In this document: one piece after another, positions 1 through 64,000 of the stretch
How positions within the stretch are numbered: the first letter of the stretch is position 1
Layout of the letters: every line of letters begins with the position of its first letter
DNA from: Phallus indusiatus
Lineage: Eukaryota > Basidiomycota > Agaricomycetes > Phallales > Phallaceae
Length of the DNA: 64,000 nt
Reading direction: 5' to 3'
Assembly: GCA_027605045.1 (NCBI GenBank)
Contig: JAQFWX010000022.1
Span: 124,001-188,000, forward strand
Translations under genes and position numbers: made by a program
The notes under the pieces: generated by a model
Seen by the model: only the letters and a program-made list of their open reading frames with translations
Told to the model about the DNA's origin: nothing
Databases searched by the model: none

Positions 1-178
1 TGCTCAGAACTATAAAGGTTGGGTTCCGTTCGTGTTGTCAGCGTTTGTTTGCCTCTATTTTTACTTCAACGACTTCTTGTACCCGTCCATTCTTTTTTTG
101 CCTTTCATTTCTACTTCTTTCCTTTATTTATGTCCCCTTTTGCGGTACACGGCTATTTTATTATTACTTGGTACCCAT

Positions 179-747
179 ATGATCTCGAAAAATGACTTGA
201 AATTAGTAGTCTATACTCCCTATTCTACTTTTGTGTCCTTCGGTCGAGTCATATTTCAAATTTGTATCCCAGTGCCTGATGTTATTTTCATCTCTCAGTG
301 AATTTGGCTCGAGATATGCATCGGCGAACGGGGAGCATCGACCTTCATATAGATTTCTCTGTAAAAAAAGGACAATGTAGATGTTGAGTTACAGTCACGC
401 CGTGACTACGTGACTATAGTTACTGTAACCCGTAAATGGGACTTACGCGCACGCGCCTAATTTCCTCACTCGTGTCATTACATGTAGTGAGGTACGTTCG
501 TTATAGTCTAGTTTCTCATTATTTCCTTATTAACAATGTACCTAGCTATTATTCTTTAGGCACGCAATCATAATATCACTCGTGTCATTACACGTAGTGA
601 GCTATTATTCTTTAGTAGATGCTGACGCGATGTTCAGTAGGCGCTAACGCGGTGTGACTTACGCGTTACACTCACCCTTGTTCTTGTCTTCCTCGAGTCA
701 ATGCCTATCTTCTGGTGCCAAAAGCCTAAATTTACGAACTATACTCG
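179..747 (+). repeat. Duplicated upstream flank of rad9 (left copy)
   Basis: Bases from about 179 onward match the stretch beginning near 12994, upstream of the intact rad9 gene, including the text just before both start codons. The left copy carries about 240 extra bases (roughly 382-622). These contain a near-palindromic motif at 464-492 that recurs at 576-600, and a 16-base direct repeat at 544-559 and 600-615. The extra block looks like a small insertion; no clean target duplication was resolved. No gene was recognised in 1-747. Confidence 0.6.
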
Positions 748-1682
748 ATGCCGTTCCAAGCCACACTCAACGCGCAGTCCTTGAAAGGTATTGATTATAC
801 TTTCTTCTGTTCATGTTCATTTACACGAAATATTCGCCCAGTCTTCACAAAATGCCTTGCTTGTCTGGCGCGTTGTGGCGACGACATCGTTTTGCAAGCG
901 GATCTTACCTCGGTCTCTTTGAGTAGCACAGATTCTTCCAAATCTGCGTTCGGTCAAATCAAGTTCAATACCGTTCTGTTTGAAAAATACTATGCTCGGC
1001 CAGGTCAGCCGCCGGGCTCAACGTCCCGTACGCCGCCCAGCCAGCAAGATCCAATTTTAGGCGAACTGGTAGTCAAAGTATGTATGTCACACTATCATCT
1101 TCGTCATAAACACTGACACAATCTCTCACATTTAGTAACTTCTGTCGATTCTGAGGCACAAAACCATTGACAAGATAATTGAACGCTGTCGTTTGTCGAT
1201 ACTGATCCGGGTCGCGAAACTGAAGATGACGATCCTGATGAAGAAAAAGATAGTTTGGAGCTTGTTGCGTACGCAAACAGGCTACGCAGAGATTTGTCAG
1301 CGCTCGGTATATGCGCCGGTCCGTCAATATTTTGCAAATTCCAATTATTTTTTTTTTTTGTACCTTTCACCCGTTCGCAATTAAACTATTAGCCTTTTCC
1401 ATTGTTTTTAGATTACATTTTAGCACCATTCCAATTTCCTGGAAACTCCCAAATCATGTATATAAAAATCTTTCTTTAGCTTACAAAATACAACAACAAT
1501 GTTTCCCTCCTATTTCTCCCTCTGAGCACACATCCGCTGATTCCCTTATCTTCCCTGTTCGCTCCTGAGGCGCACGTATCAAGCTCAAGCTATTTGTCCT
1601 TCTGTACTGCGAGTACGGTATGATTGCTGTTCCTTTTTCTGCTTCGTTATAGTGAACTACCCATATATTCTGGTTCCCAGGG
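748..1682 (+). pseudogene. rad9 5'-end pseudogene (partial duplicate)
   Basis: This is a partial copy of the rad9 gene at 13325-15208. It retains the start codon, exon 1, the first two introns, exon 2 and part of exon 3, and stops matching after the third intron near 1682. Two lesions are visible. A one-base deletion near 1202 shifts the exon 3 frame relative to the intact copy. A 319-bp insertion (1263-1581) sits in exon 3, after which the match resumes through the end of exon 3 and intron 3. The N-terminal clamp-domain residues are still readable, for example LTSVSLSSTDSSKSAF. The C-terminal half is absent, so no functional Rad9 can be made. Confidence 0.85.
1263..1581. mobile_element. 319-bp insertion in rad9 pseudogene (MITE-like)
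   Basis: Comparison with the intact rad9 copy defines both junctions. The insert is bounded by AGCT (1259-1262 and 1582-1585), present once in the intact gene, which suggests a 4-bp target duplication. The ends resemble imperfect inverted repeats: TGTTGCGTACGC at the left, and TGATACGTGCGC as the reverse complement of the right end (9 of 12 match). No coding capacity was seen. Superfamily unassigned. Confidence 0.55.
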
Positions 1683-2013
1683 AATGTGCTACATATTTCT
1701 TCGTCCCCACTCCTCGGCTGGCATGTGGTTTCTTCTTTCTCTTCTTCAACTCTAAAAAAGCAGAAAAAAGGAATAAATATCACCGCCGACCTTTAGTTAG
1801 TTCAAATCGACTCAGGCTAAGGTTAAAGTTGTTTTTGTGGCTTCAAGTTGAGATAAAGATGTGAAAGTGATAGTCGGGACGGTAGATGAAACGTAATGGT
1901 TGCAATGATTGAAAATTATGCTGCTGTATGCGCCGTACAGTCACTTGGGCACTTGTTAATGATGTATATTTATTTTCAGAATACAGTATATTGTCTTGGA
2001 ACTTATCAAGCAG
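1683..2013. other. Intergenic, nothing recognised
   Basis: This stretch between the rad9 pseudogene and the P450 stop codon shows no coding match, repeat or RNA that I can identify. Confidence 0.5.
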
Positions 2014-4089
2014 TTAGTTATCAATTAAATGGTTGACAAGGGGAGATCGCGGTACGATGCGGCAACTAAATTCCTTTGGTCGCCTACAATGAAGACTAAA
2101 AGAATTTTAAACTTCTGGAGGTATTTTTTCTTACCTCATCACGCCAGAAGTATAGTCTATACCTGGCAGCTGAGGATTCCCTGCACTGTCGAGTGCAGGA
2201 AGTATGTCAAAGCAAGTTAAAACAGAAGCAAACGTTATCCATAAGGTGTTTTCCGCAAACCCTCTCCCCGGACAAACTCTGGAGATGTCAATCCAAAATC
2301 AGTTGCACTTGTCGTGATTTTTCCAAGTCCCCGGGCCTTACCTTCGTCCATAACCGTAACTATGATCCCTTGGATCTGGTTGTGGCTGAGGACCGAGAAA
2401 TCGTGCGGGCTGAAATTCTGAGGGCTGAGGATACAATTGTTCGTCGTGAAGGATGCCCCTTGGTGACACGTAAGTAATGTGAGTTGTAAACGAAACCTTC
2501 ACTCAATCAACGTACCAAATGTTACTCATGACAATACTTCCCTTTGGGATCAAAAAACCATCAATAACATCATTTTTGGTCGCGAAATGAGGGAGTCCTG
2601 TAAGACTAGCTCAGCTCGAAATCCCTATGCTTCAAAATCAAACTCATTGTTACCAGAAGCACCGGGTGGTGCCCATCGGTGACACTCCCTCACTAAAGCG
2701 TCAATACACCGCGGCCGATCGGCCAATTTATCAGCGTATGTCGGAAGTCTTCCTTGTAATACATTGTCAAGCTCCTTCTGCATCTCCTCCTGGACTTTAG
2801 GGAAGAGTACCATAGCAAGAAAAAAGCTAAGAATCAACGAGGTTGATGTCTCAGTGCCAGCTGTGAAGCAAGTAAGTACATTCTTTCCTCTTTTGCGCTT
2901 TAAATAATCTCGAACCTGAATATGCTGTTGCAGCTACAGCCAATGAGGCCTTATAGTGGATATTTTCTTTATCGTAATCGTCACCACCTAGATTCAATTG
3001 CAAAACAGTAGAGGTGAAAGATGATTCTTTCTCCTAAAATTCCATGATAGGTAATCTGAACAGACATTAGTAATTTTTCAGCGTACTTACTATGCCTAAT
3101 TTGAACAATTCTTTCGGAAGGTTCAAAACTTTGTCGGTAAGCAAGCGAACATTCTTTGCCTCTTTTTGAAACCCTCCTCCAGGAAAGAACTCAGGCCAGT
3201 ATTTCACTGTAGTATGTTAATTCAAGCATAATAGGCGCTAGAATATACTCACGAATAGGGAGGATGTTGATTAGATATTTTTCAGGTGAGGCTGCTCTCG
3301 ATGTAGCGTCAACCAGTTGTTCATTCAACGCTGCTAAGTCATATCCCGTTTTCGAATCAATGCTAAGGCCATACATGCAACGCATGATGTTTGCAGTTAT
3401 AAGCCTGATAATTTTATTCCTTTATATAAAATGGATTTGAGAACAACATGGTCAAAAGACGTACCTTCGTGCATGGTGGAAAAGGTTATCGGGGGAGTGT
3501 AGAAGATCTTTCAGGAAATGTTGAACTTCTTTTTCTTGAATCTGAATGCATTGAGCGAGACCGCTGTGAGAAAAGAACTGTGCCATTAAACGACGGATTA
3601 GGCTGTGTAGCTGTGAACCTGTTTGCAATATTCCAACGTTCCAACTAGTGAATTTCATGCTAATAATTTTCTTTTAATAAATATTAAATGCGTTTGAGAA
3701 ATAACTCACAGGTCCAGCATTGGGATAAATGGACGGTACGAATAAATTCCATTTCTTGAATTCAGTAATGTTTGAGACAATCTCGGAGTGTTTAATAGTA
3801 TGATCGGTTGCCCGAGAACGTACACCCCGACAAGGGGGCCATATTGATTTTTCCATTTCATATATGTCGAACATTCATCCTTCTTGGGCATTTCGAGGGC
3901 GGCACCAAGAATTGGAAAACCACGCGGCCCTGGAGGGAACTGCGGGCCCTTGGGTCCTTGTTGATTCAACGAAAAGTAAGTGATTATGATGACCAAACCG
4001 CCAATACCACTTGATGTGATAAGGAGTGTCCATAACTGCGCATTCAACACTAGATCCATCCACGGTTTTACTGGAGGGAAAGGATGCAC
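2014..4089 (-). CDS. Cytochrome P450 monooxygenase
   Basis: A haem-thiolate monooxygenase, probably anchored in the ER. Raw reading frames look broken, but all stops fall in plausible GT-AG introns. The N-terminus has a hydrophobic anchor and a proline hinge (FPPGPRGFPILG). Then come a C-helix-like region (WNVGILQTGSQLHSLIRR), the I-helix oxygen-binding motif AGTETSTS, the K-helix ExxR as ECHRW, the beta segment KNDVIDGFLIPKG, a PERF equivalent (PARF) and the haem loop YGYGRRVCPGR with its cysteine, split by an intron after GRR. The C-terminus ends CRIVPRSPLVNHL. The start is the first Met at 4089; a Met 10 codons in is an alternative. It lies at the outer edge of the duplicated block and, unlike it, is single copy. 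A tailoring hydroxylase or epoxidase role is inferred; subfamily not assigned. Confidence 0.88.
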
Positions 4090-4148
4090 CGTAAAACCCA
4101 GGTAACTTAAATAAGCAACCTGAACATCAGTCCAGAATCAGATGAGAG

Positions 4149-4185
4149 GAGGTGCTCCAGATATTAAACCCAGATCACTGATGAA
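4149..4185. repeat. Half of a short inverted-repeat element
   Basis: The stretch ending AAACCCAGATCACTGAT, preceded by GGTGCTCC, matches one end of the palindromic element at 19534-19639. Only one end is present, so it is probably a decayed or truncated copy. Confidence 0.35.
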
Positions 4186-5288
4186 AATGAATACCATAAA
4201 TCAACTTAACTCCGTTCTGACCGTGGGTGAAGAAGAGGCACTCGATCTGGCGTACATATGGCGAGAAACTTGAACCACTCGACATCTTCCCATGTTTCCC
4301 ATGTAAATACGCCGGCATATGTTTATCCGGACCGCGTTTTTGCATCTATCACAAACCAGATTGAACATGTTAGTCTTTTCTTTTACCCTGACCCAAACTC
4401 TATTGCTCATTCTTGTTTATTAACCATCAGATCGAAAAAATGGTTGGGCGGCCTTTTTTTCGTTGGGGGTTGCAATTGTACGATCAGACTTTTCATATAT
4501 GTATTCAGCAGTGACCGCCGCCGCCGCCAGGGTTTACCTCTTTCAGCGCTTTTTCAGGATTATACGTTCTCCGATTATGTCAAACTCAAACTGACAGATA
4601 TTCTTCGGAAAGGTCATGGGTTACTTGATTGTTCCAATTCGAAATTGCTGTTCCCACCCACGCTTTGTGAATGATCATTCAAACAGCTGAATTTCAAACA
4701 CGTTTGAAACTAAAAGTGCGATGGTTGTCATCTCACTTGAAATTTCTCATCAATGTTACTCTCATCCAATGAGGCTTCGTTGATTACGGGTCTACAAACC
4801 ATCATCTGAAGTATGATTCACAAAACGAAGAGGTCGGATTCTGAAAGCTGGCCCTTCTGGCCCCTTACTGAAAAGAGGAAAGTTCACGAAGTATAAGTGT
4901 GAGAAAGTTTGCAATCAACTAAGTTACAATCAAATGCTGGAATCATCATCATCTCACCGCCTTGTTTATTATTTAAATATGACGCCGATCCTGGGGAGGT
5001 ATATTAAACGTGTCAATTTTGAACTTAATTTGACCCTTGTCTACCAAGAATCAGACCATGTGGAATAATCAATTGATATGATGACGTGGCGCATAGTCAT
5101 TTTTATGTGTTTTCCACTATCCAAGACTGGAACAAACATGTAATTTGGTACATAATCGATACTTGTCATACTCGGAATCTTTCAAGGACTCCTAATAATA
5201 ATTACATATACTTAATCAAGACTCGATATTCAAAGAAATAGCCAAGTAAATTATCCATCACTCTACATGAGACCTATGGTAGAAGTTA
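4186..5288. other. Intergenic, nothing recognised
   Basis: This is the region between the P450 and the first DUF6533 gene. A 138-codon open frame at 4258-4674 has no recognisable domain and low-complexity codon use, so it is not called. Confidence 0.45.
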
Positions 5289-6870
5289 TCAAAAATTGGA
5301 TCGCTGTAAGTGCGCCAGTGGGATATGGGGATAGCTCCACGTCTCTGTCTCCTGGCGACTCACACCAGTTTGGCTTTTTAAGTTCAAAGTTAAACGGCCG
5401 ATGAGCACATTAGTCATTCTATAAATAACATATGAGTGAAACGAAAGCGCTTCCGTGTTGCTCACTCACACAGTGCTGATGCTAAGTCATGAGAAAAAAG
5501 AAAAGAGATGGCTTGAGTCAGGATAGACAGTGTCTATGATGAAAATATCCGAAACGTACAAAGATAATATATTCTTCAGATCAGTCTAGACATAGATCGA
5601 TTCAGCTTGGGGAATTGAAGATTAATGCTATATCATGTGATACGCACTGCCAATGTAAGGCCGGTAGTGATCCACGCAGTATTAATGAGAACCACGACTA
5701 CAAAATACAGCACCCCGTCACGAAGAAGCACGCGAAAGAGAGAGGAGGTATTTTTGATTTCTGTTCGAATATATAGACCCCATAGGAGTAGGATTATGGT
5801 AAACCCGTCGAAAACAATTGAGGGGACGACGAAAAACACATCCAAGTCTCCGCTTTACAAGTTTTGACAGCCTCAAGTCAATAATTTGAAATTTCCGGAG
5901 AATTAAACTCACATGTTTGGGTTAGCGACCAAAACACAACCAAATGTTACTGAAGTACGTGGAATAATCACAGCTACAAATAAAGTTAAGGATATAAAGC
6001 TCCCAAAGCTCTTTTGAAGCAAGGCTTACGTCCTGAATTTTGAAGAGTGAAACTCATGAGGCATAGTTGGACGGTCCAAATGCTCAACAATATGAGCAAC
6101 ACCAAATTATTTTTCTTATGCACGGCATAGACCCTTGGAGGAACCTTTAATTAAATCGTTGTGATTGATTGAAGTTTCTGGATGTTCTTTTACCTCATAA
6201 TCAGCATGATCTCAGAGATTAAAACAACAACTTCCGTGAAAAGACCTTCAAATTTAGCGAAATGCTGACACCTTAAGCAATTTCAGTGCAAGTGATTTTT
6301 GATCCATTGAAAACACACCGCTGTAAAATAAAATGAACAAGACTTGAACACCAGAATATTCGTGAACCCGTGAACACCTACGCTCAATGTCCAGTTGGGT
6401 GAGAATAAGGCCACGATGCAGACCACAGAAGCCATTATTGCGAAGTATCGATTAGCTACAAACAATACGTTGACTGTTCGTAAAAAATGAGACATAAAGT
6501 CTGAATATATTGTTTTATACATACTAGGACTAAGAGCGGTTTTCCAAACAAATTCTACCTGAAATCTCTTCAATTTCATTGCTTTTGGTAAAGGAAATGC
6601 GACTCACTTCATCACGGAAGGTCAATATGAAATCATAGTAAAGAACTGTAACCGCTATCAAAGCAAATGCCTGATAAAAATGTACCAATAAACGTTGCGC
6701 AAACAATGAGCTAAGAGCCTACATCTTCGATACGTCTGTCCAAGTCGTGAATCTTCCAATATGCGCGCCGATTATAAAATAACTCACAGATGATTTCCGG
6801 AAGTGATTAGTGACAATATGGCGGCTGTCTCCGCAGATGGGAGGGCTGTGTTGGTTGTGTTTTCGAACAT
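5289..6870 (-). CDS. DUF6533-type integral membrane protein (left arm)
   Basis: A multi-exon membrane protein of the basidiomycete DUF6533 family, function unknown. The start is ATG at 6870 (MFENTTNTALPS). Visible segments in order are the family signature LYYDFILTFRDEVEFVWK split across exons, NRYFAIMASVVCIVALFSPN, a hydrophobic segment around IVFDGFTIILLLWGLY, RDGVLYFVVVVLINTAW, and a C-terminal exon with TNVLIGRLTLNLKS ending at TGA 5289-5291. Several hydrophobic helices suggest a 7-TM-like topology. It is divergent from the O-methyltransferase at 8182, and its mirror-image homologue is at 24484-26045. It may act in transport or sensing for the pathway, which is inference only. No disabling lesion was seen. 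Confidence 0.78.
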
Positions 6871-7630
6871 GACAAACAAATTCGAATGAAGGAACACAAT
6901 ATAAGGATCTCCACCGAATCTTTATATTTTGACTAAGAATTTGAAACGGAGCCTTGAAGAATAAATACCATCAGTGGTAGCCAGTGTCATTGGTTCAAGT
7001 ACTTGAACCGGAACCTTCGCTTCGGATCGTGTTGATTATGTGACAGTCTGTACAAGTATTGGTGCCCCTTTGATTTAATCAGATTCAATCCGTAATTTAC
7101 TATTTGATACCTCAATCAAAATCGGAATTGAGTTTGAGAAATGTTGGGCAGTGCAATTTTTGCATGATGGCCGCTTGCGGATTCTCAGAGTCTAATGATT
7201 TTCCTGATCTTCGCTCAGGTCAGTGTAAGTCAGATGGGCCAAAATGTCCCAGGCGGCCGGGCCAGATCTTCAGAAGCTTCCTTCAGCCCGGCCATGCCGA
7301 AGACAAAGCCGCCGAACCGCGGCGCTAGAGTTATAACGGTGATCAACTTGAAGGGTCCAAATTATTCTTGAAAGGCGTCTTCTAGCTCTTCTCCCATTGA
7401 ATGAAATGCCTGATAAGATATGATCCATGCAAATGGACAACAATGGGTTAAGCTCCATTCCAATTCTATTATCAACTGGTTTGGCTGAGGACTTGCGCCA
7501 AGTCAGCAAATATACACGAATTTTTTCATGATCGAACTCACGATCATCTTTGCACCAGACTGAGATTGTCCAACTGAGCTTGAGTTTGTATTGTTTAATA
7601 TCGAATGTCGGTTGGCCTCATGGTTCAAAT
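6871..7630. other. Shared upstream region of divergent gene pair
   Basis: Non-coding sequence between the DUF6533 gene (-) and the methyltransferase (+). Together with 7631-8181 it forms a 1.3-kb possible bidirectional promoter. No gene was recognised. Confidence 0.5.
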
Positions 7631-7785
7631 GGGATGGGACGGGATGGGATGGGATGGGACGGGATGAGATGAGATGAGATGAGATGAGATGAGATGAGAT
7701 GAGATGAGATGAGATGAGATGAGATGAGATGAGATGAGATGAGATGAGATGAGATGAGATGAGATGAGGTGAGACGAGGTGAGAT
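7631..7785. repeat. Pentanucleotide microsatellite (GAGAT/GGGAT)n
   Basis: Thirty-one consecutive 5-base units: a GGGAT/GGGAC block first, then a long pure GAGAT run, then degenerate units (GAGGT, GAGAC). It lies in the shared upstream region of the left-arm divergent pair; the equivalent right-arm region has no such array. Long open frames across it are artefacts of the repeat. Confidence 0.95.
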
Positions 7786-8120
7786 GCCATGTCATCCGTG
7801 CCACGATGTCTTTCTCATGAAACTTCATTTATCAAATCTGCTTCTAGGTTACTACATTTATGACTCATTTTGTGATTTTCTAATTTTGACATATCAATAC
7901 TGGTGAATTGTGGCTGCGGTGAGTGACAGCTGATACTCAAAAGTCCCGGAACCCTAAATATTTTAATAATAGAGGGACTGTGCCAACATGATCGAAGTTC
8001 AGAACTTCAGTCTGGTAATGACTTTCAAAAGAAGACTTGAAAGATTAGTGTCAGATATGGAACTTACCCTTCAGAATCATAATACACAAGACGAGTAGGC
8101 TCCCATATCGTACTCATCGA

Positions 8121-8127
8121 TATATAA
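8121..8127 (+). promoter_or_regulatory. TATA-like box of O-methyltransferase (left arm)
   Basis: TATATAA lies about 61 bp before the ATG. The surrounding stretch is conserved at the equivalent position before the right-arm gene (23595-23601 on the minus strand), which supports a promoter role. Confidence 0.6.
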
Positions 8128-8181
8128 CCCACTTGCTTTGTTCACACAGGGCAGCGACAATTATTCTTATTCGATATCCCA

Positions 8182-10032
8182 ATGTCCAAAATATCACCCT
8201 TGCGTCAACTGGTTAACATAATATCTCAGTCCGTCGATGAGATTGAGACTGCCTTGACAAAGAACAATCTTAAACATCCTAGTCTCGATGAGCCGTTCAA
8301 TCCGTTTTCTGCTGAAGAAGCTGCAATAATGGCACCCGAAGTCAGACAACCTGCCGATCTCGTTGTTGCTGCTTGCGCACAATTGAGTGCAATTGTCCAC
8401 ATTCCTGCAATGACCCTATACGACGCCGTCGGAGGTGTATGTAAATTCTTGCTTATTAGGTATAATTCTATTCATGGCATTATCAGTTCCATATAAGTTC
8501 CGCAATGCGCGCAGCTATGGAAGCTAATGTCGCAGAGATTTTGAGAGGGAAGAGTGAAGGGGTACATGTCAATGATATTGCCGCACAGACTGGAGCTGAT
8601 CCTGCAAGACTGGGCAAGTGTTTCTTTTAACTTTTGTATTTATTTTAATAAGTATTCATTGATTCAGCTCGGATCCTGAGACTCTTAGTTACACATCACT
8701 TATTCAGGGAAGTGACACCTGACGTGTTTGCCAACAACAGATTATCTTCAATGATGGATACTTTGAAGTCTGTAGAAGACATCAAGGCAGAGTCAGTTAC
8801 CACCAAAATTTCCGTGTATTCCGTTATTCATTGATTTATCAGTAAAGTCAACAAGCACACAAACACACCCGGGATTGCTGCTTTGCTTGAGCATAGGTTA
8901 GAGTTCTTCAATTTTCCCCGAAAAGGTTATATACACACATTTTATTAGCGCAGATGAAATGATGAAAGCTTCAGCCTATATGCCGGAAGTTTTGTATGAT
9001 CCTGTCATGAGGTCCTCTGAATCCCCTCAGCACACACCCCTTGCCGTACGTTACAGACTTTATTTTATGATAAGACGAAAGCTAAACTCAGTCCGATCGG
9101 CACTTAGCTCGCATTTAAGACTGACAAATTTGCTTTCGACTGGTTTGAGGAACCTGGGAATGAGTTCAGACTCAAACGGTTCGCCGCTGCGATGGAAGGT
9201 GTTGCCAGAGTAGACCCACCTAATGCAATCTTGTCCGGGTTCCAGTGGGGAAGCTTAAGAGCCAAAGATTTGATTGTAGATGTCGGAGGTGGATTAGGTC
9301 ACCTTATATTGAAGATCGCCAAACAACATCCCAATTTCCGTTATATCGTACAGGATCGCGCACCAGTTATAGAAGAGGCTAAAAATGTAAGAGCGCATGG
9401 AAATATAAAAAAAAAATGCGCGCTCATATGAATTAGTTCTGGGAAACGAACCTACCTTCAGCTCTAAAGGATGGAACCGTTACGTTACAAGGTAAATTAC
9501 CCACAGTCTTTTCCTGTACAAATCAATTAATTCCAGCCTTCCTGTCAGTTCATGATTTCTTCACTCCGAATCCCAAAGCAGATTCAGATGTTGCTGTATT
9601 TCTATGCCGTATGATCATCCATGACTATCCTAAGCACAGGGCTGCCGAGATTCTCAAACACCTTCGTGCTGCGGCTGGTCCACAAACGAAATTGCTTCTC
9701 GTAGAGCAGGTAGTCCCATACGCGTCCCGTGGATTCACCGCGCAGTCTAAGTTCAGCGCAAAACTTCATGTTGAGCCCCAAGAACCATTATTGGCCAACA
9801 CAGGCAAGGCTAAAGCGATCGCTTACACAGGAGACATGCAGGTGCGTAAGGTATTCGTACAGATGGAGTGATATCGTTGAATATCATTAACTAGATGTTC
9901 GTTGGTTTGTTTGGCGAGGAGAGGACAATGGGGGCATTTGAAGAACTTCTTGAAAGCGTTGGTTGGAAGGTTGACGATGTTTTCTTGATCCCCGGCTCTA
10001 TTCATAGTCAAATTCTCGCTATTCCCATTTAA
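8182..10032 (+). CDS. SAM-dependent O-methyltransferase, plant COMT-like (left arm)
   Basis: Transfers a methyl group from S-adenosylmethionine to a hydroxyl, probably on an aromatic metabolite. It is read over many short introns. The N-terminal part matches the dimerisation/winged-helix domain (PEVRQPADLVVAACAQLS, then an ARILRLLVTHHLFREV segment). The C-terminal Rossmann domain shows SAM motif I VDVGGGLGHLILKIA, followed by FRYIVQDRAPVIEEAK. Then come HDFFTPNPKADSDVAVFLCR, the IIHDYPKH segment where the family's catalytic His is expected, and LLLVEQVVP. The last exon is FVGLFGEERTMGAFEELLES to a stop at 10030-10032. It is convergent with the UbiA gene and has a mirror homologue at 21697-23546. 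Confidence 0.9.
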
Positions 10033-10640
10033 AGTGATGATGAATACTGTAGCGAACAGGATAAGAGCCCATCTCCATGTTGGTAGACGTCTGTAATAAA
10101 TAATAACACTCTGCTAGTGCAACTGCAACAATAACCAATTTAACGATTATGAAGCAATAATGAGAGAACTTCAGGTGAACGAGGTCGGAGCCTGGAGGCG
10201 GGGTTATCGAGGACGCCGAATTTTTTGAAAAGTTAAAATTCGGAAGTTCGGATGTTGGAAGTGGGACGACTCGGGAGGAGAACCATATGGCAGAAACGAC
10301 GACAAGCCAATGCTCTAAAACGATGTGTTAGGACATGCGCTGTACAGACAGTCCCGTACGCGTTACCTCGCATTACTTGGAGCAGAATGCATATGGCATC
10401 ACATGACACAAAGTAACACTTCGAATTCCACGCCACGATGTTCTTGATATTATTATTGACTCGGAACCTAGAGCTTAAACCTGTATTTATTATATAAGAT
10501 TGTTCTCACCCCAGGGCCTACACCAGGTGGGATCTTTGATAGTCAGTTTTTGTTTGATAAGACTTATTGTGGTAAATTACAAGAGGACGGGTGATCATCA
10601 GTTACCTGGAATCAACATAAATTTATTTATTCTCCCTAAA
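10033..10640. other. Intergenic between convergent genes
   Basis: The 3' flanks of the O-methyltransferase and UbiA genes. No gene or repeat was recognised. Confidence 0.5.
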
Positions 10641-11950
10641 CTAAAGTCTCGATAGATATTGTGAAAATAAACCAAAATAAACTAGATAGCCAAGCTGTGT
10701 TGCATTGCCCGTAAACACCTTGGAGCAACTTGCGTTATTCTCAAAATCGACAGTAAGAAGTTGCCAAGAAAAATACAGAACCGGCGCGCCGACAGCGCAG
10801 ATATAGTAGAAAGCCGAAGCACCTAGGTTTACGCCGCAGATGTAGAGAGTAGCTATGAATCCGAAAGCGAAGCCCGCTAATATTGGACGGGCGGAATGAT
10901 GGAACAAAACCGCTGTGGATTTGATGCCAAGACGTATATCATCCTTCAAATCCATCATCGCATATATCGTATCAAAATATATACACCAACTAGGGATATC
11001 AACGCCCAGTGTTCTGGGAAATGAAATGAAATAAGGTTGTTGACTTACGAACAGGTGCCAACGAAGAGGATCCCCGCGGTGCCATAATTGATGTCTCCAG
11101 TGAATGATGCATATGCTACCAGAAGACCCCAGTTTGCCGCAATTCCTTCCCAAAATGAACTTCGACGAAAATAGAAAAAAAAAATTATTACCTAGCCATG
11201 CCTGGGGCCAGTAGGTGATGCGTTTCATAAATGGATACAACGGCACCCAAAAGAGTAATCCGAACGATCCGAGCTTGAAACTAAATTATGATACAGATTG
11301 ACACTTGTCATATGAGCAGGTCGACTTACGCGAAAGAATTTGCGTAGAAAAACAATATAGCCATCATTGACAGTACTTGGGGAAGAAGAAACCATAGCGC
11401 TGCCGAGACACTAACGCGACCACTAGGAAGGGGTCGATTTTTTGTTCGTTCTCGTAGGTGAATGGAATGAAATATCTGCACCAGTACACAAACAAAGGTG
11501 TATACGTACCGACTTGCGAGTCCAGGTCTTTATCAATTATGTCGTTCCATATAGATCCAGCACTATGTAAAACATATCCCCCGAAGAAAAAGAATACAAT
11601 TGTTGCCTTCAACAAAGGAATAACCGGAATTTTTTTTTCGATACCAGCTAACATTAAACCCCAAACTATAATGTTTCAGAGATATGGCTACGCACGTCTG
11701 TCGAGTAACGTACTGCACGACCAAGCAATTGGATTAGGACCAAGGAAGTAGTGCAGCCTCGTAAGTTCTATAAAAGGAGCAACGCTCGAGGGAAAATAAT
11801 CCAAGATCGTTGGATTTCTAGAAAAATTTAACCTAAGTGAATATCAAGAACAAACAACGGATTTAAATTGACTTGCTTAGAGCGAAAAGAGAGCTTGAAA
11901 AGCATTACTTTCTGCATAGTGTCAACACTGGCTTGAACAGTGGGTTCCAT
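10641..11950 (-). CDS. UbiA-family aromatic prenyltransferase, COQ2-like (left arm)
   Basis: A membrane prenyltransferase that would attach an isoprenoid chain to an aromatic acceptor such as a hydroxybenzoate-type ring. The first Mg-diphosphate motif is SIWNDIIDKDLDSQV followed, after an intron, by ERTKNRPLPSGRVS. The second is YDTIYAMMDLKDD followed by GIKSTAVLF. Hydrophobic helices fill the rest, and the C-terminus is YLVYFGLFSQYLSRL. The start at 11950 is chosen because the ATG context (AGTCTTATGGA) is conserved with the right arm, but the first intron could not be resolved cleanly, so the N-terminus is uncertain. Such enzymes serve ubiquinone synthesis and fungal meroterpenoid pathways; the cluster favours the latter. 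Confidence 0.85.
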
Positions 11951-13324
11951 AAGACTATTTTCAGCTCAAATATGCGGGAGAGAATGGTGGTGGATTGGAG
12001 GAAAACATAAATCAAGTGACTCCGTCTTATTAATAAAAAACTGATCCCGTAGCCTTTATAACAACCCGACTCAAGGGGTACCTATGGTGAAGAATAAAGT
12101 TTAGAGAAAATGTACAATTTTTTATTGATTAAGAATCAGAGAATCAATGAAATACAATTTGAAACACGCGCAAAGAGATTGTATCCACGCTAAAGCCTCA
12201 GTTCCGTTAAGGTTTTCAATCATGCTGGAAGAATCTCGCCTCGTGTGTAAGTATCTGTCTTCGAAAAGGGGATCATTGACGTGCCCATATGGCTTTTTGA
12301 GAAAAGGATAGAATGTGATGTCCCTGGTTTGTCCGGGCCTAATTGGATTGAGTACACTCATACACAACCGGAGTTCTGCGGTGATGTTCAAGCTCAGGAG
12401 TCTTTTTTGGGGAATCGATAATGTAAAGCAAGATAGATCAGTGTCCCACGACTGTCCCTAAGCGTCCCTGCGATGTCCGTACCCTGAGGGGGATCAGTTG
12501 CGTTGTGAGCGCCTCACCGGTCACCCTGATTCCCGTTTTTATTGAGACTGGTCACCACGGTGCACCGAGCCTGTCTGCCCTTTCCGCAGGGCTCCTAAGC
12601 AGCGACGGAGCGTCTGACGAGGCTGGAACAATAAATAGAGAGAAAGTTGGGAAATGAAATTTGAACAGGTATCACGGAATATAAAGAGGCGAAGGAGGAA
12701 AGTACGCGTCTGACGACGGCGAATGAGGGTGCTACGGTTAACCTCGACTAGTGGTCGTGTCTGATGAAGCTTTGAAGCGTATACACTTCCGTTACGGACT
12801 GTCCCGTGCTTGGGAGCTTGGGCCTTGGGGCCAACTCGGGGCTGACAATCTATAGCTTGCTCGGAGCTTTCCTTTTGTAGCCTACGCCAGGGTTCATCAT
12901 CATCTCCAAGGAATTCAGCTCGACCTACATACAATAACCCTTTCCTATATCGAACTTCGTGTTAATTTTCTCTTGAAAAACAAACGGAAGTCAAATGATC
13001 TCGAAAAATGACTGGAAATTAGTCCCTATTCTATCTGTTTCCTTCGGTCGAGTCATATTTCAAACTTGTATCCCAGTGCCCGATGTTCTCTTCATCTCTC
13101 AGTGAATTTGGCTCGACATATATACATCGGCGAACGGGGAACATCGAGCTTCGTATAGATTTCTCTGTAAAAAAAGGACATAGGTGCTGACATCCGAGTC
13201 AAGGCGACGTTCAGTAGGCGCTAATGGGATGTGACTTACGCGTTACACTCACCCTTTTTCTTGTCTTCCTCGAGTCAATGCCTATCTTCTGGTGCCAAAA
13301 GCCTAAATTTACGAACTATACTCG
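11951..13324. other. Intergenic; includes right copy of rad9 upstream repeat
   Basis: The segment from about 12994 to 13324 duplicates the upstream flank at 179-747 without its extra block. The rest (11951-12990) contains a 131-codon open frame on the minus strand with no domain or homologous copy. No gene is called. Confidence 0.5.
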
Positions 13325-15208
13325 ATGCCGTTCCAAGCCACACTCAACGCACAGTCCTTGAAAGGTATTGATTATACTTTCTTCTGTTCGTGTTTATTTA
13401 CACGAAATATTCATCCAGTCTTCACAAAATGCCTTGCTTGTCTGGCGCGTTATGGCGACGACATCGTTTTGCAAGCGGATCTTACCTCGGTCTCTTTGAG
13501 TAGCACAAACTCTTCCAAATCTGCGTTCGGTCAAATCAAGTTCAATACTGTTTTCTTTGAAAAATACTATGCTCGGCCAAGTCAGCCGCCGGGCTCAACA
13601 TTCAGTACGCAGCCCAGCCAGCAAGATCCAATTTTAGGCGAACTGGTGGTCAAAGTATGTATGTTACACTATCATCTTCGTCACCAACGCTAATACAGTC
13701 TCTCTCATTTAGTCACTTCTGTCGATTCTGAGGCACAAAACCATTGATAAGATAATTGAACGCTGTCGTTTGTCTATACCTGATCCGGGTCGTGAAACTG
13801 AAGATGGCGAATCTGATGAAGAAAACGATAGTTTGGAGCTCAAGCTAGTTGTCCGTCTGTACTGCAAGCACGGTATGTAATTGCTGTTTCTTTTTTTTTT
13901 TTGCTTCGTTGTAGTGAGCTACCCATACATTCTGGTTCCCAGGGGTTGTAAAGACGCATAAGCTCGCTTTATTGACGCCAACTTATGCTTTTGCCCCGCG
14001 CACCACATCCATGCCTTCAGAATCGCGTGTTGTTATTGGTCCTCGGGCTCTCAAAGATGTCCTGGAGCACTTTTCTCATATGAAAAACCTGAAACACGAT
14101 CCTCAGCTACTTTGGACATTTGGTCTCAATGACGTAAAAGTTAAGACTCATCAGTCTACAACTGATGGGAAAGGTGAGAGCATTGAGCTGGACTTCGTTT
14201 ATGATAGTTCGCTGTACATTGTTACTAGGTGGCAAGAGTCAGCATCTATCGACGGAGATCTCTATCAACGCAGATGAGTTTGACATGTACCAGGTTCACG
14301 ATCCTCCTTCTGGCATTGGTTTTCATTTGAAAGAGTTCAATGCAAGTCGTCTTCGTGCTTTTTGTCTGTCTTGTGCTGAGTAGCACCACATTGCAGGCTA
14401 CTATAGCTCTCGCCGAAGCACTCTCGACGGTACTTATCATACGGTTCACAGAGCCTACGGAACCTGTTTTCATAGAGTTTGAATCAGATGCTACAGACTA
14501 CGAATTTCTTTTCATCATCTCGACAACTAACAGCACCTATGACAATATCCCTGGCAGTCACAACAACCTCAAAAAGCGCCAGCGCATGGCCGAACAAACC
14601 GATGCGGGAGACGCTGAGGTGGAACATTCAGAAGATGGCAGCTCTTCACGGGCACACAAAAGACGGCCAGATCCAGTTGTCGGTCCTTCTCGTCCACTTT
14701 CTTCCGCTAACAACACTCGAGAAGGATCCTCTGTCCTAATATCGTCTAGTGTCTACAAAGAAGTGATTCCCAACTCGAATGAAAGCGATACACGACAAGG
14801 CTCTGTTGATCTACAGGCACAATCTATCTCCAGAAATGCATCACTATTCCCTCCGGGGGCTTCACAGGGATCTGATCGTGAGATATTTAATCATGGTGCT
14901 TCGAGGGTGGAACACCTTGCGTACGAAGACTTTGAGGCTATGATGGATGCTGAGGGTACTGAGGTTGGTATGAGCACGAAAGTTGGGATCATGGCTGTAG
15001 GTCAACGACATGGTCAAAATGTTGGTAGCACGGACCCGGAAGAGGACAGTCATATGGAAGAGGTTGCCGAAAGTTTTCCGGCAACGCAACCTTCAACAGC
15101 TCGCTATAAGGTGGGTAATCGATTGACTACCGATGCGGTTTTTAGTTTTCTCACCAACATCACCGATTCTTCTGTTTTTAGCCATTTCAACCTTTATTCG
15201 ACGATTGA
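13325..15208 (+). CDS. rad9: Rad9 checkpoint clamp subunit
   Basis: A subunit of the 9-1-1 (Rad9-Rad1-Hus1) PCNA-like clamp of the DNA-damage checkpoint, acting in the nucleus. My exon model is 13325-13364, 13419-13654, 13713-13872, 13943-14173, 14229-14341, 14397-15110 and 15182-15208. It closes in frame at 506 residues. Recognisable family features are the DDIVLQADLTSVSLSSTNSS strand region, the SAFGQIKFNTVFFEKY segment, SLLSILRHKTIDKIIERC, the LYCKHGVVKTHKL strand, GIGFHLKEFNATIALAEAL and VFIEFESD. A long acidic, serine-rich tail follows, ending in the 9-residue last exon PFQPLFDD, like the terminal peptide of other Rad9 proteins. Intron 14342-14396 uses GC-AG. Its upstream flank and first half are duplicated at 179-1682. 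Confidence 0.9.
14342..14396 (+). other. rad9: GC-AG intron in rad9
   Basis: The 5' splice site reads AAT|GCAAGT and the 3' site TTGCAG|GCT. Removing these 55 bases joins HLKEFN to ATIALAEAL, which matches the family, and keeps the frame. GC donors with an otherwise strong AAGT context are the known minor class of U2 introns. Confidence 0.75.
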
Positions 15209-16053
15209 TATTCGAAGGTTTCATGTTCTCATCCAATGGACGCCTGTTGAATGTATGTATATCGAAACGTATCTTAATAATTAGGTAAATGCTACATCTG
15301 AAATTCCATTAATCTCATCTGCGAAGAACGGCTGATGTGAAGGCAATGTTCCAAAATATTTCAAACGAAGTTATTATGTTCATCTTGCTAGTTCCGCCTA
15401 CTAAGGCTTGTTCGGTTGCCATTGACATCGAAGGAATTACGAAAGGGAGAGGCATTCAAAGTCATGTAAAGTCAGTCCATCACCTATAATTCAAAATAAC
15501 ATTTCGTGCCTTATGGATACCTTTTCTTGAGGGAACATTCCTTAATTTAGCACAGCATGCTGATTCAAGTCTGCGTCGCTTCTTTCATGTCCTTCATATT
15601 ATTCACATTGCAAAGTCGCTGTTTTGCCAAAACTTTGGCATTTCTGAAGCCGAACGTATGACATCTATTTTATTTTGTGAAGTCACGGCCGGAACAATGA
15701 TGGCCCGACGCCAGATTTATTTAGCCTGCCTCGACATATGTGAAGCCAAGTATATACAGAAGAGAGCATTTTTATCTCTTCCGATTTCAATACAAAGGTG
15801 ATTTATCTTCAAATTATCAGAATTCCCTTTCAACTCATTGTGTACCTCCTTAAACAAAGTGCGCCAATTTAATCTCCTGGATCTGTCAACTTGACATCTA
15901 ACTTACACGTGATTACAGACCATAGGAACCCGCGTCTCGCAATCTTTCAGAAAAATATATAAAAGACGAACAACCTCACGGCGGAAAGTCAGACCCAAAG
16001 CTAAATCTCCCCAGTAGATTACTGAGCCTCTCTGAAATTAAATACTTCCAGCG
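15209..16053. other. Intergenic at the centre of the inverted duplication
   Basis: No gene, repeat or RNA was recognised. The symmetry axis of the two arms (about 15.7-15.9 kb) falls here. Confidence 0.5.
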
Positions 16054-16920
16054 ATGACCGTCTTCCAAGCATATTACAGCAGCGTCAGTCACATTCAACT
16101 TCATCTCGCTCGGAAACAATGCCCTCTAATATTTCCTACAGATTGAAGATGATGGCACCTGGCGTTTTGTGCTCACCTTCCTGACTCTAGCGTCGCCGAT
16201 GAATGGTGGCGTGCCACCTCAAACACGGCTCGATTGCTTCGTTGTTTACGCGTAACAACCCTCAATCATACCCGCACTCCCCGAGTTTGCTCAATGTGTA
16301 CAACTTCTTTGTTGACGCTAGAACTCAGAGTTTTGCGTCAAATTTCAAAGGGCGATTCTTCATGACTTTAATTGATGACAAGGGCGGACGAGGTCTTCTT
16401 CCTATTGTGCCAAGTTTGAATGTAGCAGACGCTATCAGTGGAAACTGATACTTAGTACGGGTGTTCATTATCTGAGTTTTGGGATTCTTTCTAATACTTT
16501 GAATCTAGGTTCTTCATTCGCTCCACTGCTGACCCCACCTTTTACTGGTACTACAACCAATCTGATCAATACAACAATATCACCATCTCCCACACAGGGC
16601 GCACCCCCTTCCGTATCACTCCTGTGCAAACTTCCACAGCCGGAAAGGTCCTCATTCACACCGATCAAATCACTATTGAGATTGAGCGTACGAATTTGTT
16701 TGTCAATCTCAACAACTCCGGCGATTTAGTCGCTGGGAGCAATGCTCACCGGTTCTTGTTTGGGGATTTGAAAAAAAATATTGGATACAATCAAGCGGAT
16801 AAAGCACTAAAGGATGTGGAGAATGGAAGCTCTGGATGGATCTGGGAGTTAGTGGAACAAATATGTCAAGATGTGGTAAATGACAATGAGCCTGAGCAAA
16901 GTAAAAGTAGATTTTTTTGA
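16054..16920 (+). pseudogene. Pseudogene copy of the hypothetical gene at 48049
   Basis: Aligned by eye with the intact gene at 48049-48861, this copy keeps the start (MTVFQAY), both intron positions and the C-terminal half (GKVLIHTDQITIEIERTN, then AHRFLFGDLKKN and WIWELVE). Two lesions disable it. One base is missing in the stretch before the conserved ATGGTGG near 16200, shifting the frame. The second intron donor is AT instead of GT (GGAAACTG|ATACTT), so reading through meets TGA at once. No function is known for the family. Confidence 0.75.
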
Positions 16921-17118
16921 ACAGTTTGTATTCCTTCAATTTTCTAATGAGCAATTCGCAATACTCTCAAGTTAATCTGTTTGAGATAGTGCAGTTGTCA
17001 AGATTCGTAGAGCCCATACAGCGCAAGTTGGCACAGCATGTATATATTTACCTCTGAACCCGACGTGCGGCAGACACGGCATCATCCGTACTCAATTTAA
17101 AAAAAACCAATAACATAC

Positions 17119-17150
17119 CTTTATTCCTTGAACAAGGGGAATTGTCCTGG
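17119..17150 (-). pseudogene. HSP20 exon remnant
   Basis: About 32 bases match the end of the second exon and splice donor of the small heat-shock gene at 49102-49672 (reading TIPLVQGIK then GTATG). The order and strand relative to the preceding pseudogene are the same as at 48-49.7 kb, so this is the tail of one duplicated segment rather than a chance match. Confidence 0.55.
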
Positions 17151-17910
17151 ACATTCACGGTTTTAAACAACAAAATAAAATGACGGCTACATTTTAATTG
17201 AATTACACCGAGGGGGATAAGCCGAAACGATGATGAAAACGATGAAGAAAACAATTTTTTAGAGGGTATTTATTCAGATAATTATGGAGATAATGCTTAA
17301 AAGTGAGCCTTTCAGGAACAGCCGAGTAGATTATATAAGGATATCATGTGACTTATTTGCGTCATCATTGACGCGTGACGCGTGACGAGTAACTTTTATG
17401 TAACTAGCGCCGGATGGAGCGGCCATTTCCCTGCACCGTTGTATACAGTATGACACCCAGATAAACTTAAACTCAGGTTACAAAGTTGAACATGGTACAT
17501 AATGATATTAGGTGTTTCGAAACCTTACAGTGTTGTCTTGTATTGAATTATCTCCATGTACCATATTTGAGGAATTTTAAACTCAGTTTCATCTCCAGAT
17601 TTTAGCTTCCGGATGGTACTGCAGAACCATGCTTGGTGCAGGGAATACTCTTTGGTGCGCGTGGAACGCACCACAATGTTGTCTAATTGTTTGAGTTGAG
17701 CAGGACTTAGCTTTAGCTTTCAAACTCCAACTTATAGAACTTATAGTAATAATAGTAGTATTTTATATGACTCATTTGCAACCATACATTCGTATATGTA
17801 ACCCATGAGAAACATCAACTTGTCATGTTGGATTTATTTAAAACGACGAGCTTTCGTGGGAGTAAAAAATGCAAGCTTTGGTCCCCACCGCCCTGTTGGC
17901 CCAGTATTAA
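17151..17910. other. Intergenic, nothing recognised
   Basis: AT-rich sequence with no gene, RNA or clear repeat found. Confidence 0.45.
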
Positions 17911-17988
17911 TTAATAAATAAGTCAAGGCGCTAACTTCACATTATAAACCGATAAAATGTGAAGTTAGCGCCTTGACTTATTTATTAA
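17911..17988. repeat. Perfect 33-bp inverted repeat (hairpin)
   Basis: The left arm 17911-17943 and right arm 17956-17988 are exact reverse complements with a 12-base loop. The core reads GTCAAGGCGCTAACTTCAC. No flanking target duplication was found. It lies about 100 bp before a helicase remnant. Confidence 0.9.
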
Positions 17989-18082
17989 CTAGAGGCGCCC
18001 AGGGTCGCAGAGCCCTTGCATGTAGCACTGGATAAGCGTTTTAACACCAACTTCTCAAACCTACAGGGCAGGTACATCGTCT

Positions 18083-18497
18083 ATATTACCCGCCAACGTT
18101 TATACTGTTCCGCCCAGATCCAAACCCGTCTGCGCAATTCAAGACTCTGCCACAAAGAGTTGTACCCGTGCAGCCTCAGAAGTTAGGACGGGATTTCAAA
18201 ATAGGTGGGGGAAAAATTAGGATCCACCGGCTACAATATGTTATAACGCCAGCATACGCGTTTACAGATCACAAAGCGCAAGGGCAAACAGTCGCTCCCG
18301 TCATCGTTGATCTGGGAAAACCTCCGAGCGGAAGACTGACTCCTTTCAACGCCTATGTTGCACTTTCGAGATCGAGGAGTCGGGACGAAGTGCGACTTCT
18401 AAGAGAATTTGAGAAGAAGCTCGTCACGGGGGAGATGAACGTTGATCTCATGGAATTCGACGAGTGGCTTCGTATAACAGAAACAAGTGGGATTTAA
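18083..18497 (+). pseudogene. PIF1-type helicase C-terminal remnant
   Basis: The frame from about 18083 (YPPTFILFRPDPNP) runs to TAA at 18497 and matches only the C-terminal end of PIF1-like helicases of the kind carried by Helitrons. It shows YAFTDHKAQGQTV (helicase motif V region) and FNAYVALSRSRSRDEV (motif VI region). The ATP-binding Walker motifs and all upstream domains are missing, so it cannot work as a helicase. It may be the tail of a decayed Helitron or a gene fragment. Confidence 0.7.
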
Positions 18498-19533
18498 GCA
18501 TTGGCAAAGAGGGTTTGGAGATGTGATGTACGGTTGAAATAAACAAAAAAGGTAGACGATGCTGTAAGAATCCCCGGCGTCTTAGGCTGGTAACCTTGAA
18601 GTGAAAATGTTAAAATTATCGGATACTTGTAAGAAAATTAGATACCTGAGAGTCTCGCTATACACTTAAAGCAATGCATTGTGTGCTTCCCTTGAACGTG
18701 GCATGGAGGATTCGAATTGCAGTGGTCGCTGGAGGACACTCCGCCAACCGGCATTAGCATCGACCAAGGAAGGACGCTTCCTCCGTGTCAACTTGATGCC
18801 TTTATTTTTAGCGATATATTCGAGACCAAATGCCAGAGGCTGCGAGAACAGTCGAGAGTAACGATGCACGAAAGTGGTGGGTGTATACGGGTGATCAAAT
18901 CAAGGCAGACGACCACGGATGCTCAGACGTCACGCGTCACTCGCGCACCAGGAAGATTGGATTGACAGAGACGAAGCATGATGTGCTGCATTGAAGAGTA
19001 GGATGGTACAATGTAAGATGCTTCGATGCAGCGTTAGGGACAGGTGGAGACAACCTGGACTGTGGCAAACGACATCTAATGCGATTTTCTAACAGTAACG
19101 CCGTGAACTGAGAAAGCCGAGCTTCCGACTGTCACGTGGCTAGACAAATATGTACAAAGAAGTGCCACATGGAAGCAAATTTTGTGTGCAGCCAGAACCC
19201 TTGCTACATGCAAGGGAATTAATATAAGGCTTTTTGCGACATTAATAGGGAGCTACGATACGATCTCACCGGCACCGGTGAAATGCACACGGTCTTGTCA
19301 TTATGGGCCTGAACCGCACGTGGTATGCTTGAACCCGGAAAAAATCTTATAACAACGAAGCCAAATTCGATTAGCATGATCAGAAACTTTAAAAGAACTG
19401 AGTCTTTTGCGTGGGTACAGTTTTCCTGTGCGTAATATAATTTCCATGATTCTCTCATTTCAAAAATCTAAATTTTCTCACTCTCATTCTTGGGCATAAC
19501 CGTTCTCGAGACAGACTGTCGGAAAGGCCGCCG
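18498..19533. other. Intergenic, nothing recognised
   Basis: Several open frames of 60-80 codons overlap on both strands here without domains. None is called. Confidence 0.45.
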
Positions 19534-19639
19534 ATCAATGATCTGGGTTTCATCTCTGGAGCACGTCCCGCCATTTGAAGTGCTCTAGAAACTTCCAGAT
19601 GGGGAAACGTGCTCCTGAAATAAAGCCCAGATCACTGAT
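19534..19639. repeat. 106-bp palindromic element (MITE-like)
   Basis: The ends ATCAATGATCTGGGTTT and, read in reverse, ATCAGTGATCTGGGCTTT form an imperfect inverted repeat that extends inwards to GGAGCACGT on both sides. A related single end is at 4149-4185. Target duplications are not evident. Confidence 0.5.
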
Positions 19640-19703
19640 TAGTATACAGCTCTCTTGGCCACTTTTCGGTTTCCTTTCGCATATTTAAGCTGAGAACAGT
19701 CTT

Positions 19704-20986
19704 ATGGAGGCTCATTCAAGCCAGCGGCGTGCATAATATGCGGAGAGAGTGCGTTCATTTATATTTACTGAGTATTCTTGGTCTCCACTTATATTGAAAT
19801 TTCTATTAGGGGGTCAACAATTTTGGACTATTTTCCTTCTAGCGTCGCTCCTTTCGTAGAACTTACGAGGGTGCATTATTTTTTTGGTCCTAATCCAATT
19901 ACTTGGTCTTGCAGTACGTCGCTTGCCAAAAAAATAAACACATTTCTTACACAAGTCAAGTATGGGGTTTAATGTTAGCTGGCATTGAGAAAAAGATACC
20001 GGTTATTCCTTTGTTGAAGGCATCAATGGCTTATTTTTTCTTCGGTGGATACGTTTTGAATAGCGCCGGCTCTATATGGAACGACATAGTTGATAAAGAC
20101 CTAGACTCGCAAGTCGGTATGCATATCTTTGTTTTTGTACATCGGAACGGAGATATTTACTTATAGCTCGAAGAACGAACAAAAAATCGTCCCCTTCCTA
20201 GCGGTCGCGTTAGTGTCTCGGGAGCGTTATGGTTTCTTCTTCCTCAAGTACTTTCTATGGTGGCTGCTTTGTTTTTCTACGCAAATTCCTTCGCGTAAGT
20301 CAAAAATTGTCTATATGAAAAGAGCTAACTCATACAATAAATTAGTTTCAAACTCGGATCGTTCGGACTATTCTTTTGGGTGCCTTTGTATCCGTTTATG
20401 AAACGCATTACCTATTGGCCCCAGGTGTGGTTAGGTAAGGGTTTTTTTCCCTTATTTTTGTACAAGTAATCGGAATCGGCATTGAAGGAATCACTTTGAA
20501 CTGGGGCCTTCTGGTAGCATATGCATCACTTACTGAAGACATCAATTATTACACCGCAGGAGTTCTCTTCGTTGGTGCCTGTTCGTAAGTAAACACGTTA
20601 CTTTTTATTCAGTCATTCTAAACTAGGTTATCTTTAGTTGGTGTATATATTATGATACGATATATGCGATGATGGATCTGAAGGATGACATTCGCGTTGG
20701 TATCAAATCCACCGCTGTCTTGTTCGGTTCTTCTGCCCATCCGATATTGACAGGGTTCGCCCTTGGATTCGTAGCCAGCCTCTACGTCTGTGGTCTAAAT
20801 CTTGATGCTTCGGTGCCCTACTATATCTCTGCTGTTGGCGCCCCGCTTCTGTACTTTTCTTGGCAACTTTTTACTGTCGATTTCGAGAGCAATGCGAGTT
20901 GCTTAAAGATGTTCAAAGGCAATTCGTCACAGCTTGGTTATTTGGTCTATTTTGGCTTAGTTTCACAGTACCTATTGAGAGTGTAA
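19704..20986 (+). CDS. UbiA-family aromatic prenyltransferase, COQ2-like (right arm)
   Basis: Mirror homologue of the gene at 10641-11950. It keeps both catalytic aspartate motifs: SIWNDIVDKDLDSQV joined after an intron to ERTKNRPLPSGRVS, and YDTIYAMMDLKDDIRVG followed by IKSTAVLFG. The C-terminus is YLVYFGLVSQYLLRV, stop at 20984-20986. One reading of the N-terminus is an ATG at 19704 with an intron of about 44 bases, giving MEAHSSQR then LFLVSTYIEISIRG; the first exon remains tentative. The remaining introns all read as plausible GT-AG. It is convergent with the right-arm methyltransferase. Two intact paralogues could have different acceptor or chain-length preferences, which is inference. 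Confidence 0.85.
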
Positions 20987-21696
20987 CTCAAGAAGAATGT
21001 GAAATTCATGTGGGTCGAGAACCTGACCGTTATTTCGGATGTTCCCACAAATATCATTTCCTAAGCGAGTAGCTTAGGTTTGTACAATCGATTCAAATAT
21101 ACATCAATAACATATGATTATCGGAATGAGGATGTCACCAGGGATCATAGGGTGAAACAATTATCCTATATGAAACTCCAAGTTTAAGGTTAATATTTAA
21201 GGTTTGGATTTAATAGATACACGGAAGTCCAGTTTTGTAATGCCACGAAATTGTTCCTGTAGCGAACGAACACATGCTCTACCGGTGCTAGAGAGTAACA
21301 CACCAGGGAATCTCTTACACAAGGCCCTCACAACCTGCCGTTCCGATGAAGCTGTGAAGCGTTCTAGCTGGATATATTGCTTTTGTGTGATCCTAGATCT
21401 TCTCCAAGTCATGTCAACCCTCAAATTTCAATAGTCTCCCACTCTCTCTATCATCTGCTGTCGTTATATCATCTTGATCTTGCTTTTAAGTCTCATTTTT
21501 ACTATCGCAAACGTGTTTCATATGCATCATTGTATATTAGCAAAAGACTGAGTTATTATCATCTTAATTGGTTGTAAAGGGAATGAATCGCTCCCACAGT
21601 TTCCAATCAGTTTCCAATCACAAAATATTTCTTATTACTGATTTCATCAACACGAAGATTAGTAGTAAACTCAGTATTCGCTACCGTATTCAACCT
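20987..21696. other. Intergenic between convergent genes (right arm)
   Basis: The 3' flanks of the right-arm UbiA and methyltransferase genes, with no gene recognised. Confidence 0.5.
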
Positions 21697-23546
21697 TTAG
21701 ATGGGAGTAGCAAGGATTTGACTATGAATAGAACCAGGAATCAAGAAAACATCATCAACTTTCCATCCTGCGCTTCCAAGGAGCTCTTCAAATGCACCCA
21801 TTGTTCTTTCCTCGCCAAACAAACCAACAAACATCTAAATTATCAAACTCGATCATCTTGCTTACTGTATGAAAATGTCTTACACACCTGCATATCTCCT
21901 GTATAAGCGATTGCTTTGGCCTTGCCTGTGTTGGCCAGTAATGGCTCCGGAGGTTCGATATGGAGTTTTGCGCTAAATTTAGACTGCGCAGTGAATCCAC
22001 GAGACGCGTATGGGACCACTTGTTCTACAAGAAGCAATTTGGTTTGTGGACCGGCCGCAGCACGGAGGTTTTTAAGAATTATGACAGCCCTGTGTTTAGG
22101 ATAGTCATGCATGATCATACGGCATAGAAATACAGCAACATCCGCTTTGGGTTGCTGAGTAAAGAAGTCGTGAACTGGCAGAGATGTAGAAATTAATTAA
22201 TCCATCATCAGAGAGGAATGCCATGACTTTAAGTGTTATACCTTGCAACGTCACAGACCCATCGTTCAGAGCGGAAGGTGAGTTTGTTTTCCAAAACTAT
22301 TTTATATGAGTGAAGACTCGTTTTATTTTCATGAGCTCTTACAGTTTTAGCCTCCTCTATGACTGGTGCGCGATCCTGTACGATGTAACGGAGATTGGGA
22401 TGCTGGTTGGCGATCTTCAATACAAGGTGACCCAATCCACCTCCGACGTCGATAACTAGATCCTTAGACTTCAGGTTTCCCCATGGGAACCCAGACAAGA
22501 TCGCATTTGGTGGGTCGACTTTAGCGGCACCTTCCATTGCAGCTGTGAACCTCTTGAGTCTGAATTCATTCCCAGGTTCCTCGAACCAGTCGAAAGCAGA
22601 TTTGTCAGTTTTAAAGGCAAGCTTGAAATCGGTCAGTTTGATCATTTTATGGAACAGACACCTAACATACGGCAAGCGGTGTATGTTGAGGGGATTCAGA
22701 GGACCCCATGACGGGATCGCACAAAACTTCGGGCACATAGGCCGAAGCTTTCATAATCTCATCCGCACTATCAGAGAGAAAGATGGTCTATTTTCTCGTG
22801 AGTGAATCAAACAAAGGCTCTCACCTATGCTCGAGCAAAGCGGCAACCCCGGGTGTATTCGTATGCTTGTTGATAGGACTAATAAATTGGATAAATAACG
22901 AGATAAGGATGTATTCAATAAAACTGACTCTTCCTTAATTTCCTCTACAGATTTCAAAGTATCCATCATTGAAGATAATCTGTTATTGGAAAACACGTCG
23001 GGTGCCACTTCTCTGAACAGGTGATGTGTAACCAAAAGTCTGAGGATTCGGGCTGCACCAAGGAATCATTAATCAACTCATAAAACTAAGGGGTTTATTA
23101 GATACACTCACACAGTCTTGAAGGATCGGCTCCGGTCTTTGCAGCAATCTCGTTGACATGTACCCCCTCACTTTTGCCTCTCAGAATCTCCGTCACATTA
23201 GCTCCAATGGCAGCCCGGATTGCAGCGCTTATGTGGAACTGATAATAATGTCATGAACGGAGTGTCACTGAGCAAACAAAAGTATACATACTCCTCCGAC
23301 GGCATCATATAAGGTTAGCGCAGGGATATGAACAGTCGCACTGAGCTGGGCGCAAGCAGCAACAAGAAGAGTGGCAGGTTGCCTGACTTCGGGTGTCATT
23401 ATTGCAGCCTCTTCAGCAGAAAACGGGTTGAATGGCTCATCAAGGCTGGGATGTTTGAGGTTGTTCTTTGCCAGGGCAGTCTCAATCTCATCGACGGACT
23501 GGGATATTATGTTAGCCAATTGACGCAATGGTGAAATCTCGGACAT
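21697..23546 (-). CDS. SAM-dependent O-methyltransferase, plant COMT-like (right arm)
   Basis: Mirror homologue of the gene at 8182-10032, starting MSEISPLRQLANIISQSVD at 23546. It shows the same domain order: a dimerisation/winged-helix region (PEVRQPATLLVAACAQLSA), SAM motif I VDVGGGLGHLVLKIA, LRYIVQDRAPVIEEAK, the IMHDYPKHRAV region where the catalytic His is expected, LLLVEQVVP, and the last exon ending VFLIPGSIHSQILATPI with stop at 21697-21699. No frameshift was seen when introns are removed. The TATA-like stretch before the start is conserved with the left arm. It is divergent from the right-arm DUF6533 gene. Confidence 0.9.
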
Positions 23547-23594
23547 TTGGAAGAGAGAATCTTTGGAGTGTTCAATATGAATCAAACAAGTGGG

Positions 23595-23601
23595 TTATAT
23601 A
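23595..23601 (-). promoter_or_regulatory. TATA-like box of O-methyltransferase (right arm)
   Basis: TATATAA on the minus strand about 55 bp before the ATG, inside a stretch conserved with the left-arm promoter (8111-8134). Confidence 0.6.
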
Positions 23602-24483
23602 CCGATGAGTACAATGTACTAGTAGGAGTAGTCTTGGGTATAGTTCTCAGGAAAAAAAAACATATATAACACGTAACAACAAATCTTCCTTCTAGAATAC
23701 TACCGAACCAAATTTCAGAGCTTCGATCATGATGGCACTGCCCCTCTACTATAAAAAAGTCGTTGTGCAACGAAGTACCGGTCCGTCGGCAGCGCCCGGA
23801 ACTATTGAATATGGGCTGGTATTTTGTCACCTACAATTGATTAAGTTTGATATGCCAACCAGAGTGTCACGGAACCTATTAGACATCATGGCCAAAAAAA
23901 TGGATTACGGAGTCTTATCGCATCGCGACACTCATCTCAGTTGAGCTCATACAAATCCCAGCCGACATTCGGTTCAAGGTCAAGGCTGTAAGTTTGATAG
24001 TTTAATATCTCAGTTGAAAATTTTTGTTTGAGATGACCCCTGAATCAAATCACGGAATTCACATGTATTTGTTGCCAACTTCTCAGCCACAGGTTCGGAA
24101 TGAATAAAATAGAACTGAGCACACGGTTTCTATCTAATTGTTCAACGGTCTCAACAGCGAAGACACTGGGTATGTAGGCGATCATGCGAAAACGTTGATC
24201 AGAGGTAAACGTTTAACCTGTCAAATATTTCTGAATCTTTCCGAATAAATGAGATCTTAGGTGCTGTTGTATGAGATGGTGATAGTGGATCAAGAGATCC
24301 AATCAGGAGGGCACTTATGAAGGCTGTCACATAACCCCGAACCAAAAACTTTGATTTCCCGGTAAACCACTACACCAATGACACTGCATAACTTTTTTTT
24401 CCGTTAAATTACCTCCTTACCTTGATTCTTGATATAATAAGGAGAGTATTGTCGTCATGTTTCTTCATTCGAATTTCTCCTCT
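23602..24483. other. Shared upstream region of divergent gene pair (right arm)
   Basis: A possible bidirectional promoter between the right-arm methyltransferase and DUF6533 genes. It lacks the microsatellite found in the left arm. Confidence 0.45.
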
Positions 24484-26045
24484 ATGTTCGAAAACACAAC
24501 CCTCTCTTCTGGTTCAGAGGAGCAAGCCGCCATATTATCACTAATTAGTTCCGGAAATCACCTGTGAGTTATTTCGAGGATTTCGTGATCGTGCGTCCTG
24601 AAAGATTATGACTCGAACAGACGTATTGAAGATGTAGGTTTCTAGCTTATTTTAAGCTCATTTGTCTATCCGTAATTATGTTCAGGGTTTTTTTTTGGTA
24701 GCGGTTACTATTCTTTTTTATGATTTTATCTTGACCTTTGGCGATGAAGTGAGTTTTTATTGCCTCTTTCCAAAATAATAAAATGAAAAGAGTTTAGGTG
24801 GAACTTGTTTGGAAAACAACTTACAGTCCTAGTATGTTGCATGAATCAATATTCGACATTATTCTCATTCCTTTTGAAAAAGTCAACATATTGTTTATAG
24901 CTAATCGGTACTTCGCAATAATGGCTTGTACGATCTGCATCGTGGCCTTATTTTCACCCAATTGGTCGTTGAGCGTAAGTGTTCATGAGTTCCTGAATAA
25001 TGCGCTTTTCAAATCTCGTTAATCCTTTTGCAGCGGTCTGTTTCCAATGACGTGAATTATAGAACTTGCCCTGACACAATCTAGGTGCCAGCATTTCGCT
25101 AAATTTGAAGGCGTTTTCACGGAGGTTGTTGTTTTAATCTCTGAAATCATGTTGATAATGAGGTACAAAGAACCTCAAAAATGTTGGGTTTAGTACAAGG
25201 ATTGAGCTAAATACTCTTTCTTTCTAGGGTTTATGCCGTGCATAAGAAAAATAATCTGGTCCTACTCCTGTTATCGAGCATTTGGACCGCTCAACTTTGC
25301 CTCATGAGTTTCACCCTTCGAAATTCGGGGCGTAAGTGCTTTACACACCTTTATCAGGGTTGATATCTTGAGCTTCGGTTGTAGCCGTGATTATTCCGCG
25401 TACTTCAGTAACATTTGGCTGCGTCTTGGTCCCCAATCCCAACATGTGAGTTTCATTCTCAGAAAACTACATATTGATCTTGATGGATACTACCGTAATT
25501 TGTAAAGCGGAGATCTAGATTTATTTTTCATTGTCCCCTCGGTCGTTTTCGATGGTGTTACCATAATCCTCCTTCTATGGGGTCTATATTCTCGAACAGA
25601 AAACAAAAACACGTCCTCCCTCTTTCGAGTGCTTCTTCGTGACGGCGTGTTGTACTTTGCAGTCGTGGTTTTCGTTAATACTGCGTGGATATCTACAGGC
25701 CTTACATTGGCGGTACGTATTATTTAATAGTCTTTGATTTTACCCCAAATTGAAAAAATATATCCTCAGACTGATCTTAAGAATATACTAGCTGTGTACG
25801 TATTGAGTATATTCAAGATTATCATTACTCAAGACATTTTCCTTTTTTGTGACTTAGCCCCAGCACTGTGTAAGTGAGAAACACGGCAGAATTCGCATTT
25901 ATTTTAAGTATATTTCCTTAGGATGACAAATGTTCTCATCAGTCGTTTGACTCTGAATTTGAAAAGTCAGAGTGGTAGGAGTCGCCAGGAAGCAGACACC
26001 TGGAGTTACCCCCTCTTGCCACGCTTACAGCGATCCAATTTCTAG
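24484..26045 (+). CDS. DUF6533-type integral membrane protein (right arm)
   Basis: Mirror homologue of the gene at 5289-6870. The start MFENTTLSSGSEEQAA at 24484 is followed by short exons reading the DUF6533 signature LFYDFILTFGDE then VELVWK, NRYFAIMACTICIVALFSPN, RVYAVHKKNNLVLLLLSS, PSVVFDGVTIILLLWGLY and RDGVLYFAVVVFVNTAW. The last exon has TNVLISRLTLNLKSQSG and ends LPRLQRSNF with a stop at 26043-26045. About seven hydrophobic segments are present. Function unknown. Its retention beside the enzymes in both arms suggests a link to the pathway, which is inference. Confidence 0.8.
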
Positions 26046-27988
26046 ATAGGTTTCTCCTAAAAGACTAATTTAACGTATATTGATGTTATTTCGCGTCATT
26101 TATTTACTGTGTTCCTTAAATGTTCAAGTCTTTGATCGAAGTACATAGGAGCTACTATTACAAGTAAAAATGAGTCCAAAAGTTAGGTGTGACAGATATA
26201 TTTGGTGCAAAAAGAATAGGAATGGGTATTGAAAGTCATTGTTAGCATGTCATATTATCAATAACCTTACTGAAGGTCCGAGCTGTTGAACATTTCACCG
26301 AAGTAGTCTGACAGTGAGGTTAACGGATCCAATTATTTTAAGTTAAAGTTCATAATTTGCTTGATACATATTCCTAAACCATGAGTATTATGTTATAAAT
26401 AAACGGCCGCACTAACTAGACTCTGGCATTCTGGTGTACAATTTATTCAAATAAGATGAAAGCGCCAGTCCCACATTAATTTATGGTCATCAGAAAGGTC
26501 AGTTTGAAAACCTAATCTATTCACTTTGAGAATGATACTGCCAGTGAACTTCTAAAAATCCAGTGACAAGAAATTTGTCAGCCTGACTAAAGAAGTACTA
26601 TCGATGAGGAAGAAAAGGATTTTTATGATCCCATTATTCTTTCGTCCGACATTTTCCTTGCTAGCTAATGTCGGCGCTCTTCTGGGGCCTGACACCTGTA
26701 ATTAAAGATGCCTCATTCGCAGAGAGTGACATTGATATTGAAAATTTCAAGTGAGGCATAAACTGTAGTCATCTGTCGAAATCATTGCCACAAAAGATCG
26801 ATTAGAAAAGGACTAGAACGATAACCAAGGAATACCTGTCAGTTTGAGTTCATCGCGACATAATCGGAGGACGTTCAATCATGAAGAGGCGTTGAGCTGA
26901 AGTCTCCTTCCGGAAGTGTTCAATATTAGGGGTCTGATCATAAAATTCCGAATCACTCGAACTAAGGAAGGACCAATTTTGCCATTTGCTTGTTCCGATA
27001 ACGAACGGCTGTAATGATGCGTAAATAAATTACGAAAGCATCATAATAAGGCTTAGACTATGTGGAAACAAAGTTCGATGCTGGTTTATCAATACCTGAA
27101 AGTGAGCAGGGTGGTGACCATCACTGGGGGGCGTCTCTGATTATGTCAGGGGTGTCCTTCATTCGAATGTGAGTTCAAATACTCTCACGCACGCCAAAAT
27201 AGGCCTCTGTTACCGCAAGGGGGAGTTTTAGTGGGTATTGAGCAATTGAGTCCCACACTACCTATCTAGGTGTGCGTAAATGCATTTCTCCTCCTCATCA
27301 GGTGTGTTCTATGTGCTGGACCAGGTCCAAACACCATAGTCACTATACCTCCACAAAAAAAATACCTGAAAGTGAGCGACCCGCCGACCCGGCGGAATAT
27401 CCCACGGGATGGTCTCGACTCTCGAATGTGAGCCAGGCTTCTCTTCACATGTGCACCAAGAAAACTGTTGATACAAGCAGGTACCCAACAATTGTAGAAG
27501 TCCGTTTTACATATCCATAAACAGACCCTTCTTGCTGATGACTTACACATGATTGAGGGCGAGATGGTTTCAATTTTATCAACCACGCGTTGATCACGCG
27601 CACGGATATACTATATCGGTCACAGCTTGATTATGTAAATCAATCATTTTTTTAGTGTTTCGCTTCTTGTTCGCTTCGTATTTGAACTTAGCACCTTACT
27701 GTATATGGTACGGGAGCCATCACTGTATAATTGATTCACAGAGCGCGGATACACACCGTATATGGGCCCCGGGGTATACGGGCTGTAACAAAGACTTAAG
27801 TTATGTGGGCGTAATGAATAAATTCGTAGGTATGTAGGAAACATCGAATATGTTAAAATCAAATAATTAATTCGTAACCAATGAATTGTTTGAACCACGC
27901 CCACGCAACGCGTCTGGCAACCCAGGGCGCGAGAACATCCGTTGGTGGTATAAGGTACCCTACTTGCTTCGCGAAAAGATCGCTAATA
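26046..27988. other. 1.9-kb intergenic region, nothing recognised
   Basis: No coding match, RNA or transposon end was found. A short phrase, CCTGAAAGTGAGC, occurs twice (near 27096 and 27364) in the same orientation. Open frames around 27270-27590 lack domains. Confidence 0.5.
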
Positions 27989-29983
27989 TCAGCGTCCTTT
28001 ATTCATGTCAGTACATATAATCGAGGGTGAGAAATTCAAGAGTGCCTTAGTTATCAATGCAAACACCATATTACCGTAGGCACGAAAAAAGCGAGCTGTC
28101 TTCACGCGATCTTCTCCCGGAAGAGGAATCGTACTTGGGTAGTTATAATTTATGTTCTTCATGTTTTCCCTAAGAAATTTTAACTCTAAGAGTGACTCAT
28201 GAACATAATATTGAGAAATAATAACAAACCAAATATGCTCAGTCCGGGTCCGCACATCGAGGAAAAAATTCCTGGCGAACGTGCGGGGTAGGTATCCGGC
28301 GAAATCAGGAGATGCTTTGTATAATTGAGCATTCAGCATTATTACAGTGGCACAAGCCTTAGAACATCCTTGGCTGCACAACGATTAGCTCATATTAAAG
28401 TATAATTATGACGCTGTATGCACACCCAAGGATTGGGTCGGTTTGCGACTGGGCATCACCGACTACAACAAAATTGGATGGAAGGTTCTTGAGTTCGTGA
28501 TATTTGATATACACAGAGCGGGCTGCATTTATGTCTATTGTTAATTCTTTCTTGTAGAGTTTATTTTCATTTACTTACGGTATACCGAATCAACAAAAGT
28601 TACAGGAACGTCTTCTAATTGCAGAGTTTGCAACATGTCGTGCAGCCATTCAGGTAAGGGTTGCTTCAAGTTCAACCGTCGTACGTAGTCCGAAATTTCG
28701 CTTGGGCTGCGGATTTTTTCATGCCAGTTGTAACCACCACAGCCTATCTGGACTAGATCACATCGTTCAGAAAACAGGTCTAAGAAACCTCAGCAGGCTG
28801 CCTACGGAAATTCTTGTCCCGCTTGTCAACTCCGAATAATCTATCATTTGCACCATCAGCAGGTAATGAGGCCATTACTTTCCGAATGCTGTCAGAGCTG
28901 TTTGGAATCCCGTATTGTCGAAAAGCTTCATCCAACTTGGGAGGAAGAGCAAACTCGGCATGTGTGTAGCTCACTTTCGGATCGAACATTATTTTAATAT
29001 CGTCTAATGATGGTGAACGATAATTCGCGTATTTTGGAATAGCTTTCAGCCAATGGTGACCACCCATAAATGAGCCGGTAGCATCTAGCGATGGACAGCG
29101 TTCAATCACCTCACATTCAAAAGACAACGACAGTGAATTATTTTTGCTTACCGACAACTAGGTTCCCTTCTAGCTCAGTAGTTTTACCGTTCGGGAACTT
29201 TACGGTTACGCCTAAAACCCTGTTGAGGCTCTCGTCATATACCAAACCTATGACAGTGCCATGGAGGATCTCGACTTCTTTGCAAGTTTCAAATAGAAGC
29301 CGACGAGTTGTTGTTTCAAACGCAGGCCGAGTCATACGTATAGAGGGAGGGTGAACGCCGCCGGAGTAGAAAGGAAACTTTGGGGAGACGAGCCTCGGAA
29401 CGCCCGAAACGTGGAAGACATCGACAGCTACACCGAGTCTACAGATTACATGTGTTAAAGTGAAACCATTGTTGAATACACGTAAACAAGACTTGCTTTC
29501 CTGCAATATCTTCGTGCGCTTGTTCAAATGTTTTGAACAACTCTTTCATAACTAGAGTCACAATGACTTGAAAGTAGTGAAATGCGGTATACTGAGATAC
29601 CCGAGCTCTTTTCGGTGCATTTGGCTCTCTGTGGAGATCTTTCAAGCCCTTCTCGCCAACAACCCATCCTTCCGCCTCGACGACGATCACTTTTGAAAAG
29701 TGATTTGCGCAAACCTTAGCAGAGAGTAATCCAGAAATACTTGAAAGAGAGTGGGACTTGTAGTTAATAGCATCTTACTATTATATTATCTTTCATCTCA
29801 CCTTCCACCGCAAATGATTGCGGTACCGGAAAACTTGTCACTTTTCTGCCTTTCTTTCGACAGAAGAGGTATATCTTTTACAATGGACAACTTGTCCCAT
29901 AATAATTTCACGACCAGTCTCGAGAAAATTTCGTAAACCACCGCTGTCGTGAGAATGGTAACGAAGAGGTTGAACGGGTCCAT
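27989..29983 (-). CDS. FAD-dependent monooxygenase (squalene-epoxidase/hydroxylase-like)
   Basis: A flavoprotein with an N-terminal membrane segment (FNLFVTILTTAVVYEIFSRL) and a Rossmann FAD-binding start, AIICGGSISGLLSAKV, split by an intron after CGG. This is followed by KVIVVEAEGW at the end of the second strand. The middle exons carry RARVSQYTAFHYFQV and VKFPNGKTTELEGNLVVG. The C-terminal flavin motif includes the GQGCSKACATVIMLNAQL segment (the first residues follow the family pattern). Its start is taken at the Met of MDPFNLF (29983) rather than an upstream one. The family hydroxylates or epoxidises metabolites with NAD(P)H and oxygen. It is the outermost enzyme of the cluster and is single copy. 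Some exon joins in 28380-28780 were not resolved. Confidence 0.78.
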
Positions 29984-30117
29984 TCTATGAGGGATAGTTG
30001 ACACACATACCGCTGATTTATGTATATATTTCATCGAATAAAGCCGGCAACTGAGGCCATCAATGCATCACGGTGTATACTTGGTCGAATGAGGCTGCCG
30101 GAATCACTGACCTGCGC

Positions 30118-30201
30118 TAGCCTCGGAACCCTGAGGAACCTCCCTACGTGGTTGTCCTAAGAGGGAGGGTGACGTAATCACAAGGGCTGGTTCCGAGGCT
30201 A
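30118..30201. mobile_element. 84-bp MITE with 13-bp inverted repeats
   Basis: The ends TAGCCTCGGAACC and GGTTCCGAGGCTA are perfect inverted repeats, flanked on both sides by GACCTGCGC (30109-30117 and 30202-30210). A 9-bp target duplication fits Mutator-like elements; an 8-bp reading would fit hAT. It is far too small to code. Confidence 0.8.
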
Positions 30202-30210
30202 GACCTGCGC

Positions 30211-30775
30211 GCTCATGGCACCTCATGGCACCTCATGCTAATATGTAGGGCATTTCTCTTGCACGTGACATGTTGACACCGGCTACGCAAGTGCCAAGGA
30301 TAAACTCGAACCCAATCTCTACTTTCCCACGACTTTGAGACCGAGCCTTCGCGGAGAGAGTAAAGTCGCGGGCGCTTGAGCGCTTGAGTTCTTGAGTTTC
30401 GAGGACAGCGAAATTTCGTCGCATCAACATGTCCCAGCGTCCTCGACATGCAATACAACCATGACCCCCTTCCACAGGGCTTCTGTGCGTCTGACGAAGC
30501 TAGAAATATATATAAGCCATAGCGCTCCCAACATCATAATTTTTAGCGCAACCAATGAACCAGAGCCAGGAATGCTCACGAATCCCAAACCCCTACCCTA
30601 CCGTCTATGACGAGCCAGCTTCCTTTCCCCCCTCACTTTCACTTTGTATCCTCCACTAAGCAATCAAAACATCATCACTGTTCTTTCAAAAAGCTACTCC
30701 TCTTCTTTTTCACCAGAAGAGTTTGCACCCACGTTGCAATCCCGGCAAACCGTTTGCGGGTGTGATGTATTCGAC
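30211..30775. other. Intergenic
   Basis: A 10-base unit CACCTCATGG is tandemly repeated near 30219-30240. Nothing else was recognised; open frames on the minus strand have no domain. Confidence 0.4.
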
Positions 30776-31174
30776 TGTTAGGGCTACTCAGCTCACACTA
30801 GAGGGAGGGGATCCTAAGTACTATATTGGACGATAACTATACTACTCACCTAGAGGGAGGGGATCCTAAGAGAACAAGCTTAGGGACCCTCACTCTAGGG
30901 ACAGCGACTATATACATGAAAAACGATAGCGCGGCGTGCGGCCCTGACACAGCTAAGTGCCAGACGCCCAAACCGAACATAAGCGACGTGACGCCGTAGG
31001 CGTCACGCCGGGTACGAGCGCACGACGCGCGCGAGTAGAGAAAGTGGAATAGAGACAGAGGGAGCAAACGGAGGGTGAAGATAATATATGGGAAATATAA
31101 ATAAAGTAGAGGGAAATATATACCGATGATAATAAATGAGGAAAAATGAGGGGACGCGGTAGCGTACCCTGACA
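30776..31174 (+). mobile_element. Solo LTR, family A copy 1 (399 bp)
   Basis: It begins TGTTAGGG and ends CCCTGACA and is flanked by TCGAC on both sides (30771-30775 and 31175-31179), a perfect 5-bp target duplication. The doublet AGAGGGAGGGGATCCTAAG occurs twice near the start. Open frames inside are shared by all copies and are not genes. Confidence 0.92.
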
Positions 31175-31179
31175 TCGAC

Positions 31180-32740
31180 TTTGTATGCGTAGTTAATTTG
31201 AATAGAATTAACTTGCGGATTTGATTTATTAATTGGGTCGAACAAATGCGTCGAATTGTGGTGCGTTGGCTGAACTTTATTAGAAAAGGCTTGTCGCTCG
31301 AGTTCGAAGAGTTGAGAACACTGAATAAACTGGTGTCGAGTGTTAGTCGTTCGTTCGGAACGACGCTAAGCGAGCGTTAAGCGAGTAAGATTTTTTAGCA
31401 AGACAAGAGAAGATTCGAGGCAGTAAGTAGTTTATTAACAAGAGAGGTGTTCTATTTACATTTACACCGGTGAATTATATACACCGGGAGATCTAATTAC
31501 TCTAGGCAGAATAGATAAAACTTATAGGCAGAATAAATGATGTCAAATATGATAAAAGAGAAATATGGACTGGGGAGCGCAAGAAACGAAAAGAGAAAAA
31601 GAAATAACAGTAGAAATGGAAAAAGACGCGAAGTAGTGCGAATTTACCCGTTCACCTCACAGCGGGGCATTGGAGCCATGGTGGTCAGATCCTTGCTTTT
31701 ATGGGCTCCGTCACTAATCTCTCAGAAATCTTCCCGAATGCGTTGCCTACTTTGTTAAAAAAGAAAAGTCTTTAGTTCGCGACCAGTCGGCGGTGTAAGG
31801 TGAGAATACCGATAGGCATTACTAACCGTGCTCACCAGGCATTGATGCTCAACGAGCTCACTGCGCTAAGTTTGAGTAATGGGCATCGAAGATCTGAACT
31901 GGTTGAAGGTGCGAACTCTAGCCACTTCCTTTAGTGCCGCGCTCAAATCAACTGATACCCGGCTTCAAGCCCAATATACCTGAGCCTAATGAGTAATAAA
32001 AACTTCTTGGCATCGCTGCGTTCGGAGAGGTATTTCGATACCAGTCAACTCCCTATGTCGTCGAAACCGTGTCGACATTAGTGTGTCATGATGACCTATT
32101 CTTCTAACCAACATCAGTAATCTGGGCATGTCTGCCCGGATGACCGGAGACGGTCAGGGACGGTCTGGCTCACTATGGCCGGCAGGATAATTTTGACAAC
32201 ATCGACGTGTCTTGGAAGTCCTAGACTCCGACGAAAAACGTGCGGACTAGTGAGACCATTGTGTGTCGGACTGTGTCCAGGCTGTCCCATGTTCCCTGTA
32301 ACGGTTCCGCTATGACCAGCGGACTACTATTACCCATAGTACATATTAGTATATATATACAATTGCATGCAGACGATCGTCGTCTGCACAAGTACCTAGT
32401 ATTATGTAATGTACATAGGCGCCGTCACACCAGTAAATACCGCGTAACGGTAAAGGCGCCGGCAGCCTTTCTTACCTGCACTTGCAAATATACAGCTTTA
32501 TACTGTTTGTTGTGAGTCCGTAAGAACCGGGCTAATCGTAAACTGTAACGAAATGTTACATTCCCAGAGCGTCCCAGACCGTTGCATGCTCCTAGACTGT
32601 TGTAGGTTCCTAGACTGCCTGAATCATGCTGGTTTCCTGTTGTTGCCTAATAATATGATTTGCTTCGCTTTTTTTTTTAATTTGGACTGAAAAAAATCTA
32701 TTATTCTTTATACATTGATTGTGTGAGTAACTAAAAATTT
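31180..32740. other. Intergenic with retrotransposon-leader-like hairpins
   Basis: At 32368-32388 there is a hairpin, TGCAGACGA-TCG-TCGTCTGCA. At 32545-32559 the stretch GTAACGAAATGTTAC closely resembles a hairpin at 57024-57038 in the gypsy leader. GGCGCC occurs twice around a TACC/GGTA stem near 32419-32460. This may be a decayed relative of that leader. No gene was recognised. Confidence 0.4.
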
Positions 32741-35460
32741 CTATTGTGATTCCGGCAACATTTCATCTGAGCTATCAATGATGAAGTCGTCGTCAACGTC
32801 AACAATAACATTCAGCAAAGCCCTATGCAGTGTGGGATTGAGAATATGTACATTGACAATTGTTTTGGACTCACATTCCCGTAGTGTATATATTCTTCTG
32901 TAACTCATGACAGTGCTCTCGCTTTGTTGTCTCATACTTTTCCAGTCGAACCAAATGTTTTTTATACTCGGCCTCATATCTATCCCCTTCCAAGCTCCCT
33001 TTTTTATACTTTCCGGTTGAATATTCCTCAAGACAATGTAGGATCTGAATTACAATTCAACAAAATATTATAAAGATATGAAAAAACATACCACTACTCC
33101 GGCAAATGCAATAGTTTCGAAGGGCATTGGATTAAGGACATTGGACTGAATACGAGCCGGGCCTTGCCGCAATTTGAACATTCCTTCATGAATAACCTGA
33201 ATTATTGAGTCGTGTGCGAATGGTCTTATAAATCTGTCCTGATTATGAAATGAGATATACTCAAACTTTGGAACCAAACATATGAACTTACTTGTCCATC
33301 AGCATCTGCGAAAATCTGTCTATATATGTATCGGCTGCTTGTAGTGAGATATTTGACCCGCTCTTGTATCACCTCAGGTGTTCCGACAAGACCATATTTT
33401 TCGATGATAAATGCCTCTGCTGCTTGTTTCCATCGGTACCGGTATTTAGACATATGTTTACTCAACTGGCTTTTCGTTAGTACAATCACCGTTATAAAAT
33501 GGTTACTCACAATCATTGAGATATGGGACGTGAGTACTGCAGAATGTTTGCAGTCATTGTTTGCAGCTTTCAAAGCACTTGCATTCATCTGCCGCTTTTC
33601 GGAGTGAGTTGGGAATGGATTCTGAGTGGCTATATAGAGATTAATATAACGCTTTGCTTGACCAATGACATCACGGTGTCCAGGGCTATAGGCATTTTGC
33701 TGGTCTGGTCTTGCTGTATCAACCAAACCGAATTTCGAAGGCTCTGGAGTTTGAAAGGTGCTTGCTGATCCAATGATGTCCGCTGGATCAGGCTCCGGTG
33801 TACCATAACTACTGTCGAAAAAGGATGAAGGAGAACTTGCACTATTAAAATATTATCATACGCAACAGCAGAAAATAGATAATGAAGTCACCTGTTAGGG
33901 CTACTCAGCTCACACTAGAGGGAGGGGATCCTAAGTTAAATATATTGGGGAGAACTAACTACTCACCTAGAGGGAGGGGATCCTAAGAGAACAAGCTTAG
34001 GGACCCTCACTCTAGGGACTGCGACTATATACATGAAAAACGATAGCGCGGCGTGCGGCCCTGACACAGCTAAGTGCCAGACGCCCAAACCGAACATAAG
34101 CGACGTGACGCCGTAGGCGTCACGCCGGGTACGAGCGCGCGACGCGCGCAAGTAGAGAAAGTGGAATAGAGACAGAGGGAGCAAACGGAGGGTGGAGATA
34201 GTACATGGGAAATACAAATAAAGTAGAGGGGAATATATACCGATGATAATAAATGAGGAAAAATGAGGGGACGCGGTAGCGTACCCTGACATCACCTTGC
34301 AACTGACTTAGACACGGAATGCTGTCTATAACACATATTTTAGTGATGGAACAATTGAGGATGGAGAGTAAATTACTGTTAGGGCTACTCAGCTCACACT
34401 AGAGGGAGGGGATCCTAAGACAGTATATTGGAAGGGAAACTAACTACTCACCTAGAGGGAGGGGATCCTAAGAGAACAAGCTTAGGGACCCTCACTCTAG
34501 GTACAGCGACTATATACATAAAACGATGACGCGGCGTGCGGCCCTGACACAGCTAAGTGCCAGGCGCCCAAGCCGAACCTAAGCGACGTGATGTCACGGG
34601 CATCACGCCGGGTACGAGCACGCGACGCGTGCGAGTAGGGAAAGTGAAATAGAGACAGAACAAGGAAACGGAGAGTGAAAGTAAAATATGGAAATGATAA
34701 ATAAAATAGAAAGGAAATGATGCCGATGATAATAAATAAGAAAATGAGAGGCGGTGGTAGCGTACCCTGACAATTACCTTATTATTCTCTCTCGAAGGTC
34801 ATCCGGGTTTGGCAGTCGTCGTGATGTTTTGGATTTTTTTGCCTGGTGATCTTCAAGTACATCTGAAACAGGAGAGATATAAACCCGCTAGATGAGGTAT
34901 AAACAATGGTCATAGAATGAAAAAAAAAAGAGAACCTTTCGTGTTGGAACCACCATTTGAGTTTTATCACCTTTTTGCAACTTCTCAGCCTCCTTCAGTT
35001 GACGTCTGAGCTGCTGAATTAAGGCTGCTTGACTTTCTTCAGTAGAAATCATCTCCTCCAACTCTTCATCATCATCCAATGGTGTATCATCTATATTATC
35101 CTCAGTCTCAGCATCTGAAGTTTCGGACTGGCACTCATCAAGTGCATCGTCCACAGTATCTGCAGAATGCTGGGAGTGCTTTGTGAAAAATGACTGGAAA
35201 ATAAAGAATAACTTACATTTGATTGAGGACGAGTTGGTGCCGAAGATGTCATTTGTGGCAACAACTGGGTTTGTACTGCTGGTAGAACTTGGCTTTGGAT
35301 ATTGCTTTGGGATCTTGTCCGAGTTTGAACTCCAGAAGTCTTTGGACCGGCCTAAAACATAATGAGTCAATTTTAGAGGAGATTGTGTGTTCCAAACCAT
35401 ATTTTTTCGTGTTTGCTTTGATACACGCTTGACATTAGGTATCGAAGATCGTGGAGCCAT
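32741..35460 (-). CDS. DUF6532-like protein with two LTR-laden introns
   Basis: Reads from MAPRSSIPNVKRVSKQTRK at 35460. An acidic low-complexity segment comes first (DDTPLDDDEELEEM), then a short coiled-coil (QLRRQLKEAEKLQ). The conserved DUF6532-like part follows: RWKQAAEAFIIEKYGL, VKYLTTSSRYIYRQIF, IIQVIHEGMFKLRQGPAR, PFETIAFAGVV and ILHCLEEYSTGKYKKG. The end is DEMLPESQ, stop at 32741. Function unknown; this domain is common in Agaricomycetes and often lies near transposases. Two solo LTRs lie inside consecutive introns around a 30-base exon (QHSVSKSVA); removing these introns keeps the frame, so the gene may still be expressed. It is divergent from the Plavaka transposase, 105 bp away. 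Confidence 0.7.
33893..34291 (+). mobile_element. Solo LTR, family A copy 2 (399 bp)
   Basis: TGTTAGGG...CCCTGACA with a TCACC duplication at 33888-33892 and 34292-34296. Read on the gene strand the duplicated bases are GGTGA, which contain the 5' splice donor of a DUF6532 intron. It lies antisense to the host gene. Confidence 0.93.
34377..34772 (+). mobile_element. Solo LTR, family A copy 3 (396 bp)
   Basis: TGTTAGGG...CCCTGACA with an ATTAC duplication at 34372-34376 and 34773-34777. On the gene strand this is GTAAT, the 5' splice donor of the preceding DUF6532 intron. It is antisense to the host gene and in the same orientation as copy 2. Confidence 0.93.
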
Positions 35461-35565
35461 TAGAAAAAAAAAGTGAAACTGTAAAGTTGTTAGTCACAGC
35501 GCTAAATATTTTCACCCCGGTATGCATAGTTACATAATTTTAGAGAACGCTATTATTATTCAAAA

Positions 35566-38560
35566 ATGGTATTATGTCCAGCACCAACTTGCGTTAAATT
35601 CTTCAAATCTTCACGGGCACTACAAACCCATATTAGCAAGTCAAGACCATGCAATGATTGGATAGAGAAAACCACCCAGGCTTTACCATTGTATGATGCT
35701 GATGACGTTGAAAATTGGCCAACAATACAATCAGAACCCGCACATGATGAAACAACTGGATTGGCGCAGGACGACGAAAGTAATGATCTGATGATGGAAG
35801 ATTCGAGTGCTGAACCGGTCCTATTCGATTTATCACATGTTGATCCTTCGGTTGAATTGAACAATACTTCTTACCGTTACCGACATTATCCATTCACACG
35901 GGATAATTGAACATACGGTCGGGGACAGACTCCATACGAAGCAACCAGAGCAAGAGAAGTTGATCAAGAGAATGTAACATATCCTTTTGCAAGCATGGAT
36001 GAGTGGTGGTTTGCAAAGTGGATTGCATCTAGTGGACTTCCCGCTACCAGAGTGGATGAGCTCCTGAAATCAGACTGGGTTAGTTTTATCAATTTCTTAT
36101 CTCATCAAAACATCCTGATATTGTTCATCAGATTCGAAAACTTGGAAACCACGCACCGTCATTTGAAACAGCAAAAGATTTGACCAATAGGATTGAATCA
36201 TTGTCCGGAGCGCCGCCTTGGAAAGCTGTATGGGTGACTCTTCCTGAAGCACCTAATGACCCACAGTTGTTGTTATACAGGGACGCTTTAGAATGCCTGA
36301 AATGGCTAGAAGCTAATCCTGAATTTACGGAAGAAAAGGATTATGTACCATACGAGGAATATCTTGATGAAGCCATGACGGAGCGCTGCTACAATGAGAT
36401 GGCAACAGGCGATGCGTGGATGGAGATGCAATCTGAATACCCAGAAGGCATCACAATTCATCCTTATATTCTTTCAAGTGACAGTACTCACTTGACAAAC
36501 TTCTCTGGAGACAAAAAAACGAAGCCATTGTTACTTTCATCTGCACACATCCGGGAACGTGTTCGTTCAGCACCAAGTCATCGAGCTTTTCTGTGCATTG
36601 CTTACCTTCCGGAAGGAAAATTTCCAAATCTCGAGTTTGCAACACAAACGCAAAGAAAAGAAATGCCTGGAATCTTGCAGAGCCGATTGTATTATGAGTG
36701 CACGTTTATTGTTCTAGCCAGTCTTCGAAAGCACGAAACAATACCTGTCAAAATGGTTGATAGCGAAGGATATATAAGGATGGAAATCTTACGGCTAATT
36801 GCGTACATCTGCGATCTCCCAGAACAAGCACTCATCGCATGTCTTGGTGCTAGCAAATGTGTCCCTTGCGAAGTTGACCATTCACAACTTGGGCTTAACA
36901 CTGAACACAGGCCTCGTACCGGTGTTTCAATTCTCAAAAAACTTCGGATAATTCGTCGAAAATGGCCCGAAGCAGATACATGGAAGTTCGCACAAGAAGC
37001 TAAAGAAATTGGCCTTAGCGGCGTTGAAGAACCATGGTGGATGGACTTTACTAAACTCGACATCTGCAAAGTTATTTGCCCTGATGTCTTACACGGTCTT
37101 CATAAGGCCTTTAAAGATCATCTGGTTACGTGGAATGTTAACCTAGTAGGAAAAGCAGAGCTGGATTCAAGACTTACGCGAATGCCAAAGTGGCCAGGAT
37201 CTCGACACTTCACAGCAGGAATCTCGAAGATTTCCCAGTGGTCAGGCAAGGAGCATCGAGATCTTCAAAAATACTTCTTGACTGCTATTAGCGGTCATAC
37301 CAAAGTCCCGCGAGAGGCAATCCGTGCAACAAGAGCGGAGCTTGATTTCATCTATACAGCTCAATATCATTCGCACACCGAAGAAACACTCTGTCAACTT
37401 AGCGCTTACAATGACACGTTCCACGAACACAAAGATATTTTCATTTTGACTCGTGCATGCAGAGGAAAAAGAGGTGTAATTGAACACTTCAATATTCCGA
37501 AACTTCATACTCGTCTTCATTATCCGGAGTTCATTCGAAGGTTAGGCGCGACCGCGAACTATTGCACGGAAACATCAGAACATTATCACATCAAAATTGC
37601 AAAAAACCTTTACAATAATGTAGGGCACAAAGAGTATGCTCTACAGATGGTTCGGCTGCTTGATCGCGAGGAAAAAATTTGTTATCGTGACAGGTACCTT
37701 GCCTGGCGACACGGAGTATCTAACGGAGAAGAGTTAGACAGCATAGACAATGATACCGAAGAACAAGCACACCTCTCATTGGTCCCAATTCCAACCCAGG
37801 TATACCAGCCAACTTTGGCTATAAGGCCCCGCTGGAGTAAACTGCGGCTTCCGACTGCACTTTCAAAAGATTGGTTTGACATGAATACCGCTGCTTTCGA
37901 AGGCACCGTCCAGCGATACGAAGCCAAATTATTGTATGGTGATACTGCTGAAGGACGAGGGTGGGCCTATATGGTAGATGCAATGCCGGACAAGTATTCT
38001 TCTTTGGATATTTGGACGATATTTCGGATTATACTTCCGGTACTGGATCCAATACATGATCGAGCCGAGACATGTATACTTCGTGCGCCGCTGCCAAATA
38101 TGGGTGTTGGTAATGTGGTTTTTGTTGATACAGATCCAGACGGCGATGCTCTTCAAGTTGGAATTAAAGGTCATTTTTTCACATAGCTTGCAGACGTTGA
38201 TAAACCTACCTCATTTTAGGCTTCCAGATTGGTCAACTCCGCATGGTCTTTCGCCCAGCGCTGGATCAAGCGTCGCCCCATCTCGGATTCATTGAACTAT
38301 TTAATATACATCAGTTGGATCCCGTCATGAAGATGTATACAGCAGTCAAGGCTTACAATGATGATGGTTCGCGCAGATGCGAGATCATCCAGCTAGACTC
38401 TGTTGTGCAGCCATGTCCGCTGTCACCGAAGTTTGGGAGTTTAGGGATAGATTTGGATGGTGGAGGAGAAAGAATCAATGGAGGTAACTGTATAGCACGA
38501 GTGGATGAATTTTGGATCAATAGTTTTGATAGCAAAGCGACATACCAAAGTGTTTTCTAG
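35566..38560 (+). pseudogene. Plavaka-type transposase with one in-frame TGA
   Basis: A transposase of the Plavaka group, which belongs to the CACTA-related (CMC) DNA transposons. The N-terminus has a C2H2-like finger, CPAPTCVKFFKSSRALQTH. The frame continues through TYGRGQTPYEATRAREV and EWWFAKWIASSGLP. An intron near 36081-36133 follows, then a long exon with PEGITIHPYILSSDSTHLTN and NFSGDKKTKPLLLSSAHI, typical of the family's catalytic core. An intron near 38186-38240 leads to the C-terminal RMVFRPALDQASPHLGFIE and CPLSPKFG segments, ending ATYQSVF. The only lesion seen is TGA at 35908-35910 in the same frame as both sides. The element's terminal repeats were not found. Confidence 0.85.
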
Positions 38561-39222
38561 ATAGGCATCAGAATCCAACCTGTGTGCTCAAGCACTCACT
38601 AGTACTCACTGATCGGACATTAAGAAAGTAAGGACAGACATGTATTAAGGAGCGGGATAAATATACGGTGATAAATAACAAAAAATTAAAAAAAGAGTAA
38701 GTACCGGGTCTCAGAATGTCTGTGGCGGTCTGAGAGCATCGGATTAACGAGGCGTGAGATGCGCAAGGTCTGAGACTAAACATTAAGCGCTCGCCGCAAA
38801 ACCAGATTACTGATGAACACGGCTGGTATTTGGGCTCGTTCTTCGGAAACAGTTTCATGCTCTTAAAGAAGCTGCCGTTACCTTTGAGCTAACAGATGAT
38901 ATATCTCCGGAGATTGTTCTTTTTATTTCAAGCTTTCGGGCTGAGCTGTGAATTATCTCGGTTCTGACCAGCCACCGTCAAGCATTTCTGGAGGCGATCG
39001 TCGTCAGACTTTTTTGGGTATTATTTCCTTGCACGAGATGTCAAGTTTTCCTATTTGAGCGATGGTGGTATTTATTTGTTTTTTTTTTCCTGCGCGGAAT
39101 TTGAATTAAGGAAGGAAGATATGAAGGGGTGTTCAGCCGAGATCCGAGGGCAGAGATACACGGGCGTGTTCAACACATCTAATTTTTATTTTGTTATCAG
39201 TATAAGAAATCGTTTATCATCG
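38561..39222. other. Intergenic, nothing recognised
   Basis: The 3' flank of the transposase. No terminal inverted repeat or gene was identified. Confidence 0.4.
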
Positions 39223-41173
39223 CTACATCACATCCAATTGTATTGACAGAGACTCCTCGTGCATTTTATTCATAAGATTTTGAGCACTGTCCCTCTCAGC
39301 TGACGTTGAAGCGATGGATTCTTCCCAGGGTCTATCATCCCGGTTTACGAGAAAATCATTTCCCGCACGATATATCCCGGTGGTGTAGCTTGGATCACCT
39401 TTCAGAATCAAAACGAGTCGAGAGCTCTGAAATTTATTGCAGTCTTTAGTAATGAGAAATAGTTTGAAAGTCAAGAAACACAGACTATAGTAGAAGATGT
39501 GACGACTACGACACTAGAGAAAGAAAAGGTGAATGAATAATATACGATTATACCGTTGACTCTTACAGCGGAGCGACATTGACCAAGATGGATCGAATAT
39601 ACACAGTATAAAGTATTAGGCCTACCAGATAGCCCGCTAATAATCCAGTAAGACTGAATGAGTACGTAAAGCTTCAATAAAAATGAACCACGCAACCGAT
39701 ACAGCTTTATACTTCATCAGTAACGTCCCAAAACCGAATAGAAAAACTCACAGAATATAGCACACAACACCATCGCGAAATGAAATGATTATGATAGGTG
39801 CTAATGTCCCACTTTCTCTTAGAAATCGATAATTATTGAAGTTTTTTCTTTGGTCGAGATGTTGGTAAAAGGCGGCCATGGCAAAACAACAATATAGAGC
39901 TTGATTAAAACAAATTAACCATAAAATATACTTAGTGATAAAATGACTGGTTTGTATACCAGCGATTACAACAGCAGGAACCCTGATTCGTATTGTCAGA
40001 TTCATTCCTAATGTGGTTTCAACCCGAATATTACTGACCCTAAGCCTAGAGTCAGCGATGAATGGGGTGCTTTGTTTGGAATGCAGCTGGACTCGAAAGT
40101 AGCAGACAAAGGGATTGCGCTTAATTTGAGGTTTTCTGCATTCAATATGACCAAAAGAATATAAACCTGTCGTAAAGCCAGTTACATCCTCAGTTTGCAT
40201 TAGCATGGCAAGCGAAGTTTACGTACAATCGCCTCCACTGTCGCAATCTTATTAGAGGTAAGCTCTTAAAGGAAGAATTACGCACTTATTGCTAAAACTA
40301 TCAATGTCCATCGAACTAGGCATGAATCAATTAGGAACTCAAAAAGGCACAACACGGGGTGAAACGAATTACACATCTTCGATGCGTATAGCCTATCCAG
40401 TCTTAAGGCAAACAAACATTCTGTTGGGTATATACCCAGCAACAATGTTCCTCTGCAAGACACAATTAGTAATTTGAGATCTCACAATATATATGCACCA
40501 ATCTGAGGGGAACATACATACAAAAATATATACCATGTATAACCGACGCAACTACAACAATCCACAGTCGAAGGGAAAAAACGAAATAGTGTTGAATACA
40601 TACAACTAAAATAGATATGTGCGTTGTCAGGAACAATAATTACTATAAGAGGACATACGTTTGACGTGTCAGCTGGTACTGATAGGCACGCATTTTGAAA
40701 TCAGATGCATTCAATGCAAAACCGTGACGGTCAACTTGAAGGATCTTACCTATTATTAAGCTATTCATTCGCCGTCAGTTAAACGTGACCATGAAAAATG
40801 CTCAAGCATACCAAGGAATGACGAAAGGTGCATAGCGACAAATTAAGTATAAGGTCTTAAAAAGGGACCAGGACCCTCTTTGAGGATGAATCAACAGAAA
40901 AACCCTGTGATAGCATAAATTACAAACCTCCAGACATAGACAACCTATGATCTCTCTGATCGGTGTTTTTCAAGAGTTATATGCTAAAGACTCTACCTCT
41001 TCCTTAAAATTGAGCAACGTATCAAAAATCAGCAACGCTAGTGCTCCGCCTACTCAACTGAATCAAATTATAGTTTAGCAAAAAAGTGTAATGGACTAAC
41101 AGGCTAATTGACGAAGGCGATATGTGTCGAGGGCGAGCTCATTCATCTCCGTCGGAGTTAGTGTCATTATCAT
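39223..41173 (-). CDS. DUF6533-like membrane protein (third copy)
   Basis: Read from MIMTLTPTEMNELALDTYRL at 41173. The next exon carries GGALALLIFDTLLNFKEEVE, a good match to the DUF6533 signature (F/Y-D-x-L-L-x-x-x-x-E-V). Further exons give a helix around LLLGIYPTECLFALR, then ILWLICFNQALYCCFAMAAF, SFRDGVVCYIL and a long cytoplasmic tail ending SLSIQLDVM at 39223. It is more divergent from the cluster copies than those are from each other. Exon joins in 39470-39750 and 40200-41100 are tentative, and some decay cannot be excluded. Function unknown. Confidence 0.55.
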
Positions 41174-43236
41174 TGGTGTCTGAGGCCAAACAGATGGAAT
41201 AGGGTGGATCCAAACAGATAGTTTATTTTCTCTTAATCGACAGGGCAGCTTATATCATGGGAGGTCACTACATAGACTGCGGTGTAAGCATGATGTAGTT
41301 GTTTTTCAGCTCAGTATACATATCAACTGACTTCAGCGAATGTGTTGGCGGGAAAGAAACATTTTCTACAATCAAACAACCAGTCTTACCTCAAGAAAAT
41401 TGATTTTGAAATGATTTCTTCTGGAATTAAATGAAGGCACGTATTCATGCCGGCCCAGGAATATGATGGCATCTGTCAATCCAAACTCAAATCAACAGTT
41501 GAAAGCCTCACCAATAGTATATCACGCATAATTATAAGTAAAATCATACATAATATAATATTTCCGCACTTTCATTCTACCACACCCCCCAGTCACTTCT
41601 CGTGTATGGATGACTACTAACTTGAATCAAACCCAGATTACTAATCTAGTAGTACGGCCGTGGTGCTTGGTTTTTTCGGCGAAATCACCTCAGTCTTATC
41701 ACTCTGGCATTGGATAAATAAAAGTGTTGAGCGACGTCAGATCCCGTGCATGTTTTCGAACTTCCATTTGTATCATACGACTTGACACAATATCAACCGA
41801 ATCCGATGGTTCCGGATACAATAGGTACCAAAATATATTTTCCCATACATCCGACGCTTTTACCCACTGAATCAAATGGGGTTTGTTGGAATGAAAGCTA
41901 TATTCTCAGTTGAACTCGAAAGTACAGTATGACTAGTTGCGCTCTGATTGCCATCACGAAGCGAGCGCTAGTCTGAGCGTCTGAATACAATCAAATTCCA
42001 TTCGCACCCACCAATCAAATCGCTCGTGTCAAGCGTGTCTTAATCTCTTCCCATAGTTATCCTGGTTCCCTTGAGAATGCTCGTAATAGGGACCTAGCTG
42101 TTAGACACTAGCGCTTACTGATTATGATTACACGACTCGAATGTCGCTGAGTTAGTTTTTCCTTCAAAGGAGGTTTTTTAGACTCAGCGGACTAATAGTT
42201 TCGTTGTATATAAATCTCTTTATTTTTCTATTCTAATATAGTTTCCCTTTTCGAACCATTCATACCATCGGCGATCTGTTTCTTTTTCGCCGACTTACGG
42301 GTTGGGCGCCGATCAACAAAACAGACCGGTTGCTCCATTTACTTCCAGGCCTCCTGGAGTCTTCTGATGATCATTCTTGGATAGAAACTTCTGAAAGAAG
42401 TTGCCGGGAGCTGTTTGAATAATCATTGAAGAGCCAGACAACTTGAACTCGATCGGAGATTATAATGCTCGTTGAACAGATTATAACCCAGACTGTTGGG
42501 GGAATTTGAGTTAATCAATGTACTAAAGAAACAAAATGACAATTAAGCCCGAAAATTCGTCTTTTTATCATCAGAAAGATTTTTCCGTCCCTTCACAATC
42601 GGAGTACGTCCTTCCATCAGCAAAGTCTCAGTTGAGACCAATGGACCTCGCATGCGATCTGCCCAACATGAACATCTGTGGTTAGTGGTGAGCGATTCCA
42701 ATTTGGCACCGAGTTGACCGTACCTGGGCCCTAGTCGTGCTCACTAACCAACAAGTACCGCAATTACATATAGGCAGACATTGAGCAGATAAGTTACGTT
42801 TTCCCTGAAACGGGATTCAGACTGCAGAGGACCAGTAACAACGGAAAGCTGTGATGTCGAGTGATTGCGCGAGAAAACGAGTTACAAAGAAAACAAGCAT
42901 ATTTGACGCCCTGGGCCTACTTGAATCTGAGCCGGTAAAAAGGCGTAGATAGCAGTGGCAAGCACAGCCAGGCTATTAGTTACAGGTCATCCTACATGCA
43001 CGAGATCAGGTTGAACTGCTTTACTTCATGATATTATAAGTAATCTGACATCTTCTCAACTGAGATCTCAGCAGTGGTTTTACGAGATGATCATCGGTAT
43101 TATCCAAAGGTCCGTTTCTGACCTCGATGTCAACTTTCCTTTTGAGTAGCTTCTCAAATTCCGTAGGAATAAGGTAGAACAAATACTAAAATATGAATGT
43201 CAAGAATCAATGTTAATAGATCGAAATAGGAACTTG
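41174..43236. other. 2-kb intergenic region
   Basis: No gene was recognised. A stretch near 42098-42300 with TATATAAATCTC at about 42209 looks like an LTR-type promoter, but ends and target duplication could not be fixed. Confidence 0.35.
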
Positions 43237-43241
43237 GAGAA

Positions 43242-43525
43242 TGTAAGAGTCTGGACTCTCTCGATCTGTCCGAGACGTCCGAGTCGGGGACTTCGGACTG
43301 GTTCCTAATATTATCTTTTATTTCGTATTCTTACCAATCGTTTCCGAACGATTGCTTATGTTTTCTCTTTATCTAAGTAATTAGATAATCTTTATTTAGG
43401 TATATAAAGCTCGAGATGTAGATATATTTTTCTTTAGCTTCTTTAACGAAGACCATCTGCACTCATCTTTGTGTGATATCCTTTGTTCTTGAAGTTCTTG
43501 TGTAAAAGTCTTTCGGACTTTTACA
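43242..43525 (+). mobile_element. Solo LTR (284 bp, different family)
   Basis: It starts TGTAAGAGTC and ends GACTTTTACA, inverted at the tips, with GAGAA duplicated at 43237-43241 and 43526-43530. Its last 25 bases (43501-43525) themselves form a hairpin. Confidence 0.85.
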
Positions 43526-43530
43526 GAGAA

Positions 43531-43940
43531 CTAGCGGTTGTCGCAACGCGCAGAAAACTAACTACAGGGATTGATAATATTTTACTAAAGCTATACTACT
43601 ATTTACTAATAACTTCCTTCTTTCTGGTATTTTACCAACGCTCTACTAATGCGCCTGAACGCTCGTTATACTAATACCAATACCAACAGCGGTCAACTAA
43701 TACTAGTCATAGGTACTATGCCATTGAAGCAGCTGATAGGCCGCTGACGGCCCGTGCGGAACCTTTATAAGGCTGTTAACCCACCTATTCAGCGTAGCCT
43801 GAGAAGGGAGTATCATATTACTTACATACTGTCATACTATGGGTTATATACATAACATAAACATATGTTTCAGAAGAAGAAAATGCGGTAGAGGAAAGCA
43901 AAATCCCAGAAGAGATACGATATATAACAAATGCCAAAGT
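43531..43940. other. Intergenic / 3' region of golgin-like gene
   Basis: AT-rich with repeated ACTAATA and TACCAA phrases. Nothing else was recognised. Confidence 0.4.
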
Positions 43941-46900
43941 TTATAGAACAACCAAATCGCCTTTACAAGCATGACACCAAAATATGTGACTCTCGTCCCA
44001 TCCTTTCAAATGGTATCTCGGAGCATGTTTTGCAGTACCAGACGCAGCAGAAGTAGCCTGAGATTGTGTTTGCGATCCTTGCCTAGGAGAAGAATAACCT
44101 CCTACACCGTTACTCTCGCCTTCTACGCCACCGCCCTCGTCTATCTCAACGATACTCGACACTCGAGATAACGGCGATCCAGTTGACATTCCGAGACCGA
44201 TCCCAGTCATTGACAGTATACCCGCCGCTCGTTCACTCTCAATTCGGGCTTTGAGCATCCCAAGAGAAATCTTTCTCTTCCGACGTATATCGTTCGACAG
44301 ATTTTCTTCATAAACCACCCGTGGACGAACAGCCCGCAACGAGTGGCGTGATTGCGAAAGAGAAGAGGGAGTATGAGGACGGGTGTCGGTGGTACTTATA
44401 CTTCGACGCCCATTGCCCGATGTAGACGCTTCACGGACGCCAGCACGCGATTGTCGAAGCATTTGACCCAGCTCGTCTTCGAGAGCAGCAATACGCTTTT
44501 GCTGAGTATGTTCGTTCGCTTTGGCGGCGAAAACTTCTGATTCTAGCTCACGTATGCGAGATTGGGCATCCGACATGTCAAGCGCGTGCTGATCCCGGAT
44601 AGAGCTAAACAGCTCATCGCTAAGACTTGGAGAAGTTGTATGACCTGGTCGTTGATCTTTCGATGATGGGGCAGTAGCAGCAGAAGCTCGTAAATTCGAC
44701 ACTTCTTGATCTTTTTCGAAGAGCTGTTCCCGCAGCGATTCCAGCTCCGCCCTCATTCCTTCCAGAACTTCATTACTGTCAGCCTCGCTTTTTTGAAGTT
44801 CCTCTGAAGCCAGACGAGCGTGATCCAATTCAATCTTGAGTGAACTGATTTCCGCTCTCTGCATATCTCGTTCTTGCATGAGCTGAGTCGAGATCCTCTC
44901 GGTTTCTTGCCACTCGTCTTTCATCTTCGCAATGTCCTCTCGTAATTGCGCGACGACAGTCTCTAACTCGTCATGCGCCTTTTTGCTTTGAGCAACTTCG
45001 TGCTCCACTTCCGCTTTCTCGGCCTGAACGTTGTCGACGTTCTCTTGCTCCTCTCGAATGCGAACTTCCGCATTCTCCAGTTGAAGTCGTACATCGTGCA
45101 AGTCAGTTTCGAGAGTAACAACTTCCTTTTCTAGACCATGAATCTTCCTATCGCGCGATGAAATGCGTTCCTCGTCTTCAGCTCCCTTGTTTGCTAGTTC
45201 AACGAGTTTTGGTCGTACTTCTTCCAACTGAGCTAGCAGATTCATGTTCTCAGATCGCAGTGCCTGAAGAGACGTCTCTGTATCAGCCAGCTTTCTTAAC
45301 GCCGTCGATAGATGTAACTCGAGTTCATCATGATGGCGCGTTCTACTAGCAAGATTCGCAGAAAGAGTCGACATCTGTTGTTGGAAAGATGTGATTGTAT
45401 CACGACTAGTATCCAGCTCCTTTTGGAAATGAGCTCGTTCTTCGGAGACGGTTTGATGTTGCTGACGGAGCTGCGTCAACTCTTCATTGACAGATGATAA
45501 ATTAGCCTCGAGATTTGAGTATCTCTGGACATGTTCTCCCTTTTCTTCCGTTAGGGTCTTGAGCTGGGCTGTAAGATTGTCTCCGTTCTGGGTAGCCGCC
45601 GTTAGATTCTAGCAGATAGAATAAGCAAATTATGAATAACATATAAATGAAGGAAATTGGTTACAAACCTCTTGCAGACGAGTCAAACTCTCCCCCAGCT
45701 CTTCGACTCTTTCCCTACTAGCTGACAGCGCTTGCTCCAAAACCTCTACTCTATCATCTTCTTTCATAATCCGCAACTCGTTCTCGCGTTCTTCAAGTTT
45801 TTGTTGAGTCTCAGCAAGAGCTCGTTGATTGTCATCAAGATCAACCTCCTGAATACAATGACATGAATAAATAGAAAGCATGAACAAGATAGTACGCACC
45901 AATGCTCTTAGCTGTTCTCGCAATGATTGTTCGTTCTGTTCACTAGTCTGTAGTCTCGATTTCAGGCTTTTCATCTCAGTGGTCATGTTGATCTTTTCCC
46001 GTTCCGAAGAGTCCAGCCTTTCTTGAAGACCAACAACCTGAGAACGAGCTTCCGAAAGAAGTCCCTCTGATTCCGACAACTCTAGGAGAACATATGAGAA
46101 AACAAGAAGTGTAAGAAAATTATGCTTGTTTTCTTACTGCTCTGCAGTGGACCTAGTTCCGCCACCTGATCTACCAGCGCAGTCTTTTCATTGACGAGTA
46201 ACGTAATAGTTTGCTGTTGTGTCGTTGATGAACTGTGTAGGCTCGCCAGCTCTTCTTGCGCCCGTGACAATGCAGTCTGCAAATCATTCACATTGCGCGC
46301 TGAAGATTCTAGAGCGGTTTGGGCCTCTTTAGCTTGAGACGACGCCTGTCGAACTTCATTACGCAACGCCTCAGCCTCTTTTGCTGCATCCGCGCGAGCC
46401 GATTTGAGGTCAGCATTCAGCTGCGCGATTTCCGCTTCGTATTTTGAACGAGTGTTTTGCAATTCTATTTCACTTGGTGTAGGGCCTTTTGGAACTTGTG
46501 GCGGTGGTGCTGAAACAGGTGTCGATGTTCTGCGTTCCATTCGAGAGAAGACTGGAGAGCCTGGGGTATATGGTTGATGTTGGTTGTTATGAATAGGAAC
46601 AGGCGAAGGTGATGATACTGCTCGTCCCAGAGCTACTGGCGAAGGCATAGGCCGCAAAGGTGAAGGAGCCAATCTAAAAAAAATATGAATGAGGACGGTG
46701 AACAGAGAGATAGTTACAAAGACTCGCACACTCCAAATTCTCCAAATCCAGTATCATTTGCTAACGCAGGTTTTCCAAATAGTATAGAAGCGTCTTGAAT
46801 GTCTAGAGACGGCGAGTTGTTAGATGGTGAATTGGCAAAGTTGGGTGGGGGAGGCGTAGAAGGCACTGGTACTGGTGCTGGTGAACCGGTTCGTGGTGAA

Positions 46901-47075
46901 CTTGCCCCTCCATCTGCATAATTTCCGGAGGCCTTTTGTTGTTGTCGTTTTTTAAGCTAGAAGTGGAATTCCAGTTAACGTTTTGACACGGAATACAAGC
47001 AGAGTATTCCCGTTAAGCACGTACCAAAGCTTTCGCCCTTGCCGCCTTCTCAGCACGTTCTGCAGCGTCGGACAT
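43941..47075 (-). CDS. Golgin-like coiled-coil protein (GM130/BUG1-like)
   Basis: A long protein, roughly 950 residues, starting MSDAAERAEKAARAKALLKK. The basic N-terminal RAKALLKKRQQQK stretch resembles the tether-binding tip of GM130-type golgins. It is followed by a Pro/Ser-rich region (SPAPVPVPSTPPPP; PSPVALGRAVSSPSPV). Then come hundreds of residues of heptad coiled-coil rich in E, L, Q and A (ELQNTRSKYEAEIAQLNADL onward), a serine-rich linker and a short C-terminal tail, ESHIFWCHACKGDLVVL, whose cysteines could bind metal. At least four short introns interrupt it. A role as a cis-Golgi vesicle-tethering factor is inferred from architecture alone; other coiled-coil scaffolds are possible. 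Confidence 0.7.
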
Positions 47076-48048
47076 TTTTTGGGTGCTAATGCAAGACTAA
47101 AACTTAAATATTATTGAGGAAAAGTGAGTTTATATGTGGGATTTCAATGCGAAGTCATGAAGAAAAATGCGTTTTGGGAGTGTATGAAAAGGGAAACAAA
47201 GTTAGAACTTGGGAAATGGGCAGGCAACGTGCTTGTGACTGTGTGTGACTCCAGTTCGGCACAAGCAAGCGGCAGCTGTCTGGCAAGCTTCGCCATAGTT
47301 TTTTTGTTCTAGACTCATTCCACCAACAGTTTTGAACCACAAAACAACCTCCATCACTAGTAACAATCTCGACATGTTGATGGCGCTCTTTGAGTAGGAA
47401 GAGAAGATGATGTCGCCGATGGAGCAAATAAGCACTGAATATTGAATATTCATTCACAAGCCGAATTCAATCAAACTCTTCCTACTAGTAGCCGGTGCTT
47501 AGTATGGGACAAAGTTGGTTGAGCGAAGGTATCAAGCATTCCGCGTTTTATGGGATTGGAATTACTGAGAACCGGGAGCTCGAGGACCCCTTGAGTCCCT
47601 ATCCGGCGTTCTCGGTAATCAGCAAGCTCACTTCCATCGGCGTACCGTGGACTTTGTAGCAGCAAAGCAGTCTTGGGAGAGGGAGGGATTTTTGCGACCA
47701 CATGAGGTACTTCTTAAACCCCAGAGCACTGACCATTACCCACAATCAGAAACTTCCTGGTATCATCCACGTTGGACGTGACTTCACAGCAATATCACTT
47801 CAAACACTACCAATCCATATAGGAAAGGTCGCCATATGGTTCTTTAGAAATTGCTGTTAAGCAAAAATCGCTTTTGTGTTTTCTTATGCTATTTCAGTCC
47901 TTCGCTTTCCTTCGCTTTTTCAAAACGCGTGAGGAATTTCAAAGAAAATCAGGCCACATTTTACAGCTTCCGCCATTTAAAGCCCCCCGATTGTAGATTG
48001 AAGTTAGGACGCCTCGTCTAAGTCACAAGTCACCCCAAACAAATAACC
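47076..48048. other. Intergenic; one possible small ORF
   Basis: A 76-codon frame on the minus strand (47471-47701, MVAKIPPSPKTALLLQS...) has protein-like composition but no recognised domain and no supported partner exon, so it is not called as a gene. Nothing else was seen. Confidence 0.35.
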
Positions 48049-48861
48049 ATGACCGTTTTCCAAGCATATTGCAACGATGTCAGTTAGATTAACCTTACTG
48101 TCTCCCACAGCCACAAGTCTGATACCTTTCAACTCTAGGTCGATAATCCAAATCTTTGGCGTTTTGTTCTTACTTTCCCCAACTCCAGTGTAGCCGACCA
48201 ATGGTGGCGCGCTATCTCAGACACTCCCAGTCTCGCTGGCTTAATGACGCGTATCAATCCACAATTCTACACCCACAACGCGAACTCTTTCAATATCAAA
48301 GATTTTTTCACCGATTCTCGAACGGAACAATTTGCTTCGGACTTCGTGGGGAAGCTTTTTATGACATTGATCGATGATCTAGCCGGTCGAGATATTCCAG
48401 TCATTAAAAGCGTCCATGTCGCCAACGCTATCAGTGGAAACTGGTGAATATTCTCCCCGCTGTTTCTCTGACTGATCTGGATATTGACGTGTTACGCTTG
48501 CAGGTTCTTCTTGCGCTCCATTGCTGACTCCAGCCTCTACTGGCACTTTCACCCCTTGAACCCCGGACAAAATCTTACACTCTCCGCCACTCAGCGCACT
48601 GCTTTTTGTATCAGCGCTGTGGATGAGGCCGTCGCAGGTAAAGTGCTCGTTGACACCGACCTCGTTACATTACAGATCGAGTGGACAGATTTTCACGTCA
48701 ATGTGAGCAGTAGCAAGGACCTGCTGGCGGATGTGGATGCCCATCAGTTTTTGTTTGCAGACTTGAGGAATAAGACTGGACACGTGCCGGCTTATGGTTT
48801 ATTGAAAGATAAGAGTGATTCATCCACTTATACCGGGTGGAAGTGGGAGCTGGTGGAATAG
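48049..48861 (+). CDS. Hypothetical protein, 230 aa, three exons
   Basis: Exons 48049-48078, 48139-48443 and 48504-48861 join in frame to 230 residues. The start is MTVFQAYCND; the middle reads DFFTDSRTEQFASDFVGK and LFMTLIDDLAGRDIPVIKS; the third exon begins FFLRSIADSSLYWHF and ends WKWELVE. There is no signal peptide or transmembrane helix. I do not recognise the family. A disrupted copy at 16054-16920 conserves both intron positions, which supports the gene model. The neighbour HSP20 gene is convergent, 240 bp away. Confidence 0.75.
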
Positions 48862-49101
48862 CTATTGTTTTTTATTAGTACTGCTGTAAACTGAATCGAA
48901 CATCAATCCGACCATTTTTCTTGTCATGTTTGTTCTGATATTTTCTTGTTATCTGTGATGTGAGGCTCTAAATGAGAATTATACTCTGAGTTAGGTTTTG
49001 CATAACAGCTAATACATACATAGACTAGTGTGATTCATCTTTTATTATGATATGACAGGTTAAAAATTCATAAATACAAAAACACAAACACTATTGTTCA
49101 A

Positions 49102-49672
49102 TTAATTAATAGTTATTTTCTTTGGAGCTTGTTCCGGTGTGTTCCTCGGGAATTTCACAGTCAAAACACCTTCGGCCATGCTAGCTTTGATGTCTTCGGA
49201 CTATATCAAGCGCGTATATCAGTACACAGTTCAAAACCAATTCAAAAACAAAAATGTACCTTTATTCCTTGAGGAAGCGGAATTGTCCTGGAGAAGCTAC
49301 CATATCGTCTTTCACGAACACTGTACCCGTCCTTTTCAGATTCATTCGATAGACTGCTGCGTCCAGAGACTGTTAGACTGTTTGAATGCACGTCAATGGA
49401 AACATCTTCTTTCTTCAACCCAGGTAGTTCGAATGTAGCCGTTATTTCATTGCGTTCTTTAGAGTCGTGAATGTCCATCCTGTTTGAAGACGTCAGCAAC
49501 TTCCACTCCAAATTGCAATCTTTTTGTCTTACCGTGGTCTCAGAACGGTATTTTGCCTCTGAATTTGACCATTGCTCGATCCATCACGGTTTCCGACGCG
49601 AGCGTCGAAAGCGTCATTGAAGAGTCTGTCAAAGTTGTCGAAGAGCGAGTCGTTGTAGAATACGAGAGACAT
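49102..49672 (-). CDS. Small heat-shock protein (HSP20/alpha-crystallin)
   Basis: An ATP-independent chaperone that holds unfolding proteins. The start MSLVFYNDSLFDNFDRLFND at 49672 is typical of fungal HSP20 (F-x-x-F-D-R-L-F near the N-terminus). After an intron the alpha-crystallin domain reads NEITATFELPGLKKEDVSID and NSLTVSGR, then ERRYGSFSRTIPLPQGIK. The last exon has ASMAEGVLTVKFPRN (the G-V-L motif) and ends KKITIN, carrying an I-x-I-type tail. The stop is TAA at 49102-49104. Heat-shock elements and a TATA box lie upstream. The upstream in-frame Met at 49834 is rejected because it lies beyond the TATA box. Confidence 0.93.
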
Positions 49673-49756
49673 TGCTAAAGATGTTGAAGTTACTAGAGTT
49701 AATTTAGTGTTGAGATTGAGTTCTTTGTTGTTGTTGCAGCGACCATCTTGCGCCTT

Positions 49757-49763
49757 TTTTATA
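49757..49763 (-). promoter_or_regulatory. TATA box of HSP20 gene
   Basis: TATAAAA on the minus strand about 85-90 bp before the ATG. Confidence 0.6.
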
Positions 49764-49791
49764 CTTTTTTGAAGGTGCTGTGGTGAACGTC

Positions 49792-49808
49792 TAGAAAGTT
49801 CCGGAGAA
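49792..49808 (-). promoter_or_regulatory. Heat-shock element
   Basis: Alternating units AGAAAGTTCCGGAGAA (nGAAnnTTCnnGAG), upstream of the HSP20 TATA box. A second one, GAACATTCTGGA, is at 49871-49882. This fits binding by heat-shock factor. Confidence 0.65.
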
Positions 49809-49882
49809 TGCCGATAACTTGAACAACCCGCCACTACCCGTCACTCCGCCGAAATGTCCAGTACGCTCAAGAACATTCTGGA

Positions 49883-51120
49883 TAAACTCTCAGATGCCAT
49901 GGAAGATGTCGATTTACTCTTAGATGCTGAATGCTCTACATAGGCGCGTGACCTATATCGTTTAGCTGGCAAGTACTTGGCCTTGCCTTAGGGTTCACGT
50001 CCATGAACGAGGTCGGATGCGCAATTTCTTCGGGGTCAACTTAACGACAAGACATATACTCTAAAGAGACGTGTCGTTGCTTTCGACTTTGGTCAGATAT
50101 TTGAACAATCGCGCGCTGATGTTCACGAAGCGGCTACATCGAGAAGTAGACGTCGCAAGATGGTGAGTGCGACCGACACGCGGCCTTATACTATTTCGTC
50201 TCTTTCCGACGTATGGCGGTATGCAATGCGATACTCGCTGCTTCTGTTCTAATAATGTTGGTCGACGGCGTTAGGTTCAGCGAAATTCGGCACAATCCTT
50301 CCCAGTAACCACCCAAGTCAGGCTCGCTGCTTCGACGTTGCTTCACATCTTTTCCCTTTTATCTTATCACAACGGTGGTCTAGTAAACTCATGTGACCTC
50401 AATTCCTATATAGAAGTCGCAATAAAAGTATTCATGAGGCAAGTATTAAATATCCTCATGTACCCCAAAAATTCAAGGCAACTCATATAGAAGCCATTTA
50501 TTTCCCATAAGATCAACAGCGGGGCCTTTCGATTAAGTGAGATGTATGGGGATCCAGTCTTTGATTCCATATCTCCTCTCGTCTCATTTGAACGTGAAGG
50601 TAGAAGGGTTTTGCTATTTTTGACATGCATCTAGCTAACCTTGTTTAATAAAATCGGTATATCTGCTAGGAGTCAATAATAAGTTGTCAAGTTACAAGAC
50701 CGCTCAGCTTAAGTACCGTCCCCATATTAGTCACAAGAATCGCAATCAAATGATTGATTTACCGAAGTCTCATTACAAAAATGTTGATCTTGACTGCGGT
50801 ACTATTCAAATTAACAACTCGAACCTAGCAAATCATGGTCATGACTAAATGAAATCCTATAGACTCCATACTTGCTCTCGGCCAGTTTGCCTCGGTTGCT
50901 CGAAGGTTTTGCCTGGATAAATGAGGGTAATTGGGCTCCACTGATGGTATTCGTTGCACATACGACACTGGTGGTCGCGACACAGGCGATACTTCACGTG
51001 CAACACATGCTCGGAGTAAATGACACTCGAATCAAAAGTCACACCTCAAAACCAGTTGTCAGCTCGTTAACAGCCCAATTGTTCCTCTGTATTCAAAACT
51101 TCTAACTTCCAACTGTCACG
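49883..51120. other. Intergenic, nothing recognised
   Basis: Short open frames lack domains; no RNA or repeat was found. Confidence 0.45.
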
Positions 51121-52253
51121 ATGAATAATACAGCAGTATCTGGCGGTGTCTTGGGAGGTCCAGCAGCCACTCTTCCAGACCTAATGAAGAGCACCTATAT
51201 CCTGAATATTAACATTGGTAACAATGATATTTTTGGATTTTCCATGTTTCTCCTCTTACAGGTTTGACAGTTGCTTCGTCTCTACTTTTCTTTTGGGATA
51301 CTTTATTGAATTTAGATAGAGAGGTATCTCCTATAATTTTCATTTATTTACTTCATCTTCATATTGGTATCTTTTGATCGTTCAGTTGAAATACATCTGG
51401 AAGTAAGCCTTTCTTTTATCTGTGATAATATCTTTTGACCTAAACGGCACTTCAGATCCGATTTTTCTTACATTACTGTTCTATTTGGAATCATCCGCCT
51501 CCTCGTTACGGGGGCAAATATGTAAGCTTTGAACACTTTCTATTATGAAAATAGTTTATTGATTGTATATACTCAGAACTGGTCTTTTTGTCAACTTTGG
51601 AACTTGGGAGACTACCAATTCTAATTGCAAAGCTGAATATTGGTTGCTTGCGATATTTGGGTTGGCTATCTCCACATGTGTGGACGTACTGTTAATACTC
51701 CGCGGTACTTTGTCAAGCTTGCTATTTTGACATAGAATGATACTTATGCTGAAAATCGTAGTGTCAGGGTACGCTACCGTGCCCCCTCATTTTTCCTTAT
51801 TTATTATCATCGGTATATGTCTGTTTCTATCTTATTTATATTTCCCGTGTGCTACTTCTACCTTCCATTTATTCTCTCTGTCTCTATTTCACTTTCTCTA
51901 CTCGCGCGCGTTGTGCGCTCGTACCCGGCGTGATGCCCGTGACATCACGTCGCTTAGGCTCGGCTTGGGCGCCTGGCACTTAGCTGTGTCAGGGTCGCAC
52001 GCCGCGTCGTCGTTTTATGTATATAGTAGCTGTACCTAGAGTGAGGGTCCCTAAGCTTGTTCTCTTAGGATCCCCTCCCTCTAGGTGAGTAGTATAGTTG
52101 TCTTCCAATATATTGCTTAGGATCCCCTCCCTCTAGTCTGAGCTGAGTAGCCCTAACAGTATGTTAATATTGCATAAAGGGTAGCATAATTGAAAACATC
52201 CATAGTTTGTCTCCTATTGTGTGCAATTGGATCCTTGATATACTCCATATTAG
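51121..52253 (+). pseudogene. DUF6533-like membrane protein broken by LTRs
   Basis: Starts MNNTAVSGGVLGGPAATLPD at 51121. Following exons read TVASSLLFFWDTLLNLDREV and YIWKSDFSYI (the DUF6533 signature), then ITVLFGIIRLLVTGANI, TGLFVNFGTWETTN and WLLAIFGLAISTCVDVLLI. At 51762 a solo LTR interrupts the sequence. Beyond it, LKTSIVCLLLCAIGSLIYSI (about 52180-52245) could be the next membrane helix, but it is then cut by a second LTR at 52254. The remaining C-terminal part was not identified. Not functional as it stands. Confidence 0.6.
51762..52158 (-). mobile_element. Solo LTR, family A copy 4
   Basis: The plus strand begins TGTCAGGG and ends CCCTAACA, the reverse of copies 1-3. The flanks CGTAG and GTATG do not match, so the target duplication is lost or the copy was rearranged. 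The right flank GTATGT looks like a splice donor. Confidence 0.85.
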
Positions 52254-53228
52254 TGTCACGACCCTCGTGCCACCCGATCCTAATCCGGACCTCTCTGAGG
52301 TCCAGCGCCCAAACCCCATCCATATTTAGTATATCTGCCAAGTCCGAGCGTCAGTACTTGTCCAACAGTGCGTAGTCCGTTATTCTGTCCACATCCGGTA
52401 AGTCCGAGGTCCGGACTTCGTCCGGACTAGGACATTTCCTTATGGGAACATTCTGTCCGGAGCATTAGAAATCAAGTGCCAGATATGTTTCTGGTGCTGT
52501 GCAACTAGTCTCCTTTTAGTTATATCTCCTTTTATTCTAGTAGTCTAGCTTTTTGTATTTAAAGCCCCCAGACTTCGTCTGGGGCTCCCCAGTCTGAATA
52601 TCAAGTCGTATTCAAGTCTATTTGAGTCTAGCCCCAGTTAACCTCTTTATAATCAAATCTTCTCTTATCTATCTCGCTTAAAGTCCACTCCCAGTACTTG
52701 TCCGGACCTGCCCAAACGTAGTCCGGGCTGTCTCGGACTTCTAGTCCGAAATTAAGGGATATCCAGAGTCGATTGAGTTGGCGCAGCACATAAGCTGAAG
52801 CCAAGTCCCTTCTGTTCTGTAGTCCGGACTCCCTGGACTTCCGCCCAGACGCCCGAAACTGTTAGGGCGACTCAGGGCACACACCTAGAGGAGGGAAAAC
52901 CTAAGATCTATTGAGGGGCAGCGACTAACTACTCACCTAGAGGAGGGAAAACCTAAGAGAACAAGCTTAGGTATCCCCCTCTAGGGAAAACGCATATAAG
53001 TACAGGATACGAAGCGCTCAACTGATCCCCATGGGATCCGAGGAGATATAGACAGAAATCGAGGAAAATCGAAGAGATCGAAAAATCGAGAAACGATGGA
53101 ACTAATGGAAACGGCAAAGTACGGGAAATGGAGGAAATCGTAACACGAAATGAAACCGAAAGAAATCGAAGAAATCGAATAATCGGAAAAGGCGCTAGCG
53201 TACCGTGACAGAAACACGGCGCGTGACA
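52254..53228 (+). mobile_element. Solo LTR (about 619 bp) carrying a nested LTR
   Basis: It starts TGTCACGACC and ends CGCGTGACA and is flanked by ATTAG on both sides (52249-52253 and 53229-53233). Many CCGGAC/GTCCGG motifs and a promoter-like TATTTAAAG at about 52556 lie inside. Removing the inner LTR and one GAAAC leaves about 619 bp. Confidence 0.85.
52860..53210 (+). mobile_element. Solo LTR, family B (351 bp), nested
   Basis: It starts TGTTAGGG and ends CCGTGACA, with GAAAC at 52855-52859 and 53211-53215. It has a doublet of AGAGGAGGGAAAACCTAAG, the counterpart of the family A doublet, so the two families are related. Confidence 0.9.
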
Positions 53229-53370
53229 ATTAGGCGGAATCGCTCTTCGGTGAGGGTAACCTTTACTCTCAAACATTTGAAATTAAAGCACTTTAGTTGG
53301 ACTTATTTGTAAGTTAATTAGACTACAGGAGTGTAAGTAATTGATATGATTATTATAACTATAGTCTACT

Positions 53371-53414
53371 CACCTCTTCTCTAGTAGTCGGGAAGAACGA
53401 CTAGAGAAGAGGTG
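53371..53414. repeat. Hairpin
   Basis: CACCTCTTCTCTAGT is mirrored by ACTAGAGAAGAGGTG around a short loop, followed by a second small GC hairpin. It is not a tRNA. The surrounding 53234-54437 region has no recognised gene. Confidence 0.6.
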
Positions 53415-54442
53415 ACGCGCTTCGGTACGCGTAGAGGGGCGTGATCCTGGCGTCTAATATCTCTGTTTCCAACATTATTCACTTGCGGGAATCACTGTAT
53501 GTCCGACTTCATTGTGTTCCCACCTTTTGTGACTCAATCCCCTAGGCATCCCACTTAGTTATTAATCTACGCTCGGCAAACCACGAGACAGAAGGGCAAA
53601 CGCTTGGAGCCTCATCTGCAAATACAGAAGTAATATTCACTACCGTCGAAGGAACAGCCCTTGATGATCTCCGCATTCAGGAGACCCATGAAAATCCATA
53701 AGTGCTCATTGTGAGGAAATTTTATCTTTTCTGTGTGATAATCGTAAGCTAATCTGCTAGTCCTTTCACCGGAAGGATGCTTTCTTGTGAAGACCGAAGG
53801 TGTTTCAATGATGACCAACAAGTGTCTACAGTCCTTAAAAAGTTTTCATATAAAAAGGAAGATAAACAGTATGCCAGTGGGAAGTACAAACTTCAAAGTG
53901 ATGTACATCGTGGAAATTGATAGTTTGATCTTGGCGTGCAGAGAAAGTAAAGATATCTTTTGCATAACAAAAATATGTATGTACCAACTCGGGAGTCCAT
54001 GTTTTTATCGACTACTAGTATGTCGCTTCATATGGAACCGACGCATAAAACGTACCCCACTTGAATAAATAACCGTCTGATGCGTGCTTTTCAAAACCTT
54101 CTGGAGTCCCCTCAATCAGAATATATTTCCCAGTTACTAGTAACGTGTAACATGTAACGCGTCAGAGAGATGGGTGTTTCTACTTCAATGCGCTCAACCT
54201 GGACCTGCTGGAGCCGCTGGCGGCTGGACCGTCCGACCAGCTATACATGTTTATTCGTGTCAGTCGCGGCTAACCTGGATCTCCAAGACACCAGGGTAAC
54301 ATACTTGATTCTTTGAGAGCATGAATTTTAAAGCTACAAGTTCAGGTCAATAAACAAAGTGCACTGGTGCATTGCTGGTGCGAGCAAGGGGAGGCAGGAA
54401 AAAAAAAAAGTGATATCCACTACCCTAACGTTAATAAGCCCC

Positions 54443-55309
54443 TGTCATGATCCGATTCATGACATCACTTCCGGTAACATTACGTAATCCATATCCGATC
54501 ATTTACCGTTTATCTCCGTAATCTTATCTCGCTTACGTCACTCACGATAAGACCATCGCGTTCAGTCATCCCAATCAACCTTACAACTCGAATAGAGACG
54601 CACCCGTCTCTCTTAACTCCTGGAACACCCGCGGAAAGGCCTTTCTAGAAAATTCCACGCACGTTCCGGTTATGAGATCATAGATGACGAACGTAGGTCC
54701 ATGTATGCACAGCTCTCATCCCTGCATACCTCATGTTCATCACATGAGACATCATACCCTGCATATATTGATGTAACTTACGAATCTCACAACTTGTTTA
54801 CATTTCTCAAGTTCGGAATCTATTTCGAACTGAGCTAGAATTATTTATCTGACGTGTATATAAACCCTAGCATACACGTAGATAGTTCTTCAGACTTAAT
54901 ATCGAACGTAGTTCGATATCTCTATAAAACTCTCTTTTCTCTTACTCTCTTCATCATTGAACGTCGAGATCGTTCCTCGAGACTTGCAGCGACGGAAGCC
55001 ATCCGTCGTTGCCGAGAGTTACATCTCAAAGCTTTCTTCATTATCGTTGAGCTTGATATCATTCAATACGAGATACAGCTCGCGGCTCTCGAAGCTCGGA
55101 ACGCACATATCTGTAACGTCCTTGACGAACTCGACGCTCGTGACGAACGTCAGGACAAATCCTGAAGAAGACTGTCGTGGCACAATCTCTTATAGATTGA
55201 GGCCAAGTCCTGACTGTCGTCAACCAACGGTGACAGTTATTGGTATTATATTCAGCGACTAAAATACATCATAGTATCTATTACCGTTCCTGGATATCGG
55301 TACTTGACA
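54443..55309 (+). mobile_element. Solo LTR (867 bp)
   Basis: It starts TGTCATGATCC and ends CTTGACA and is flanked by GCCCC on both sides (54438-54442 and 55310-55314). A TATA box, TATATAAACC, at about 54857 is followed by a 103-codon frame rich in charged residues. That frame is part of the LTR. Confidence 0.82.
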
Positions 55310-55314
55310 GCCCC

Positions 55315-55915
55315 TCGGAATGCACACACCCACTTACGTAACGGGCGTCTATTACCATAAAAGGAAACTGACTTTGAATTATGAGCGTCTAATATCCTAA
55401 ATGGGTTACATGACATCATTGTTGTCGAGCTTCAGTCACGTGACATGTGTGATGTGTCACTTCGTCACATGTAACGCACAGACATAAGAAACAGAATAAA
55501 CATTTGTATCTGATTTTATGTCTTATTTTAATGAATTAATTTCACTTGGAGACATAATAGATGGTCCTCCAATAAAATAGAAAGGGTAATTCCTGTAAAT
55601 AGCTGTCGCAGGTCTTTGCCAGCTTATGTAATTAGGGTTGGCTAATGCTAACGCTAACAAGGGGTCGCCGACGGACCCCTAGTGGCGGTCTGGGCGCTTA
55701 TTTTTTGCCTCCCCTTGGGTGCGAGAATAGCATTCAGTATCAAGCGCCGGCGCCGTGACATTGTGACATTCCTGAGTCCAGCACAGCAGATGCCAGAGAT
55801 CTAAACCTTGTCTAAACCATGGTCCATGCGGCGGCATGCCAGAGAGCCACCGACAGGTGCACGAGGAGAGTCTCGACTGTGAAGAGGAAGGCGTACCCAC
55901 TCGAGCGGTCTTCAT
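55315..55915. other. Intergenic, nothing recognised
   Basis: No gene was found; short CACGTGAC/GTCACATG phrases occur near 55436-55470. Confidence 0.4.
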
Positions 55916-55920
55916 GCACC

Positions 55921-56315
55921 TGTCAGGGTACGCTACCGCCGTCTCTCATTTTCTTATTTATTATCATCGGCATCATTTCATTTCTATTTTATTTATCATT
56001 TCCATATTTTACTTTCACTCTCCGTTTCCTTGTTCTGTCCCTATTTCACTTTCTCTACTTGCGCGCGTCGCGCGCTCGTATCCGGCGTGATGCCCGTGAC
56101 ATCACGTCGCTTAGGTTCGGTTTGGGCGCCTGGCACTTAGCTGTGTCAGGGCCGCACGCCGCGTCGTCGTTTTATGTATATAGTAGCTGTACCTAGAGTG
56201 AGGGTCCCTAAGCTTGTTCTCTTAGGATCCCCTCCCTCTAGGTGAGTAGTATAGTCATTGCCCAATATAGTACTTAGGATCCCCTCCCTCTAGTTTGAGC
56301 TGAGTAGCCCTAACA
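55921..56315 (-). mobile_element. Solo LTR, family A copy 5 (395 bp)
   Basis: TGTCAGGG...CCCTAACA, flanked by GCACC on both sides (55916-55920 and 56316-56320). It inserted a few bases upstream of the gypsy element's 5' LTR. Confidence 0.92.
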
Positions 56316-56326
56316 GCACCGAGCCT

Positions 56327-56719
56327 TGTTAGGGCACGATCGTTCAGCGATTAGACTTAAGGATCAGACTGCTACTATAACCCAGTAACCCAGTCTATAA
56401 TAGCGCAAGGAACTACACATGCGCGCACAGTTGTATATATACATGATTACGCTATCTCTAACCAATAGCTATCAGGTGCATTATCTACCAATAGGAAGAG
56501 CGGTAGTCGAGGACATATGGATGACATAGAGAAAGAGGGAGATATGACAGAATAGAGTGAACGGAGAAACGGGGAGAGTTCGGGAGAATACGCGAGGGCG
56601 AGTACGGACCGGTATACTGGGTACCGTATGACCGACGTAGAGCGCGTAGGCATCTAAGTAGGTTATACTATACTACACTAATATACTAGAGTGACCGTGA
56701 GCCTAGGACGTACCCTGAC
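56327..56719 (+). repeat. 5' LTR of gypsy element
   Basis: Begins TGTTAGGGCACG, with the same tip as LTR families A and B, and ends near GTACCCTGAC at about 56719. The exact end and the primer-binding site are not certain, and no 3' LTR is available for comparison. Confidence 0.65.
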
Positions 56720-56728
56720 TGTAACGGA

Positions 56729-57067
56729 TCCACCGCATGCGGTGGACCGAGTATATGCCACTTAGGCATATGCAGAGGGCGACGCCCTCTGCAGTAATTA
56801 CTATTATTACTTCTAATAATAGAGGCGCTTAACGCCTCTGGCTCGCCGTGATGTGGCGAGCCATTATGTAATAACTGTACATTAGTAGTAGTTACGCGCG
56901 TGCTGATTCAGCACGCGCATTTTGTTTTTACACCATAATAATACAGCACCCTTGGTCTGTTATATTGGTGTGAGGACTACAGCGTGATAAAACTTGTGTA
57001 CCGTACGCGGTACACTATAAAAAGTAACGAAACGTTACATCTTTTTTAACACCAAAGGCGTTAAAAA
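56729..57067 (+). repeat. Array of about ten hairpins in the gypsy leader
   Basis: Successive short inverted repeats, each different in sequence: 56729-56746 (TCCACCGCATGCGGTGGA), 56751-56773, 56771-56793 (11-bp arms), 56801-56822 (9-bp arms), 56821-56839, 56840-56862 (8-bp arms GGCTCGCC/GGCGAGCC), 56896-56918 (11-bp arms), 56996-57015 (8-bp arms), 57024-57038, and about 57045-57066. They lie between the LTR and gag. Confidence 0.85.
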
Positions 57068-57124
57068 CAACCCGCCGCTGTATTAAGCAAGTGAAATTAA
57101 CCCTTCCTATTGCAGGAGGATTCA

Positions 57125-60100
57125 ATGGCTCCTACTACCAGGAGTCAGAGTGCACCAGATCGTGGTACACCTGATTCCAACCAGCCTGACCCACCCGGGC
57201 CAGTGCAAACCGAAAATCCCGACCCGTCTAGGGAAGGAACCCTCGAAGGAGAGTCATCCACATGGGAGAGAGTGAATGCATCAACCCAAAATCCCACTCG
57301 TCCTGCGTCGCAGACGATGGAACATCAGCCCCAACTTGCTGATGAAGAAGATGAGGACGTAAAGTCCGTAGCATCTGGTCGCTCCAGACTTAGCGTTAGG
57401 AGCGATAGGTCCATCTGAAGGGATGAGGCCATGAACGCTGTTCACGCATCGTTGCTCGATGGCGTGAGGAACGGGAATATGTCCCCGTCAGAACTGCAGA
57501 GACTAGCTCGATTAATCGAGAACGTCAACGCAGGAGTTGAAAACCCCGAGCCAGAGCCTGCTACTACAGGCACTGACAGGGACCAAGTCAGGACAACAGA
57601 CTTGTCTCCTGAAGCAGAGCCTGCACGAGCACGCTCTGACAAAGGAAAAAGCAGAGCGGTAGATCCGCCTGCATCAGGTACTGGATCTACTCGTCCTAGA
57701 CCAGCAGGGCCGACGAGTCGCCTTGCATATCAATTCACAAACCCAGCCCCACAAGCTAGGTTTGCTACACCGACGGGACCGACATATGCCAGTCCGTCAC
57801 CAGCGACAGCTGGAAATTCCCAATCTCCTGAGCCTGCACCAACAGGCACCAGGCAACGTTCCCAGAATGCTACCCCAGGACCGAGTACGCGTCCTGTTAG
57901 ACCTCCTACCCCAGGAGCTACAGCATATACAGCTCCTAGGAACCCCGGCCCCGAGATAGAGGCTGGCAGAGAAACAGTGAGACGGATGTACCGTTTCACA
58001 AGACGACCGCCTCACGAGTCTGACGCGGTTGGTGACTATATTGATACCGAGATAGCCACGCGACTGGTGAACCAGTCGCGAAATGGAGCACCCCCACGAG
58101 AGGATGCTGAAGTGGTCGCCCAAGCTGCCCTCGAATACCAGAGGATAGCAGGGCTACTCTCCGACAGAGCAATCCGTACACATGCACGGGCTGTGGAGGC
58201 GGCCACTAATGCACTCGAGGAAGCCGTAGCAGGCTCCCTCGAGACTGACACTCCCAACGAGCAGCAACTGCGGATCATACAAGATAGAATCCGCATCGCG
58301 AGGGACGCGCGTATGAACGCGGTCTGCCATGCTCGTGTGTTTGAAGGTGGCTATAATGCCATCACTGGCGATAGAATCCCATCGCCAGATCCAGCCACAA
58401 GCTCTAGTCGTCCAGACGACAGAGCACCACCGCCTGGCAGACAACTGCCAAGGCAAAGTGCCGAGCCCAATGGGCATAGGCAAGCATCTGCTAACCCAGC
58501 AGAAGCACCACGTATCGATCCATATGATGGATACGCTCGTCGACCACAGTATGGCGAGGACCTCCGCGCCACACCGTTCGATGAGGAACGTGTTGAAAGG
58601 TTTGACCCTTTCAACGACGACGCCCCAGTACTTGAGGGTGTCATAGCCATGGTTCAAGAAGCCCTGATTGCAAACAGGGATATGATGCCAGGCAACTCGC
58701 CTCTTGCGAAAGCAGGAGCGAAGATAGGGCTCCCGCTCACATATAGCAGCTCGTCCAGAGCCGAGGACTTCGACAACTTTGTGTCGGGTCTGTTATGCTG
58801 GCTACGCGTAAACCACCTGCTTGGAGAAGTCAGCCAAGCAGAGCAACTCTCCTTTCTAGGCATGCGCCTAGAAGGGTTGGCACAAGAATGGTTCACCCAG
58901 AACATGGAACGAGGTACTCGCCCCATGCATGAGTGGACCCTAGTCCCCGCTCTACGGAGACTACACGAACGATTCCTCCCACCCCACTCGAGAAGTGAGG
59001 TGGCGATCCAGTTCGAACGCGAACGGCAGGGATCGCACTCTGTACACGAATACATGAGTGCATTACTCACGCTAGCCAACAGACTAGCGCACCCTCCTGA
59101 TGATTATACATTCAGGAGGAGGTTCCTTGATGGGCTGAACCACATAGTGTGGCCGCGGTTCGGTTCGGTCCGGTTTTTTGACACTTTTTGCCGAACCGAA
59201 AACCGAACCGATGGTTCGGTTCGGGAAATTTCGCTGAACCGAACCATTTTACATTGGTTCGGTTCAGTTCGGTTTTTATTGGTTCGGTTCAGTGGTTCGA
59301 ACCGGTTCACAATAGTACTTGAAATTTTCTAGATTTCAACGAATTTAGATGATTTTGGACAGTTTTTTTTGCTTATGTAACACGGGCACCTATTTAAGCG
59401 CCCAATTTATCTCATAGATATTCGAAAAATATTTATGACATATTTTTTTATTCCCATTTTGGGCAATTTTTGAGCTCTCTAGAGCCAAAATAAAAAAAAA
59501 ATCACGACAACATTCACCATTTTGACTCAGTTATATAGCAATATGTGACTCGGTTTCTGAACCGGTTCGAAATGGTTCCTATCGGTTCGGCAATTTTTCA
59601 AAAATTTCCGAACCGCGAACCGAACCGTTTGAAAGACCGAACCGAACCGAACTGATAAATCGGTTCATTTCGGTCTTTTTTTCGGTTCGGTTCGGTTCGG
59701 TTCGGTCCGAAAACCGAACCACGGCCACACTAGAACCACAGCCTCGCCGCTGAAGTAGCATTCAGAGGCGGTAGTCCTGAGCAGATGTCTGCTAAGGAAC
59801 TGCTCGCACTCGCCATCCAAGTAGAGGAGGCGTTCAAGAAGCGGAGATCGATAACGGCCTCCCAAGGAAACACTACCCGTCCAACGGGTAGTAGTGGCAG
59901 TAGTGGTAGTGGCAGCAGCAGCAGCCACACCAACTTGGCCAGACAAGCGCATTCAAACAATATGCGTTTGAACCAGAGGAACCACGGTCCCTCTGCGCGT
60001 TCTCATGAAACGCGAACTAATGGCAATTCCCCATTGGGGAACCGCCCCTCGAGCTCATCAAGCTCGAGAAATCATAACTCGCAGCCCGCTAGGACTGCCC

Positions 60101-60594
60101 CAACTAGTACGAACAATCGTACTAGCACTACCCCTCCCACGTGTTTCAACTGTGGGCAGGTGGGACACTACAGAAATGCGTGCCCCAGACTAAGACAGGT
60201 ACGAGCCAATGTGGGTCGTATCGAAGAGATTGAAGAGACCTCTGGCGAGACATCGAACGATGCCCCGCAGGAGAACGTGGAAGACCCCACAGCTGAACAA
60301 GTTGTGGAGGAAGAGGTGGCCCAAGATGAGCCCACCAACGACCCCGTCGAGGACGACGAGGGTATTCAATACCAATGGGACGATGATGACAATGGTCCCA
60401 GTGTATACATGCTCCTCACAATTGGTGACGAGTATGAGGAGCGCAGACTGCACTTCGCAGTCCACAAGTCATCGCCATTGGATGACAACGAGTCCTCGCT
60501 CGCTACGAGCAAGGAACCACTCTATGACCATACGGCTAGAGTGAGCTCTCGTGCCCCAACACGAGACAGAAACGCATCGAGACCCATTGAGGGT
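57125..60594 (+). pseudogene. Gag-like region of gypsy element
   Basis: ATG at 57125 (MAPTTRSQSAPDRGT) opens a Pro/Ser/Thr-rich frame. It has one TGA (57416-57418), with the same frame continuing on both sides (DRSI*RDEAMNAV). The capsid-like part includes WLRVNHLLGEVSQAEQL, LEGLAQEWFTQNMERG and SVHEYMSALLTLANRL. A 588-bp DNA transposon splits it at 59145; across the insertion the frame rejoins exactly. Downstream are a coiled SAKELLALAIQVEEAFKK segment and a CCHC knuckle, CFNCGQVGHYRNACP, at about 60148-60192. The knuckle binds the element's RNA. Confidence 0.85.
59145..59732. mobile_element. 588-bp hAT-like non-autonomous element
   Basis: The terminal inverted repeats start TAGTGTGGCCGCGGTTCGG and, at the other end, TAGTGTGGCCGTGGTTCGG. 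They are flanked by the 8-bp duplication GAACCACA (59137-59144 and 59733-59740). Both ends are packed with CGGTTCGG-type repeats on either strand; the centre is AT-rich. No transposase is encoded. The 8-bp duplication and TAG tip indicate the hAT superfamily. Confidence 0.9.
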
Positions 60595-61922
60595 TTCTGG
60601 CCAGTCAATGGCCAATTGGCCCACTGCCTAGTCGACAGTGGATGCCAGGGGATGATCATGTCCCCTCATTTCTCTCTTGCCACCGGAGCAAGAACCTTCA
60701 AGCTCGACAAACCTGTCGTGCTACAGCTGGCCGTTAAGGGCAGCAAGTCTTCCATCCAGTATGGAACGTACACCCGAATCCAATTCGGAGGTATCGATGT
60801 CCAAGAGTACTTCGACATCGTCAACATCGATCACTATGATGTGATCATTGGCGTCCCATTCCTGAGACGCTACAACATCTGCCTGGACTTCAGCAGAGGT
60901 ACAATCACCCGCGACGGCGAGGTAATTGACACCAATCACCATGTGATTGGACACGCTCCTGAAATAGGAGCGATGGTGCTAGCCAGCACCCAACATTCCA
61001 GCTCCTCCGTCCCTGCGATGACGGAGGAGAACATTCCAGCACTCATCGAGTACTGGAAGGACAAGTACAGTGACCTTTTCGGTCCTGTCCCTTCCCGACT
61101 TCCCCCGTTTCGGGAAGTAAATCATCAGATTCCTCTTATTGAACCCAATAAGAAGATCCGGTACCACCTTCCCAGGTGCCCGGATGCGCTCAAAGCGCTA
61201 CTCGCTGAGAAGATTCAGCGATACGTAGCTGCAGGTTGGTGGGAACCAACTGTAGCTACACAGGCAATCCCTATGCTTTGCCTGCAGAAACGAGCCGTAG
61301 CCTTAGCGCTACGGACCGTGTTCGATCTGCGTCTGCAGAACGAAAACACAGAGAAGGACGTAACGCCCTTCCCTGACCAGGAAACAATCCGCCAGAACGT
61401 GGCGAGACACAAATACAGATCAAAGATTGATCTGACTGAGGCGTACGAGCAAGTACACATAGTCCCAGAGGATGTCCACAAGACGACCTTTGCCACCATC
61501 TATGGCACGTTCAAGAGCCATGTCATGCAGCAAGGAGACTGCAATGCCCCATCGACGTTTCAACGTCTGATGACCCATATATTTAGGGACTGTATCGGTC
61601 GTTCGACGGATGCATACATAGACGACGTGTTCGTCTATTCAAACACCATAGATCTGCATCAGCAGCATCTAGAGAATGCCTTCTCGCGTCTGCGGGAAGC
61701 ACAACTTTACCTGAGTAGTCGTAAAGTTGATTTGTACTCTAAGCGACTGGAGTGCTTAGGCCACATCATCGACGATGATGGCATCCATCCCGATCACGAG
61801 AAGATGGATAAAATACGTGAGTGGAGAACTCCACGCACGTATAACAATGTCCAGAAATTTCTGGGCCTCGTACAATACGTTGCGGCATACCTACCAGGGG
61901 TAGCCGCATACACTACACCACT
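60595..61922 (+). pseudogene. Protease and reverse transcriptase of gypsy element
   Basis: The aspartic protease begins FWPVNGQLAHCLVDSGCQG, with the D-S-G catalytic triad at about 60630. The reverse transcriptase follows: PLIEPNKKIRYHLPRCPDAL, VFDLRLQNENTEKD, YRSKIDLTEAYEQVHI, MQQGDCNAPSTFQRLM, and the catalytic box AYIDDVFVYSN at about 61609-61641. LECLGHIIDDDGIHPD and the thumb KFLGLVQYVAAYLPG come next. The frame continues past the nested transposons into RNase H at 63601. Confidence 0.9.
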
Positions 61923-63597
61923 CACTGGAGACATTGTAGGGTTTAGCCAAAAAAAGGATCCTAAAAAAATTATGGTTCGAGGCATAGGCTATTGACAATT
62001 TACCAAATTGCAAAATCATATTATAACTAAATCTCAGGTCAAGGGATTCTGACTTGGAAAATTGTCAGTATACTGCTATAATTATCTTGGTCAAATTATA
62101 TAATAATTCTTAATCATATAAGCCTATGCTTAATGTTATCCATTCAGTAAAATAATGAATAGAATGAAACTTACATTATCATCATTTATATCAAAGAATG
62201 TTTTGAAAATGTTTTTTATATTTTTTGTCAAAATATATTTTTATTATAATCTAGATGCATGGAAAAACCTTACTTTTTATCATGAGAATACTCTTTGTAA
62301 TATTAGAGTTTTCCTGGGAAAACCTTAATAATACATGGATTTCTGGAAAATTTTGAGAAAACTCTAATGTCACATATTGTGACCTTAAGTTTTAATTACA
62401 CAGAAACTCAATATTTTCCACTCCCTCAAAATTATGATAAAATACTATATTGATAAGTAATCAAATCAACTTAAATATATAATTTTTCACTATGGTTAAT
62501 AATGATATATGTTTTAGTTTGTATACTGTTTGGCTGAATAGAAAACATTATTGATAGTGTTATATAAGTAAAATTTACTATATAATTTAACCAAGGTAAT
62601 TATAGCAGTATACTGACAATTTTGCAAGCCAGAATTCCTTAATCTGAGTATCACACTGGAGACATTGTAGGGTTTAGTCAAAAAAATGATCTTAAGAAAA
62701 TTATGGTTTGAGGCATAGGCTATTGACAATTTACTAAATTGCAAAATCATATTATAACTAATACTCAGATCAAGGGATTCTGGCTTGAAAAACTGTCAGT
62801 ATACTATTATAATTATCTTGATCAAATTATGTAATAATTATTTATCATATAAGCCTATAATCAATGTTATCCATTCAGTAGAATAATAATTAGAATGAAA
62901 CTTATATCATCATCATCTATATTGAAGAATGTTCTCAAAATCTTTTTTATATTTATTGTCAAAATATATTTCTATTATAATTTAGATGCATGGAAAAACC
63001 TTAATTTTAAGCATGAGATTACACTGTGTAATATCAGAGTATTCTTGGGAAAACCTTAATAATACATGGATTTCTGGAAATTCGTGAGAAAACTCTAATG
63101 TCACATATTGTGACCTCAAGTTTTAATTATACAGAAACTCAATATTTCTCACACCCTCAAAATTATGATAAAAAATTGTATTGATAAGTAATTATATTAA
63201 CTTCATTATATAATTTTCAGCTATGGTTAATAATAATATATGTTTTACTTTGTATAATGTTTGATTGTATAGAAAAAGTTATTGATAGTGTTATATAAGT
63301 AAGAATTCTTACATAATTTAACTAAGATAAAAATAGCAACATACTGATAATTTTTCAAGTCAGAATCCCTTGATCTGAGTAGTAGTCATAATATTATATT
63401 ACAACTTAGTGAATTGTCATATGCCTATGCCTCGAACTACAATTTTCTTAGGATCCTTTTTTTGGTCAAACTCTACAATGTCCCCAGTGTCAGTTATAAT
63501 ATGATTGTACAATTCAGTAAATCATTAATAGCCTATGCCTCGAACCATACTTTTCTTAGGATCCTTTTTTTGGCTGAACCCTACAATGTCTCCAGTG
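61923..63597. mobile_element. CACTA-like non-autonomous element (outer)
   Basis: Tips CACTGGAGACATTGTAGGG and its inverted counterpart, flanked by the 3-bp duplication ACT (61920-61922 and 63598-63600). Removing it restores the gypsy frame exactly. It contains a second element of the same family; without it and one TCA the outer copy is 836 bp. The interior is AT-rich, with long subterminal inverted repeats and no transposase. Confidence 0.9.
62654..63489. mobile_element. CACTA-like non-autonomous element (inner, nested)
   Basis: The same family as the outer element, 836 bp, with tips CACTGGAGAC...CCCCAGTG, flanked by the 3-bp duplication TCA (62651-62653 and 63490-63492). It is closely similar to the outer element along its whole length. 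Confidence 0.9.
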
Positions 63598-63600
63598 ACT

Positions 63601-64000
63601 ATCAGGGTGTACGTACAACAACAGACCGTTCGTATGGACGCCGTTGTTGAACAAGTGCTTTGATTCAATCAAAGCACTCACGCGAAAGGCTCCTATCTTG
63701 AAGCCTATTAACATGGACGACCCAGATCCAATTTGGGTCGTAACCGACGGCTCTAAATGTGGCGTCAGGGCCGCACGCCGCGTCGTCGTTTTATGTATAT
63801 AGTAGCTGTACCTAGAGTGAGGGTCCCTAAGCTTGTTCTCTTAGGATCCCCTCCCTCTAGGTGAGTAGTTAGTTTCTCCCTCAATATATTTACTTAGGAT
63901 CCCCTCCCTCTAGTGTGAGCTGAGTAGCCCTAACAACATGTAGGCCAGCAGGGTTTCTCTCGAAGAAATTCACCCCTGCGCAGTACAACTAAGGGTGTAC
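63601..64000 (+). pseudogene. RNase H region of gypsy element, interrupted
   Basis: After the CACTA insertion the frame reads CFDSIKALTRKAPILKPI and PIWVVTDGSKCGV, typical of the RNase H start. The LTR fragment interrupts it at about 63764. Past the fragment the frame resumes as RPAGFLSKKFTPAQYN, followed by an in-frame TAA. Bases between GSKCGV and RPAGFL are missing. Confidence 0.8.
63764..63935 (-). mobile_element. Truncated family A LTR (copy 6)
   Basis: Matches only the part of the family A LTR from the internal GTCAGGGCCGCACG to the CCCTAACA tip. The other end, and the flanking RNase H bases, are deleted. Bases shared by both partners at the junction (GGCGTC) suggest a deletion through short homology. 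Confidence 0.8.

What the first reader, a model, noticed from the sequence alone, without database searches (positions are those of the whole stretch)
5289..26045. Mirror-image duplication of a three-gene metabolic block
Left arm order is DUF6533 (-), O-methyltransferase (+), UbiA (-); right arm is UbiA (+), O-methyltransferase (-), DUF6533 (+). Midpoints of the paired genes fall at about 15.67-15.86 kb, so spacing is nearly preserved. All six genes keep their key motifs and show no lesion when introns are removed, although introns and third codon positions have diverged. An old inverted duplication with both halves kept suggests selection for dosage or for two related activities. The axis region and the spacer genes are useful for working out how it arose.
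Basis: partly seen in the sequence, partly recalled or inferred. Interest (0 to 1): 0.85.

Follow-up and report, generated by a model that had tools for sequence, protein, structure and literature searches.

The report
Mirrored gene trio on one haplotype
A mushroom chromosome carries two mirror-image, intact copies of a three-gene block that probably makes a small molecule, and the matching place on what looks like the partner nucleus's chromosome has a different set of genes instead.

Summary
The mirror-image duplication is real. The arms match inversely over about 5 kb (75-78% identity) and all six genes splice to open frames. Synonymous divergence agrees among the pairs (OMT 0.77, UbiA 0.68, DUF6533 0.59; overlapping intervals), with dN/dS 0.08-0.16: one old block copy, both halves constrained. 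The UbiA and DUF6533 models of both arms lie letter for letter in public proteins; one per arm sits on a contig shorter than the unspliced gene, so both arms are transcribed. OMT transcription is unproven. The trio is an older linkage: consecutive genes in Clathrus columnatus, one 36-kb contig in Pleurotus djamor. New: the assembly holds a second haplotype. Contig C173 is 96-99% identical on both flanks but replaces window 388-27841 with tandem rad9-UbiA units; no OMT was found there, nor this DUF6533 in the parts read. Right UbiA is closer to a C173 copy (dS 0.41) than to left UbiA (0.67), so the mirror probably predates that split and C173 probably lost genes. Likely role: prenylation and O-methylation of an aromatic; product unknown. 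Dosage selection is not shown.

The parts
5289..6870 (-). left-arm DUF6533 gene, 13 exons, 300 aa
   Evidence: spliced model contained letter for letter in database protein P0228 (model refined with that protein); PF20151 48.6 bits, cut-off 24.1
8182..10032 (+). left-arm O-methyltransferase gene, 9 exons, 477 aa; intron 2 is GC-AG
   Evidence: open spliced frame; PF00891 and PF08100 above cut-off
10641..11950 (-). left-arm UbiA prenyltransferase gene; my model starts at 11917, database protein P0108 starts 11 codons earlier; intron 1 is GC-AG
   Evidence: model contained in P0108; upstream start checked; PF01040 160.9 bits
19738..20986 (+). right-arm UbiA prenyltransferase gene, 7 exons, 308 aa
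   Evidence: model identical to P0107; PF01040 157.9 bits
21697..23546 (-). right-arm O-methyltransferase gene, 9 exons, 471 aa; acceptor of exon 8 shifted 12 bases relative to the left arm
   Evidence: open spliced frame; PF00891 and PF08100 above cut-off
24457..26045 (+). right-arm DUF6533 gene (297-aa model from 24484; P0227 starts 9 codons earlier)
   Evidence: model contained in P0227 (model refined with that protein); upstream start checked; PF20151 50.2 bits
6319..6320 (-). 2-base micro-exon of left DUF6533
   Evidence: GT-AG on both sides; needed to give the SRCQHF of P0228
25034..25035 (+). 2-base micro-exon of right DUF6533
   Evidence: GT-AG on both sides; needed to give the SRCQHF of P0227
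4543..4791 (.). weak outer extension of the left arm, pairs with 26694-26895
   Evidence: two inverted BLAST pieces, 79-81%
26694..26895 (.). weak outer extension of the right arm, pairs with 4543-4791
   Evidence: two inverted BLAST pieces, 79-81%
2080..4059 (-). cytochrome P450 gene next to the left arm only (low end approximate, not spliced)
   Evidence: PF00067 in exons 3709-4137 and 2628-2933; YGYGRR / RVCPGRGF haem motif split by an intron at 2361-2257 (motif recalled); no DNA match for it elsewhere in the assembly, which scored 40 of 148 candidates
12992..17030 (+). rad9-like gene and following ORF in the spacer, 87-89% identical to long copies on C173
   Evidence: PF04139 46.4 bits
176..1682 (+). 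truncated rad9-like copy, direct repeat of 12992-13944
   Evidence: three pieces at 85-94%; PF04139 hit
17987..19219 (+). repeat between the arms (holds a helicase-like fragment, 18045-18494)
   Evidence: 100% copy at C123:113229-114461, 93% copy on C168; UvrD_C_2 hit below its cut-off
388..27841 (.). divergent haplotype block; its flanks are allelic to C173
   Evidence: left flank 97.4-98.9% to C173:540001-543169, right flank 96-97% from window 27842 = C173:570206
7629..7786 (.). five-base microsatellite (ATGGG/GATGA) between left DUF6533 and OMT

Best explanation
This is an old inverted duplication of a conserved mushroom metabolic trio: a UbiA prenyltransferase, a caffeate-type (COMT) O-methyltransferase and a DUF6533 protein, with a P450 beside one arm. 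It lies inside an unstable rad9-UbiA repeat region. Shown by sequence: the arms have the same age within error, all six genes are open and constrained, UbiA and DUF6533 products of both arms are in the databases, and of the two haplotypes in this assembly only one was found to carry the OMT. Inferred: UbiA joins a prenyl chain to a small aromatic ring, the methyltransferase caps a hydroxyl group, the P450 oxidises the product, and DUF6533 serves in the membrane. The second arm is kept either for amount or for a slightly different substrate. The other haplotype most likely lost OMT and DUF6533 after the mirror had formed, leaving UbiA copies among rad9 copies.
For: Antidiagonal over all three genes. 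dS: OMT 0.772 (0.62-0.98), UbiA 0.684 (0.54-0.91), DUF6533 0.593 (0.45-0.78); dN/dS 0.079, 0.139, 0.157. All four UbiA and DUF6533 models lie letter for letter in database proteins P0107, P0108, P0227, P0228. The listed contigs for P0108 (left UbiA, 1125 bp) and P0227 (right DUF6533, 1334 bp) are shorter than the genomic spans (1310 and 1589 bp), so these are spliced. L and R group apart from the Clathrus protein for OMT (support 100) and DUF6533 (99). Allelic flanks of C173 and its different interior. UbiA DNA tree ((R,C173:567)99,L)84. Families above cut-off. A full-length UbiA match that is the better COQ2 candidate lies elsewhere (C13:750321, 192 bits).
Against: No product or enzyme activity is known. 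No database protein matches the right OMT above 64% over its length (72% over 64%; only the right OMT was searched), so OMT transcription is not shown. The node that groups L with R+C173:567 has 84% on DNA; in the protein tree R+C173:567 has 74% and the split of L, R and C173:567 from the other UbiAs only 43%. Loss of OMT/DUF6533 on C173 is inferred; no remnant was found in the parts of C173 read in full (540-550 and 552-572 kb), and C173:575.6-580.9 kb was not read. Trio order differs in Clathrus and Pleurotus, and Collybia nuda and Cyathus striatus have relatives on contigs of different lengths, so the linkage is not universal.
Confidence: 0.67

Rival explanations
1. The mirror arose in two steps: a direct tandem duplication of a rad9-UbiA-OMT-DUF6533-P450 unit, then a local inversion of the left unit, with later loss of the right-hand P450.
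For: On C173 the UbiA copies at 554, 567 and 582 kb all point the same way and stand among rad9 copies. In the window the left arm is flanked by direct repeats of the rad9 5' part, 176-1682 and 12992-13944. A P450 was seen only at the left.
Against: An inversion with a break inside rad9 should leave the rest of rad9 inverted near 12 kb; self-BLAST shows none. It needs more steps.
Confidence: 0.4
2. Assembly artefact: two alleles or collapsed repeats joined head to head.
For: The assembly holds both haplotypes, and contig C67 looks like a head-to-head join: DUF6533 hits pair up around 400 kb (my reading of the table).
Against: Aligned allelic stretches here are 96-99% identical, the arms 75-78%. 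Both flanks of the locus keep the same orientation and an offset of 418.4-419.5 kb to C173, which a foldback would break. Different spacer genes lie between the arms.
Confidence: 0.03
3. The C121 block came in whole from another lineage (introgression or hybrid nucleus), so the haplotype difference is not a loss.
For: The interior differs strongly (long pieces at 74-89%) while the flanks are 96-99% identical. R-UbiA and its positional counterpart differ at dS 0.41.
Against: A birth-and-death array with different copies lost in each haplotype gives the same picture. The rad9 copies are about as close between haplotypes (87-92%) as the two C121 copies are to each other (85-94%).
Confidence: 0.12
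4. The two arms have split functions: different aromatic or prenyl substrates rather than dosage.
For: About 17% of residues differ in UbiA and DUF6533, 12% in OMT. The UbiA N-termini and one OMT acceptor differ between arms.
Against: dN/dS is low and the families are shared; no positive-selection test was run.
Confidence: 0.35

Closest known systems
OMT-DUF6533-UbiA trio of Clathrus columnatus (Clacol_008603 to 008605)
   Same: same three families, consecutive locus tags on one contig; identities to the right arm 61%, 45%, 71%
   Different: one protein of each in the lists (the UbiA list shows 120 of 5896); gene order OMT-DUF-UbiA rather than DUF-OMT-UbiA; no mirror seen
Pleurotus djamor ONZ45_g12125 to g12131
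   Same: OMT, DUF6533, UbiA and a second OMT on contigs of one length, 35,863 bp
   Different: other gene numbers lie between; two OMTs but one UbiA and one DUF6533 in the lists; 45-59% identity
Basidiomycete UbiA-type aromatic prenyltransferases such as LaPT3 of Laetiporus sulphureus (PMC12790560, outline and abstract seen)
   Same: UbiA-type enzyme of a mushroom; LaPT3 prenylates hydroquinone
   Different: no sequence comparison with LaPT3 was made here; substrate of the present enzymes unknown
COQ2 / 4-hydroxybenzoate octaprenyltransferase (TIGR01474)
   Same: best NCBIfam match, 246 and 241 bits; only solved structure matched is 4od4, 4-hydroxybenzoate octaprenyltransferase
   Different: below the equivalog cut-off of 275.45; another full-length UbiA gene in the genome is the better COQ2 candidate

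Membership tests
Inverted segmental duplication | inverse-orientation homology over several genes with kept order | tested here: met
Inverted segmental duplication | gene pairs of equal age | tested here: met
   three dS values with overlapping bootstrap intervals
Inverted segmental duplication | single-step origin | tested here: inconclusive
   tandem UbiA copies on C173 and flanking direct rad9 repeats allow tandem duplication plus inversion
UbiA prenyltransferase (PF01040) | profile score above cut-off in both arms | tested here: met
   157.9 and 160.9 bits, cut-off 34.2
UbiA prenyltransferase (PF01040) | two Asp-rich motifs (NDxxDxxxD and DxxxD type; recalled) | tested here: met
   NDIVDKDLD / NDIIDKDLD and DTIYAMMDLKDD read in the proteins
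COQ2 equivalog TIGR01474 | score above equivalog cut-off 275.45 | tested here: not met
   246.2 and 240.8 bits
COMT-type O-methyltransferase | Methyltransf_2 plus dimerisation domain above cut-off | tested here: met
   both arms
COMT-type O-methyltransferase | methyl transfer to a phenol | not testable with these tools
   needs enzyme assay
DUF6533 (PF20151) | profile score above cut-off | tested here: met
   50.2 and 48.6 bits, cut-off 24.1
Fungal biosynthetic gene cluster | same gene set linked in other species | tested here: met
Fungal biosynthetic gene cluster | co-expression and a common product | not tested
   no expression table or chemistry at hand

The most novel reading that the evidence does not exclude
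The 27-kb block is an idiomorph-like, long-kept polymorphism of a metabolite locus: the two nuclei of one mushroom carry non-equivalent gene sets (a mirrored UbiA-OMT-DUF6533 pair against tandem rad9-UbiA units), so each nucleus contributes different chemistry, and the difference is held by selection rather than by chance loss.
Probability: 0.12. Interest if true: 0.75.

Novelty: new variant of a known kind. Interest (0 to 1): 0.47.

Why it matters
Duplicated and rearranged metabolite clusters are common in fungi (general knowledge). Less usual here: a mirrored copy pair is kept on one haplotype and not found on the other of the same assembly, and a linked OMT-UbiA pair travels with a member of the large uncharacterised DUF6533 family. 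Two papers in a library of 5.39 million name DUF6533 (listing). If the trio makes a prenylated, methylated aromatic, it gives a first handle on a role for one DUF6533 protein and a natural test of how copies of a cluster are kept or lost between nuclei.

Tried and rejected
Assembly foldback: rejected on arm identity, collinear flanks and near-constant offset to C173.

Mating-type linkage as the cause of the divergent block: STE3 hits lie on C153, C120 and C61, homeobox hits on C129, C148, C1 and C177; none of the 24 and 10 matches is on C121 or C173. Rejected as direct physical linkage on these contigs; contigs are not chromosomes, so looser linkage is untested.

Recent gene conversion between the arms: longest identical run 32 bases; rejected.

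My first DUF6533 models skipped the 2-base exon and mis-set two late exons; corrected after seeing P0227 and P0228. So the agreement of the DUF6533 models with those proteins is partly by fitting; the UbiA models were made before the search and were not changed.

The large DNA search scored 39 of 255 candidates and did not list the known match between the two OMTs, so absence is argued (3 of 3 candidates scored; 51 of 51), not. For DUF6533, one search scored 40 of 148 candidates and listed only the other arm for 5293-6896; one search scored 150 of 973, so neither is exhaustive. Of six C173 reading frames tried for the neighbouring genes, one gave a weak DUF6533 match and five gave none.

A 25-base element upstream of the P450 and twice upstream of right UbiA was not explained; among the 67 loci it occurs only in two that overlap the window. 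Paper searches for inverted duplications with fungal clusters (9 papers) and for haplotypes with Dictyophora indusiata (3 papers) showed no report of this locus in their listings; of these I read passages of one (PMC11766896). A micro-exon search was read as a listing only. No structure prediction was run.

Full report
WHAT WAS CHECKED. Self-BLAST of the window shows the antidiagonal in three long pieces at 75.5, 77.1 and 77.8% identity with midpoints 15667, 15859 and 15813.5, and two short pieces further out (4543-4791 with 26694-26895). The listing of inverted repeats agrees (25 of 45 pairs shown). Aligned arms keep intron positions. I spliced all six genes by hand from these alignments: OMT 477 and 471 aa, UbiA 318 and 308 aa, DUF6533 300 and 297 aa after correction. 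None has an internal stop. Exons are 83-84% identical (UbiA without exon 1), introns 58-63%, with no identical run above 32 bases.

AGE AND CONSTRAINT. NG86 estimates with 1000 codon bootstraps: dS 0.772 (0.62-0.98) for OMT, 0.684 (0.54-0.91) for UbiA, 0.593 (0.45-0.78) for DUF6533; dN/dS 0.079, 0.139 and 0.157. The intervals overlap, as one block event predicts, and the low ratios mean purifying selection. Unrooted protein trees put L and R together, apart from the Clathrus columnatus protein and the other relatives used, with support 100 for OMT (8 proteins) and 99 for DUF6533 (5 proteins). For UbiA (8 proteins) the split of L, R and C173:567 from the rest has only 43, so that tree alone does not show it. 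Taken together, the copying most likely happened after the split from Clathrus.

EXPRESSION. The protein database holds P0107, P0108 (UbiA) and P0227, P0228 (DUF6533), from source 'lgn'. All four models are contained in them letter for letter. The UbiA models were made before I saw these proteins; the DUF6533 models were refined with them. P0108 (left UbiA) is listed on a contig of 1125 bp and P0227 (right DUF6533) on one of 1334 bp, shorter than the unspliced genes (1310 and 1589 bp), so they come from spliced RNA: one gene from each arm. For P0107 (1352 bp against 1249) and P0228 (1759 against 1582) contig length proves nothing, but the proteins carry no intron-derived residues. The right OMT was the only OMT searched; its best full-length hit is 64% identical and the best partial one 72% over 64% of its length, so OMT transcription is unproven. 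The C173 UbiA copies (81-89% identical to R as proteins for 554 and 567) have no entry either: after 100% and 83% the next hit is Clathrus at 71%.

WHAT THE GENES ARE. Pfam: UbiA 157.9/160.9 bits, DUF6533 50.2/48.6, Methyltransf_2 plus dimerisation domain in both OMTs. The UbiA proteins score best against 4-hydroxybenzoate octaprenyltransferase (TIGR01474) but below its cut-off, and another full-length UbiA gene lies at C13:750321 (192 bits). The right OMT's best solved-structure match is 8pha, 'O-methyltransferase domain-containing protein', E 4.3e-52. A P450 flanks the left arm only (haem motif across an intron). The obvious reading is a small aromatic that is prenylated, methylated and oxidised; this is inference from families.

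THE TRIO IS OLDER THAN THE MIRROR. Matching locus tags and contig lengths across three protein searches place OMT, DUF6533 and UbiA side by side in Clathrus columnatus (Clacol_008603, 008604, 008605; contig 2,963,240) and on a 35,863-bp contig of Pleurotus djamor (ONZ45_g12125, g12127, g12130, with a second OMT g12131). Amanita thiersii has OMT and DUF6533 on contigs of the same length (93,602), its UbiA hit on another (37,165). Against: Cyathus striatus has UbiA and OMT hits, and Collybia nuda hits of all three kinds, on contigs of different lengths. The UbiA list shows the best 120 of 5896, so more cases may be hidden.

THE OTHER HAPLOTYPE. The window is C121:124001-188000 of a 67.2-Mb, 206-contig assembly. 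C173 is collinear with C121. Left flank: C121:121406-124387 against C173:540001-543169 at 97.4-98.9%. Right flank resumes at window 27842 = C173:570206 at 96-97%, and window 43526-47500 matches C173:586294-590262 at 97%. Nine paired hits, each pair in the same orientation, have offsets of 406.7 to 426.1 kb; the anchors nearest the locus lie at 418.4-419.5 kb. Between the flanks 27,454 bases in C121 face 27,036 in C173. C173 has rad9-like copies at 543, 559.6 and 569.5 kb and UbiA copies at 554 and 567 kb (a further one at 582 kb, outside the block), all on the + strand, and at least one DUF6533-like exon of another type (weak, E 0.014). No OMT was found there: one search found only the two arms and two distant C111 matches; one search found 33 OMT exon matches genome-wide, none in C173:540-590 kb. 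No close relative of the arms' DUF6533 was found in the stretches read in full (540-550 and 552-572 kb). UbiA divergences (bootstraps): R to C173:567 dS 0.407 (0.31-0.54), L to R 0.668 (0.50-0.90), L to C173:567 0.617 (0.46-0.80), C173:554 to 582 0.117 (0.07-0.17). The DNA tree is ((R,C173:567)99,L)84. The R-C173:567 and L-R intervals overlap slightly, so the order rests mainly on the tree. The mirror therefore most likely predates the separation of R and C173:567, and C173 lost OMT and DUF6533, or the two haplotypes kept different members of a larger array.

WHICH FUNGUS. No record is named. Size and contig number (67.22 Mb, 206) and the largest contig I met (C140, 3,398,106 bases) fit the Dictyophora (Phallus) indusiata strain ZS assembly: 67.32 Mb, 216 contigs, largest 3.39 Mb in the paper's table, though its abstract says 323 contigs (PMC9948255, passages). 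Clathrus gives the nearest named UbiA, and a Phallus paper calls C. columnatus closely related (PMC11766896, passages). This is likely, not proven.

ORIGIN. A single inverted block copy is simplest. A tandem copy followed by inversion is nearly as good, because the same region on C173 is a direct tandem array and because rad9 5' repeats flank the left arm. I cannot decide between them.

VERDICT. The dosage reading is one of two that fit. The new points are the linked trio in other mushrooms and its presence on only one haplotype of this assembly. Interest is moderate.

Noticed in passing
6319-6320 and 25034-25035: A 2-base micro-exon (CG) in both DUF6533 genes, with GT-AG introns on either side, needed to give the SRCQHF of database proteins P0227 and P0228.
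   Followed up: partly
G000 as a whole: The assembly appears to hold both haplotypes (collinear C173/C121; homeobox hits in five pairs, four of equal score; other families in pairs). If it is the D. indusiata ZS assembly, the published 'largest genome' (67.32 Mb) and 2.10- and 2.53-fold CAZyme excess over two other Phallus species (PMC11766896, passages) may be largely a doubling.
   Followed up: partly
C67, about 91-712 kb: DUF6533 and rad9-region hits pair up in inverse orientation around about 400 kb (my reading of the tables): a very large palindrome or a head-to-head haplotype join.
   Followed up: no
12992-15300, 176-1682; C173 and C67 copies: rad9-like genes (PF04139) give six profile matches in the assembly (19 of 19 candidates scored), all on C173, C121 and C67: several copies, some truncated, of what is usually a single-copy checkpoint gene (recalled).
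   Followed up: partly
4153-4177 (-), 19539-19563 (+), 19610-19634 (-): A 25-base element upstream of the P450 and twice, inverted, upstream of right UbiA; mean 0.00 matches in 100 shuffles. Shared control site or transposon remnant.
   Followed up: no
8614-8667 and 11818-11876: GC-AG introns in left OMT (intron 2) and left UbiA (intron 1), where the right arm has GT-AG.
   Followed up: no
36084-38183: Plavaka transposase (PF18759, 265 bits) inside a 4-kb repeat (about 34772-38815) 94-99% identical to copies on other contigs.
   Followed up: no
30774-31174, 33892-34291, 34374-34772, 51762-52160, 55921-56316, 63764-63935: A roughly 400-base repeat (the last copy partial), copies 86-96% alike in the window, with copies up to 99% on other contigs.
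   Followed up: no
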